From NCBI RefSeq assembly GCF_037392515.1, contig NC_090288.1, positions 11,848,969-11,912,968 of the forward strand: a stretch of DNA of 64,000 bases. The letters are read 5' to 3'. The translations under genes and the position numbers were made by a program. Positions 1 through 64,000 of this stretch are shown here, piece after piece; position 1 is the first letter of the stretch; each line of letters begins with the position of its first letter. The notes beneath the pieces are model-generated. The model was not told the origin of the DNA, did not search any database, and saw only the letters and a program-made list of their open reading frames with translations. The DNA comes from Haliotis asinina. Its lineage: Eukaryota > Mollusca > Gastropoda > Lepetellida > Haliotidae.

Positions 1-230
1 AGGAGTGAATGAGTGAGGGAGGGTGTGACCTGTTTACCAGTGAGTGTGAGTAACAGAGTTAGCCACTGGATGTGTGGGAAGTGAGTTTGTGGTTGGTTGG
101 ATGGACGGGTGAGTGAGTGGTTGGGTGAGCTGGTGTGTTTGTCGGTGTGTCAATGAGTGAGCGGATGTATCAGTAGGGTGTAGGGAATGAGGGAGTGAGA
201 AGGTGTTTAAACTCAATTTAACGGTTTAAA
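1..230. repeat. G/T-rich degenerate simple repeat (GAGTG/GGTT motifs)
   Basis: Purine- and T-rich low-complexity DNA built from GAGTGAGTG, GGTTGG and GGTGTG motifs with no fixed period. It sits in the intron before the first visible exon of the upstream EOGT-like gene. ORFs here read only low-complexity His/Thr/Ser on the minus strand and are not genes. Confidence 0.6.
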
Positions 231-331
231 CTCAATACTACCTCTTTCAAAAACGTATGTTAAGTTGTCGCATTACCAACACTACCCAGGTAGTGTTTTG
301 ACCTTTTTGAGACTTCTGTTTTGTGTTCCAG

Positions 332-958
332 GTTTGTTTTAGAGATGCCATCTTCTCGCTTCCTTCTCGGATGCTGCTCGGAATCTATTACAACTTAGCA
401 CCGGTAAGTTTATATCCAATATCAGTAACTAAAAAGGTATCAGTCGATGCTGCAGACTTTGCGCGTAGATTCACAAACTACTGAGCAAAGGGTGATTAAA
501 ACTAAAGAAATACATGCTCACATCTGCTCACTATTGAGCACAATGAAATCGATGCTCCTGCTCTTGATCACTGGCTTGTCTTGTCCAGACTTCATTATTT
601 ACAGACTGCCGACATGTAGTTAGAATATTGATAAACCAAATTTTATGAAATAAGTCACCAGTAAGATTATCTAGTTTACTGGAAATGAGTGAAAACGTAT
701 TGAATACCCAAAGGAACCTATCGATTGTCATTTGTGAATGATTACTTGTCACTAAGTACTAAATGTCCCCAAAATAATCTGGAGGCATATTGATATACAC
801 TATATAGAGTAATACGATGAAGGGAACACATGGATATGTTACAGGTAAAGGGATGCAGGATTAGCGGCTTGGTGAAGGCGTTTTCGGAGCATGTGTTGTA
901 TAATCTGAATATTCAACAAACAGGACCACTGGTGAGTCCTTCAGCGGAAGTAAAGAGG

Positions 959-1036
<78 letters not shown>

Positions 1037-4000
1037 ACGCGTGCGTGCGTGTGAGCGTGCGTACATGTGTGTGTGTGGATACCTCGGGAGACACCATGCA
1101 CTTTGACCATTATGGCCAAGTATACTACTAAAATATTTAAATGGATACATGAGTAAGTTTAGTTTATCAATATTCCAGCAATACCTCAACTGGGGACAAG
1201 TGTGACTGACCACATTATTTTATCTAGATAAAACGAGGACTAGTGGCTGTGCTGTCGGTATAATGTTCCCCAGTGTTGTACCAATGTTAAACCGTGCCAT
1301 TGTAGCTCGGAGGCCGGACACTACAAAACCCAACTAGTCCATGAGGTTCTTGAAAGGCATTTAATAGTTAGATGAACATGACACGTTTAAATGGACAACA
1401 ACTTATTTCTATTCTTTTGTACGACGTTTCAGAGCTAATTCTTGGTCCTTCGAAGTCGCATGAATAGAAGTTGTAATCCAAAAATGCGTCATGTATTCAG
1501 GCCATTGACATCCACGTGGGTGCATTATGAGTGACATATTCTTGTACGCGTTGTTAAACCCTGTTTGAACTTAACATTTGCAGTATTCACATCTTTGCCT
1601 GAATGTATAGTCATGTAATCCATCTTTTTTCTGTTCAGCCCGAGAAACTCAGGGTGACATTCCTCGTCAGAAGTACGAAAATGCGGCGGATCGTAAACCA
1701 GGAAGAAGTAAGTTCAGTTCATTAAGACCACTTCCATGACACTGTAGTACACTCATCACTTCTTCCAAACTCATCACTTTGTACATACTCATCACTTCAC
1801 CCAAACTCATCACTTCATCCAAACACACCACGTCATCCAAACTCATCACTTCTACCAAGTTCATCACTTTGTCCATACTCATCACTTCATCCATACTTAT
1901 TAGTTCTTTAGTACTCATCACTTCACCCATATTTAATTCTTGAGTGAGAATAGTTTACGCCTCTTATAGCAATATTCCTGCAATATGACGACGGGGGACC
2001 CAGGAAATCAACTTCACACATTCTACTCATATGGGGAATAGTACCCCCGTCTTCGGTGTGACGGGCGAACGATTTAACCACCACGCGTATACGTCATCTG
2101 ACATATTCCCCCGTATATAATATATTATCACATTACCGTTTATGTAGATGTAGCATTATGATGTTTATATTTATATTTTATATTTTACCACATTTTAATA
2201 TTTTATTCCCATTCTTTTAAGCTATTTTCCGGCTTAAAACGACTCTCAGACTTGGATGTACAAATGGTGGATTTCAATAGGTATGCATTGATTGAACCGT
2301 TACATTCGTCACCCCCTTTCCGAAACCTCGAAGAAGAGCTTCGTGCCCAACTCGTGTTATTCCGGAATCTGCCGAATAGCGCGGCTTCTTGGAGGTTACG
2401 GAAAGGGTCGAGTGGTGATGAATGGAAGAGACTGTCCGGGAATAACACGATTGTGGTTGTTAGATTCTGGTTTTAGTCTTAAATGTTTACAATTTCGACT
2501 ATATCAAATGGTACCAAACAATGCATTATAAGTTTAGAGCTTGTGCGCTATTGGGGTAAAGGGAAAGAAATCCTAAATCAGCTAATTTCTGGCGACATAT
2601 TTGTTGAAAGACATGGCTGCAATACGTAATGTAAATCTTTGTTGTAAAATATTCAAGAAAAGCACATCTTGTATGCCCACGTTAAATAAAATGTTCTATA
2701 ACATCAAAACATTTTAACGATGTGGTAGCGAAAAGTATTCTTATCTTGAATGCTGTGCGTTGCAGATCAGTACCTTTCACAGACCAGCTGCAGGTAGGTT
2801 TTCTTTGAGTATTAAGTAAGGAAAACCTTATGAACCCTGTTATTGGAACTTGGAGTGAGTGAGTTTAGTTTTACGCCGCACTCAACAATATTCCTGACAT
2901 ATGGCTGTGGGCTGTGAATAATGAAGTCTGGACCAGGCAGTCCAGTTGTCAACAGCATGAGCATCGATCTGCGTAATTTGGAACCGGTGACATGTGGTTT
3001 TATGAACACCAGACCAATTAGTTTAGATTTTAGTCTTAAATACCTGCCATCATAGATTATTTTGATAAAAATTCAGTGATCAACAGCATAAGCCAACAGC
3101 ATGAGCATCGATCTGCGCAAGTGGGAACCGATGTGCGAGCCTGACCACCCGATTCCGTTAGTCGCCTATTACGACAAGTACGGTCGCCTTTTATGGCAAG
3201 CATGGGTTGCTGAAGACCTATTCTAACCCGGGTCTTCACGGGTCAGGAACTTGGAAGGTAGTACAGGTATTACTTCTTTGTAAAGGTACACGAAACTTAT
3301 CGATTTAAAAATGTCATGTCGTCATTGGGGAATAGTACCCGATCGTCTTTATTTCGCTAACCCTTATTACTTATAGATTATTCACAACACTGACCTGTTC
3401 ATTGGCCTCCACGGCGCTGGACTGACGTACATGCTCTACCTACCAGACTGGGCAACCGTCTTTGAAATGTAAGCATGCTGGGTTGAGATTAACGTATGCT
3501 GGACGAAACTCGTTAAGGATATATGCAAACTTTGAAAATGTTAATAATGATCTATCTACCCACTGACATACTGAGAAAATATCAATAAAAAAAATACCAA
3601 TATCCCTCACTTATTTTTTCCAATATATTTGCTTGTTGCCTTCCTGTGTTACGGGAACCCTCGGTGGGACAGAATAGGCTCAACTTTTCGCTATCATCTT
3701 AACTTATCATCATTGTTTGAAGCACAAACATTAACTTTCGAAACATACAATTGACGGCGTTACGTAGAGATTTCGTATGAAAACGTTTTGTTTGTTGTTT
3801 AGTCCTGCTCTCAGCAATACTCCAGCTATCTGACGACGGTCTGTAAATAGTCGACCAGAAAATCCGGTGATAAACAGCATGTGCATCGATTTACGCATTT
3901 GAGATACAGTGACATTAACTGTGAGGGTATCTGACTTTCTTGATCATATTTAACAAACCTGTTCCAAACCAAAGAATGTTTATTCAGTGACCACAACCTA

Positions 4001-6314
4001 TCGATTGTTTCTCTCCAACCATGACACATAATCTTCTATATACGAGGCCCAAACGCACGAGTATGACGTTGTATTCTATCGGTGTTTCGCAATGAACACT
4101 CATATGGTCTCTTAAGTACTGGGACTTACGTCTGTGTCGTGTTCAGCTACAGGTGCGGGATCGACAACATGTACCCTGACCTGGCCAGAATGAGGGGCAT
4201 CAACTACATCACCTGGGAGAAAATGGATGCCCTCACCCCAGAAAACAAAGTAACACACCTACCTCACTTTGTATATCCTCGTTAGGAAACTGTGGGGATC
4301 TTGTTCTACAGAAACGTCCGTTAGCCACATACACCTGATGGATGTTCATCCAGCACTATTTATTTGTGAAAAGAAGTGGAACCAGGTCTATACATCCTAA
4401 ACGAACAAAGATAAAGCGAACAATCGGATAAAACGAGTTTTCAAATCTAATAGAGAGAATTCGTCGCGTTTCAACAATCAGATAAAACCAGCACTGACAT
4501 CTGGAGAACAATAAGATAACACAACAATCGTATAATATAAAGAACAAACACATGGGCGAATGCGGGAATTTTGAAAGAATGGGGTACAGGGGGTTCGAAC
4601 CAAATGAACCGCCAGTGGTTCCACCAAAGCAAAAAACAAAATGTGTATTGTGGGGTTGAGTGTGTGTCAACTTATGTCACCCGAGAGACAAGTGGACTAG
4701 AAATAATCCCAACTCGCTGTTAATTACAGCTTACCACATTTGGGCATTTATCTACGAAGCAGACGACAGGAAACAAACTTAGAGTTATCTCCCTTAGATC
4801 TTGTCAATTCCGAAAATGTAGTATCCGGAGAATGGCTTCACACATCAATTGATTCGAATTACAAGACTGCAATCTGTATGTAGTATATGTAATGCTAACG
4901 TAAGAACCTAACAAGTTCGTGTGTTACATTGAAATACTAGAATGTGTTTTAAGCTAATTAGAACCCGATATATGTAGAACCAGATAGAACAAGGTATTCA
5001 GATCTGCGATCACTTGCTCAAAATATGAATGTGTGATGCGATGTGTTATTAGCGTCTGGTTAAGGATACTCGGTATGAAATGTAATAGATATGTTAAACA
5101 CTGTTCTATACTCAGGAAGCATCATAGTGACACAGACTATATAAACTTGGCATCAGCAGACAGACTTACTCTATTTACGCATGGCTTCGGGTTCGTATAG
5201 ATTTGTCAAGGAGCTGGAAATAGTAAAACTATTATATTAGAATTCAATTTGTGCCTTAGATGTGTGTAGGCAATATTGGAACAAGATGGTAGCAGTTCTG
5301 CCTTACTGTCAACATATTGTCTCAGCTTCATACTGAAAGATATTTATCTTAAAATTTGTACAACTAAGGCGGGCCTTGATTCACACAAATACCATGTTCT
5401 GTTTATATGTCCAAATTACGCACATATTCGGGAACATTTTCTAACTATGTACTTATTGTAGTCATCCATGTACTGCACATTTTAAATTTAGTACCTTGTT
5501 ATCAACAGCAGATAGTTATCTAATGCTCCGCCTAGCCACCTACTTGTATAAAACATATAAAGCTAAATCTGAGTAATATATATGTTGTGTTTGGGATTGC
5601 GCCCTCTTGTAGCGGTGCGGATTCTCGTGCTTAGGTTGGGCTGGGTCGGTCGCCTTGCCCGGTCAGCCAACGCATGGGTTGTGTGCTGACGGTTGGGTGC
5701 CTAGCTGTCGGGGTGTGGGTTGGTGTCCTGGGTGGGACACGTCCGGGCAGGGGTGCGGGAGTCTGTACTTATTTGGGAGGGCGTGGTCTCAAACAGAACG
5801 TGTTGCATTTAACCACATCCTCAATGGCATTGTGTATTATGTACCGTAACATCACACCACTCTAACACTTTATATATCTGTACTCTTGGTCTCCTGGCCC
5901 TGAAATACTGTTCTGTTCTGTTCTATCTAGAGGTGATATTTCATAGCAGATTATAGATACCAGACGGGAATTAGAGATATAATTTGTAGTCTTTTTTACA
6001 ATGAGATAGATAAATGCATACATGATCCTGCAAGATGACGTCATTTGAATATTAATCGCAAAGTCGTACATAACACCATGTCCATCGTATGGTAAAAGCA
6101 TTGTATAGATATCTCTAAAGTTCGCTGTCGTCCATGTTGTCTCAAGTCACCGTCGTGTGTCACATTTCAGACCGCCTTGCCCAACCGCACCAACTACAGC
6201 TTTGACGTGGGGGAGTTTGTGAGACTGGTTCGAGTTGCAGCAGATCAAGTGACCTCTCACCACGACCTCAAGAAAGCAAGACTTCGTACACATAAGGGAC
6301 ACAGGGAGCTTTAA
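332..6314 (+). CDS. EOGT-family paralog, last eight coding exons (5' part outside window)
   Basis: Coding exons: 332-403, 845-931, 1639-1707, 2222-2280, 2766-2793, 3377-3468, 4147-4249 and 6171-6314 (TAA stop). All junctions are AG/GT, and the exons join in frame to 217 residues starting at phase 0. The first seven have the same length and phase as EOGT exons 9-15 of the gene at 24.1-42.0 kb (72, 87, 69, 59, 28, 92, 103 nt). Visible family motifs are [16 protein letters not shown] in the sixth exon and [14 protein letters not shown] in the seventh. This is the glycosyltransferase-61/DUF563 type of domain. By hand count it is about 55% identical to the downstream EOGT over 170 residues. Differences: YRCGIDNMY replaces YNCEDPRCY, so one cysteine is lost. 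The last exon starts [11 protein letters not shown] and lacks the GHHPTLG segment. The protein ends GHREL rather than KDEL. No stop or frameshift is visible, so it is probably an expressed gene, perhaps with altered activity. The missing 5' exons (expected equivalents of EOGT exons 1-8) must lie before base 1. Confidence 0.85.
542..632 (+). repeat. SINE-B fragment
   Basis: Contains the SINE-B pieces ATCGATGCT, TTGATCACTGG, TTGTCCAGAC, TTACAGACTGCC and AGAATATTGA. Head and tail are missing. It lies in an intron of the upstream EOGT-like gene. Confidence 0.6.
960..1036. repeat. (GT)n microsatellite
   Basis: An uninterrupted GT dinucleotide run of about 75 bp, followed by GTGCACGCGTGCGTGCG. It begins about 30 bp after the donor of the exon ending at 931. 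The Cys/Val and Thr/His ORFs over it are artefacts of the dinucleotide. Confidence 0.97.
1738..1930. repeat. Degenerate ~18-bp minisatellite (ACTCATCACTTCATCCAA)
   Basis: About ten diverged copies of a unit close to ACTCATCACTTCATCCAA, with variants of the CATCC segment (TTCC, TGTACAT, CACCC). It starts 30 bp after the donor at 1708. The minus-strand ORF here reads a Met/Glu/Val heptad-like repeat and is just the satellite. Confidence 0.85.
1941..2092 (-). repeat. SINE-A (tRNA-derived), minus orientation
   Basis: SINE-A family: about 150 bp. It opens with an A box like GTAGCCTAGTGGTTAAAG, has a B box like GGGTTCGATTCC, a middle close to AAGCCCATTTCTGGTGTC, and the tail TGGAATATTGCTAAAAGCGGCGTAAAACC followed by ACTC repeats. 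This copy is inverted and diverged. TTTACGCCTCTTATAGCAATATTCC marks the tail and ACGATTTAACCACCACG the A-box end. Confidence 0.7.
2852..3243 (-). repeat. Two joined or nested SINE-B copies, minus orientation
   Basis: SINE-B family, read on the strand ending in ACTC repeats: a head with AGAATTGGTCTTCAGCAACCC and GTAAGAGGCGACTAACGG, a middle with GACTTGGTTGACACATGTC and ATCGATGCTCATGCTGTTG, then TTGTCTGGTCCAGACTC and the tail shared with SINE-A. Here 2852-2998 holds tail to middle and 3078-3243 holds middle to head, with a repeated AACAGCATGAGCATCGATC in both. It lies between the microexon at 2766 and the exon at 3377. Confidence 0.8.
3795..3918 (-). repeat. SINE-B partial, minus orientation
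   Basis: Diverged tail-to-middle piece: CTCAGCAATACTCCAGC, GACGGTCTGTAAATAGTCG, then CATCGATTTACGC. It lies in the intron between the exons at 3377 and 4147. Confidence 0.7.
5275..5875 (+). pseudogene. 3' fragment of a non-LTR retrotransposon (CR1/L2-like), broken
   Basis: Reading + strand gives [17 protein letters not shown], which resembles the cysteine-containing 'HFLLHCPxYxxxR' end region of LINE ORF2 proteins. After a frame change, 5461-5577 reads [20 protein letters not shown] to a stop, like the C-terminal helix of such proteins. A GC-rich stretch (5590-5770) and a repeated TGTTCTGTTCTGTTCT near 5910 could be its 3' UTR and tail. The reverse transcriptase core is missing. It sits in the last intron of the upstream EOGT-like gene. 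Family assignment is by pattern only. Confidence 0.55.
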
Positions 6315-6360
6315 GTGGTAGTTACTGAGTGACTACTTTGTGAGAGACTACCTTGCATGT

Positions 6361-6402
6361 GTGTGAGCGTGCGCGTGCGTGCGTGTGTGTGACAGGGAGA
6401 CG
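6361..6402. repeat. GT/GC-rich alternating purine-pyrimidine tract
   Basis: GTGTGAGCGTGCGCGTGCG followed by more GT, just after the stop codon of the upstream EOGT-like gene and inside its presumed 3' UTR. Such alternating tracts can adopt Z-DNA. Confidence 0.6.
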
Positions 6403-6645
6403 TGAAGCAAGTTTGCAAGTGCCTACTTGATTGGTGGGTGGGTGAGCTTTAGGTGGTAAGCTAGAGAGTGACTACTTTGGAAGGGAACCTTTTAATCTGT
6501 TACATCTTCTATAACAAAGTAACTGTTTCTTTCTCTGAATAATTAGCAAGTGTAAACTGATTTCTGATTGTACAGGGGCAACGACCCATAACACCAAACT
6601 GAATTGAATATGTACATATCTTCTTAAAGGTTTGTCGATTTCTAG

Positions 6646-6651
6646 AATAAA
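6646..6651 (+). terminator. Candidate poly(A) signal AATAAA for the upstream EOGT-like gene
   Basis: First AATAAA after the TAA stop at 6312-6314, which would give a 3' UTR of about 350 bp. A second AATAAA at 7398-7403, followed by GTCCCTGTG, would give about 1.1 kb. The sequence alone cannot say which is used. Confidence 0.35.
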
Positions 6652-7397
6652 CATGTTTTGATCCAAACGCTTGACCCGAATACGTATTTGGATAAACGAC
6701 TGCAACGAGTGTTTACAATTGTCTGTTTGTGCCAGTTATTATCATAGCGCAAGCGCCTGGGGGTATACGTATTCACAGAACAAGTGGGCATGGTAACATT
6801 TTTTTCATCGCTGTACAGCTTCCCGGGTGAAAATACACAAAAAGATGTATCTGCCCTGAATGTGTGTCTTCTCGTGCACTGTCCACGAAGCTAAGATACA
6901 CAAAAACGTCTTCCCCAGGTATGTGTACGTATACTTTATAGTTCGCTTTGGACAAATACGGCTCAACGATGACAACAGTGATATTTTTTACCTTGAAAAT
7001 CCAATTATACTGACGTCCAAATAAAAGTACATGGACCTTGAAAGACGACTGAAAGAAAACAAAAAACATCTTGGAAGATAAAACATCTACATGTATACTG
7101 GCGTTTGGAGTCTCCTGTACGAAGTTTCACTCCTTCAAAACAAATTCATTACGTTTAAGCATTACACAAATAAGCAGGGAGTCAAACTGAGATTCCCATT
7201 TGTAGGGAAAGAGCCGTGTCACAGCAGGGTGACTAATATATATAATTGTGGTGAAATGTACTTAAGACCATAGTAAACAGAGGTTCTCTATAAGCATATA
7301 TGGCTGCCAGCATGTGGTATCAATGTAAATCATACAAGTAGAGTGATCTCCCCTTCGGTGATATGTAATTGCCGCTACGCTAACCTCATGGTGTCTG

Positions 7398-7403
7398 AAT
7401 AAA
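7398..7403 (+). terminator. Alternative poly(A) signal AATAAA, upstream EOGT-like gene
   Basis: AATAAAGGTCCCTGTGAAC; hexamer followed by a weak G/T-rich element. It is an alternative to the signal at 6646. Confidence 0.3.
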
Positions 7404-7829
7404 GGTCCCTGTGAACAAGAAATCCTTGTTTCATGGAAAGCCTTAGTTATAAAGCTGTCACCATAGCAACATGTCCACTAAATACATCGGAGTAGGAGAC
7501 AAAACGCCGAGCCGATGGCGCTAGTGGGAATCCTGTCCGATGTCTCGATGAGAACTCGCTCTATAGATCTAGGTCTTGACTGGAGGTACTGTTTACCCTC
7601 AGACAAAATCTGTTTTATTCATGGTGACCACCATAACTAACGTTTGAAATTTGAGGTTGCGCGTGATAAGTCTCGTAGACATATTAATTATATGAGCTGT
7701 TACGTGTTTATTTTCAAAGTGAAACTAAAAATTAAAAAGTTCGCCGTTAGGTATCCGAAAATAGCACGGCATGAAACCAACAAACATCAAAGAATTTGAT
7801 TTAATAATAGTTTTTATTCTATAATTAAC

Positions 7830-7912
7830 TAGACCCGTGGAGATTCGGGTTAGAATTGGTCTTCAGTAAGCCATGTGTTTCGTAAGAGGCGACTAACAGA
7901 ATCTCTACCTCT
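7830..7912 (+). repeat. SINE-B head fragment
   Basis: CCCGTGGAGATTCGGGTTAG, AATTGGTCTTCAGTAAGCC and GTAAGAGGCGACTAACAG match the SINE-B head. The body is absent, so the copy is truncated. Confidence 0.65.
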
Positions 7913-8429
7913 CTCTCTTCAATGCATGAAGTGCAGTGTACATTTGGGCCAAATATTGTAATAATTCTGCAGTTATAAGATTTAGTTACATGCTGACAAT
8001 GATTTATTGTTAATTATACACATCTACTCCTAAATATGTTATTCTGAATTCTCTCACCGATTTTTCATGTATGTATAGAGAGCACGTAATCTTGGTTGAA
8101 GATTGAGTTAACCTCAAACTTTTTAACATCTGTTCAGAACATTTCAGCCACCACGAGCGAACACAGCTGCGATTTATGTCTCCTGTTGGGACATTTTATC
8201 TGTTTCTTCATGACAATTCAGTTTGAGTGACTTGATATATTTGGTTTGAACATATTCATCAGTTTGTAATTTCAACGAATTCTGGATCCATAAAAAAGCA
8301 AACTTTTCTATTGTAAATATCTCTGTAATATGCTGAACAGCTGGTTAGTACAGATAGATCATATAGATAGTGATACAAGATACAGTGTGTGTCAGATTTT
8401 GTACTTGTGCTCCCGTAAGATGCTTTCAT

Positions 8430-8500
8430 CTAAAAGCCGCCTTATAGCTGGAATATTGCTGAGTGCGGTGTAAAACTAAAATCACTCACTCACTCTAAAA
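8430..8500 (+). repeat. SINE-B tail fragment
   Basis: AGCTGGAATATTGCTGAGTG, CGGTGTAAAACTAAAATC and then CACTCACTCACTC. This is a short 3' end only, as expected from 5'-truncated retroposition or later decay. Confidence 0.75.
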
Positions 8501-9329
8501 GTATCAACTGCTGAAAATATTATAGCCGTTTTTGTACACATTTTCGTTTTTAAAACAACAATATATCCCACTAGATCTATCGAATCAGTCTCATGCAAAA
8601 CACATGAGCATCTTCATAGACTGAAAATGGGAAATACCTTGCTTCATGGCCGCCTGGTCGTCCTCATGTCCTTCAGAACACAGCTGCCAGAGTCGCAAGT
8701 AGGTGTCCAAGACGAAAGCACGTCACGCCAGTCTTCGAATAGCTTCACTGGTTGTCTCTTGCAAACCGAGCAACATTCAAACTGCTCAGAAATAAACCAA
8801 AATATCTCTCAACATCGGCCACTGCGTTCCATCATGAACACAATACGGACCTGTGAGCTGCAAATGAGGAGGAAACGACTACTGCGACGACTATAGTCTA
8901 TTGTGATTAACTATTGCAACACTATTGCAGTAGTGTTTTCTTTCCTCCTTCATTTGCCTTATTTGAAGTCATTTCCAAAATGAATACATACTTTATATGA
9001 AATAAAAACAGGTTGAAGTAGTTTCGGCGTATTTGAATAAATGACATGAATCTTGAAACCGAGATCAAGTAAACAGTTTAAACACAAGATTGGTGTCCAC
9101 AATTTCAAACTTTTCATGGCGGGGAGGCTAAAATCGTGACGCTTCTCGGTCCAGTGAGCGGTACTTCCAACGCAATGTTACGAATGACTGAACGTGGCCC
9201 GCCTCACTCGGAGCCTCTGACAAGTTACAAAGAAAACAGGATCAGCGAGGACACTCTTTAATTTTGGCACATATAACAATATAAATACAGTTATTAACAC
9301 ATTTTCTCCTCTATTCTTCATTATACATT

Positions 9330-10015
9330 TGATTGAATTTGAGATTAAATTGACATTATCTGTGGCAAATCACATTTCTGTCTGTCTGTCCTCGAGTTTA
9401 AGACAATTTGAGAAGTTCAGACACAGTGCCACCTTGATGATCTTCTGGTGGCCTCAGAAAAAATCCACCCCAAACTTTACGGTTTATGGCGAATTTATTA
9501 TAGTCCCATTAAATATAAGAATCCATGTCAACATTTTGTCCCTTTGGCATAAACTCGCGACTACTGAGGAGATCAAACTATCTCATGCAATATACCAATA
9601 TATTAGCCGCGACTATGATTAACAACCTACGGCATGCCCTTGGTTACACTCCATAAAACAGTTATTTGACAAAATCGGTTTAACTGAAATATGTATAAAT
9701 CCCTCTTCATTTTCTATTTAGTTGGCGATTAATTCAATTATTCTTTTAGACGTACATGACTTAATTCCAACAGAAAATCATTCATCCCCTGAAAATTGTT
9801 ACAACTGGGCCAATTTATCAACACTGAACAAGGCCATGTCGCCTGTCAATTATTTTAAGCATAGCAAATATTTTTCACCATTTACCTCTCACTTCTATAA
9901 ATTGTTACGTAAATAACTCATCGTCATGGCGCATGTTTATATTTATGTACATTCGTTAATATTGTATATTCTTTGCTCTTGTACCACCGATGGTGATTTA
10001 TGAAAATAAAGACGT
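9330..10015 (+). pseudogene. 3' end of a non-LTR retrotransposon, broken
   Basis: The + strand reads VPLNIRIHVNILSLWHKLAT and later TACPWLHSIKQLFDKIGLTE after a stop. This is the arrangement seen in the C-terminal region of CR1/L2-like LINE polyproteins ('P-L-x-I-x-x-R-x-x-x-x-W' then 'W-x-x-x-I-K-x-x-L'). A further open stretch runs 9722-9916. It ends at 9995-10020 with GAAAATAAAGACGTTAAAG, a typical LINE-like 3' terminus with AATAAA. At least two stops interrupt the frame. The family is inferred from pattern, not from a search. Confidence 0.5.
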
Positions 10016-13000
10016 TAAAGTTGAAGTATAAAGTTCAAAAGAAGCGGAGATTATTACTATGTTTTGAAAAGAATTCTCTCTATTCCCGACATGGATTATG
10101 CTTCCCGGCACCTTATTTGTAGCTTTGGCTGTACTTCCCTAATTGGCTCTCACGGGAAAACAGAACAATACATTTTAGCCTTCCCGGGACATCTGAAAAA
10201 TATATTTTAGCCTTCCCGGTACGACACCATTTTAAACTCCGAGTCGCATGCCGTGTTTGCCGCCATGTTTGTTTAAGAAGTAACAGCGGCGGATAACTCT
10301 CAAGGAAAGTCAACGTATTTGGTACATCCTGCATTTTGCGCTGCATATTTGTGAACGGAAGTCAGTTACTAAACAGTACGATCGATAGTCAAACATACTA
10401 TGTTGCATCGATAGTTCTTCGTTTCTACCATCGATTAATTGCTATCAGACTCAACAAATGCAATCCATCAATGGTTCTATGCATCGTTACAGAACCGGTA
10501 TGCAGCATCCTAGACTAACCCTTAGTCTCAGAATGTATGCGATTCCGATGCAAACCAACATTCCTTTTTAAGTGAAAACTCTCCCCAGGGAGATGAGAGA
10601 AAGGGACAAATCTTGATTTGTATCATATATGGCTTCGGCTTTGCAGAAAGAGCCGGGCAGAAGGGAAAATGATAAAATTCAGGAACTGTGATACAGACTA
10701 GTTACATATGTACTCTGGAACGAGCCCCAAATCTCAGCAAAGTCAGTACCAATTCTACACCCTCCCAAGTGATTTGAAAGAAATCTAATCCCAAATTAAT
10801 CGATAAAAGACAATAAAAATTTAAATGTTAAAGATGCTTTGGTGGACATTCTACTCTTGGCCGCCTCGAAACGTCTGTACATCTTGTGAGTGAGTGAGTG
10901 AGTGAGTTAATATTTAACATCACATCGGCAATATCTCAGCCATATCGTGACGAGCATCTTTAAAGAATCTGTAAGTGATGCTTAAGGTGAATCGCGTGCG
11001 AACAGCCACTTGGATCATTTTTGCAAGCTTCAGTGGCCTTCAGTTATATTTTTAAAAGTGCACACATGCCTGTATGTCCGACGTCAGACCTCTGTGTTGA
11101 CTCTAGCACAAGGCAGGTGCGTTGGTATGTAGCAGGTGCCTGAAACTCTGCAGTCTCGGGCGTCATTATGCGACTTCAGCGTACAGAACAGCGTACTCAC
11201 GCAAAAACCTTTTTAAGTCATAAACAAACAACGAACAGGCTGTGTTTGTTTCTGACTTCTATGCGAAGACGGGTTACATTTGGTTACGCATTTCTTAATT
11301 AGGATATGTGAAATGGGGTTTCAGGTGGCGTTCAAGATTACTGCAGCCTTTTTGGGATGCACGTGTTTGCGCGCGTGTGTCCCTGATTGCCTGTACTAGT
11401 CTGAGCTACAGCCGGATTTATAGTGCCTCGGCTGAGATAGCATCCGATAAGATTACCACACTTAGACACAATATACTGATACCGAGCAGAACAGGCTAGA
11501 CAACAATAAGTACCATACATGACGTACATTGCTGTGGTGCGGTCCGGGATCAAACAACGGACCTTCCTCTCTCCAGCTAGTTATATAGCGAGTCCATCCA
11601 TAGTGACGCTTACCTTTTAGATGGGTCCATTTGTATTGTGTATTGATATACACGGCTTTGGTTAATGCTCACTGTCACAAGCTGAAGGGTTCCTGGCACG
11701 TCAACGTCGTTGGCAGGGTGGGCTTCGTGGAGGGAAAGAGGAAAGAGGGTGGATAACAAGGCTAGAATATAAGGAGCAACCCACACCTCAATCAATAAAG
11801 TCCATCAGTACAAAAACGGGTGTGTTCTTTACAGGAGGTACAGTGAAATATCTCTTTTTTCCAGAACCAATTACACAATATCACTAATTGTAAATGCACG
11901 ACAATGTAAAGTAAGGAGCGTCTTTTTGAGCTAAAGAGGTATGAAGCGACATAAATCTGCACTGTTTTGACTTGTACACACCCCAAGCGGGATGGTATAA
12001 CAAGTGCCCAATCAAGGAATGGACTAAACAAGCGTTCGAAATACCTGCCTGCCCGAACGCCAGGGACGGGTTAATTTCTATCTCATCTTTTGAGATTTTA
12101 CCAAATACTGGTTTATATGTTCTTAATTAATCTGTTATTTGCACTTCAGCAGATAATGTCATTTTGGATTTACACCAGGTCGACAGATGGAGACGGAAAT
12201 ATGGGTTCAAATTACTGTTATTAGGAGATGGGGAATATGTCTGTGTCTACGTGACTTATTGTTAAATACAACAGCACATTGATAGCTAATATATCATGTT
12301 TTCAGTATTCTCTATACGCGCCGGGTCCTCGTGAAATCATTGATCAGTGAAAGACAATAAGCTGCTGACAGCGTCTGCACATTCACCATCGGCATCAGAG
12401 CGGCTGCGGTGTGATGTCAAATTAAAGGTAAGCAAAACACTTAAATTCTGCAAAATACTCACAGAGTTGGTCTGATGGTTCGATTATTATCTGCGTTTCA
12501 TCGAGTATTTCATGTTTATATGTTTCGAGTTAGATTGCATCTGTCCACTTTTGAGTCAGACGGACTATAAGGGGTTGGAGATATGTCATCGGTCAAAACA
12601 ACGATCATTGGAAATGTCGATACATTTGGTTTTGGAATTTGATGTATCATATTGTCAGTATCCACTACACGTCCTCGTGGAACCATGAGTCAGAGAAATA
12701 CAATACAATATGTCCAATGCAATAAATAAAATACAACACAATAAACTGCTGATAGCATCTACACACTGTGAAATATTATATGTTATATTTCTAGGTATTA
12801 CCTAATATTGTTAGATCACGTGGGCTCTACGGGATGGTCGCTACATGGAAACGTGTTATGGCTATCGGAAGGTCACAATAGATTTCAAAACCTTAGATAA
12901 CAACCAAAAACTATGATTTTGACTCAATTATTGACAAGGTTATAGTGATTCTGGTGATTGGAACGTTCCAAGGGCGGCCATCTTGGAAATATCCGTTTTT

Positions 13001-13180
13001 ACCCATAATGCACTGTTGGATTTTGGAAGTCTTTTTTCTGTTATAAAGCATACCTTGTAGGAGACAACTTTGCCAAGAAACCTTTTGTTATAAATCTGTA
13101 GGTTACCTGCCATATTGACCGGACTGAAATAGCTGCTGTTTGTCTCTGCAGCTCCCTATTATGTTGATTTTAACATGTAG
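10016..13180. other. Intergenic stretch with no supported gene
   Basis: Short ORFs only, none with a recognisable domain. A SINE-tail-like piece lies at about 10887-10960 (GTGAGTGAGTGAGTGAG, then a diverged GGCAATATCTCAGCC). Two near-identical copies of ATTTTAGCCTTCCCGG occur at about 10171 and 10204. A GATC/ATCGAT-rich patch lies at 10380-10440. Confidence 0.5.
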
Positions 13181-13284
13181 ATGCATATTCGTGTTGTTCT
13201 AGTGAAATTAGATTCACCCGTTAAAACAACTGCCTTTAAACGTGTCGTCATGCTTGTCGATGGCGACAAACGGAACCTTGTGTT

Positions 13285-13420
13285 TAGGCATGCTGACTTG
13301 GTTGACACATGTCATCGTATCCCATCTGTGTATATTAATGCTCCTGACGTTGATCACTGGATTGTTTGGTCCAGACTCGCTTATATGACTATTGCATTTA
13401 CACTTACAAGCGGGCGAAAG
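13285..13420 (+). repeat. SINE-B middle fragment
   Basis: GCTGACTTGGTTGACACATG, TCATCG, CTGACGTTGATCACTGGATT and GTTTGGTCCAGACTCG match the SINE-B middle. It is the source of the 138-residue ORF at 13181-13597, which is therefore not a gene. Confidence 0.7.
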
Positions 13421-14529
13421 GTGGGTTGGCGTACACCTCTGGAGAATAGAACATGGAAAGTCTTGTCAAGAAAACACACGGACTTCAGACAGCCGTCAAA
13501 GATGTGCCATGTTTCTGAAGGTGGCATTAAACGCCAAACCAAAATGCTCGATCACCCAACTGCATGTAATTTAAACATATTTTATTCACTTAAATAAATA
13601 TTTTTATTTAAATGAAAAAGGATAGGGGACTAGTTCTTGCAACTTATAGAACCTCTCTACACATCACTTAGCAGTCTTTGTAAACTTAAGCACAGATGGC
13701 ATTGATCTTTTGCAACCAACTTTGAGCGCTAGGTGAATAAAAACCTTCCAGGTCAAGTTACCAATTCGAAATGTAAATATCTATCTAAAACAAACGTGCC
13801 TGTGTTGTAGTACAAGTGTTTCAGGAAGTTAATTAATGTCACATTCCTGGTTAGATCACGATGCATGTACTTTTCTGCAACCCTTCAAGTGAATGCAGAT
13901 TTGGTCAGGGGATCTATCAGGAAAACGTGTTAGAACAGCCAGTAGCAAACAGCAGCATTAAGTCAATATTGGCAAATTTGTAGGCAGCAGCATGAAATTA
14001 GAATTGCTGCAGCTAGATCCAGTTGAATCTCAATGTTGCCAGGGCCGTGGTTAACCTTTCTTAAAAAGGGAACACTGCTCACGTTTGAGGTCATGAAGCC
14101 TCCATGAAACTGTGGGAGGTACAGGGACATGCTCCCCTCGGAGTTTTTTTTTCAAAATTACTTCTTCCCAGATGCAGTTTCCTGCTTTCAAAAGGTAAAA
14201 TGACTCCATTTATGTCCAGTTTTGTACAACATATAATTTTTATTGCCACTATTGACATTTTTTTCATGTATTTTTTTTGGAAAGTTTCTTCATTCAAAAC
14301 CGTTGCATCTTTACATAATGTTCTGAACTAAACTTTACAAATATGTTTAGATATATCTGTATATATATGTCAGACAACTGTTTTGTTCAGTAGTAATAGG
14401 TATACTCTTCAAAACTGAAAACTTGACAGGATGTTTCGGAGTTTACTTACTGGGTGCATATAAATAATTCAAACATGACATCATTGCTCAGTTACAATAA
14501 AATCGTCACTTTACAAATTTCCAAAACAT

Positions 14530-15272
14530 GATTATCGAGAAAGTGTTCGGTGAAACCACAGAGGGCTGTTCAAACTCGTTGGTCAGAGTACAATCTGGTG
14601 TGACCACCATGAGCATCACTAACAGCTTAGCAACGGTGACCCATAGAAGAAAGGAGATCCCAAATGCTGTCTTGCGGAATGTTTTGACTCTTGCTGAAGT
14701 GCTGTGTGCAGTTCTTATAGAGTCTGGGCTCGCAGACAACGCTGGTGCAAGCGTCAATCAAGAGTATTCCATAGATGTTAAACGGGAGACAAACTGGGTG
14801 ATCGAGGAGGCCAAGGCAACACCTGAACATTGTTTTGCTGGAGGAAGACCTGTCAAACCCGTGTAACGTGAGGTCGAGTCTTGTCAAGCTCCAAAGATCA
14901 ACCGCTGACGTTGATATGGGAACGGCGTGACATTGAACTTGTCTTTGGGCAAAACGTCTGGCTTCCAATAGCCAGTTGCGCAGAGTTTCGACGCAGTTCT
15001 GGGATTTGGTTTGTTGTGGATGATGCTGCGGTCATGGTGTTTCAGCGAAGATGCCTCACCCGGGTGAAGCGATCCTAGGCCGAGGTGGTAACTCTGGGTC
15101 GACCTGACCTGGGTGTGTCATTCACACTGCCAGTATTGTTGTATCCGCTCCATGGGTTTTAGACGGCCTGTGTGGACACGCTGAAGTGTCTTGCTACCTC
15201 ATGCTGCGATGCCCATCCATGTAAACGGCCAATGGCGTTGTGGCGTTGAGTTTCTGTCAGTCTTTTCATTCT
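14530..15272 (-). mobile_element. Degenerate Tc1-like DNA transposon (transposase pseudogene)
   Basis: Read on the minus strand from ATG at 15269-15267, the frame begins with a helix-turn-helix-like region (TETQRHNAIGRLHGWASQHE, then VARHFSVSTQAV). It continues with a basic GRPRVTT segment, then DKTRPHVTRV and FLQQNNVQVLPWPPRSPSLS followed by HLWNTLD. These match the catalytic block of Tc1-type DDE transposases (D-N-x-R-P-H; W-P-x-x-S-P-D-L-x-P-I-E-H-L-W-D). There are several stops, the normally invariant N and E of those blocks are replaced or lost, and the copy is about 740 bp against roughly 1 kb for an intact ORF. I could not identify terminal inverted repeats. Confidence 0.75.
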
Positions 15273-15529
15273 CTTGTCGTCTATAGCGGCTTAAAGCAAT
15301 ACATGTTGAGTACCACTGATGTGTTCGTATAAGATTCAGCTCTGAGTGATACACGTGCAATTCGTGTAGAGTGCGTTTGAGCGATACACTACAAACGTTA
15401 GTGTAACGTTACAACGTCTCTTTTTCAAACGTTTTGTCTTCACAACGATTCCATCAGATGTTGGATGTTGTTCAGCATGGATTGGTTTGTGTTTCCTAAA
15501 ATTCAAACTGATCCTATGTCAAGTGACGC

Positions 15530-15930
15530 GAATGGTTAGACGCAAATCGTTACAGATAGATCAAGAGATCAGACAATGGTTAGACCGAAATTGTTGTAGA
15601 ATGATCAGAGAAAGTGTTACTGTTACAGGTAAATCGCGAGATCAGACAGTGATTAGACTCAAATTATTACAGCTAGATTGCGAGATTAGACAATGGTAAG
15701 ACCCAAACTGTTACAGGTAGATCCTGAGATTAGACAATAGTTAGACACAAATCGGTATAGCCAACCTGATTAGACAATTTATAGACCCGAACTGTTACAG
15801 GTAGATCCTGAGATTAGACAATGGTATGACCCAAGTAAGATTAGACAACAGTTAGACCAAAATTATTACAGGTAGACCGTGTTGTCTGCATTAGATATCT
15901 GTTAGACCAAAATTGCTTTAGCTAGATCGC
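15530..15930. repeat. Degenerate ~45-60-bp tandem repeat (GTTAGACCCAAATTGTTACAGGTAGATC)
   Basis: Eight to nine diverged units around GACCCAAATTGTTACAGGT and AGATCGCGAGATTAGACAAT, of unequal length from internal deletions. The degeneracy suggests an old array. Confidence 0.75.
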
Positions 15931-18030
15931 ATGATATATGCGCATGACAAAACATTTTATTCACCAACATATCCAATCATGACTGCGATATTCAGCATGA
16001 CAATATTGTTTTACGGTAGCAGCATAAGATTTGTCACTTGCTATTCTTTAAAAAAAACGCATTTCAGTCATGTTTTTCTTTGACAAAATAATTAATAGAG
16101 TCTGAACGAGAGAGATCACTTTAAAGCAGAATGGAGAGTTCCGTGTCAGTGCTCACTGTTCACACAGGAAATAACAGGACAAGGCGTAAGTAGCGTTTGG
16201 AGAAGTTGTCACGTGGCGGCAGTGTTGATTAAATCAACACGTTAATACTTCTAATAGATGAATATTTAAATTTTACATATTATTATGATGTCTGGGTGTG
16301 TAAGTGATTTTGGCGGATGACTTTGTGTGTTGGCGATTGGGTGCGTGACTCTGAGTGCGTGGGCCCCAATCCTGGATCGGACTCAACCCAACACAAATAC
16401 TAGAATCTGTACTTTCCTGAGAAAATGTAACTCCAGATATAGCATGTGTTATAATGAGAACATATAATGTTAATAATAATATTATGTGTTACTCCTGAAC
16501 ACGATAGTAATTGGGATAATTAAAAAATAAAACAAAATAAAATCTGGCTGCATTCACAAAGGTTATCAAGCATTTTACACTTACAGGGAACAACACATCA
16601 ATTTTAAATAGACTCACCCAGTAGTACAATCATGTGACGTTGACGTTAAATTATCTTTGCAAAGTTCGTTTCGTTCGCATGCCCTTTGGCACCAAGAATG
16701 ATTAAAGTGACATTTCAATATAGGCACTCTTTAGAATTAAAACGAAATGTGTGGCAAATCTATACAAAATATCATACCAAAGTTAAGTATTGCATCATAG
16801 ATTGTGCAGTGCCACGTTAAGATCGCGAGGTCTCAATTAAATCATCCTTTGACATCCCGAATTGTTTTGGGTAGATCACGAAAGGGCTTTTGTTAGGAAA
16901 GTATCTGAGGCTTAGAGACAATGCTTGACATCACCATAACAGTGAAATCCATTACCCAGTTCAAAATTCGTACTGGCGTATTGCCATAGACTGTATACTG
17001 TACATTCCAACAATATGGTTTAATCAGGTTTGACAGTATGAAAAATAACACGTTAAGCTTTCTCTATCACTACTCAGTATTCAGTGACCAAACAGATCGA
17101 ACAACACAAAGCCGCTTTTTCCAACAGGGACAAAAATCATTACTGATTTATCACCTGTGTGTGCCATGTTTCAAAACAACGCCCAGCATATTAAATACGC
17201 TACTTCATATTACCGTTATCACCGCAATATGCCGTTATCTCTTAAGCAGACAAGGATACAACGACGGCAGATCTATTCGTGTCGGGTTCAGGCGTGTTCA
17301 AATGGACAAATTAGAACCTTTGACTTGTCCTAATGTGTCAACACACAGAGGCTAGCCAAGGGCAGTTCCAACATTTAACGTGTGCTTTAGCCATTCGTCG
17401 TTGTCGTATAAATGGGACTCGACTTGTTGAAAGAAGCCGGTCCATGCCACAGCGTTACTGTTGGTAAACAGTGTGTATAATAGACTTGAGTATAGTGACG
17501 ACTTGCTGGGCCAGTATTTGCTGAAATGCTCTCGGGAACAGCGAACAGGTAAGCCGATGCACAAGAAAGCCTGCACATTGAAATGTACACCAGGTAAGTT
17601 TGTCACTCACCGGTTCTTGAGAGACGTCAAATTTCATCGTCGCGTGGCGAACACAGGTGAATATCGTTGGCTTATGTGTCACAGGTTTGCACGTATCTAT
17701 GGTGTACTGTTTCATTAACACGTTTTAGAGCGTGTGAAAAACGCTGGGGCATGACTGAGTGATGACGATGTGACAGTTGTATGACTGGTATTGACAACTA
17801 CACCGTCTTTGACCAACGTCATAATGGGTGAAGATACTTCCTCCTTGCATTTTAAGACGTAGATTGATCAGATTTCAGAGTCAAACATTTGACATTTTAT
17901 ATGCATGAATAATTTCCTTTTCACGATAAATGTAAGGTGCTTTTGGTTTTTGAACGGGAGGTGATAAAATAAAGACTGTTGTGTCATTATGTGATATTGC
18001 TGAATCAGAAACGGGGTTAACCCCGACTCA
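15931..18030. other. AT-rich intergenic stretch with no supported gene
   Basis: Short ORFs at 17038-17355 and 17352-17721 overlap on both strands and carry no domain I recognise. No clear repeat unit and no splice-linked exon chain was found. Confidence 0.45.
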
Positions 18031-18356
18031 GCCATGCCCAAAATCCATTTGTTCCATATCTCTCGCCTATATGCGCCGCTTTCACATTGGCTATTAAAGC
18101 GTTTGATGACGTTAGATCTAGATAACCGTTTTTATAGTTTTCCTAGATTGTTGCAATACGTGGCGAATTTTAAGATCCCTGCTCCCTCACACGTACTGTT
18201 GTCGGTACCGTTCGGTATTGTGAGGTTTAACTGTATCGAGTAAGGGTTATTTGTTTTCCCAGCTCTTCGTGATTATGTCATGGCCAGGACAAACTCAGAT
18301 GAAAGCAGTTAACTTTAACAATGAACTCACTCACTCACTCATATGCTGTTTACCAA

Positions 18357-18597
18357 TGCAGATCCGGGTTAGAACATAGGCCTTCAGTAACCCATGCTTG
18401 TCGTTAAAGGCGACTAACGGGATAGGGTGGTCAGTTTCACTGACTTGTTGACGCGTCATCGGTTCCCAGTTGCGCAGTTCCATGCTCATGCTGTTGATGC
18501 CTGGATTGTCTGGTTCAGACTCGACTATTTACAGACTGCCATCCTATAGCTGGAATATTGCTGAGTGCGGCGTAAAACTAAACTCACTCACTCATTG
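18357..18597 (+). repeat. SINE-B, near full length
   Basis: Runs from CCGGGTTAGAACATAGGCC through GGCGACTAACGG, ATGCTCATGCTGTTGATG and GATTGTCTGGTTCAGACTCG to GCTGGAATATTGCTGAGTG, CGGCGTAAAACTAAACTC and CACTCACTC. It is one of the most complete copies in the window and useful as a family reference. Confidence 0.9.
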
Positions 18598-18644
18598 TAC
18601 GCAGTAACGTAGTGATATAAGTGCAGGCCGATATTTAATCTTGG

Positions 18645-18800
18645 AACTGGTCTTCAGCAACCCATGCTTGTCGTAAGACACTGATAGGGATCGGTAGGTC
18701 AAGCCTGGTACATGCACATCGGTCGATGTTCACGATGCCAGTTTACAGACTTCCGTCAAAACGCTGGATAACTGCCTAATGCGGCATTAAACAACAAACA
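18645..18800 (+). repeat. SINE-B, internally deleted
   Basis: GGAACTGGTCTTCAGCAACCC and CATGCTTGTCGTAAG head, a shortened middle, then TTTACAGACTTCCG and GCCTAATGCGGCATTAAAC. It starts about 50 bp after the previous copy in the same orientation and ends in ACAACAAACA rather than ACTC repeats. Confidence 0.75.
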
Positions 18801-19334
18801 CATTTGGCATGGAGAACAGAACCCAGGTAGTCGTGTCAAGCGAACGCATGGACTGCCAGGTCACCCTGCTGTCCATCTCCTTGTGGTTATCACAAAATCC
18901 GTTGTCAGGTGCATGCGATAAGCTTTGTATTTCGTCTTCTCATGCGCGCACCTTTTTTTCTTTTCGTTTGTTTGGTTGGTTTACCTTACCAAACCTTTAC
19001 AGATAAGCAAGTTGTCCACTGACCCTTATATTAGGTATTTCGATGTGATACTTCCGGGATATTACTGAACACACTAGCCTCATTCCAATATCCGACCTCT
19101 TCATCTCCACCCAGCTGATGTGAACGGTTGTGCTATCTGCACATTTCCTCCTCGGCCCACCTGAGGATGTTCCCAGTGAGCCTGTATTTGTCAACATTCC
19201 GAATGTTTAACCACGTACTGTGCCGGGGTATAAATTTCAGCTTGTTTGATCGTAGTGCCCTTTCAGCTAGTCTAACCGGCATGTAGGTAATACCCACACT
19301 TCAAACAGGTGAATCCCAGTGGCAGTTTTTGGTG

Positions 19335-19790
19335 TCAGGTATGTAACGAACTACCTACGTATTCTGTATGTAACGAATGCACTCCGCATATAAGAAACAC
19401 TGTCTAACCTGCATATAACGAAGTTCCCGCATATAATGAGCACAGTGTACCCTGCATAAAACGAACGCTGACCTACCCTGCATATAACGAACAGAGTCTA
19501 CCCTGCACATAACGGAGACAATCTACCCAGTGTATAACGAACAATCTACTGTGTCTATAACTATCAAACACAGTCTATACCCTGCACATAACGGACACAG
19601 TCTATCCTGCACATAACGGACACAGCCAACCCTGCATATAACGGACACTATCTACCCTGCATATAACGAACAGTCTACTGTGTATATAACGATCAAACAC
19701 AGTCTACCCTGCATATACTGTACGCAAATTATATCGTGTACATAACGAATCAGCTAACGAACTGCCTATGTAACATAAGCAGTCTAAACT
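19335..19790. repeat. Degenerate ~30-bp minisatellite (CCTGCATATAACGAACACAGTCTA)
   Basis: Roughly fourteen variable units of CCTGCATATAACGAACACAG plus TCTAC, with spacer lengths varying. It runs directly into the hairpin group at 19809-19940. Confidence 0.85.
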
Positions 19791-19808
19791 GCCACCAAGG
19801 TATATATG

Positions 19809-19870
19809 GTCACTGACGGGGTATAAGTAGTATATATACTTTCATATAGTACTGATACCCCATCAGTTAC
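19809..19870. repeat. Inverted repeat, 16-bp arms
   Basis: Arms GTCACTGACGGGGTAT (19809-19824) and ATACCCCATCAGTTAC (19855-19870) pair at 14 of 16 positions around a 30-bp AT-rich loop. It is the first of a run of hairpins. Confidence 0.75.
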
Positions 19871-19881
19871 AGTATATACCC

Positions 19882-19940
19882 ACAGGCGATCGATGCATGT
19901 ATGTGCGAGTATAGTAGTATAGCATGCATCGATCGCCTGT
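19882..19940. repeat. Perfect inverted repeat, 18-bp arms
   Basis: ACAGGCGATCGATGCATG (19882-19899) and CATGCATCGATCGCCTGT (19923-19940) are exact reverse complements around a 23-bp loop. Just after it comes GCGTTACAAGCCCCTGTG, which recurs after the inverted repeat at 20569-20645. Confidence 0.93.
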
Positions 19941-20386
19941 TGGCAATTTTTTCGCGTTACAAGCCCCTGTGCACTCACTCAAACTCACAAAACAACGAAC
20001 ACAACTAACCATTTTTATATCGAAAGTAGTCTACCCTGTGTATAGAGAAAGAAACCTGCTTAAAAAAGTTTCGTGATAGGCAGGGTCGAACCCACGCTGA
20101 ATTAATACAAAGTTGGCCGTGATGATCACTCGATGGGCGTTTACTGCGCAAAGATATTGCGCATACCAGGAAGTAACGTGGATAGACGACGAGGCATGAG
20201 GGAACCAACAACAAAGGTGTTTACATGTCACAGTGTGCAAGATCTCTGCACTGCATCTCTGCACTGTCTTGCTGTGGTTATTTTTGAGAGCTTATGTGTA
20301 TTCGTGGTGTTTTGTATGTTGTCATGGTGTTTTGTGAAATGTGATATGCTATGCCCAAATCCAATTATGAAGCCACAACATTACAC

Positions 20387-20420
20387 CAGAGACCATATAA
20401 TAGATATTATATGGTCTCTG
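20387..20420. repeat. Near-perfect palindrome, 16-bp arms, 2-bp centre
   Basis: CAGAGACCATATAATA, then GA, then TATTATATGGTCTCTG. The arms are exact. A diverged relative with CCATATCTATTATATGGTC lies at about 20800. It falls inside the 144-codon ORF 20133-20567, which argues against that ORF being a conserved protein. Confidence 0.93.
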
Positions 20421-20568
20421 ATTACGCTGTACAGATTACAGTGTATGACTGAAGTTTTGTCTGCTGTTAGAAGTATGTTTTTTATGCTCTTAATCTTTTC
20501 AAATGCCACTCACGGACAACACTGTAATGTAACTTGTAACACGTTGAGTGGGGATGCATGTTGCTAGA

Positions 20569-20645
20569 AACTGCCAGTGCTATCAAGTTATATGTAGTCC
20601 CTGATAGGGACTATTACTACAATATATAACTCAATGGCAGTTTTT
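20569..20645. repeat. Imperfect inverted repeat (AAACTGCCAGTG arms)
   Basis: AAACTGCCAGTG...TATATGTAGTCCCT pairs with AGGGACTATTACTACAATAT...CAATGGCAGTTT around a short centre. It is followed by GCGTTACAAGCCCCTGTG, also found after the hairpin at 19882-19940, so the two belong to the same element type. Confidence 0.75.
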
Positions 20646-21694
20646 CTAGCGTTACAAGCCCCTGTGGTTTAAATTGGCTCTTACCTAGTGCACCTATTTC
20701 GTATCTCATAATTATAAGATAGTACCTTATAATAAGTTGGTCGCTATATATATGGTCTATGATCTATGGGGAGAGAGACACTTTTGTGTACCACATACCA
20801 TATCTATTATATGGTCAAGTGGTTTCTGATGTGTACTATTATGTCAAGTCATATCATCACAAAGCATCAAAAGAGATGCAATGTCTGAACAGGAGACAAA
20901 TTGCAGCTGTATTCACTAGTGAACGATCTGAACATATGTTAAAAATGTTGAGGATAACTCATAATTTGTAACCAAGCTTAGGTGGTCCCTATACTTATAT
21001 GAACAGTCAGTGAGAGAATTCAGAATAACATATTTAGGAGCAGATGTATGCAAATAACAACAAATCATTGTTGGCATATATTCTTAGTTTTATGACTGCA
21101 GAATTATTAAAGTATCTGACCTAAATATTTGGAGTACACTTCATGCATTAAAATCTGTGCCAGTTTTTAACAAAACCTATTGATCATGACTTTACAAAAT
21201 GATGAAGTCAAAACAAAAAGTAGCACTATAGATGCTATACATCATACTGCTTGTTAGGAAAGTTATCTTTTTCTTAGTAGTGCAAGTTATTTTTCACAGC
21301 AAGATCTTCTCTAATCATGTTTAACTTGCAGATTGGTCCATATTTATACATTGTATATTTCTTATGATTTTAAAATGTTTGGGAGAAACAGGAAACCTAG
21401 AAAACCTTGTCATAAGTTAAATGCCTTTCAAACTCTTTTTTTTTTTGGTAAGGGGTGTCCTTTCACGATTCAATATTGTGTGCGAGAAACATTGTGGAAC
21501 TATAAGATTATAGCTGAGCTTGTTCAGTTCAGCATCAGTCCAGTCTGACAGCTCTGGCATAAAATCTCAGTCCCGTCCATCATTTCATGGCTTGTACTTT
21601 TATTATCAGCTCTACAAACTGGCACATTCTCTAAATCGGATTGTTTCTTCAGTCTCAGTGAATGCCGGGTTAGGCATCTTCCATTGTATTACCC

Positions 21695-21900
21695 TGAGAT
21701 TTGATCTTCAGTAACCCATGCTTGCCATCAGGTGGTCAGACTCACTGAATTGGCTGACTGTTGTCTTATTCCAGTTGCAGAGATCGATGCTCATGCTGCT
21801 ATCACTGGATTGTTTGGTCCAGACTGAATTACTTACAGACCATCACCATATGGCTGCAATATTGCTGACAGTGGTGTTAAAGGACCAAATCAAACGAAGA
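21695..21900 (+). repeat. SINE-B, diverged
   Basis: TTTGATCTTCAGTAACCCATG, GATCGATGCTCATGCTG, ATCACTGGATTGTTTGGTCC and GCAATATTGCTGACAGTGG. The tail is lost (TTAAAGGACCAAATC). Confidence 0.75.
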
Positions 21901-22350
21901 CAATAGTAATGGACGACATTTTCAGGAATTATTGCGAAGCTACAACACATGTTGTATTCATGGCTGGTGTGTTGTAATCATGGTTCAGGACACACTCACT
22001 GTACCATGAAACAACAATCATTCACCTTTTAAATATGTTATTGTTGTTATTGTTGACAGAGGAACTGATAAACTGCATGCCTGGGTAATTAAGTTTACGC
22101 AGACAAAATTGGAAAACCCATCTCCTGTTAAGTCTATTGTGTACATGTTCAATTAAAGTTTTTTGAATGCTCAGTAAATTTGATCTTACACTCATACAAA
22201 AATGTCAAATCTTAGCTTGCATGCTGGTGAATTAGTGTCTGTTATCAAAGTTGCTGGAATTTAGACTAAACAGACCCATATGCTACACTGCCTGCAGATG
22301 AAAGTTACTGAGGATAGATAAAATACAATAACTGAGGTTATGGGCTTAGA

Positions 22351-23196
22351 TTTTCGAAGCTCTTTTCTTATCTTTTCTAAGATAGTCGTATGTTAATGTT
22401 AATGAATGGCACTTATGATTTTCGAGGCTCTCATAGCGCTCAGATAGTCGTACATTAATGTTAATGAATGGCACTTATGATTTTCGAGGCTCTCTTAGCG
22501 CTCAGATAGTCGTACATTAATGTTAATGCATGGCACTTATGATTTTCGAGGCTCTCTTAGCGCTCAGATAGTCGTACATTAATGTTAATGAATGGCACTT
22601 ATGATTTTCGAGGCTCTCTTAGCGCTCAGATAGTCGTACATTAATGTTAATGAATGGCACTTATGATTTTCTAGGCTCTCTTAGCGCTCAGATAGTCGTA
22701 CATTAATGTTAATGAATGGCACTTATGATTTTCGAGGCTCTCTTAGCGCTCAGATAGTCGTACATTAATGTTAATGAGTGGCACTTATGATTTTCGAGGC
22801 TCTCTTAGCGCTCAGATAGTCGTACATTAATGTTAATGAGTGGCACTTATGATTTTCGAGGCTCTCTTAGCGCTCAGATAGTCGTACATTAATGTTAATG
22901 AATGGCACTTATGATTTTCGAGGCTCTCTTAGCGCTCAGATAGTCGTACATTAATGTTAATGAGTGGCACTTATGATTTTCGAGGCTCTCTTAGCGCTCA
23001 GATAGTCGTACATTAATGTTAATGAATGGCACTTATGATTTTCGAGGCTCTCTTAGCGCTCAGATAGTCGTACATTAATGTTAATGAGTGGCACTTATGA
23101 TTTTCGAGGCTCTCTTAGCGCTCAGATAGTCGTACATTAATGTTAATGAATGGCACTTACGACTATCTTAGCGCTAAGAGAACTTTGAAACTCTGG
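22351..23196. repeat. 62-bp satellite, ~13 units, closed by an inverted half-unit
   Basis: The unit GATTTTCGAGGCTCTCTTAG + CGCTCAGATAGTCGTACATT + AATGTTAATGAATGGCACTTAT repeats with a strict 62-bp period; CAGATAGTCG recurs at 22441, 22503, 22565 and so on to 23123. Units differ mainly at AATGAATGG/AATGAGTGG. The left unit is diverged (22351-22400). At the right edge TACGACTATCTTAGCGCTAA (23159 on) is an inverted copy of the unit's own AGATAGTCGTA block, followed by GAGAACTTTGAAACTC, the inverse of the unit's start. This suggests an array grown from the end of an inverted-repeat transposon. Confidence 0.93.
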
Positions 23197-23807
23197 GCAC
23201 TGATTCAGTACATGAACTTGTAGCTCTGAGTCTGACTGAACTTTAAATAATTTATTGCTTTTTGTTTAATGAAACTCTCAGCGTTACTCTTGCTGTGTGA
23301 TGGCAGTTTGAAAGTAGTGTAATGTGACCCAAACAATTCAGTGACTGACACGATTGACTTTGTCCACGCAACTGGGCTACAATAAAATGCGTCAATGAAT
23401 TCAGCAAACCTGAACTAAAATGTTTTTTGTGTTTCCATGGCAACAACTTTGACATGATGGTAGCGCTCTTTTCCAGAGCAGAACTCTTAAACCGTTTACT
23501 GTTTCTTCACCAAACTTGATCTAGTAGTTTTGGAATTCTGAATAAAAAATTTGGTGTTTTCATGGCAACAAGATTGACTTCGACTGAAATTAGTCATACT
23601 GATAGTGCTTCTTTTAACTTTTAAAACCTTTCACTATTCTCCTTCCACTCTTTTATACATGTACAAAAATATAATCATAACTTGTGGACATATTGAACGA
23701 TATTTTGCCATTGCAGGGAATATTGATGACTTTGTGCTCTTGTTCGACTTAAGATATAAGTTGTTTGACAAATATTCATAGTTTCAAATCACTGCTTTTG
23801 CTTTGTA

Positions 23808-23930
23808 TTACAAGGGGGTATGCACATTAAATGAAACACCGAGAAGTATGGTTGGTCTTAGTTAATGTTTAGCATATACCTGATATGCATTTATTCCACT
23901 GTTCCAACTACTATGCTTACCCCCTTGTAA
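23808..23930. mobile_element. Small MITE with TTACAAGGGGGTA terminal repeats
   Basis: TTACAAGGGGGTA at 23808-23820 is mirrored by TACCCCCTTGTAA at 23918-23930, and both ends are flanked by TA (23806-23807 and 23931-23932). A 123-bp non-autonomous element with a TA target duplication is the pattern of Tc1/mariner or PIF-like MITEs. It lies about 215 bp before the EOGT coding start, in the presumed promoter or first intron. Confidence 0.8.
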
Positions 23931-24146
23931 TAAACCAATGATAGCGATTAGAATCTGTGATGATTTGTTTAAAAAAATTTACCCTAAGATGAACAGAATT
24001 CTGAGATATATTTTTTTTGTGGAATGTGAAATTCATCTGTACGTTTTCACTGCAAACAGACTATAGACATCATCTCTTATTTTTATGTTATAATTCTTTG
24101 AAGTTAATATGCAGTTCAACATGAATGTTTCATCCATGTTCACAGA

Positions 24147-27100
24147 ATGCTGGGAAAATGCAGGAATGCTCAGCTACTTCCACTGGTGGCGTTTGCAGCA
24201 GTACTGGTGGCAGCAGGTGGTGCCAGTGACTGGGGGGACCTGAGACTCCCTAGGGAACATGTGCCTTACTTCTTCAGGAATAACCCAGACATCGCACAGA
24301 AGTGCCAAGATGATGATGCATGTCCTTATAAGGTATGGAGAATAAGCGCAGCAACCATGTGTTTGATAAATTATGCAGGAGTTTATTAACACGATTAAGG
24401 GTTCCAAAAGTGAGTGAGTATGATTTTATGCTGCTTTAAAGTTTAAGCAATACTTCAGATGTGTCACGGCAGGGCACCAGATATGGGCAGTGCACAGGTT
24501 ACTCATATGAGGAATCAAACTCTGGTCTTTGGTGTGATAGGCAACCACTTTTACCACTGGGCTACTACACCTCCCCAAGGTTCTAAATTAAGAGGCCATG
24601 ACTTCCAGAGTTTTAATGAAAATATTTCAAAATTTAGTTATATTTACATTTCTAATTTTGTTCAGCTTCAAGGGTAATATTGTACACCAAGGCATTTTAT
24701 CTTTTTACAGAACTCCACTGTACACAGGTCCAGTGAACTTTCAAAATCCATTTGATTTCACTTGACCACAATTAACAATTTGGTTTCTTTTGCAAATAGT
24801 CTATATCAATTATAAACAACAAACAATTGCATTTATATTCCATCATCAAAATACATATATCAAAACATTTCAGTAGTTTAGCCAGTGCCACGTTAAAGTT
24901 AAATCTGGATATTTACTTGACCAACACAAAAATTCCACTTGACCCCGGCATCAGGCAATGGTATTTTTCAACCCCCTTTTAAACCTTATCCGATTGAAGT
25001 CTCTTCCTCTGTACTGATGATCTGAAGTGGGAAGGGGAGCTGTGAGCTCTAATTAAAAGTGAAGTACACAAAACGGAGATGTCTTGTACACCGGCCACTC
25101 ACCAAGTCAGTACATCTGTACATCCATACATCCTCTGCTATTCTGGTTAACAAGGTTCAGAGATGTCAGTGATTGAACAAAGTTAAAACATACATACAAC
25201 AAAAAACACAACTTTGTAGCTTTTGTACGTTTTGGTATGGACTTACAGTAACAAATTATCACAAATGAAAATTCTGCTTAAAGTTGAAAAATGATGTGAT
25301 GAAAAAAATCCTTTGAAGTCAGAGTTCAAAAGATTCACTGAAAAACCTACCTGGGGTGAAAAGTGGTAATCTTGGCTGTGTGCACAAACAACATATAGTA
25401 AATAATCCATTTGCTGCCTAAAAAAATCCTTGTTGCTAATGACAACATGCAATGCACAACGTCAATCATTGACCACATGCAATTTGAACTTAACACCAGT
25501 CAGGCTATACACCATAAACAAAGAGCCCTGAGCGTATCAGCAAATGAACCAGCCAGTGAAATTCTTTGTCACACTTAAGTGCAATCCCACCCGCTCTGAC
25601 TAGTTCAGGAACCCGGGTGCTTCATTTTGAGGGTAGGAAATCCAAGTACAAAATATTGCACCTTTGATGTATAATTGTGCACTTCTAATTTTGTTTGTTT
25701 GTGTTTTCATAATCAGCAGTGTATATTATGTGTCATGAATGAATGATAATTGTGTTTTATATTTATGTTTATTTTGTTGATTACACCTAAGCTTTAATTT
25801 TGTTTGCTTACAACTTTCAACACAAGTCACTCTCTCTGTTTTTCAGGCTGAAACACAATCGAAGCGTTGCTGGGGTTTCGAGAAATCATGTCCAGAGAAG
25901 CAGAGGATGAGCATGCCTCGATGCAACAGCAAGGAGAGGTGAGTAACCATGGTAACCTTAAATATGTATCCATCAAATTAGAATGTACTTTAGGATATGA
26001 TTAGTATGAAACAAAATATGCAAGGGGCAGTCTGACAAAAACGATGAGGTAGTCATGGATTTTTAAGAAAATCCTGTTCTTAGAAAGAATATACAAATAA
26101 TATGTTTCAAGTCTTTATTTGAGACATCACGATACACAGCCCTTTTCCATGTACTGCTAAGTCTCAAGTGTCAATATGAGATACACAATCTCAAGTTAAT
26201 ATACACGATGTACTGATTTAGCATGCTAGGAGATAGCATTTTGAAATTTGTCACAGTTTGTCATAACATTGCTGCACTGCAATTCTATTGGCAGTACAGT
26301 GTTCAGAGATGTACACTTTTCACTGAAAACTAATGAAGAGTGATTTTGATTATAAATACAATCTCACATTTTGAAAAATATCTTATAGATACAGAAATAG
26401 TTTCATAGAGGATACTTTGTATATGTGTCTAATGGTTTACCAAAATATATATTTTAAAAAAAGATTTCTTTATATGGGGCCCTTTTTCTTAGGGGTCTGA
26501 GGCCCTTTCGACTTTTTGATGTGGCCATTTTGACCTTTGTATGCGGCCCTTTACACTGGGGTTTTGAGGCCCTTTTAACTTTCTCGCTGCCTTTTGCCTT
26601 CTCCATTTTTGGGCCTGTTATTCATGTGGTCATTTTGACCTGCTCCCTTTATGATGTACATGACATACTGCCCTATTTCCCACATTTAGTCGATATATAT
26701 GATATACTCCAGAAGGATAAGCAGTGAGGAGACGAACCTGGAGATATTCTGGAAGCAGGCAGACTTTGGATTGGTGAAGGAGAGGCGTGGGGAATTCAAG
26801 TACTACTGCAAGCCTAATCACAAAGTAAGCATTTGGTGCTCAAGATGAAATAAATTAATTTAGTTTCCTTTGGTCAGACCAATTCTGTTTCCTGTTTTAA
26901 AGACAGGAGGGGAAAAAATGAAAAATAAAAATCACTGGTCAAAATACTTTTCCTTTTTAATACTAAAAAGTGTGTTATTTTTGGTAATTTATGAAGTTTA
27001 TATGGGGCTAAAAGTAAAACTTTTTTTGTAAACTGACATTTTTTATCAATAAAAACATGAGGATTTTAATTTTGGGGCATGGAAAATTAATTTTATTTTT

Positions 27101-30100
27101 TCCTATTCTTGAAAAAATTCAACCAGCGGATCCATAGAACTAGAAATAGAATTGTGTGGCATTTACTAGAAAACCTGTGAAGATCCAGGTTCAAATGGGT
27201 CTTCAGCAACACATGCTTGTTTGTAGGAATCCAGTCAGTCCACTTGGCCAATTTTTTTAGACCAGGGTTTTGTTCGTCAAAGCAATGTTAGTGCTACAAC
27301 TGTTGTAGGTCTGTATTAGAGCATGGTAGTCTCAATCGCCGGAACATTTGGGTCACTTTGTGCAAGTGTACCTGCACAGTTGCAACAGTTTGCAAGGTAC
27401 CTATTCTTGTGTTCAGGTATTTTGTACACCATCATCACGCCAAACCCACTCCCTCTCCTGCCATAAATCATGAACTGTCCCGTAGGTGTCATTAAGGTGT
27501 AACAAGCAGATTATTATTAAAGGTCACATGCAACCAAAAAATCAAACAATTAAAACACAGTTATCATTTATTTGTGATGTATAAAATGCATAGCTGATTA
27601 AGAAAATGCAAATAAACAGAATTATATACGTATAATGGCAAATCAAAAGTGATAACAATCCCAGTTGGAGCCAGTATGTGTGCATTCAAGTGTAACAAAG
27701 CTTTTTCATTGACCAGTAGTTCATTTGCCGATACACTTAACCGGCTCTTTTATGACTTATAAGCCCAATAGGTGTTAATTTCAAATTGCATGTGGTCAGT
27801 GATTGAAGTTGTGCATTGCATATTGTCATAAGCAGACAGGCAGACATATAGGTGTCAGTAAACCAGACACTGAGTTTTCTCTGTGACAGAGTCTGCTTAT
27901 CACAATCAACATGTTTTTTTATGTAACAAGAAGATCATTTACTTGTTTGTGTGCACAGCCAACATTAGACAACTTTTCACAACCTCCACTACTGAGTCTA
28001 ACAAAACCTTATGGGAGGTCGCGTCAGGTAACCTTTGAGATTGACCAGTCAGAACACAGCTTACCAAATCGCGAAAGTGCACATTCGCACATACCTTTTG
28101 AACTTTTTATCTCGATAAGGTTCGTACCCGAACGATTCCGCCTGCTATTTAGCGTACACACGTTTCTGGGTGATGCACACAGTGTACGTACAACCATGAC
28201 AACTGTGAGTAAACAGTCGCTGAAAATAGTGTTTTTGGCAATATTCAAGGATGTCAGCTTGCAAAAATGTCAGGTAATGGTAACCATGTCAACAGAAAAC
28301 CCAAAGCGTATATACTGCAGGTCAAATAACTGTGTTATATGCAGATTTTTGTTTGTGAAGAGATCTGTGTCAGTGACCTGAATATTTTGAAAGTCCCTCC
28401 GATCCCTAAATGGTAGACGTTGTCTGATTGGTTAAATCTATTTAATCATCTCGCATTTGATTGGACGGTCATTGGTCCCTCAAAGGTTACCTGACACAAC
28501 CTTCTACTAGGTTTTGTTAGACTCCGTGGTGGAGTGTTAAGAAATACACTGAGACTAAGTTTACTTAGACTGAAGCTCAGCGAACCTTTTCAATGCACAT
28601 GTGTAATGCGCACAACGCAGGATAGCTGTTCAAACCACTTTTTCCCCCACTGCTGGGGAAAATCAGTGAATCGTTTGAACTCTGATTTCACTGGCTTTTT
28701 TATCGCGTTTTTTTTTTAGGTTGAATTTGCACTTTTGATGTTTTGTTTCAGTAAGTGCATACCAAAAGGTGTCAGAATCTGCAGAGTTGTGATTTATGTT
28801 TCATGTGACCTTTAAGTGTTTTGAAAGTAGTTGAATGTACATTGTCTGGTGATGTAATGGTTGTCCATGTTGTACAGGACGACTCCTCCCTGCGCTGCGT
28901 GGACCACATACGGTACTGCCACGCCACCAACGTCTACTTGGACTTCCGCAGTGCCAACATGAAGCAGAGCAACAACAGGTCAGACTTTAATCACAGATGC
29001 AAAACACTTATCACTGTTTGTTTTGTGGGGAAGGTAATCAGTGTTGAAATGACAACCCACTCTTTCAGATTATCATCAGAATTCATCAGGAAGTACATGT
29101 TGATGTTTTTTTGTTTTTTTATGTGATGTACCGTAAAACTAGATAAGACCTAAATACAGTCAGTGTTTGTTTCATCGGTAGTTTCAAAAATTCAGCCAAA
29201 GAGGAGTAGGGGGCAATTTTTACACAATTTTAAGAGGGTCATATGGATGGGGTTTCTTTGCCCCCCTGCCACATTGCTTGTAGTAAATGACCAGTCACTT
29301 AATCAACAATAATTACCACACAAAACCAAAAATCAGTTGATGACACACTGTAGACTTATTAATTGACACAAAATTAGAAGGGGTAGTCAGACGTTTATTG
29401 TCGACATTGCTGAACAACTGCTATATTTAGATGTATACTTAGTGCCAGTCATTTAATTTGTAAATAGCTCAAAGATACTGTTACAAACATCCCCTGTAAA
29501 TGTTTATGAAACACTTGTGACCCATTTTAGTGATCACTTACCAAGATAAAATAATAAGTTTTCCTCTTCCCAATCGTGAATGCACCCACCCACTCACCTG
29601 TGAGCCCCACAGTGGGTAGATTAGATGTTAGCGGATTGGGTTCCCAGGTAGTAAACTTGGACTCCTCCAAATACCCTGATTCCTAAATGTTTTTGATGGT
29701 TAGTGAACTGTGTCTATCGATGATGATGCTGTTATTAGCTTTAAGAAAATGTGATTGACTGCTTGGTCATTTGGTCACTGCGGCGATTATTTCAGTTAAC
29801 TGGAACACCACTAGTAATGAGGTCATGTGTTTTCAGGTACCGTGAGGATCTCCTAGACTATGGCAAGATTGGAGGTCACTGTACGCTGGATAAGGCCTCT
29901 CTAGCCAGACAGGGTGACCACAAGAGTCCACTCCAGTCATGGTGAGATGGGAATCAGTGCAATATTTAAACTATGTCACTTTATTCACATTTACATGGTT
30001 AAAATAACTTAGGGAAACATTTGTGTTCCTTTTTGATAATTTCATTGTGTAACCAATGTTTTATCTTTTTGGATTCGAATCCACATTCTCGGAGTGAGGC

Positions 30101-33100
30101 ACTTAAACACCAGTGCACAAAGTCACATTGAGACCCACATTCTCAGAGTGAGGCACTTAAACACCAGTGCACAAAGTCACATTGAGACCCACATTCTCGG
30201 AGTGAGGCACTTAAACACCAGGGCACAAAGTCACATTGAGACCCACATTCTCAGAGTGAGGCACTTAAACACCAGTGCACAAAGTCACATTGAGACCCAC
30301 ATTCTCGGAGTGAGGCACTTAAACACCAGGGCACAAAGTCACATTGAGACCCACATTCTCAGAGTGAGGCACTTAAACACCAGTGCACAAAGTCACATTG
30401 AGACCCACATTCTCGGAGTGAGGCACTTAAACACCAGTGCACAAAGTCACATTGAGACCCACATTCTCAGTGTGAGGCACTTAAACACCAGTGCACAAAG
30501 TCACATTGAGACCCACATTCTCGGAGTGAGGCACTTAAACACCAGTGCACAAAGTCACATTGAGACCCACATTCTCGGAGTGAGGCACTTAAACACCAGT
30601 GCACAAAGTCACATTGAGACCCACATTCTCAGAGTGAGGCACTTAAACACCAGTGCACAAAGTCACATTGAGACCCACATTCTCAGAGTGAGGCACTTAA
30701 ACACCAGTGCACAAAGTCACACTGAGACCCACATTCTCAGAGTGAGGCACTTAAACACCAGGGCACAAAGTCACATTGAGACCCACATTCTCAGAGTGAG
30801 GCACTTAAACACCAGTGCACAAAGTCACATTGAGACCCACATTCTCAGAGTGAGGCACTTAAACACCAGTGCACAAAGTCACATTGAGACCCACATTCTC
30901 AGAGTGAGGCACTTAAACACCAGTGCACAAAGTCACACTGAGACCCACATTCTCGGAGTATGGAAGTTGTGGTGGGTTAGGGACCATTCATAATTTACGG
31001 CTAGGGGTGGTGATGATGATATTTATGGTGTTGTATGTACAATGTGAATGGACAACCCCCTCACTGAAGTGAAGTCCCCCAAACCCACCCCCGCTGCTTG
31101 TCATCTGTAAATTCAATGAACATCTGTACAAATTTGATGAATCACCCCACCTTCCCAGAACAAAACGGGTGACCCCCTTTAAAATCATCACCACCACCCT
31201 AGCCATAAATTATGAATGGTCCCTAACCCACCACAACTTACATACTCTGAGAATGTGGGGCTCAATGTGTGGGTTAGAATCCCAGATTTGTATTTTACTT
31301 TAGAATGTGTAATCTCAGATATAATATATGTTCCATTTGACTATTTTCTAAATGATGTTGTGTATTCATAAGTTAAATGTATAAATTATATTCAGATTTC
31401 AGTAGCATTCAGAATATTCAATATTATGGTTCAAGATATCAGAACTGTGATGCACACATTGCACTTAACAATCTAATGAGACAAGGTTTTAAAATAGGAA
31501 GAAGTAAGGCATTAACAGAGTGTAATTAATTACTTCCATCCTGTGTGTCGTGTTTCAGGTATGCAGAGTTCGAACATTTCACTTCATTAGAGTCACAACC
31601 TTTGACCTCAGGTGTTTGTGACATCATCATCGAAAAACCAACCTACCTCATTAAACTTGATGCTGGTGAGTTACCTCCCCTTGTCCAAAAGCCCTTGGTT
31701 ACTTCTATGCAGTTTGCATTGGTACGATGGCCAACAGTGGCCACAGCTGTTCTCCTTCTGCTGACCAGAACAGCAAAATATGAAGCTGGAACCACTCTCT
31801 TGATTTTTAGAGAAACTGTCAGCGTTAACGTACTAACATATCATATCAGTGCAACATGTCAAGATAGCATTTCAGTATAGCATTTCAATATTGTGTGTCA
31901 ATATAACATATCAGTAGGTATCATGTCAATACAAAATGTCAAAATAACACATCAATATGACATTAACAGTCCCAAGCTCAGCAAAGGCAAATATACCCAA
32001 ATCTCACAGGCTACTGTGATCATTTTGTATTCTCTGTACTGGTTTTGAGTATTTAGCTCAACTGACCAAATAAGACTGACACAAAATGTAAACATTTTCA
32101 TCTCATTCGGGTATCATTATCAACATATCATCAGGACAAGTAAAGTAAGATTTCCACCGGTCCTTAGAATTTCAGTTATCACTCATTTGATAGCACACAA
32201 CTTTTGTTGGGGTACCTTCAGGGCGGATACAGCTCTTTGAGAAAGGGGGTAAACTGTTGAGAAAAGGGTGGTGCACACTTCATTTTCACTCGAGTTTCAA
32301 TGGTGATGTCACAAAATTCCAGGACAAAAGGTGGGGTTTTGGGTTGCATCCCTCCTATGGATCCACCTGTGGTATACATACAATCATGCAAGTTTGTGTC
32401 CTTTCTGGTGGTGTGATACACTGACATTTGTTATGAATTGTTTTCAGGAGTGAATATGTTCCATCATTTCTGCGACTATGTGAACCTTTACCTCAGCCAA
32501 CACTTCAACAACTCCTTCTCCACCGACGTCAACATCGTCATGTGGGATACGGTCAGTAGACATGTCACCAATATGATGACGTGTGGTCACATTTGCATTC
32601 TCAAATCAGTTAAGCAGTGTTGTTGTTCACAGACGTTTGTTTGTAGGTTAATGCCACACTCAGCAATGTTCCAGTTATGTGACAGTGTACTGAAAGGAAT
32701 CAAGTCTGGACCAGACAATCCAGTAAGCAACATCAGGAGCCTCAATCTGCGCAATCGAGACACAAAGTGAACCAGACCACCCAATCCCCATTATTGATGA
32801 TTAAGATTGACATGCAGAAGGCCATTTCTAACCCAGATCACTGGTTATATAACAAAGCGCTGAGCAATTCTTCAGGTGTGATGGAGGTCTGTAAATAGTC
32901 ATAATGAGTATCGTCCACCGCAATCATGATGCCATGACATGCGTCGACCAAATCGGCGAGCCTGACCACGTGGTTCTGTTAGTCGCCTCTTCTGACAAGC
33001 AAGGGTCCAAATTCCCTGTACTATGGTACTTCTTGCAAGTAACAAACATCACTTATTGTGTGTTTATTGTTTAACACCACTCACATCAATCTTCTGGCTA

Positions 33101-36100
33101 TACGACATTCAGAGTTTGAAACAGACATCTGGGGCTGACCAATTTGTGCTCGGCCAGACAATTATATTTTTCAGCAGGCTTGCAGTTTATTTTATGTAAA
33201 TCGTGACAGAGAGTTTGTTTTGTAAAATAGGATCCGGCTTCTCATTAATCTGTACTACGCTTGCTAATGATTCAAACTGACGGTAAACTTATCGTTTACA
33301 CATGCAATGTGGAGCAGAGTTACGAGACCTGTGTAGATGCACTCTGTGCAGTGCAGTAGTTACCAATTTCAATTGGTGCACTGCTTTTGCTATGTTCAAT
33401 GTCCAGTTATTTTCATTTTGTATTTTTATTTGTTGCAGAGTGGCTTCCATTATGGAGACTTCTTCAGCGCCACGTGGAAAGCTTTTTCAGATTATCCCAT
33501 TATTCCTCTCCGTCAATACGAAGGCAAAAGGGTAGGTGGACATTCGGAACCTTTCTATTCACAAAACAGATCACAGACAGGTCTTATTTGTCTTTTAATG
33601 TTTGATAATTAATGATATTCACCTGGGATAACAAATACTGACTGCTCCTTTGTAAAGCACATTGCCGTTGGACAGAACAATGGGGCGCAATTTGCTGCTT
33701 TTGTTACTTGCACTGGTGCAACCCAGTGTTACAGATTGTGACCTAGTTATGAGTCAAAGATGCTCCAATGTTTTTTTCATAAATAATTCAACAATAAATG
33801 GAACATAAGGATAAGTATGTCCGCTCATTTTTGTTCTAGACTTTGAATAGCTATGGGGCTGAAACATTGCTATTTATAGACATGTCTCGGCTATGACAGC
33901 TCTTTTTAACAGCTTCTCTGTGTTGCTATGGTTTCATGGGTACTACATCACGAAAATAATAGTGTGCACGAAACGTCGAATTTGGAATTTGACTCGTTCA
34001 ACTAGATTTTATCTTAGGTTGCACATGTTACAAGTAGGTTAATATCTTTTAAATCAAGACCGACAATAGAATATGTACAAATATCTAAAAGTGAGGTGGC
34101 CAGTAGGGTAGCCTTGTAGTTAAGGTGTTTGCTCGTCACACCTAAGACCCAGGTTCAAATCCATAGGTTGAGTAGTGAATGCTATTTCTGGTATCACCTT
34201 CCTTGATAGTGTTGGAATATTGCTTATCGTGATGAAACTCCAACAGGCTTACTCAGTGTAATACACACATTTTTCTTTATTTAAAGGTATGTTTTAAGGA
34301 AGCAATTTTCTCCTTTCTGGCAAGAACGAGGTTGGGGCTATACTACAATATGCCACTGGTGAGTTTTTGCTACATTTTGCAGTGAAGTATTCTTAAAATT
34401 GTTACTTGTCATTTCTTGGTTTCCATGTGAGACTACAACTGAAAAATAATTGTGTTCAAGTTTCATTTGTGTTGGTAAATATTTAATGTAGCTTTGGCTT
34501 TGAGTGTTGCATCATACAGTCAGCAAGCAAAACAAAATTGATAGGATCTTGTTTGTGATAGTAATTTTCAAAACGTTTATGCGAAACACATCCAGGGATG
34601 ATGCCCAACTTTCAACATATTTCAATGAAAGTTATGCCATATTCAGCAAATATCAACAGAGCATGATGAACTGTCAATTTTATTATGCAGGTGAATGGAT
34701 GCGAGGGAAGTGGACTGATCCGAGCGTTCTCGCAGCACACGATCCACAGACTGGAGGTCCCTCAGGAGGGGCCACTGGTGAGACTGACCTAGATAATGAT
34801 TTCCCACCCTAAATAACTTATTCATTTACTGCAATTTTGATCAAACCCCCATATCTTCAGACATGTGTGGTTCTTAATAAAAAATCCCCATAATTGTTGC
34901 TTCCCAATTGGCTAAATGGGAGGTTGCATGTATACTCATTTGCTTGTTTGTTGTCTAGGCTTGACAAAAGGCACCATGATGAATGTGGAATGACCACTGC
35001 ATTTGGTTGCACTGAGCAATATTCCAGCTTCATGGCGACGGTCTGTAAATTATCAAGTCTAGACCAAACAATCTAGTGATCAGTAACATGAACATCGATC
35101 TGTGCAGTTGGAAACCGATAACGTGTCAGCCAAGCCAGCGAACCTGATCACCCAATCTTATTAGTCACCTCTAACGACAAGCATGGGTGACTGAAGACCA
35201 GTTCTAACCCATGTGAATTTGTAAATTTCTAACTGCTGCAGTAAAACAAGTCTGTAACAACGTGTGATGCACAATTAAAGCAGAGATCACAACAGAAATT
35301 TTTCGATAGGGGTTTAAATAATTATAAAATCATTTCTGTTCTTATCATGTGAGTCGTCTGTGAGGTTTTCAAGGTTTGAAGGTTATTGACAGCTAGCTAC
35401 AGTGAACTTAGGGGTAGCCTAGTGGCTAAAGTGTTACCTCATCATGTTGAAGTTCGGGTTTGATTCCCAAAGTGGGTGCAATGTGTGAAGACTATTTCTG
35501 GTGTCCCGGCATCATGATATTGGTGGAATATTGCTAAAAGTGGCATAAAACCATATTCACTCACTACGGTGAACCATCAGTATTTTATCATGGGGAATTA
35601 GTTCCTTCTACTTTCAGATAAAGTACATTTCCATCAATTCTCCTGCGTAATCCTTGTTACAGATTATGTGTATTTTACCCATAAATACCTAACTTACAGT
35701 TTTGATGGAAAAAACACATTTCTGAATGGCGAGTGAATTCATGATGCAGATTTAACAGCCGCAGTCATGAGAAAATGGCATCCTCATGGTATTGCAGCAT
35801 GTTCTGTCGGACTGAGGAGCTCTGTGACAATAGTGTTCTGTTTGTATTGCAGAGGGACAAAGTACGAGTGACTGTGCTGGCACGGAACACCAAGTACCGG
35901 AACATCATGAACCAAGATGAGGTAATCACCTTGACCTTGTGCATCAAGGCTTTCGCAACCTTTGTACGAAACAAGCTTAGCAATAAGACTTCCTTAAGTC
36001 AGTGTTAAGGTATGCAAGCTACAATCACCTAGTGCTAAGATCATTTTGAACAATGCCACCCGGATCATTTTTGGTCATCCGTCACAATCCTGGAGAAACA

Positions 36101-39100
36101 AATCGTATGTTGATGTCTCTGACTTGATCCACATTATAGTTGATTTGAATTTCTCTATATTTCTGCTGCATGACTTTGTGTTGCCACATATTACTTCTTA
36201 AAATGTATGCTCAGAATTTCTCGCTCAGAGTTAACAAAATCATGGTATCACTAGGGCTGCAAATACATTGGAATATAGTAATTCTGATACCTGTGTTCCA
36301 ATCTGTATTGCAATATGCTGAAAGTCTCCATGAGTGGTATCGTGCGCGAGTGAGTTTAGTTTTACGCCTCAGCATCATGAGCATCGATCTGTGTACTTGG
36401 GAACCAATGTCAACCAAGTTAGCAAGTCTGACCACCCGATGCCATCAGTTGCCAGAGTGTCATAGATTGGACAGGCAAAGCCAACCAAAGCCCTAGGAAA
36501 TAAATGTCATGGTTGTGGTTACAGGTATTTCAAATTTAGATATTTAGGGATAGTATTTGCATTTTTAGAAAATTGATTGTATGTAAAGTATGCTGTTTTG
36601 TCATTAAACTACATCGGAAAACTTTGGTATGAGTGAGAGTCTATAGATAATCTTAAAACTTTATACAAACTTGTTAAAGAGTCATTGACAGATGAAATAA
36701 AAATATTTTATATGAAGGTAAGATAGTGACCGTTTCGCAACCTGCCAACTGTTGGCATCAAAGATCAGTCAGAAATTCCAGCATTGCATTCTAAAGGTGT
36801 GAACAACTACACCATCCAGTTGATATTATCACCTTTTGAATGTGCCACCTTTCATGTTGGCACTTCATGAAAAGTTGTGAGCTGTGTCACTTTGTGAGAT
36901 CACTGCCATGTTTAGAAGGTGAGATGAATTCAGTGTGCAAACTAGCCACCGGCCTGCTAGCCTGTGGCTAGTCAAAATCCAGTGGGCCCATTGAATCTCC
37001 AGAGTCACTGGCCTGACAGGATCAGGACTAATGGGATCAGGTGGCCAGGTTTGCTGACTGGGTTGACATGTCATCATATAACAGTTGCGTAGATCAGTGG
37101 TCATGCTGGTGATCCCTAGATTGTCTGGTCCAGATTATTAGCTGACTGATGTCATATAACTGGAATATTGCTGAGTGTGGCATAAAACAACTGCTCTTTA
37201 GAAAAGAGCAAATGTATACATATGCATGGCTCTTGCGCTCCCCCACGATCAATCTCACTCACTTCCATGCATGAGTGCAGAATTGCAATCTCTACAACTA
37301 GCAAACAAGGATAAGTTTGACCTGTGCAGAGAATGTGTTTATGAGAAGTAGATAGTGCACTGCAATGAGCAAACCCATTTGGTTTTGTGAAAGGTAGAGC
37401 AGATGTAGTCTTGTGCATATGCTGTGCATGACAATGAAATAAACTTTCTTGGTCGTAAGACTCACATGGTCACCATAGCACAACACTTGATTGACAACTT
37501 TGGACCCTTTCACTCACAATGGGAAGCACCGGTGTGCAGCACTCTTACATGCTAATAAGGGTCAATAGTCAGGTCTATGCAGAACTTATCCTTGTTTGTC
37601 AGTAGTAGGATCAGATTGGAGCTTGTGATTGAATAGCTTATTATGCTCCATCTGTTTGTACGCATGAATTGGAATATTTTAAGAACTATTGAATCTTTTC
37701 ATTCTGGTCATGTTTTATGTAGGAAGATGAAATGTCTGAAGGAAACCAGCTTATATCCGATGATGCTGACAAAATGATGACCTTATTTCATGAACATGTT
37801 AATGGTTGCTGTTTTTCTGTTTCAGCTGGTTTCGGCTCTAAAAACAGTTGGTGAATTTGAGGTGAATCTGGTTGTGTTCAACAAGTAAGTGTCACCTGTG
37901 CACCATGTTCTTGACATGTTTCAGATTGTTGTCAAGTTTCAATTTGATAGAACACTATAGTGTGGTGGTTAGAGTGTCCACACAGGTTCGATTCTTGGCC
38001 ATATGGTACTTGTTGATCCCTATCTGGTGCTATCTGGTAGAGACATTTGAACTTAGATAAATTTTGTGGAATTTGTCTCTGTTGATAGTAAAATAGGGGA
38101 TTAAGTCGATTCACTTTTCAACAAAAACTGCTCAACAGAATTGATTAAGCTTATTCATGCGTTTCAGTGGTACGCAAGAGGTGTGCATCTCCCTGTTGCA
38201 TAGATGTTTTTTTTAACTTGTTAAGTAGAAATTAATCACCAGAGCACCCTCAATGTTGGGGAACACTTCCTGCAGCAGCAGGGGCATCCATGTCCTCAAT
38301 GTTGGGGAACACTTCCTGCAAAAGCGGTGACGTAACTGTCCCTAGACACAATTTTGTCTTTATGTTGTAGTCCTCCATCTGATGTCATGATGATGTTTGA
38401 TGTCCTGATGATGTCATCATTGCTTGGCTGTTGCCAGTGGATACCAAATTGTGATTTGAAATTCGCTCAGTTTTTGAATGGTTAAGTAACTAGTTGGGGA
38501 TTTCTTTCCAATGCTATTGATGCTTAATTTTTGGTTTTAGATTCTAAACTGTTTTTGAAGAGTAAATTATGAGTGAAACTCATTCCAGATAAATACTGAT
38601 TTACAAATCTTAAGACACCTCTTGATTTTTCTTTTGGCATATCAGAATACGGACTTTAAACATTTGGTTTATGATAAGAATTGTGACAGTCTGATTAATG
38701 ATGTTTTTCCAAAGATAAAACTTGAATTGTGGAATGAAAGTATTTTGATGAACAAATTAAAAATGTGTATCTGTATTGTGTATGTGCCAGGGTAATAAAC
38801 GTGATATTTCTTATATCTGTACTTAAGAATCCAAATTGAAAGTTTCTTAATGATTTTACATATCTGCTTGATGTTCTGTGTGTTGATTTGAACTTGCTTA
38901 TTGTTTAATATGCAATTTTGGCAGCCATTTTGTAGTGTTTTATTTTGGATACTGCTTGAAGTGAGCGTTGTTGACTCTGGCTTACTCAGCTTGGATCAAG
39001 TTAGCCGTGTTTGTTAGAAACGTCATTACCTCAAATTAATCAAATTTATGATCAACCTGTCGGATGTACCATAGGCTTCTCTAACATTCCTGGAGAATTG

Positions 39101-41992
39101 TGTCCACAGTATGTGGAGACAAGCCTGTCCGGTCATTCATTGTAACTGTTGAAGAGATGGTCTTGGAACATTGGAGTCAATGTCTGCTAGTTACATGACA
39201 GTATGTGAGAGCAATCTGTTGATATTGTCCGTATCTATTTCAGGGACATGCCATTTTTAGATCAGCTCAAGGTGAGTATCACCATGGTTACAGCAAAGAC
39301 AAAAATTACCTGGTGTGAGCATGTATGTTAAGGTGTAAAATATCAGATGGTACGTAGTTACTGTAATCATGAATGTCAGGTTGCAAAACATCAAATGTTA
39401 CGTTGTATAATTGAGGATGTCAGGGTGTAAAATACTTGATGTTTTGTTGTATAATCGTAGATGTCAGGGCATAAAATACCAGATGTTACATTCTATAATC
39501 ATGGATGTCAGGGCGTAAAACATCAAATGTTACGTTGTATGATAGTGCATGTTAAGGTGTAAACAAATTTACAATAAAAAAGTAAAATCGTCTTAATCGT
39601 CTTTTTCACCGTTACAGATATCATTTTATATATCTGCAGATCTCCCATAACAGTGATATCTTTATTGGCATGCATGGTGCTGGACTAACACATCTGCTGT
39701 TCCAACCGGACTGGGCAGTAGTGTTTGAAATGTGAGTACTGATCAATTCTAATATTATAGGAGCAACGGTAGCCTAGTAGTTAAAGCATTACTGAAGACC
39801 CTTTCATTGAAGACCCATGTTTTATCCCTCATATGAGCACAGTGTGTGAAGTCCATTTCTGATGTCAAACGCTGTGATGTTGCTTGAATATTGCTAAAAG
39901 AGGTGTATAACCACACTTGCTCACTCACTCACTCACTCACTCACTCACTCACTCACTCACTCACTCACTCACTCACTCGTAAGTCCCAGCTCACCCACTC
40001 TTATGGTCTGGTCTGGTTAGGGGGCATTGGTTAAAGCATTCACTTGTCATGTCAAAGACCCAGGTTCGATTCCCAACATGAGTGCAATATGTGAAGCCCA
40101 TTTCTGGTGTCCCTGTCGTGATATTTGCTGGAATATTCATTCTCTCTTTCTGTATTCCTGACAGCTACAACTGTGAGGACCCGCGCTGCTACTACGACTT
40201 GGCCCGTCTCCGCGGGATCAAATACCTCACCTGGGAGAGAAAAGACAAACTGGACCAGGAGGACGAGGTCAGTGGTCACTGAAGGATGAGCTGTATTTTT
40301 GTTACACCATAAGCAGGATTTAGATGAGGAACATTGAGGAAACAATCTTGGGAAAATAGGTATAAGGATTTTGTTCTAAATATACAGAAATCTGTTCTAT
40401 TTATGGAAGAAAAAAGTCTTACACAATTTATATTTGTATGCTTCCCTTGAGGGTAATACAGTCTGAAGATAACACTGCTACAAAAAGCCATACATCACAC
40501 CATATTACCTGAGGTAGAAGCATATAACATATTTATCTTACCTCCAGTGTTCAAAATTTATTTTTAAGAATACCACTGCCTATATGACTTGTAAACAAAC
40601 AAACAAAAATATTTTGACAAGCTTAAAACTGCAATATAAATGATTACTTATATTTGAGTGGGCAAACGATTCAGTGTATAAAATAATTTACATAAAACCA
40701 TAAAATAAATGTCTACATAGTGAACTCAAAAAAAGATAATCAAACGTTTTTTTAACTCTGGACACTGCATAAGTCATATTATGATGTCATGCGATACAGC
40801 TTCTTGGCAAAGAGTTTGGTGGTTACCATGGTAGCGGTAATAATTTTTCCAGTTGTAACCGTCAATGGAGGGTTGTTTGGAAACCAGTGAAATTAAAGTA
40901 TTTTATGAGAAGGAAAGATAAAATATGTTATCATTTGAAGACAATCTTTAAAATATGAAAAGGATTTCATCTTTTTGAATGTTCATATTTTTGGGGACAC
41001 AGTGTACAGGGGTGGATACACGTTTTTGAGAAAGGAGGAGTGCACAGTTCATTTTCACCCATTTTCACAAGTGTTTCAGTGTTTCAGTGGTCATTTAATG
41101 AACTTTCAGGACAAAGGGGGTGTGTGGATGGTGGATGTATGTGTGTGTAGTGGTGTGGTGTATTACGAACCCCTGCGCACAGGCCATAGCAAAATGGTGG
41201 GCGAGCTGGTGGGGACATGGTGGGCGAGCTGGCTAAAGTGACAGGCTAGTGATCCAGCTTGGTTGAGGTTTCGGGATCGAGCCTACCTGTGACCGGGTGT
41301 AAAAACCTAGGAGTCAACTTTGTGTGCATACTCTTTCAGTGTTGTCACAACCCCTAGTGTACAGTACACAACCCTGTGCACTTAAAAGAACCCACGAATC
41401 CGTTGGTATATGACCAGATGGTGGCCACATGAACACGTGCATACACCTAGTTGCGGGTACAGCAACGTGCAGTAAACTTGGACAAAGTGCTGTGACTATG
41501 TGTCACAGTCCACCCAGCTGTGAATTGGGTACCTCGTTAGGATATGAGAGCCACAATATACTTGGTGCGCCTAGTGGCAACAAGAGTTGTATACTCCCTA
41601 GGGAGTTGAGATTGAAGTATGATGTGCTGTTGAGATTGACATCCAGTGATCGAGAGAAAAATTCCAGCACCTTGAGCATGCACTAGTGCATGGATAAGTG
41701 CGCTATATAAATATCCCATATCTATATCTAAAATTATTCAAGGTCAGTGTCTATGGTGTTTTTCATGACATTTTACATAACATTTTACATGGTGTTTATT
41801 GATGATGTTTTTCTCTAGGGTCATCATCCAACGCTAGGAGCACATGCCAAATTCACCAATTATGGTTTCGACGTCAATGAATTTCTGCGTCTAGTATTTC
41901 AAGGAGCAAAACATGTGAAGTCCCATCCCAGCTATATCACAGCACATAGAGAAAAATATGGTGGAAATTCCAAATCCAAAGATGAGTTATAG
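24147..41992 (+). CDS. EOGT: EGF domain-specific O-linked GlcNAc transferase (EOGT), 16 coding exons
   Basis: EOGT adds single O-linked GlcNAc to Ser/Thr of EGF repeats (Notch and matrix proteins) in the ER lumen, from UDP-GlcNAc. Coding exons: 24147-24332, 25847-25938, 26713-26824, 28878-28978, 29837-29941, 31559-31665, 32448-32551, 33439-33531, 34287-34358, 34691-34777, 35853-35921, 37826-37884, 39244-39271, 39640-39731, 40165-40267, 41819-41992 (TAG). They sum to 1,584 nt = 527 residues plus stop, the length I recall for human EOGT. Residues 1-27 are a signal peptide (MLGKCRNAQ, then [16 protein letters not shown]). The glycosyltransferase-61-type domain spans roughly 200-490, with [10 protein letters not shown] (exon 7), [17 protein letters not shown] (exon 14) and [16 protein letters not shown] (exon 15). 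KDEL at 524-527 is the ER-retrieval signal. The D-Y-P at 287-289 aligns with the DYD I recall in vertebrates. The ATG follows a good acceptor (TTCACAG) at 24146, so a 5' UTR exon may lie upstream. Confidence 0.95.
24409..24582 (-). repeat. SINE-A, minus orientation, in EOGT intron 1
   Basis: AGTGAGTGAGTATGATTTTA tail, CAATACTTCAG, then TGAGGAATCAAACTCTGG (B box complement) and ACCACTGGGCTAC (A box complement). It is full length but diverged. Confidence 0.75.
25220..25575 (-). mobile_element. Partial copy of the intron-3 foldback element (EOGT intron 1)
   Basis: Reverse-complement similarity to 27521-28811: TTGACCACATGCAATTTGAA with AACACC (25470 on) mirrors AATTGCATGTGGTCAGTGATT near 27786, and AAGTCAGAGTTCAAAAGATTCA mirrors the GTTTGAACTCTGATTTCAC at about 28675. 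The terminal AGGTCACATG ends are not visible, so it is truncated. Confidence 0.65.
26475..26660. repeat. Degenerate GGCCCTTTT / GTGGCCATTTTGACC repeat
   Basis: Five or six loose copies of GAGGCCCTTTT and GTGGCCATTTTGACCT, just upstream of EOGT exon 3 (26713). The + strand 68-codon ORF here is made by the repeat. Confidence 0.6.
27521..28811. mobile_element. 1.29-kb foldback DNA element flanked by TTAA, in EOGT intron 3
   Basis: AGGTCACATG at 27521-27530 is mirrored by CATGTGACCT at 28802-28811, and both ends are flanked by TTAA (27517-27520, 28812-28815). Inside, a second inverted pair is long: GAGTCTAACAAAACC...TCAGGTAACCTTTG (about 27990-28037) against CAAAGGTTACCTGA...GGTTTTGTTAGACTC (about 28480-28533). 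TTAA duplication is the piggyBac-type pattern. No transposase is encoded; the 156-codon ORF 27911-28381 shows no domain I know and reads across the arm. Related pieces lie at 25220-25575 and 44085-44215. Confidence 0.8.
30073..30960 (+). repeat. 54-bp minisatellite, ~16 units, open reading frame through the array
   Basis: The unit AGTGAGGCACTTAAACACCA + GTGCACAAAGTCACATTGAG + ACCCACATTCTCGG repeats every 54 bp. Because 54 is divisible by 3 and the unit has no stop in this frame, a 299-codon ORF runs 30094-30993 as an 18-residue repeat ([18 protein letters not shown]). Variants: CAGTGC/CAGGGC, CTCGG/CTCAG, ATTGAG/ACTGAG. It lies in EOGT intron 5 (29942-31558). The last unit merges into the terminal repeat of the MITE at 30945-31260. 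I do not regard the ORF as a gene. Confidence 0.95.
30945..31260. mobile_element. MITE with ~77-bp terminal inverted repeats, EOGT intron 5
   Basis: GAAGTTGTGGTGGGTTAGGG + ACCATTCATAATTTACGGCT (30963 on) is mirrored by AGCCATAAATTATGAATGGT + CCCTAACCCACCACAACTTA (31201 on), extending outward through ACATTCTC(A/G)GAGTATG. The core holds CCCCC-rich sequence. A relative lies at 45955-46212, and an end fragment at about 27460-27490 (GCCATAAATCATGAACTGTCC). Confidence 0.9.
32205..32345. repeat. Dispersed repeat, pair with 40990-41150
   Basis: TTTGAGAAAG(G)GGGT, AAAGGGTGGTGCACACTTCA, TTTTCACTCG and AGGACAAAAGGTGGGG recur, diverged, as TTTTGAGAAAGGAGG, AGTGCACAGTTCATTTTCAC and AGGACAAAGGGGG at 40990-41150. 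Both are in EOGT introns (6 and 15). Confidence 0.6.
32640..32850 (-). repeat. SINE-B, minus orientation, EOGT intron 7
   Basis: ATGCCACACTCAGCAATGTTC tail side, GTCTGGACCAGACAATCCAG, CATCAGGAGCCTCAATCTGC, then a diverged head (AACCCAGATCACTGG). Confidence 0.75.
32885..33010 (-). repeat. SINE-B fragment, minus orientation
   Basis: GGAGGTCTGTAAATAGTC, then GGCGAGCCTGACCACGTGG and TTAGTCGCCTCTTCTGACAA. It is internally deleted; it follows the previous copy by about 35 bp. Confidence 0.65.
34097..34255 (+). repeat. SINE-A, EOGT intron 8
   Basis: AGGGTAGCCTTGTAGTTAAG (A box), GACCCAGGTTCAAATCC (B box), CTATTTCTGGTATCACC and GTTGGAATATTGCTTATCG. It ends about 30 bp before the acceptor of exon 9 (34287). 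Confidence 0.8.
35010..35215 (-). repeat. SINE-B, minus orientation, EOGT intron 10
   Basis: CACTGAGCAATATTCCAGC, GACGGTCTGTAAATTATC, ACATGAACATCGATCTGTGC, CAAGCCAGCGAACCTGATC and GACAAGCATGGGTGACTGAAG. It covers almost the whole body. Confidence 0.85.
35408..35575 (+). repeat. SINE-A, full length, EOGT intron 10
   Basis: GGGGTAGCCTAGTGGCTAAAG (A box), TCGGGTTTGATTCCC (B box), GACTATTTCTGGTGTCCC, GGAATATTGCTAAAAGTGGC, ATAAAACCATATTCACTCAC. It is a good reference copy for the family. Confidence 0.9.
36348..36455 (-). repeat. SINE-B fragment, minus orientation, EOGT intron 11
   Basis: GAGTGAGTTTAGTTTTACGCC tail joined directly to AGCATCATGAGCATCGATCTG, so about 90 bp of the body is deleted. 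CAGTTGCCAGAGTGTC marks a diverged head. Confidence 0.75.
37025..37195 (+). repeat. SINE-B, EOGT intron 11
   Basis: GCTGACTGGGTTGACATGTC, CATGCTGGTGATCCC, ATTGTCTGGTCCAGATTATT and CTGGAATATTGCTGAGTGTG then GCATAAAAC. The head is missing and the ACTC tail is lost. Confidence 0.8.
38055..38215. repeat. Dispersed repeat, copy of part of 52780-53420 (EOGT intron 12)
   Basis: GATAAATTTTGTGGAATTTG, GGGGATTAAGTCGATTC, CTCAACAGAATTGATTAAGC and GTTGCATAGATGTTT all recur in the same order at 53222-53375. It is an interspersed element rather than gene sequence. Confidence 0.7.
38248..38320. repeat. 27-bp direct duplication, 46-bp period
   Basis: CCTCAATGTTGGGGAACACT + TCCTGCA occurs at 38248-38274 and again at 38294-38320 without mismatch. 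Likely a recent local duplication. Confidence 0.9.
39325..39560. repeat. Degenerate ~56-bp tandem repeat, EOGT intron 13
   Basis: Four to five units of ATGTCAGGGCGTAAAACATC + AAATGTTACGTTGTATAATC. The array occupies much of the short intron between the 28-nt microexon (39244-39271) and exon 14 (39640). Confidence 0.8.
39762..39918 (+). repeat. SINE-A, EOGT intron 14
   Basis: ACGGTAGCCTAGTAGTTAAAG (A box), CCATGTTTTATCCC (decayed B box), GTCCATTTCTGATGTC and TGAATATTGCTAAAAGAGG, leading into the expanded CACT tail at 39919-39978. Confidence 0.85.
39919..39978. repeat. (CACT)n microsatellite
   Basis: About fifteen pure tetranucleotides. They directly continue the 3' tail of the SINE-A at 39762-39918, so the microsatellite grew from the SINE tail. 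Confidence 0.97.
40017..40138 (+). repeat. SINE-A, truncated, ending 26 bp before EOGT exon 15
   Basis: GGGGCATTGGTTAAAGCATTC (A box), ACCCAGGTTCGATTCCC (good B box), GCCCATTTCTGGTGTCCC and GCTGGAATATT, where it stops. Then CATTCTCTCTTTCTGTATTC and CTGACAG form the polypyrimidine tract and acceptor of exon 15 (40165). The branch point may lie in SINE sequence. The SINE frame is open into exon 15 (a 66-codon ORF), so intron retention would not meet a stop at once. Confidence 0.88.
40990..41150. repeat. Dispersed repeat, pair with 32205-32345
   Basis: Shares GAGAAAGGAGG, GTGCACAGTTCATTTTCACC and AGGACAAAGGGGG with the copy in EOGT intron 7. An internal TGTTTCAG duplication is present. Confidence 0.6.
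41195..41705 (+). repeat. Long tRNA-derived SINE of a third type (SINE-C), EOGT intron 15
   Basis: GCGAGCTGGCTAAAGTG resembles an A box and TTTCGGGATCGAGCC a B box. The roughly 400-bp body ends GATAAGTGCGCTATATAAAT and ATCCCATATCTATATCTA. The 'GCGCTATATAAATATCC' ending is one I recall from marine invertebrate SINEs, though I cannot name its domain. It shares no tail with SINE-A or SINE-B. It ends about 115 bp before the last EOGT exon. Confidence 0.75.
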
Positions 41993-42256
41993 CTTGAATG
42001 GAACATTATCTGGAGGGTTTACAACGGAAATATGAAAATATTTTTATACCAAAATTGTGTGTGTTTTATCCAAAAATTTGAAAGTATGAAATTTTAATGT
42101 TTGATTATTTTAGGCTGTGTGTTTGTCCTTTTAATTATTGTTATTATTATTATTATTTATTTCAGTAGTTTTTAATTACACATGATCCTCATTATCTGGC
42201 ATTTGGCTTGTTTCTGACATTGTGCCCAAGCAGGGTCAAGTTCATAGAGAGATCTG

Positions 42257-42262
42257 AATAAA
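42257..42262 (+). terminator. Proximal poly(A) signal AATAAA of EOGT
   Basis: 265 bp after the TAG stop, within GATCTGAATAAAATTTGGG. Proximal candidate; a distal one lies at 43918. Confidence 0.45.
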
Positions 42263-43917
42263 ATTTGGGAGATTATCCTTGTTTCGTCAATCATAAGATT
42301 TTCAGACTTAAATGGATAAATTCTGTCTGGTTCATGATCTTATTGGGAGAGGATGTGATATGGTAGCAGAAATAGATATTATGACAGTTGTTTGCTGAAA
42401 ACGCAGATATGTGAAGACTTCTTTTCTACCTACATGTATTTCATCTTTTGGAGGAAATTCCACAACATCAAAATCATTATCTGTTTTCAGTTTACTGCTT
42501 TTTGTCCTCCAAAGTGTGATATGATGACTGTGAAAGTTAGTTTAAAGAAAGGCATTAAGTTTATGCAAAAGAGTTGTATTGAAAATTGGCATTTTTTTTA
42601 CTTTTTCAAATTAAAAAAAATGTTCTGAGAATTGTTTCAGTAGTACCGACTTTACCCTTAAACTTATTTTTTAAACATTTTAAGTACATAATTTAGTCAA
42701 AAATGTTCACAAACATTAATTTTACTTGATATTTGTGAAATGTAAGTTAAAGATTCCTCAGTAATGAAGTAGTAAAACCCCTTGTTATTGATGGACATTT
42801 TTAAAAAATCATGACAGTGATTAGAACTATTAAAAGCTTTTATGCTGTACTTACTTTCCCATGCTGACCATGCAGGATATACAAATATTTAACTCTTTTA
42901 ACAATACACTTAGGAATATTTGTCCAGGGAATATTTGAAGCAGGGATTTTAGGGAAAAGCATTCAATAAAGCAATTATCTTGGTTGTCTGCATGCAGTAT
43001 TTTCATCCTCCTCCCCATATACACTGCCGTGTTTAGTCCATGTACTTGTAGGTACAGCCCCATCACAGTAATACTGGACCACTTGACGTAATTACCATGG
43101 ACTTTCATGTTAATTTAGTGTAGCTTAAATACATTTCTTGAATTTAATATTCATAAGATCTAAATCAAATTTTGCACATTTGTGAGAAATCAACTTACCT
43201 ACAATCAAATAATTTCTGTTTACTTTTTTGTTGCATATTTACTGAATAACAGCAATATAATCAACATATGTACAGTGAGGTGAACTCCTTAACATGGCAG
43301 CCTATGGAATTGTGCATTATGGAACCATACATAATTTGATAAATATCATGTCATTGGTTTAATATTCGTCTGAAAATTGAACTGAAATTAAGTGCAAAGA
43401 GCAGAGATGATTTCACATTTGCCTGTCAAATTTTACAGAGATCCATCACAAACTCACTTCATGAAAATTATTTATGCTACAGTAAAATAACATGTAAGTC
43501 CATGGAAATTATGTGAGGTTCAGTAGTGATCAGCTTTGCAACATTTTTAAGTACGTCTCTCGGAAAACGCTCCTTTTTATTAAATACCAAAGTGAATTTT
43601 CTCAACAATAACAATGTATTATATTTTTATCTTTTTGTGGGTTCTTTTTTAGATTCACCATATAGGGAGGGTAAAATGTTTATATATTTTGCCAAAGGCC
43701 TGGGTTTGATGCCTAATGTTGGTTTAATATTGGAGGTCTATTTTTGGTGCCTGATACTCTGGAGTGGCTGAAAATCAGCCATGTTTACTCTCTCAATCAT
43801 TCACAGCGTACCATGACTTTTTTATATAGTGATTGATTTGAATGGCATTATGTGAGAGAAAGGTCTGTACTTGCCAATTGTTGATTTTGATTTTGTGCAT
43901 GTATGCTGAAGGAAAGA

Positions 43918-43923
43918 AATAAA
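43918..43923 (+). terminator. Distal poly(A) signal AATAAA of EOGT
   Basis: GAAATAAAGGAATGTATTAC followed by ATTGTTG (T/G-rich). This gives a 3' UTR of about 1.95 kb. Confidence 0.45.
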
Positions 43924-44084
43924 GGAATGTATTACATTGTTGAAAAAGAATTGCTGGGACAATTATTGATTCCTGACGTCTGTGAAAAAGGTTGTCATGA
44001 TACTCCAGGCTAAGTAAACTTAGTCCCAGTGCTTTTCGTAAAGTTAAACGTTCAGAAGGTATGTGTGAATGTTTACCTTCGCGA

Positions 44085-44215
44085 TTTGGTATAGCTGACT
44101 TCGGATTGGTCAGTCTCTAAGGTTGCCTGATGCGACCTCCTACTATGTTTTGAGGGACTTAGTAGTGGAGTGTTGCAAAAAATGCTGAGACTAAGTTTAT
44201 CTAGACTGCATGATT
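44085..44215. mobile_element. Solo end of the TTAA foldback element family
   Basis: GATTGGTCAGTCTCTAAGG, TGATGCGACCTCCTAC, GTGGAGTGTTGCAAAAAATG and CTGAGACTAAGTTTATCTAG match the inner arm and flank of the element at 27521-28811 (GTGGAGTGTTAAGAAATACA, CTGAGACTAAGTTTACTTAG). The terminal repeat is missing. Confidence 0.7.
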
Positions 44216-44535
44216 TTTATCTTCTGAACTAAATTTTTCAGACAAAAATTGGGTCTGTTATCACGTTTCAGTGACCTGTTCTCAAAATATTGGAGGTTCA
44301 AGAAACACTTTCAGACTATTCTGTTAATTTCTGTGTTGCTTTATTTATTGCCATCAGTATATGTCATTTCATCTCACATTTTATCACAACTGTAGATTAG
44401 CTGCACATTTTACCAATTCATTCACTTGTAATTCACTTCACAACTGATAATAATGTTTGTGTTGATCATGAATCAAAGGGGTGATGTATTTATTTTCTTC
44501 TCACAGTCCATCCTCATTTGTCTAGGTTTTTGTAT

Positions 44536-44720
44536 GGGCAGTGGGGTAGCCTAGTTCTTAAACCGTTTACTCATCACACAGACAGCCTGGGTTCATTTCC
44601 TCATATGGATACAACCCGAAAAGCCCATTTTGTTTAAAATCACACTCAGCAATATTCCAACTGTATGGTCCAGTCTGGACCAGACTATCCAGTGATCAAC
44701 AGCATAATCATTGATCTTAT
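44536..44720. repeat. SINE-A (+) fused to SINE-B (-)
   Basis: 44536-44635 reads GGGGTAGCCTAGTTCTTAAAC and GCCTGGGTTCATTTCC (SINE-A, plus). From 44636 it reads CACACTCAGCAATATTCC, then GTCTGGACCAGACTATCCAG and GATCAACAGCATAATCATTG (SINE-B, minus). The two join tail to tail without an ACTC run. Confidence 0.75.
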
Positions 44721-44902
44721 TTTGTCCTCTTGATTTATAAGTAATCAAGTAGGGGCCAGACAATCTATAGTTAAAAACCCTGTTTCATTTTGGTGGAAAA
44801 GATATATTTCTGAGTGGAAAGACTGGTGAAGGCAAGTCATTATGTAACAAGACATTTGTCTAAGATTTTAGATGGTACACAGGCTATGTTATAAGCTGTT
44901 TA

Positions 44903-44992
44903 CTGGTCACAAGGGGCCCATGGGTTGATGTACCTTTGATGTTTGTTTATGTTCCCTGAGTGTTCATCAACCCATGGGCCCTGAGGGACCAG
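44903..44992. repeat. Inverted repeat with 17-bp perfect inner arms
   Basis: GGGCCCATGGGTTGATG (44914-44930) and CATCAACCCATGGGCCC (44965-44981) are exact reverse complements around a 34-bp loop. The arms extend outward with mismatches (CTGGTCACAAG / CTGAGGGACCAG). Confidence 0.9.
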
Positions 44993-45954
44993 AGAACAAT
45001 GTATTTATCTTACTGAACACTTCAATTCTTATTTTGAACTGTTTGAAGTATGGGTATCAGAATCATACACTTCAACCAACCTGTTTAAATCAAACAATTT
45101 GAATCTTGCATCTTTCCGTTTTTCCAGCAGGTATTGTCTAAGTAAAGTTGCCACTGTGTAATTCCCCTTCTTAATAATCACAGGGACCACATTTGAACAC
45201 TTTCTCAATATTTATTGATTGGAATGCGAGGCAAATCTTTTTGTGACTATCGCTAGATTTTGCAGATGACACATGAAAAACAGATTTAAAGTTATCTCTC
45301 TTCAGTTGATTTGCATTCGCAAAACATCAGTAATTTCCGTGCGTCATATGTGATTCAGTGTTATTTGAGACAAAGAAGTCCTAACACAAAGTACCGAATG
45401 AATTGCCATTGCTATTGCCAGCAAGGTACATTGCAATGTACCTCACTTGTACGTGGAGTACATATAAAATAATAGAGGACGGCATAGTCAATCAGAAAAC
45501 AACATTTATGTGTGAGGTATGATAAAGTTAGTTACTTGATCTTTGATAGAAAGCTCCAAAGGGACACAACTCTGTTTCAATCATGAAAGAATTGTGCAAT
45601 ATATAATTTGATGGCTGTTTTTAGCGTCATATCACTGGAACCAGTTCCTGAAAGCAATCATAGCACTAAGATGATCGTAACTCTCATTCATTGACTTCCG
45701 ACAGTCGCAGAACTACAATTGCTTTGGGGACGAGCCCCAGACTTAATGAGATTATGGTGGTAAATAATTCCAGGGAATTTATCAAAACTTATCAATGATT
45801 TAATACTCTGTGTTACAGAGGATGTTTTTTGTGTATAGTAAGGTTGTTCATGGTGGCATTCTGTTTTGGAAGATTAGATCAATGGCTTGAATAATAGATG
45901 GGCAAATATGGAGTTGAAAATATTGGTTCTCAGACACTGACGTAGGGACAGTTC

Positions 45955-46212
45955 ATTATTTGTGGCTGGAGGGGTGATGATGATATTTGGGAGTTGCATG
46001 TACAATGTGAATGCCCCCCTCAAAAATTAATGTACAAAGAGAATGAACCCCCTCTTCCGCTTGCTTGTCATGGACGAAATCAGTGAACCCCCCTGGAGAA
46101 TGTGTACAAAACTGATAAACCCCCAACCTGTCCAGAACAATATGGGTGCCTCCCCACCTTAAAATCAGCACTCATCACCACCACCCTTAGCCATACATTA
46201 TGAACGGTCCCT
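45955..46212. mobile_element. MITE, relative of the one at 30945-31260
   Basis: TTCATTATTTGTGGCTGGAG + GGGTGATGATGATATTT at the left is mirrored by ATCACCACCACCCTTAGCC + ATACATTATGAACGGTCCC at the right. The core CCCCCTC...GCTTGTCAT...CCAGAACAA...GGGTG matches the intron-5 element. The outermost GTTGTGGTGGGTTAG part of that element is not present here. Confidence 0.85.
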
Positions 46213-46289
46213 TAGCAGGGATGAGTGTTGAGGGCAGTTTACAGATGCAATGGTATTGTGGTAGTAAAACACTGTGTGGCCATTTTGTT

Positions 46290-46810
46290 GTAACTGTCTT
46301 AAACAGACTGTTGTAACTGATAATCTTTTACTGATTGTGTTAAAAAGATTGTTTAAGTGATTGTCTTTAACTGATTGTATAAAACAGATTGTCTAAGTGA
46401 TTGTGTAAGGGGGTGGAGTTTAACAAACTGTATAGCACAATGTTTGTAACAGATTATGTTAAAAGATCAGTTACATCAGTTATGTTTAGCAGACTGGTAA
46501 ACAGATTGTTTTTGACATATCAAGTTCAGGAGATAAAGTTTCACAGATGGTGTTTAGTACATTGTGGTGAGCACATCATTTGGAACCTGTTATGTTTAGC
46601 AGAATGTGTTTATTAGGCCATTCAGCAGATAGTATTTAACAGATTGAGTTCAGTCCATTGTGTTGAACAAATTTTTTTTAAGAGATTTTGTTTATGCCCA
46701 TTGTTTTTAGCAAGATGCTTTTAACAGATTGTGTTTAGTCCATTGCATTTAGCGAAATGATTTTAACAGATTGTGTTTTACAGATTGTGTATAAGCATTA
46801 CTGCTTCAGT
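46290..46810. repeat. Degenerate ~18-bp repeat (TGTTTAACAGATTG)
   Basis: Some twenty loose units around TTTAACAGATTGTGT and TAGTCCATTGTGTT, often in 36-bp doublets. It is old and heavily mutated. Confidence 0.75.
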
Positions 46811-46824
46811 GTTGTACTGCCCGT

Positions 46825-47055
46825 GAAGGTCTAGGTTAGAATGTTGATCTTCAGTAACCCATAATTGTCATAAGAGGTGACTATGGGATCTGATGGTCAG
46901 GTTTGCTGACTTGGTTGACACATGTTCCCAGTTGTGCAGGTCCTTGCTCATGCTGTTGATCACTGGATTGTCTGGTCCAGACTCAATTAGTTACAGACTG
47001 TCGCCATGTAGCGACATGGAATATTGCTGAGTGCGGAAACATTACACTCACTCAA
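46825..47055 (+). repeat. SINE-B, near full length
   Basis: GTGAAGGTCTAGGTTAGAATG, CTTCAGTAACCCATAATTGTC, TTTGCTGACTTGGTTGACAC, GTTGATCACTGGATTGTCTGG, GGAATATTGCTGAGTGCGG and CACTCACTC. Confidence 0.85.
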
Positions 47056-47227
47056 TCAGTCAATGTTGTAGCCAGTATCTGAGAACCAGATTGTTTTGTA
47101 CTACTGTATGGTAGGTATCCCAGTTATGTGCAATAATAGCGATTAAGGAATTCGTAGGGCTGTCATTGAGGATATGAAGTCATTACTCCTCAGTATTCTA
47201 CATGATCTCATGTGCTTCTGTAATGGT

Positions 47228-48372
47228 TACCATGGTTACTTCAAAATTATCAGTAAACAGTCAAATCAGATCTTGTGTTCAAGACTGCCTGTGCTTGAAA
47301 ATTATGGGGATGAACTCCTTTCTTCAAGTTACTTTGGTTATGTCTGTGATGTAAGTTGTGCCAGAGAAGCGTTACCGTGGTTACTCTGCATTCATTGCTG
47401 CGCACTATCAGTAACCTGATTTTATTGTGGTGTTATGGTTACCTTCTGATGTTAGCTGTACAACGGTAGGAACCTCCTAATAATGTGTTGCCATGGTTTC
47501 CATCTGAAGGAACAAAAGCCTTGACAACTTATGGCTTGTGTTTTTAATGGGAAAAAATAGTAACCATTTGATAATGCTTGGCATCTTCTGCCAACGTTCG
47601 AAATAATTACTGGCCCAGAGGACTGTTGCCGGTTGTTATTGTATGGGGACAGCAGTTCTAAATATTAGCAGGCTTTTGTTGCTTTCAGTAATTTATCTGT
47701 CTTCTTTTTCAACTGAAATTTTTCTCATGATTATTTTCTCTAGTGATGACTCATTATCCATCATGCTATAACTTCAGTTTCATGTCACTTTCACTTCCTG
47801 GTATTTCAGGTCTTTGCACTAAGGAAGTTCAACACCTTAACACGTAAAAACTTCTCTATGCCACAGGCTTCGTTAACTGATCATGTAGAAACTGTGAAAC
47901 TGCATACAGTGTACTCTACTTTGTTTTTTATTGGTTTGACTTAAACAAAATGGAACTGCAGATTTCATTCAGGGCCTGTAGATTTTAAAGCCTGAAGGTA
48001 GCAGCAGGCGCTGTGTTGCAAACACTGCCTTCTGCTGATTATTTTTATCAAGCCAAAAGCTTAAGTATCTAGTTCGCTAAATGATGCAGGAAAAGAGAAG
48101 AGAAAAATATTTAAATTGAGCATAATGTTTTGAAATACATGGGTCTAAACAAAAACAAAATTGTCTTTCAGAAGACCAGTCTCATTTAAATGGTGAGAAG
48201 CAAAAGATAGATCTATCAAGGGCAATTCTCACATTTTCTATATAATGTGTTTTTGTATCTAATGCCATGGTTACTTGCTGATGTTATTAGTCACCATTGT
48301 GACCTCATTGAGTCTCATTGCCATGGCTACCTCATGAGTTACCATGGTTACCTCATGTGTTGCCATGGTTAT
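47228..48372. promoter_or_regulatory. Cluster of GTTACCATGGTTAC-type palindromes (X-box-like)
   Basis: GGTTACCATGGTTAC (47226-47240), GTTACCGTGGTTAC (47370 on), TTGCCATGGTTTCC (47490 on), GCCATGGTTACTTGC (48263 on), and then ACCTCATGAGTTACCATGGTTACCT with more copies to 48372. RFX X-boxes have inverted GTTRCC half sites, so these are similar in form. No gene start is identified beside them, and the 48.24-48.38 kb group could equally be a small tandem repeat. Confidence 0.3.
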
Positions 48373-49110
48373 CCTCAAGTGGTGGTAACCTTTCTTTTTG
48401 CCTTTTGCCAAGTTTTACTTTTGTAGAAATCACAGTTTATAGGCATTATTTGCATGTTGTCTTTGATATATTTAAGTTATTTGCTTGTATTACTTCACTA
48501 GGGCTGTTGAACCTTTTGCAATTATCTGAATAAACTATTCAATTTAATCAAACTTAAACAGAAAGTATATTCAAAGGCAAAAGTAACTGTCTCAAAATTA
48601 GATACTTCGTGGCTGGATTTAGCACCATATGAATTTTCGTCATTATTATTATAAGTAACAGATTGAATGTTGTGACATTAATACAATAATCATTAAAATG
48701 TTATTAAACATGGAAAGGATAAAGGATATTGACTTTTGAATATTGAACAATATCAGATGAATTTTGACTTTCTGGGGCAATATTCATAAAGAAACAAAGG
48801 TTTTTCCTTAGTCAAAACTTATGTTTTATTTCGGACTTAAATTCTTTTAAGAATACGACCCCATGCTTCAACAAGCACAATGTTATTGCTGAAACTATGG
48901 CAACAGTAAGTTTTGCTTTTGAATATACTCTGAAGGGCAAGAATCAGAAGAGGTAAGGAATGTGACATGGTTATATAATGAACTTACCAAACTTTACTGT
49001 TACTGTTTTCAATTATGCAATAAAGATATATTTATTTAGAAATATTTTGTTTGTTTTTATTAAGTGTGGATGTAAAGGGGCGTTATTAAAATGTGCTATT
49101 ATGCCAAGTG
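47420..49110. other. AT-rich intergenic stretch with no supported gene
   Basis: Apart from the palindrome group at 48.2-48.4 kb I see no repeat family, no long ORF and no exon-like block. Confidence 0.45.
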
Positions 49111-49121
49111 TCATACAGAAC

Positions 49122-49335
49122 TGGAGTGAGTGAGTTTAGTTTTATGCCACACTTGGCAGTATTCCAGCTATATGGCGGCAGTCTGTAAAGAGTCAAGTCC
49201 AGACCAGACAAATCCACTGATCAACAGCATAACCAAGTCAGTGAGCCCGACCACCCATCCCCTTTGCCTCTTATGACAAGCATAGCTGCTTTTATGGCGG
49301 GCATGGGTTCCTGAAGGCCTATTCTGCCCTTGACC
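49122..49335 (-). repeat. SINE-B, minus orientation
   Basis: GTGAGTGAGTTTAGTTTTATG tail, CAGTATTCCAGCTATATGGCG, ACCAAGTCAGTGAGCCCGACC, CTCTTATGACAAGC and GGGTTCCTGAAGGCC. First of a dense SINE cluster to 50.3 kb. Confidence 0.88.
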
Positions 49336-49424
49336 TTCACAGGTCACAGAAATGGAGTAACAAGGTTATGTATTATGAACAATCATTTTGTAGTCCTAAA
49401 CTTCGACAGCTCTGTAGTGAGTGA

Positions 49425-49640
49425 GTGAGTTTAAGTTTAAGTTTACGCTGCGCTCTAGCCATATTTTTAGCTCAAGCTGCAATATTCTAGGTACATGGCG
49501 GCAGTCTATAAATAATTGAGTCTGAATCAGACAATCCAGTGATCAACAGCATGAGCATTGACCTGCACAATTGGGATATGATGAGATGTGTCAACCAAGT
49601 CAGGGAGCCTGACCACCCCATCCCATCCAGTTAGTTGCCT
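49425..49640 (-). repeat. SINE-B, minus orientation
   Basis: GAGTGAGTGAGTTTAAG tail with an insertion (TAGCCATATTTTTAGCTC), GCAATATTCTAGGTACATGGC, GTGATCAACAGCATGAGCATT and CCATCCAGTTAGTTGCCTC. Confidence 0.85.
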
Positions 49641-49655
49641 CTTACAACCACAGGG

Positions 49656-49806
49656 AGGTAGGGTAGCCTAGTGGGTAGGGTATTCACTCATCACACAGAA
49701 GGCCGGATTTGATTCTCCACAAGGTTTGAAGCCCATTTTAGGTGTCCGCTACCATAATATTGCTGGAATATTGCCTAAAGCAGCCTAACACCCAACTCAC
49801 TGACTG
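49656..49806 (+). repeat. SINE-A
   Basis: GGGTAGCCTAGTGGGTAGGG (A box), GGCCGGATTTGATTCTCC (B box), GCTGGAATATTGCCTAAAGC and CACCCAACTCACTGAC. Confidence 0.85.
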
Positions 49807-49834
49807 TAATCACAAGGTCTGTGGTCTGTTGTCT

Positions 49835-50000
49835 AACACCGCACTCACCAGTATTCCAGGTATATGTACATAATCGAGTGTTGACCAGACACTCCAGTGA
49901 TCAACAGCATGAGCATCGATCTACAGGAATGGGATACCACGACGTGTCAACCAAGTCAGCGAGCCTGACAACCAGATCCAGTTAGTTATCGTTAACTAAC
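49835..50000 (-). repeat. SINE-B, minus orientation
   Basis: AACACCGCACTCACCAGTATT, CCAGTGATCAACAGCATGAGC, CAAGTCAGCGAGCCTGAC and CCAGTTAGTTATCG. Head truncated. Confidence 0.82.
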
Positions 50001-50064
50001 AAGCTAATAAGAAAATATCGATCAAGGAAACGAGAACTAGAAAAGTCTTACTTTCTTGTTCCGA

Positions 50065-50335
50065 CCCGTGAAGGTCCCGGGGTAGAATTGGCCTTCAACA
50101 TCCCATGCTTGCCATAAAAGGCGGACTGTGCTTGTCGTAAGAGGCGACTAACGGGATCGGGTGGTCAGGCTCGCTGACTTGGTTGACACATGTCATCGGT
50201 TACCAACTGCGCACATCGATGCTCATGCTGTTGATCCGTGGATTGTCTGGTCCAGACTCATTATTTACAGACTGCCGCCATATAGCTGGGACATTGCTGA
50301 GTGCGGCGTAAAACTAGACTTACTCACTGACTCAC
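50065..50335 (+). repeat. SINE-B, full length, young subfamily
   Basis: ACCCGTGAAGGTCCCGGGG, TAGAATTGGCCTTCAACATCC, TTGCCATAAAAGGCGGACTG, GATCGGGTGGTCAGGCTCGC, GTTGATCCGTGGATTGTCTGG and GCTGGGACATTGCTGAGTGC, ending CACTGACTCAC. GATCCGTGG and GCTGGGACATTG are shared only with the copy at 51427. Confidence 0.92.
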
Positions 50336-50986
50336 TTTCTTGTTCCTGAAGGACGAAAGATAGTTCATCCTTACAAATAACAGTCTGGTAAGTACTGAAT
50401 CTTCTTGGCGCCAAAACAGAAAAAGTACCACTCTTCCTTGTTTTTTCAAAATATTTGCATTTTCATAACTTCATGCTCAAATGATCTGGTTCCGTTTACC
50501 AAACCAAGAAAAGTACACCAGTACTAAAGAGCTAAAGCTTTCCACCGGAAGATCTAACTAACATCACTTCCATTAGAATGACAAAATCGAAAGGAAACAG
50601 TTTCAGAATATTCAGTTATTTTGAGGGTTATCTCTACTGGTGCAGTTAAAAAAAAACATGAAAAAAACGTGTGTGAGCTTCAAATATAATATCAGCCTCT
50701 TTGTTGATCCAGTAGAGAACGAAACTACCTCCAAGAAAGAAATAATTATTGGCCTTCCAAAATAATGAACCGAGAGCATTAAATTGAGAAAATAGTAGTT
50801 TTTCTTTTCAAAGAGATTGAGAAGAATACGAATTCTCACACGAACGACGCCTCGTTATGGCTTCGTTTCCTAGTAGTTACGTGTGTCGTTGCCTAACAAC
50901 CCAAGTTTTTAACAGACATTGCTCTTACTTATACCACTCTTCGTTTCTTTGACTACAGCACCGCTCCGAGTTCTGCAACTGACAAG

Positions 50987-52001
50987 ATGTTTACAACGCG
51001 TCAAATTCAAGGTATTTAAGCAAACACAATGTATATTAATACTGAATTTGAAAAAGAGGTATCGGTGGGTGTGACTGGTCTCTGTTTGCAATTTTGTGTA
51101 AATTCATAAGTGTGTATTTGTTTAATGCCTTTTCTCTTAAATGACAGCTCTTGGTATTTCCAAACGACGGACAGTATTGTTTTAATCCTGCAGACGTGTT
51201 TTTACTGTTAATAAGACATGGTTTGGCATATTTTTTCTGTCAACCTTTCATTAAAATATTTGGCCAATAGTGTCTTTGCTAATTGATGGAATGTACACCA
51301 AAGCATTGATTAAACACCTATTATTATTCTTGTCTCCATTACTTGGCCCGAAAGGGACTCCATTAGCCCCATAGTCTATTTATAGGCAATTCGCTTGTCT
51401 CCTATCGTTTCTTTTGTCCCTAAAGAATCGTGAAGGTCCCGGGGTAGAATTGGCCTTTAGCATCCCATGCTTGCCATAAAAGGCTACTATGCTTGTTGTA
51501 AGAGCGACTTACGGGATCGGGTGGTCAGGCTCGCTGACTTGGTTGGCACATGTCATCAGTTCCCAACTGCGCAGATCGATGCTCATGCTGTTGATCCGTG
51601 GATTGTCTGGTCCAGACTCATTATTTACAGACTGCCGCCACATGGCTGGGACATTGCTGAGTGCGGCGTAAAACTAAACGCATTCACTCACCCACTCTGT
51701 CCCTAAATTATTTTGAATCTACTCTTTTTGTATTTAACGTGTAATTATATTTGATGCTTTATTTTTTGTAGCACGGGAAGATGCGATAAAGTATCATATG
51801 TCACGTTTGTTGTTCGTCTCTGGCCGTCGATGGATGAGAAGCCCGACCATGTATGTGCTTTATCCATATCTCCTTCATCCTGGGCGGAACAGTCCCCGGG
51901 TACCCCTCTCGTACGTTCACACTTCATTCAAGCAGTCTGTCGGCCTGTTTGTCTTGGGGTACCGGCTCATGGAATGTGTAATCAGGGGCTATGCACTGTG
52001 A
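50987..52001 (+). CDS. Possible small two-exon gene, 84 residues, unknown function
   Basis: Candidate exon 1 is 50987-51011 (ATG, MFTTRQIQ, then one base of the next codon; donor GTATTT). Candidate exon 2 is 51772-52001, after a good acceptor (T-rich tract, TTTTTTGTAG), ending in TGA. The joined frame gives 84 residues: AREDAIKYHMSRLLFVSGRR is followed by a Tyr/Pro/Leu-rich stretch (TMYVLYPYLLHPGRN) and ends LGYRLMECVIRGYAL. No family is recognised. The intron contains a full SINE-B. Support is the splice-site fit and the open frame across the junction only. Other splice choices, or no gene, are possible. Confidence 0.3.
51427..51695 (+). repeat. SINE-B, full length, same young subfamily
   Basis: Matches the copy at 50065-50335 nearly throughout, including GGTCCCGGGGTAGAATTGGC, GATCCGTGGATTGTCTGG and GCTGGGACATTGCTGAGTGC; ends CATTCACTCACCCACTC. 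The two are about 1.36 kb apart in the same orientation. Confidence 0.92.
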
Positions 52002-52049
52002 CCTTTTCGTGCATTGTTTCTTATCAATCCCTCCCGTAGACCTCGCCCA

Positions 52050-52523
52050 ATGGCCCTCCTTTCTCCCACCCTCCCTACTCATCGATGTAGCGTCCCTTGG
52101 CTTCGTCCCTCTCCCGACCCTCTGAGTGTTTTCACCCCGTTCTGGGCTCGCCCTGACCACGGCGAGACGCTCCCTGCCCCAGTCACCATCACCTACATCG
52201 ACTATCATCCTGTCCGAAGTGACGACGACAGTGACTACCGGGTGTACGAGGACGAGGACGACGACAGCTTCGTGGAGGATATTCATCCCGTGAGGAAGGC
52301 GCTGAGGAGAGTGGCTGCCTTCTTCAGGAGAGTAGCCTGTTTTCGTAGATCCCTCATCCATGTCGTTTGTCTGCCTGTGACTGCGTGTGCATGTGCGCGT
52401 ATTTCTGTTGATGTGAATATGCAGATGTGTAAGAATGTGTTTATTATGTTTTGTCGAATCTACACGTATACCCGTGCCAGAGTGTTTGTCGTAAAGAGAG
52501 ATTCTTCTTTATTGGTGATGTAG
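52050..52523 (+). CDS. Hypothetical ORF with acidic segment
   Basis: ATG at 52050 lies in the same frame as the TGA at 51999-52001, within an ORF open to 52523. Residues after TITYIDYHPVRSDDDSDYRV form an acidic run (YEDEDDDSFVEDIHP), then a basic helix-like RKALRRVAAFFRR. The 52150-52340 stretch is GC-rich at third positions, unlike the AT-rich surroundings, which is coding-like. The rest of the ORF (C-terminal Cys/Val/Thr part after 52360) looks non-coding. A minus-strand ORF over the same bases is probably its shadow. It could be a later exon of the gene at 50987 or a separate gene. No family is recognised. Confidence 0.35.
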   Translation: MALLSPTLPTHRCSVPWLRPSPDPLSVFTPFWARPDHGETLPAPVTITYIDYHPVRSDDDSDYRVYEDEDDDSFVEDIHPVRKALRRVAAFFRRVACFRRSLIHVVCLPVTACACARISVDVNMQMCKNVFIMFCRIYTYTRARVFVVKRDSSLLVM

Positions 52524-52779
52524 ATGTGCTTTGCATGTTGGGGTCAAGCGGTATTGGCTTTACAACATTAACTTATAAACTTCAATGAGAAGCATTTTAA
52601 AAGGTGTGAACTTCTATGGATAGTCAGCTTCTTTATTGCAATGAGTGTGACGTTTCGGTATAGGTACTAAGTAGCAAGATCCAAACATGAATGAATGCTT
52701 GTGAATGTGTTGGATGACGTGATTTCGTGCACGTATAATAACCTAGATCACATTTGGTATTTTTTGTCTACCTTTATAT

Positions 52780-53420
52780 GCCCCGCCATATGGCTGGAGG
52801 CATATAGCGTTACCCTCCATGTCCGTCCGTCCATACGAAACGGAGATTGTGTTCTATCCACTTCTAAATAAAAAACAAGAACGAAAAAAACCCCACAAAA
52901 ACGTCCTGTGTCTGATAAACTTTTCCATGGCCTTCGCTGGACTCTAATGGTGTGCATCTCATATTTTGTTTTTGTATTATGTTGTATTATGTCTTTTGTT
53001 TATTTTTCCAATTTTAATGCCGTTTGAACTTACATAACCTTGTTTGAATTTTTTTCTAAATGTAGTGCTATAGGGGGTGAAATCTATCCACTTCTCCACA
53101 AAAGCTGCTGAACAGAATTGATTGGGCATCTACATGTGTTTCATTGGGACTCTAAAGGGGTGCAGCTCGTATTTTGTTTTTGTATTTTATAGGTCTTTGT
53201 ATGTTTCGATACATTTGAACTTTGATAAATTTTGTGGAATTTCTCTCAGAAGATAGCGAATTAGGGGATTAAGTCTATCCCCTTCTCCACAAAAACTTCT
53301 CAACAGAATTGATTAAGCTTATACATGTTTCACTGGGACTTGAAAGATGTGCATCTCACAGTTGCATAGATGTTTATTGATCTTCTTCGTGAATTTTGTT
53401 CAATTATTGATCTTTATATG
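52780..53420. repeat. Dispersed repeat with three internal sub-copies
   Basis: Opens with ATGCCCCGCCATATGGCTGG and GTCCGTCCGTCC, a start I recall from many invertebrate interspersed repeats. AATTTTGTGGAATTTCT, CTATCCACTTCT(C)CACAAA and AACAGAATTGATT recur at about 52845, 53080-53130 and 53235-53310. The last sub-copy matches 38055-38215. Confidence 0.7.
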
Positions 53421-56400
53421 ATAATAGGTTGTGTTATCTGACCCCTCAACACATTGTTTTTAAGTGTTTTCAAGCACTTCAGTAGGACCCTGAATGTGTT
53501 AACTTGTAACCTGCCGTGTGAAATATGTTCCAGAATATGACCAAACTTAGCACTTTAGCTTCTACAGCGATCTGTTGCTTTCACATGCCTCCTCAGTGAT
53601 ACTGCTGTTGGTAGTTTATTTACCCTTTTACCATGAACCTTCATGATATAGGTTTAATTGTACTGTGCTAAGTTCATTCTGACATACTTTTTCAATTCTA
53701 AGATTCTCACGGGAAAGATCAAAGGCGCCGACAGTACACTGCTTCCGACCTGTGCCATTCTAATCTGCCCCCTCGTAATCGACCACTTTTGCATCACGTC
53801 TCAATGAAACCGACGTCACGGTGCACGTTAGTTGCCATCGCCTCGTACAGCCTGCTACAGTGAACAACTCCGTTGCATCCCCTTTCTTTGTTTACAGTTG
53901 TGTCACTCAGCTAACATCACAACATAACGTTTATGTTTTCCGACGGATAAATTTTTCAAATTGAAATCTTAATGAAATAGCTCCAAACTGCACAACAAAA
54001 ACCACTCACTATTAGGAGTAACCAGCTCAGTATTAGGAAAAGGAAATGTATTTGTCCGTGGTGCCACCTTACATGACTACATTGATGCCTCAGATTAACA
54101 GAGGTTGCACCTCATGCTCAACTGTCATTTGTGGTTTTGATATTCCATATTCACAACATCACTACAATAAAATTATTCTGGGTCTGGTATGATAATTTTA
54201 TATCACTTCATGACATGAAAAAATGAGTCTCTCTTTCAATTACTGTCGGTGTAATCATTGCTCCAAGACAATTAGGATCATCTGTTTCCCAGATGAAGTC
54301 TGTTATTAACAACAAAATATTAGCATGGACATTGTGCAAGTAGGTATGAGCATGGCCATAAATATGAGGTTACATTTTGCAGTTAGGTTGCACTAGTGTA
54401 ATTCCTAAATGCTGTATCGTGCCATGCATTGACTCACATGACATGTTTTTTTTCATAAATATGCACACACGTCGAACAATCTGATCAGAAAACTTACATG
54501 CAGTGCAGTAGGTACTCCAAAAGCTCTGCTTTTTTTGAAGGAACAGAATTATTTAAATTATGCTCCAACTTCGTGAACAAAAGATGTGCTGTTTAGCTGT
54601 TTTAATGTATAAAATAAATGCTGATTTTGAGTGAAAAGCATTTACACAGACGATGACAATTTATTAAGCAGATGAGATCGGGCTGTTTGCCTGTATCTCA
54701 CAAGTTATCTAAAACTGAACAATATCAAGATATGACCAACAAGTCTGACTGCAGTTCAAGAGTCTTTATTGAAAAAGGCAAGAATTGATAACGTCAATAT
54801 ATACTGATAATCAATGGATTATTAATATCGTCTGTAACAGATTTCAGAAATGATAACATCGTTGTAGATTACTTTTATGTCTGTATGTTTTGCTATTATA
54901 TAGGTATATAGGTATAGGTACCTGAATAACATCAAGAGTAACATAATAGTAAGTTACATATACAATATAGGGTATAATATTTCATATCATGACTTACAAT
55001 AGAATAGGATATAACTTTATTAAGCGTACTGGTTACATAAATGTTACCAGTGAATGTTTTAATCATACGTATTCAAGTTATACAGTAAGAGTTATAAATT
55101 TAATCAGATAAAAGTTCAAAATAATTCAAGTACAAATAGTAAGTCCAACATCAAGTTAATAACATTTCATAAATGAAACGTAAGTCAAGTAATACATCCA
55201 AAAAATACAGAATGCAAGGTCTTACCTGAACAATATCAAAATATGACCAACAAGTCTGACTGCAGTTCAAGAGTGAAGATGAGGGGACGATACCCTGTAT
55301 TTATGTGCAAGGAACATGCAGTCTAACCTGCTGGGGTAAGACCCGCGGCAATGTTTCACAATAACTCTTTTGGTTAAAGCTAAATGAACAATGCAGTAGT
55401 GTGGCATATTTACGCCGTAGGCTTGTGTAATGTCACAGAGACTGGCAAAAGTAATTCAGACCACTTTAAACAATGGAATGAGCCGTGCTCTCGAGCCTTA
55501 ACCAGAAGATAATGGGATACTGACCAGGAAGTCATGGCCGGAGGCTATACTGATGGGTGTGCAGCGATAGTTGTTTTGACAAGCCGAGAGGGAAGCGATA
55601 GGGTTTAATTAGGGTTATTGAAAGGAGCTTATCTGAGGTGTGTTTACCTTTGCCAGATGAATTTTCTAAAGTAACATTTAATATACAGTAAATGAAATGT
55701 ATGAATGGTCTTTATTTCAAACAATATAGAATGTAAAAACTGTACAAAACATATTCCACATTGTTACTCTATAACACAGACATTGACTTTTATTAAATCC
55801 ATTCACGTTACATTCTTACTTTACGCCTGGTTTCTGCAAAAGGAAAAAGATTAAAATTTCATTCATGACATCTTCTATCATCAAAATTCTCCTTCTTGTG
55901 ACGTTATACACAGAACTATATAATGCGATGTCCCAGTGTCAGAACATTCTTTCAAAAAAATCGACCGCGAAAATCATTGACTTTCGATTTGTGAAAATAA
56001 AGGGCTCCAAATAAAGATCTACCCGCTGGCGGCTAACTGGAGGGGCAAAAATACTGCAACACAAGCAACAAATGACACCTGCTCTTGAACACAACTAGCA
56101 GTAGGCAATTGAAGATGATTGAAAGGTTAATTCTGGTGCATAGTATGGATCTTACAGGAATTTGAATCAGTTTAGAAAATGCATTAATGGTCGTTTTCCA
56201 ACTCGTGTATATTTTACCTGCGTGTGTGCAATGCCGTGTACTGGCTTCCGGTTTCATCAAGGGTGGGTACAATTACAAATATTGTGATATTGTTTCATGA
56301 TCTGCATTATTTATTGAGTCGTTTTCTCTCATTGAGTTCAGATTCTGCTTATGAACGCGAATTTTCAAACATCGTTCTTGTCCTCTCGCTTAGTAAAACC

Positions 56401-57255
56401 GCAAGTTTGGCCACACCCTTACGCGTCACCTACGCCGGCTACGGCTCAATGCTGGGAGGTTTATCTATCAAAATCAAAATCAACTCGCTAAATATGGTAA
56501 TTTCTGTACAAAGAAGATAACATTTACCTATTCACATCATGTAATTAATTCCACAGTTGGAACTATGTAACAGCGTGATTCAAGATTTGCCGCTCACATA
56601 CTGATAACATTTGTCTCCAGCAATTTTACATGTTCATAAACAAGGGTGTTTTAGCAGGTGGCACTATTTTGTAAAAAAAATAGCTTACGTTAGTTATCAC
56701 TTCTGCCCACACATGAAGTATGTTTTGGCGGACATTTTGGGGTATTTGTTACTCTTCTATGGGAGGACTGTTCTTCCCTCTTGGCCCAGATTCGGATAAT
56801 TTCTTCAAACACATGTCTTTCTTTTATTGGCTCACTGTAAATTTATGTTAGTGAATGGAATACAGTGTTGTTTACCTGGAATTGTTTGTTTTCCTCCTTC
56901 TTTCTACCTGCTAACAACTTGGTGACAGTAACAACAGGGCAGGAAGCTGAACCGAGTACGCTTTTACGACATGCTGAATTCGAAGTCTCTGTAATAATTA
57001 ACTAATTAGCACATGGAGGTATTCAGGAGTCGTTTTCTCTACCCACTGTGATGCTGTTTTCTAGTCGAGTGTTTAGCTAGTTCTCTGTGATGGGAATGAT
57101 GAATTCTGTAGTCGTTTGCAGCTACAGCTACAAACCTGATGGCGGAAGTCAGGATATTTTACGATAACTTCACTTGCTTTAAGTTACGTGTACCGGTGAA
57201 TAGTCTTGAGTGGTCTCCCTTGACGCTTGTGGTTGTTAAACCGTCATCTTACTGT
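53421..57255. other. AT-rich intergenic stretch; no supported gene
   Basis: Only short ORFs. Features noted are the duplication at 54713-55275 and two minus-strand AATAAA signals (TTTATT at about 54766 and 55711), which could be ends of minus-strand transcripts. A somewhat GC-richer patch at 53715-53890 and another at 56395-56460 have no open frame long enough to call. Confidence 0.4.
54713..55275. repeat. ~49-bp direct repeats 460 bp apart
   Basis: CTGAACAATATCAAGATATG + ACCAACAAGTCTGACTGCAG + TTCAAGAG ends at 54762 and recurs at 55226-55275 with one mismatch (AAGATATG/AAAATATG). On the minus strand the left copy directly follows TTCAATAAAGA, a poly(A)-signal-like motif. The interval is AT-rich with no ORF. 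It could be a duplication, a retroposed 3' end or an assembly artefact. Confidence 0.75.
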
Positions 57256-57257
57256 TA

Positions 57258-57402
57258 GTGAGTGAGTCGGAGTCTACGCCTCTTTTAGCTCGAGCTCTAC
57301 CACGGCGGGGAACACCAGGAATTGGCTTCACCCATTTGGGAAATCGAACCCGACTCTTCCGGTAGATGAACGAACACTTTGACCATGAGGCTACCCTACC
57401 AT
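57258..57402 (-). repeat. SINE-A, minus orientation
   Basis: AGTGAGTGAGTCGGAGTCTAC tail, AAATCGAACCCGACTC (B box complement) and TTTGACCATGAGGCTACCC (A box complement). The middle TAGCTCGAGCTCTACC is diverged. Confidence 0.8.
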
Positions 57403-58654
57403 TAAAACTTAATCATAAATAGAGATTAATACACGAGCGAGTGTGTTAATTTCTTTATTATCCATTTGTATTTAATTTTTTTATTTCTAAACAACTCCAC
57501 GTAAACCGGAATCAGCTGTAAAGGTCAAGGTCGCGTAAGAATACAATGACGTACACTCCCTGTGTAATGCTACTAAGAACAGAGCGCGACATATTGACTA
57601 TCTACTCTTGCACGAAGACACAAAATGCAAACGTATTTTGAATTGAAATTTAATCTTTGTCAACTTAAGCAAGTGTAAGAATTGTACAACTGGAAACATT
57701 GTTAATGGGAAAGTTATTCGTCGTCAGAAGAGTCACTGAGAGGAGAGCGAGCAACACGGCGACGGTTTGTAACGTCTCGGTCTCATTCACTGCTACAGAC
57801 GACTTGTCAATTTTGATGTGGAATGTACCCCCCTTCCCCGTATACTGGGCCTCCGAAGATAGTGTGAACAACATCACTAGACAAGGCTTTGCTTGTGTAT
57901 GTGTTCGACATGCATTGGGATGTTAGATTTATTTCGGACAAAGTGCCGATGACGGAACGATTGAAGACGCGCGACGCGAGCATGGAAACATGGCAGGCTG
58001 ATTTCCGGTCGAAGACAACAGATTTCCCACTTCCCCAGTGTTGTGCATCAGAAACACGTGAATAATTGTTCACTCTCTGTACATTTTTATGTGCAGACAC
58101 TTGCATGATTTACGTTGGAACTACGTTATTGTCTTGGAACTTCTGAATCAAATGTTGGCGGACATTGTGATTAGTTAGCCGTTTGTCGCCAGTGACATGT
58201 GCTCCACTTGTCGTTATCGAGCCGAATTTACTTTTACCTTTTCATGAAATCTCATATCAATAAACACGGTGTGTGAATGGTTGTTTTTGTTTGTAACGTT
58301 TTGTATTTGATAGCATTTCATTGGTTTGATCTCGTAGTAGCGAGACTGAACATTCGTAGTAAATTTGTAGTAAAAAGTTATGAATGAAAAAAGTAGTTCC
58401 ACATTCCAATGGGGTCATGGAGGTCATGGTCGGATAAATGACCAATGAAATTCGTTTTAGGGTTGATTACACGTGTGCAACATATGATTTGTATGTACTC
58501 GGTTATCTTTCACAGTATGGATAATAAGATATGTGTACAAAAGGGGTTGTGCTCCTCGTCTAGTGGTCATTTTCAACCCAGATAATAGACGTAAAATGTC
58601 GGTTCCTGTATGATACTGGGACAGTTATGGTGCTGATTATATCCCTGATGGAAA

Positions 58655-58845
58655 TACCCGTGAAGATCCGACTTAGAATTGATCTTCAGCAATTCATGTT
58701 TGCCGTACGAGGTGATAAACGGGTGGTGAGGCTCGCTGACTTGGTTGCCACATGTCTTCGTGTAGCAAATATGTAGATGGATGCTCATGATGTTGATCAC
58801 TGGATTTCCCGGTCCAGATTTCATTATTTATGGGCCACCGTCAGT
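58655..58845 (+). repeat. SINE-B, tail lost
   Basis: CCCGTGAAGATCCGACTTAG, AATTGATCTTCAGCAATTCATG, GAGGCTCGCTGACTTGGTTG, TTGATCACTGGATTTCCCGG, GGGCCACCGTC, and then divergence before the shared tail. Confidence 0.8.
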
Positions 58846-59099
58846 TTGACCAGGTCAAGTCTCCCTTTGATATTTTTGACACTGGATTCGCCATGACTCC
58901 AGAGACAAAATGTATGCGTGTGGGAGCGTGCGTGTCTGTGTGACTTGTTGACTCTCTCAAGAATATTTTTATAGCGTTTTATGTGAACAGGTATCTTCTG
59001 GTACATAAAGTGGGTACAGAAGGAGCACGTTACTTTCATGTCACGATTGGAAATAAATGTTGTGTGTAGGTGTATGCTGAACGGAACATAACCATGCAA

Positions 59100-59200
59100 T
59101 ATTTATTGTGATGATGATGGCAATGACTGCTTCTACTGCTGCTACTACTGTCACCTCTCCTCCTCCCCCACTACCTCCTCCTCCTACTACTACTATGTTA
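59100..59200. repeat. Triplet-rich low complexity (GATGATGATGG, CTACTGCTGCTACTACTG, CCTCCTCCCCC)
   Basis: Runs of GAT, CTN and CCT triplets. They produce Thr/Ala/Pro and Gly/Val ORFs on either strand, which I do not treat as genes. Confidence 0.85.
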
Positions 59201-59684
59201 AGTACAAGTATCGCGAAATGCTGCAAAACTGCTGATGTGGAGTTACGAAATATTCACTCACTACACCTTGACCAACCATTAACATTCTTCGACTTCAAAA
59301 TTAGAAAGCTTAAATTGAATGCGAGGCTTTTTAACTGTTTCTTTGACCATGGCCATTTTCAGTTGATAGGTCAGATTCACTGACCAAATAACCAATGCTG
59401 ACTGACATAACAGGGCTATCATTACAAGGAACTGCATTCTATCACACTCTTTCCCTAACAATTAGATGCTTTGACTTGGCATTCAGATGAGCGGCAGTTT
59501 GGATGGAAATATTATGCATCTACATTCATATTATGGATAAATCTACATTTTCCGCTCCGATTCTCTGGTACAAGTTCTGAAGGCCTATTCTAGTGTCCTC
59601 TATACAGACACGTTTATCGTGACGTCATAAACGCTGTGACGTCACGGGTAACGCTAACGTTAGTCTTACTTGATGATGTGACCA

Positions 59685-59818
59685 TTTCACAAAGCTCTCG
59701 TAAGGCTAAGGTCTCGTAACTTTTCTCGTAGCATCTGTACCTGGCATACTGTAACATAGGAGGTGCAAAGGCTACGAGAAAAGTTAAAAGACCTTAGCCT
59801 TACGAGAGTTTTGTGAAA
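59685..59818. mobile_element. Foldback MITE (TTTCACAAA...CTCTCGTAAGGCTAAGG arms)
   Basis: TTTCACAAAGCTCTCGTAAG + GCTAAGGTCTCGTAACTTTT + CTCGTAGC at the left pairs almost fully with GCTACGAGAAAAGTTAAAAG + ACCTTAGCCTTACGAGAG + TTTTGTGAAA at the right around a ~40-bp centre. The ends (GTGAAACGGGGCCC) resemble those of the palindromes at 60895 and 63309. Confidence 0.9.
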
Positions 59819-59999
59819 CGGGGCCCTGAACAAGTCCTGAAAGGTTGTATTCAAAGCATAAAATGAAAATGAAACTCAGAAAATTATCAAAGTTTATCAC
59901 ATAGCATATTCTAATATGCCAATCAATCATCTATACCAATATCGTCTGTAATCAACTTTCCCAATGACACACATACAAAGCAATCATATAGCAAAAGTC

Positions 60000-60005
60000 T
60001 TTATT
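60000..60005 (-). terminator. Candidate poly(A) signal of the minus-strand gene ending at 62332
   Basis: On the minus strand TTTTCAATAAAGACTTTTGC. This is the first strong AATAAA I see downstream of the 62332 stop and would imply a 3' UTR of about 2.3 kb. A rival explanation is a separate retroposed end, since TTTTTCAATAAAGAC also occurs at about 54766. Confidence 0.35.
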
Positions 60006-60424
60006 GAAAATGTACAAACAGTAACAAATTGTAACAAAATTAAATACGTTATCAACAACTTTACAATATCTGACACTGTTGGAATGATAACTGGAAACAG
60101 ACACATCCCACAGTGTTGTATGTGCCCACAGAAACAATAGGCTCAGGCAAAGACTCGAAATCACGCGCCTCCAAGGAAACTATTTTCGACCCATTGTGGG
60201 TTGTCAAACCACAACTTCTCTATAATTTTATACTGAGACTGAAACATTCATCCTCGATAAACAGGGGCATATTCCAGGTTACTGGGTGCTGCGATGGCAA
60301 CAGTAAGGAATAGTAACAAGTTCAAACGTTTTTTCATAATGTTCGAATGATGCCATGACACAATTTTACTTTTTACACAAAATAGAGCTGAGTTTCGGCT
60401 TACAATGGAGACTGGGTGTTCAGT

Positions 60425-60615
60425 TTGATGTTTAACACTGCACTCAGAAATATTCCCGCTATATGTTGGTTTTCTGTAAATAACTGAGTCTGGACCAAAC
60501 AATCGGCGTCATGAGTTTCGATCTACGCAACTGGGATACGATGACGTGTCAACCAAGTCAGCATGCTTGACCATCCGACCCTTTTCTTCTCGTGAGGAGG
60601 CCTGGCTCGCCGACT
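60425..60615 (-). repeat. SINE-B, minus orientation
   Basis: ACACTGCACTCAGAAATATTC, GAGTCTGGACCAAACAATCG, ATGAGTTTCGATCTACGCAAC, GTCAACCAAGTCAGCATGC. Head diverged into TTCTTCTCGTGAGG. Confidence 0.85.
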
Positions 60616-60894
60616 TGGTGTTAACATATGTAATCTTACCCAGCAGGGTAGATGTGATAAGGACTGCAGTTATATGTATGCAGACAACTATAAACACAGG
60701 TACACTGTGAGACACCATGGGTTCGTCTGTCAGTCTAGGAAGAATTCTGTGTAAAATGTGACCTATATGAAATGCGGGAAAAACTATTCAAGTAGATCCA
60801 TGGGCAAGGCTTTAGCATTAGTGAACCCTCAAAAGATAGGCTTTAGAAAGCTGTGGTACATATAGCATCTTTGTTGGACTGCACTGGCATACGG

Positions 60895-61002
60895 AGGCTC
60901 CTTTCACGAAGCAGCCTCTACGAAGGTTAACCTTCACTCCCATTCTTTAACACTGCACTAAGGTTACCTCAGTGACACCTTAGTGCTATGTGAAAGGAGG
61001 CC
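60895..61002. mobile_element. Foldback MITE (GGCTCCTTTCAC ends)
   Basis: AGGCTCCTTTCACGAAGCA at the left faces CTATGTGAAAGGAGGCCTT at the right, with inner pairs ACTAAGGTTACCTC / AGTGACACCTTAGTGC. Same general design as the element at 59685-59818. Confidence 0.75.
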
Positions 61003-61039
61003 TTGGGTAGTAAGTCGTGTGGAGATTCGGGTGTACAGT

Positions 61040-61540
61040 GGTGAAATCTGTAGTACAGTTTCCATTCAATGTACACAAGGCTGTAGTAGCGCTGTCGTCC
61101 AAGAATGTCCTCCACAGAAGTAAGATTGTTGTAATATCTTCAGTGTAGGTTCTGCCCAGGCCGTGTAAGACTGTAGCATCAGCAGATATAGGCAAGGCTG
61201 TGGTACGCCTTTCAGAGAATCTAGTGTACAGTTTTCAAACATCTGTTGGACTGTAGCACTATCATTTGTGGGCAAGGCTGTAGTAAGCCCTACATAGAAT
61301 ATGCAGTGCAGTTGGCAGGGTCTCTGTTGGACTGCAGCACTAACATTTGTGGGCACGGCTGTAGTAAACCCAGCAGAGATCTGTAGTACAGTTCCTGCTC
61401 GTCTCTGAAGTCTATTTGGCTGTAGTAGCAACCTTTGTATGCAAGGCTGTAGTAAGCCCAGTGTAGAATATGTAGTACAGTTTTCACTGTCTCTGTTGGG
61501 CTGCAGTATAAACATCTGTAGGCAAGGCTGTAGTAATCTT
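61040..61540. repeat. Degenerate ~60-bp tandem repeat (GGCAAGGCTGTAGTAAGCC)
   Basis: Seven to eight units of GTGGGCAAGGCTGTAGTAAG + CCC...AGAATATGTAGTACAGTTT + CTGTTGGACTGCAGCAC. It gives minus-strand ORFs of up to 149 codons that are repeat-derived (Gln/Leu/Thr-rich). If the minus-strand gene's 3' UTR runs to 60.0 kb, the array would be transcribed in it. Confidence 0.85.
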
Positions 61541-62331
61541 GCCGTCTATGTACAAGGACTTAGTGAAGCTGGCAAGTCTGTAGAATAGCTGTAGTCCATT
61601 AATACTTTACACACGTATTTACACACATACGTCGTAGTTGAGCTTGTAGCTTGATGGCGCACGCGTCACACATGAGTCTGTTCAACCACTATTGGCATAA
61701 ACGTATCTCAGTCTTATAAACACATGCAATATCTAATATGCCATACCATTTCATGGTATGGCAATATTACCGTCTAAACGTGCTTTGTTAGCAGACTTTG
61801 TTCATGACATACGGTGAACATGCCACCATCACTAGAAGTTGCGATTTCAAGCAGACGTCACGTCAACCCTCTCCATGTCATCTTTGTGCTTGTCTGCTGC
61901 TCTCGTGATCGCATAGCTGTCTGTTGAAGCGCTTTGAACGTTTGATTTAAGACCATCGGTGGCTGCCTGTTTACTGCCCAATACCTGATTTTCTCCGAAA
62001 ACCGTTCATGTCTTCCAAAAATTGCTTTGGGGCATATTCTACCTTCGTGTGAGCCAATTTCCATGTTCCTGTCATGTTGCGGAGAAACGACGTAAAATCA
62101 TATTCACTCACTTTCTACGGGAATATGGCGGTTCATCAACAGCTTAGAGGAACAGCAGCTCCGAGAATCCACAACCGCGTTTTCCGCCACAATAATGTCA
62201 GCGCCATTATGTTACATATGACGGGTATTGCCAAGCATCGAAAGTTGCCATCTGTCAGGTTGAGGTGCATGGTTGCTGTCTGAACAACCCACCGCTGCGT
62301 CATTGTCACAATACTTAGCACAGCCCGAGGG

Positions 62332-62631
62332 TCATAGGTAGAAGTCGGGGGGCTGGTGGTGGTTGTTGAGGGTGCTGCTCACCACCCCTCTTGTATTGTT
62401 CTCGTACAAGTGTTCGTTCTTGAAGCTGTCGTAGGAGAGGTTCTGGTTGTAATCTGGCACTAGGTGGGGCGGGAGGTTGGACGGCGGGTGATACACGAAG
62501 CTGCCTGCTATGATAGATGGCTCGTAATGGCTGTCCTCTCCCATAGTGCACAGGGCGTTGTCACTTGAGTTGTCATGGTAACCGTGCATGCGCATTGCAC
62601 GCGGAGTTGAGTGGGCGGCTGGGTAGTACAC
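62332..62631 (-). CDS. Last coding exon of an unidentified minus-strand gene
   Basis: On the minus strand a good acceptor (TTTCATATCAG at 62632 on) is followed by GTGTACTAC..., open for 99 codons to TGA at 62334-62332. The peptide starts VYYPAAHSTPRAMRMHGYHD and ends HHQPPDFYL. It is rich in Tyr, Asn, His and Pro, has no membrane segment or cysteine cluster, and contains EPSIIAGSFVYHPPSNLPPH. That composition suits the disordered cytoplasmic tail of a membrane receptor or adhesion protein (inference). I do not recognise the family. Earlier exons must lie above 62.7 kb and mostly beyond 64 kb; I could not place one in 62.7-64.0 kb. Other frames over this exon are shadows. Confidence 0.6.
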   Translation of the reverse strand: MYYPAAHSTPRAMRMHGYHDNSSDNALCTMGEDSHYEPSIIAGSFVYHPPSNLPPHLVPDYNQNLSYDSFKNEHLYENNTRGVVSSTLNNHHQPPDFYL

Positions 62632-63308
62632 CTGATATGAAATTAGAAAAATATTTATTTCTTCAATTCATCATGTCATTGTTCAGATATTTCAGAGGAT
62701 TATCATTACTATGATGGTTGTTAGAAGGAAGAAGGACAATTGTTTTATCGGATCATATACCATAAAAAAGGTAGGGGATAATGGATTTATTAAAATTGAT
62801 AAAATGCAAATGATGAAGACAAGGAGGAAACAGATGATGAAGAGAAAGTAGGGGAAATGTGACAATTTAATCCATTCCTTTGGAAATATTTGATCTGTAT
62901 GGATATATGTTACGTTTTGTCACAAGTATTGGTATTGGCTATTGGCCTGCTCACAAAATGGAATATCCCCTACTTTTTTAAATGATATATTAATTCAAGA
63001 CTTCAAACAACAGCACATAATCTTCCTTTCCACGAACCTGCCCTTGTACATTTTGTTCTGAAAGCTTCTGGAAATATGAAGGTGACACAAAATAGTGCCA
63101 TCTTAGTGCCAAATTATGTTTCTCATGATTATCAGTATGTCAGGAAGCACGTGCAGTTAGACATGCGTTACTGTGGCTACATGTTCATCCGTCACAATAT
63201 GTAGTCAAACCCCGATGTGTCGCAGCTGAAGAGACCTACATAAATACTTCGAGTCATACGAGGTTCTCCAGAAGCGCAAAAAAATTAAGAAATAGGAATT
63301 GCCCATAG

Positions 63309-63407
63309 TCTCGACATGTTCGTAGCCCTAAACTTTCTTAACTTTTATCGTAGCCAGTGAGTAAAGAAGGGGCTTTAGAAGTTCGCAGGGCTACGAAGGT
63401 TTCGAGA
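63309..63407. mobile_element. Foldback MITE (TCTCGACATGTTCGTAGCCCT arms)
   Basis: TCTCGACATGTTCGTAGCCC at 63309 on is mirrored by GGGCTACGAAGGTTTCGAGA ending at 63407; an inner pair CTAAACTTTCTTAAC / GTAAAGAAGGGGCTTTAG also exists. The TACGA-containing arms recall the element at 59685-59818. It would lie in an intron of the minus-strand gene. Confidence 0.8.
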
Positions 63408-63637
63408 ATAGTCAGCCTGATTAATATTTGGAGACAACTCTATGTTCGACACATCAGAACAAACCGATAGAATGATGTTTAACTCATAAAGATGTGCCAG
63501 GACAAAGGCATCCAGACGTAAAGAAAGTAAATTTGCTTTGGTTGAAATAATCCTCTAGTATAACTGACTTACTATCACAATGTTTACTGTGGTTCTTCGT
63601 CTATTGAGATAAATGGGAGAATGCAAAGAATGCTGGA

Positions 63638-63790
63638 TAGCGCTGTAGCCTAGTAGTTAAAGCGTTTGTCCTTATGCCGCAATACCGGGTTCGATCCCTG
63701 TATGGGAACAATGTCCGACGCTCATTTCTATTGTCTCCATGGTGATGCTTCCGGTATTGATAAAAGCGAGCAAAATGACTCTTTCACTCA
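63638..63790 (+). repeat. SINE-A
   Basis: GCTGTAGCCTAGTAGTTAAAG (A box), TACCGGGTTCGATCCC (intact B box), CTCATTTCTATTGTCTCC, GGTATTGATAAAAGCGAGC, and CACTC at the end. The B box is the best preserved in the window. Confidence 0.88.
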
Positions 63791-64000
63791 AACCGTAAAT
63801 TATTACTGGTAAGGCGTGGAATTATAAAAAATCTAATTTGTTTAGCGTTGTATGGTTGCTATTATCGCAATGGGCAGTCGTTTGTTTTTATTGGGTTGAG
63901 CAAGACATTGTGTTAGTTGTAGTGGTTACAAATGCACATAAACTTTAATGTGAACCACTTTCATTATTATAATAAAACTCACCATGCAGTGAATGGTTTT

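Follow-up and report, generated by a model that had tools for sequence, protein, structure and literature searches.

Three EOGT genes, here called T, U and D, lie in tandem on one strand of the Haliotis asinina genome, in a head-to-tail arrangement. The window, i.e., the whole stretch of 64,000 nucleotides that was analysed (C9:11848969-11912968), contains exons 9-16 of U and the whole of D, and a further 50 kb of upstream DNA, which was also examined, contains the remainder of the array. The order and spacing of the genes are T, 5.1 kb, U, 17.8 kb and D. The original prediction had described an old duplication at this site in which both copies were kept. The age of the duplication and the retention of the copies are supported, but the number of copies was wrong, and the reading as a single duplication was dropped once the upstream DNA revealed gene T.

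Gene T lies wholly upstream of the window (C9:11817272-11836312), on the same strand as U and D, and has 16 coding exons, which encode a protein of 528 aa with KEEL at its C-terminus. Gene U, on the forward strand, has its exons 1-8 upstream of the window, starting from C9:11841391 (-7577 in window numbering), and its exons 9-12 (332-403, 845-931, 1639-1707 and 2222-2280) and 13-16 (2766-2793, 3377-3468, 4147-4249 and 6171-6314) within it, the last of these ending in HREL and a stop codon. A premature stop or a missing core in the 5' exons of U had been named as signs of decay, and neither was found: exons 1-8 are complete and open, and the full protein of 516 aa is stop-free, with introns that are all GT-AG.

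Gene D lies entirely within the window (24147..41992, forward strand), with 16 coding exons that encode 527 aa, a KDEL C-terminus and a match to PDB 9wjk at E = 6.7e-203. Its exons 1-8 are located at 24147-24332, 25847-25938, 26713-26824, 28878-28978, 29837-29941, 31559-31665, 32448-32551 and 33439-33531, and its exons 9-16 at 34287-34358, 34691-34777, 35853-35921, 37826-37884, 39244-39271, 39640-39731, 40165-40267 and 41819-41992, all on the forward strand. Two minisatellites are also present in this part of the window, one with a 62-bp unit (22380-23159; 12.6 copies, 98% matches) approximately 1 kb before gene D, and the other with a 54-bp unit (30081-30959; 16.3 copies, 97% matches) in intron 5 of D, where a 317-codon open frame that contains the repeat is taken as spurious. 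Among the 42 ORFs listed in the window, 10 that lie outside the EOGT exons gave no Pfam matches at E 0.1.

Each of the three genes has 16 coding exons, separated by GT-AG introns and free of internal stops, and the exon phases agree in 16/16 cases across T, U and D. Exons 6, 7 and 9-15 are of equal length in the three copies, and each of exons 1-5, 8 and 16 is longer or shorter by whole codons in one copy or more. The seven exons of 72, 87, 69, 59, 28, 92 and 103 nt that the original prediction had listed are indeed identical in length and phase in U and D, with AG/GT borders. Its "frozen exon structure" is to be expected of related genes that have kept their introns. In all of T, U and D, the start ATG is preceded by AG at a distance of one base, as if a conserved intron of the 5'UTR ended just before the ATG.

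Family assignment and copy number

The sole Pfam family found for the C-terminal part of U and for D is Glyco_transf_61 (PF04577), with scores of 49.8 and 54, respectively, and a gathering cut-off of 27. Among solved proteins, mouse EOGT (PDB 9wjk) stands far ahead of the others as the match to both genes, at 678.1 bits for D and 226.9 bits (E = 2.6e-66) for the C-terminal part of U. POMGNT2, which belongs to the same GT61 superfamily as the EOGT copies, gives a far weaker match, with 45.4 bits (E 9.1e-11) for the C-terminal part of U and 42.5 bits for D. The earlier claim that the upstream and downstream genes are both open and members of the EOGT family is borne out.

The identity of about 55% over 170 residues that had been counted by hand between U and D is close to the BLASTP result, in which the C-terminal part of U and D share 109/206 residues (53%), and this likeness is not a matter of chance, given the E value of 3e-77 and the full agreement of the exon phases. 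Over the full length of the proteins, the identities among the copies are 271/497 for T-U, 300/508 (59.1%) for T-D and 256/496 (51.6%) for U-D, and those to mouse EOGT are 278/481 (58%) for D, 241/481 (50.1%) for T and 215/474 (45.4%) for U.

A search of the whole genome (1.14 Gb) using D listed 41 matches, and 41/41 candidates were scored. Thirty-five of them fall within C9:11817284-11890957, and the remaining six are GT61 genes in long single open frames, which are not of the EOGT type. No EOGT-type exons were found beyond the C9 array among the matches listed in this search, although the absence of further EOGT copies is not absolute, because the search scores the best candidates only. In a stretch of 314 kb, lengthened by another 100 kb at either end, nothing beyond the array matched D at E 0.5 or lower. 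A single match to U in the same stretch, at E 0.25, lies on the other strand and contains a stop, and was taken as chance. D was also searched against viral and prokaryote sequence collections for more EOGT homologues, and this gave no confirmed relative.

In animals, EOGT is generally described as a single gene. Labels such as "EOGT-like" appear in the automatic annotations of several invertebrates. In a literature search with few subscription papers covered, the titles and openings of abstracts that were listed contained no report of tandem EOGT genes. EOGT is included in a clam gene list (PMC9524096), GT61 (1) is entered in the CAZyme table of a land snail (PMC10295696), and one EOGT is given for Tribolium (PMC8024498).

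Eight single-exon GT61 genes (L001-L008) were found in the genome, with PF04577 in L001-L007. Compared with the EOGT copies and mouse EOGT in partial alignments, these seven genes have approximately 21-38% identity, and six of the seven have no His at the position of mouse H248 in the multiple alignment. Four of them (L001, L002, L004 and L007), with 53-83% mutual identity, form a cluster at C3:77656304-77688572 and present Trp at this position, which holds the putative catalytic base in EOGT. L008, a separate single-exon gene on C12, is likely to be the POMGNT2 of this genome. L003 (C9:50000776-50001147 and around) encodes 478 aa from the first Met, with an N-terminus that is hydrophobic by eye, keeps all six of the UDP contacts of EOGT, including H432, in a multiple alignment, and has EOGT as its closest solved structure (E = 1.1e-11). 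As some molluscs carry core xylose, according to PMC8724618, L003 may possibly be a candidate core xylosyltransferase.

Active-site residues and chain features

In mouse EOGT, as described in PMC13123520, UDP is contacted by N245, H248, R372, R377, Q412 and H432, which are invariant in the metazoan EOGTs compared there. N245, R372 and R377 make up the phosphate-binding N-R-R constellation, and H248, which is reported as invariant among GT61 family members, is the putative catalytic base. The mutation of N245, R372, R377, Q412 or H248 abolished or strongly cut the activity of the mouse enzyme, and H432A, which affects a contact with the uridine, lowered its expression (PMC13123520).

The residue numbering was checked by reproducing 20/20 mouse EOGT residues. 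The UDP contacts are kept in full in D (6/6) and T (6/6) and in five of the six positions in U (5/6), with N245, R372, R377, H248 and Q412 being present in all three copies. The exception is the U codon at 3428..3430 (forward strand), which corresponds to mouse His432 and reads TAC, i.e., Tyr (H432Y), at a position that is His in T and D; this is one substitution in one assembly. Given that this contact is not His, U is filed as an EOGT-derived paralogue rather than as a canonical EOGT. D, with 527 aa and a KDEL terminus, resembles the canonical enzyme in all six contacts, whereas U differs from it by H432Y, C453M and seven sequons.

The aligned part of mouse EOGT contains 15 cysteines, all of which are found in D and T, and 14 of which are found in U, where C453 is replaced by Met. 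All three copies retain the disulfide cysteines C135 and C187, W207, the glycosylation site N263 and, among the N-glycan contacts, P234 and S265. Other N-glycan contacts vary: His takes the place of R155 in D, Phe (T) or Leu (U) that of Y236, and Asp that of E313 in both T and U. The second glycosylation sequon of the mouse protein, N354, is missing from all three copies, and the number of N-x-S/T sequons is seven in U, one in T, one in D and three in the mouse chain, the count in U being above that of shuffled sequences at P = 0.013 (one of four proteins tested, uncorrected). The GHHPTLG segment that is common to D and mouse EOGT is lacking in T and U, and the DYD295-297 of mouse EOGT corresponds to DYP in D, DHP in T and KHD in U. 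As read from the sequence, the C-termini of D (KDEL), T (KEEL) and U (HREL) look like ER-retention signals of the HDEL type, and the N-termini are hydrophobic by eye, those of T and U looking like signal peptides. The changes found only in U were not enriched near the UDP contacts in windows of 4, 6, 8 or 10 residues (Fisher P 0.64-0.85), and this absence of clustering gives no statistical indication of a remodelling targeted to the pocket.

The probable explanation of the locus is that two old tandem duplications gave rise to an array of three complete genes of the EOGT family (GT61), with D as the conserved EOGT and T and U as diverged, putative ER paralogues that were retained. D would most likely work in the ER as an ordinary EOGT that attaches O-GlcNAc to EGF repeats. 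T, which keeps every donor residue tested, would probably be active there as a GlcNAc-transferase whose acceptor surface is changed. U may still bind a UDP-sugar in a uridine pocket altered by H432Y. With this contact changed, and with N245, R372, R377 and H248 kept, the consequence may be a different acceptor or donor preference, an altered affinity, or an activity that is reduced or lost.

The last of these outcomes would be realised in full if U were a pseudoenzyme or regulator that resides in the ER, a protein that still folds and is under selection but whose transfer activity was abolished by H432Y and the loss of C453. The report of H432 as invariant in metazoan EOGT and the lower expression of H432A (PMC13123520) are consistent with this, as are the replacement by Met in U of a cysteine found in mouse, D and T, and the deviation of U at 51/209 positions on which mouse, D and T agree, compared with 20/178 for T at positions on which mouse, D and U agree. 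We nevertheless regard it as unlikely, given that the residues critical for activity, N245, R372, R377, Q412 and H248, are all retained in U.

History of the copies and selection

If the array arose by two old tandem duplications, as preferred here, the first would have split D from the ancestor of T and U, and the second would have split T from U. T and U are the preferred sisters in the tree of four proteins, where the grouping T+U | D+mouse is favoured and both alternatives have p-AU values of 0.003-0.004, with branch lengths of 0.64 for U, 0.57 for mouse, 0.41 for T and 0.24 for D. The same topology is still the best when exon 1 is removed, with one alternative at p-AU 0.015. It also ranks first in exons 2-8 alone, where this alternative has p-AU 0.017, and in exons 9-16 alone, where the value of 0.075 is not significant. 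Among 473 gap-free columns, 15 quartet sites support TU|DV, seven support TD|UV and five support TV|UD (V being mouse).

The T/U lineage might also predate the split between molluscs and vertebrates and have been lost in the latter, which would make it a second ancestral EOGT class, an origin that is compatible with the explanation preferred here and that we consider distinctly improbable. The C-terminal part of U is equidistant from D and mouse EOGT (109/203 residues each; 18 vs 18 sites), and it was this comparison that first suggested a pre-bilaterian duplication, but the suggestion is weakened by the full-length distances, which bring U and T nearer to D (51.6% and 59.1%) than to mouse (45.4% and 50.1%). 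Rooting with five of the eight single-exon GT61s as the outgroup (L001, L003, L006, L007 and L008) placed the root on U, rather than on mouse, with 46% support, a result that is treated as unresolved signal or long-branch attraction, and non-reversible rooting did not separate five root positions (AU p 0.25-0.58). An early origin would fit both of these outcomes, but not so readily the tip branch of D, which is much shorter than that of mouse (0.24 vs 0.57), or the close tandem order of the genes, which would favour a local origin. The full-length distances and the short branch of D lean towards local duplication.

Whichever of these origins applies, exon 1 probably has a history of its own in T and U. 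The two copies are 90.9% identical over 143 bp, which comprise most of exon 1 and 19 bases beyond the donor site (T -31634..-31492 and U -7533..-7391 in window numbering, upstream on C9), and their other exons are mostly 44-66% identical, with exons 7 and 14 at 75-76%. At conserved residues, T and U use the same codon in 33/41 cases in exon 1 vs 107/226 elsewhere (Fisher P 7.6e-5), with P = 0.0002 in a permutation that takes the highest value among the exons. In the T-D and U-D pairs exon 1 again ranks highest, but the same permutation gives P 0.37 and 0.44, respectively, which is not significant. It is probable that gene conversion homogenised exon 1 of T and U, which are old copies in other respects; constraint on this exon at the codon level is the alternative, and is less able to explain the shared intron bases. 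Such homogenisation would mislead the dating of the copies.

Selection was estimated by a three-branch codon model, implemented in our own script, over 506 codons, or 450 without exon 1. For U, an omega of 1 was strongly rejected in favour of purifying selection, with a 2 delta lnL of 31.7 over all exons and 35.7 when exon 1 was left out, and the dN/dS near 1 that the original prediction had put forward as a mark of decay is therefore not what U presents; on the T branch it was weakly rejected (2 delta lnL 5.5, or 6.5 without exon 1). The estimates of omega for T, U and D are 0.20, 0.14 and 0.08, respectively, or 0.10, 0.02 and 0.05 without exon 1, values that are only rough and do not prove constraint up to the present, because dS is saturated. 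A single omega fits about equally well (2 delta lnL 3.1, or 2.2 without exon 1; 2 df). In neutral simulations that ran from T to the level of T-U identity, 0/300 were stop-free and the minimum was 4 stops, and GC3 reaches 0.59 in the coding exons of U within the window vs a GC of 0.40 in the introns between them. That T and U are dying copies, i.e., recent pseudogenes with frames that are open by chance, is very hard to credit. The U branch, the longest of the four, and the weak rejection of neutrality on the T branch would speak for it, but 32/32 coding exons of T and U are open and flanked by GT-AG introns, the exons of U stand apart from its introns in composition, omega = 1 is rejected for U, and not one of the neutral runs kept an open frame.

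Possible roles and significance

With T and U read as retained paralogues of a conserved EOGT, a new acceptor or role may be envisaged for U or T, as hinted at by H432Y, the loss of C453 and the extra sequons in U, and by the loss of GHHPTLG in both copies. A broader and rather doubtful proposal is that extracellular modification of the O-GlcNAc type is performed in this animal group by a small enzyme family rather than by one gene. U, its uridine contact rebuilt and its N-glycans numerous, would then be an EOGT-derived transferase with another acceptor or UDP-sugar donor, and T and U may even represent an ancestral animal class that vertebrates have lost.

EOGT acts on Notch receptors, and mutations in EOGT have been linked to Adams-Oliver syndrome (PMC13123520). 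The presence of three intact EOGT copies in one array, one of them without a residue that is reported as invariant, amounts to a natural experiment, which could reveal whether activity depends on H432, whether GT61 enzymes can drift in their choice of acceptor, and whether some animals have diversified the extracellular transfer of O-GlcNAc.
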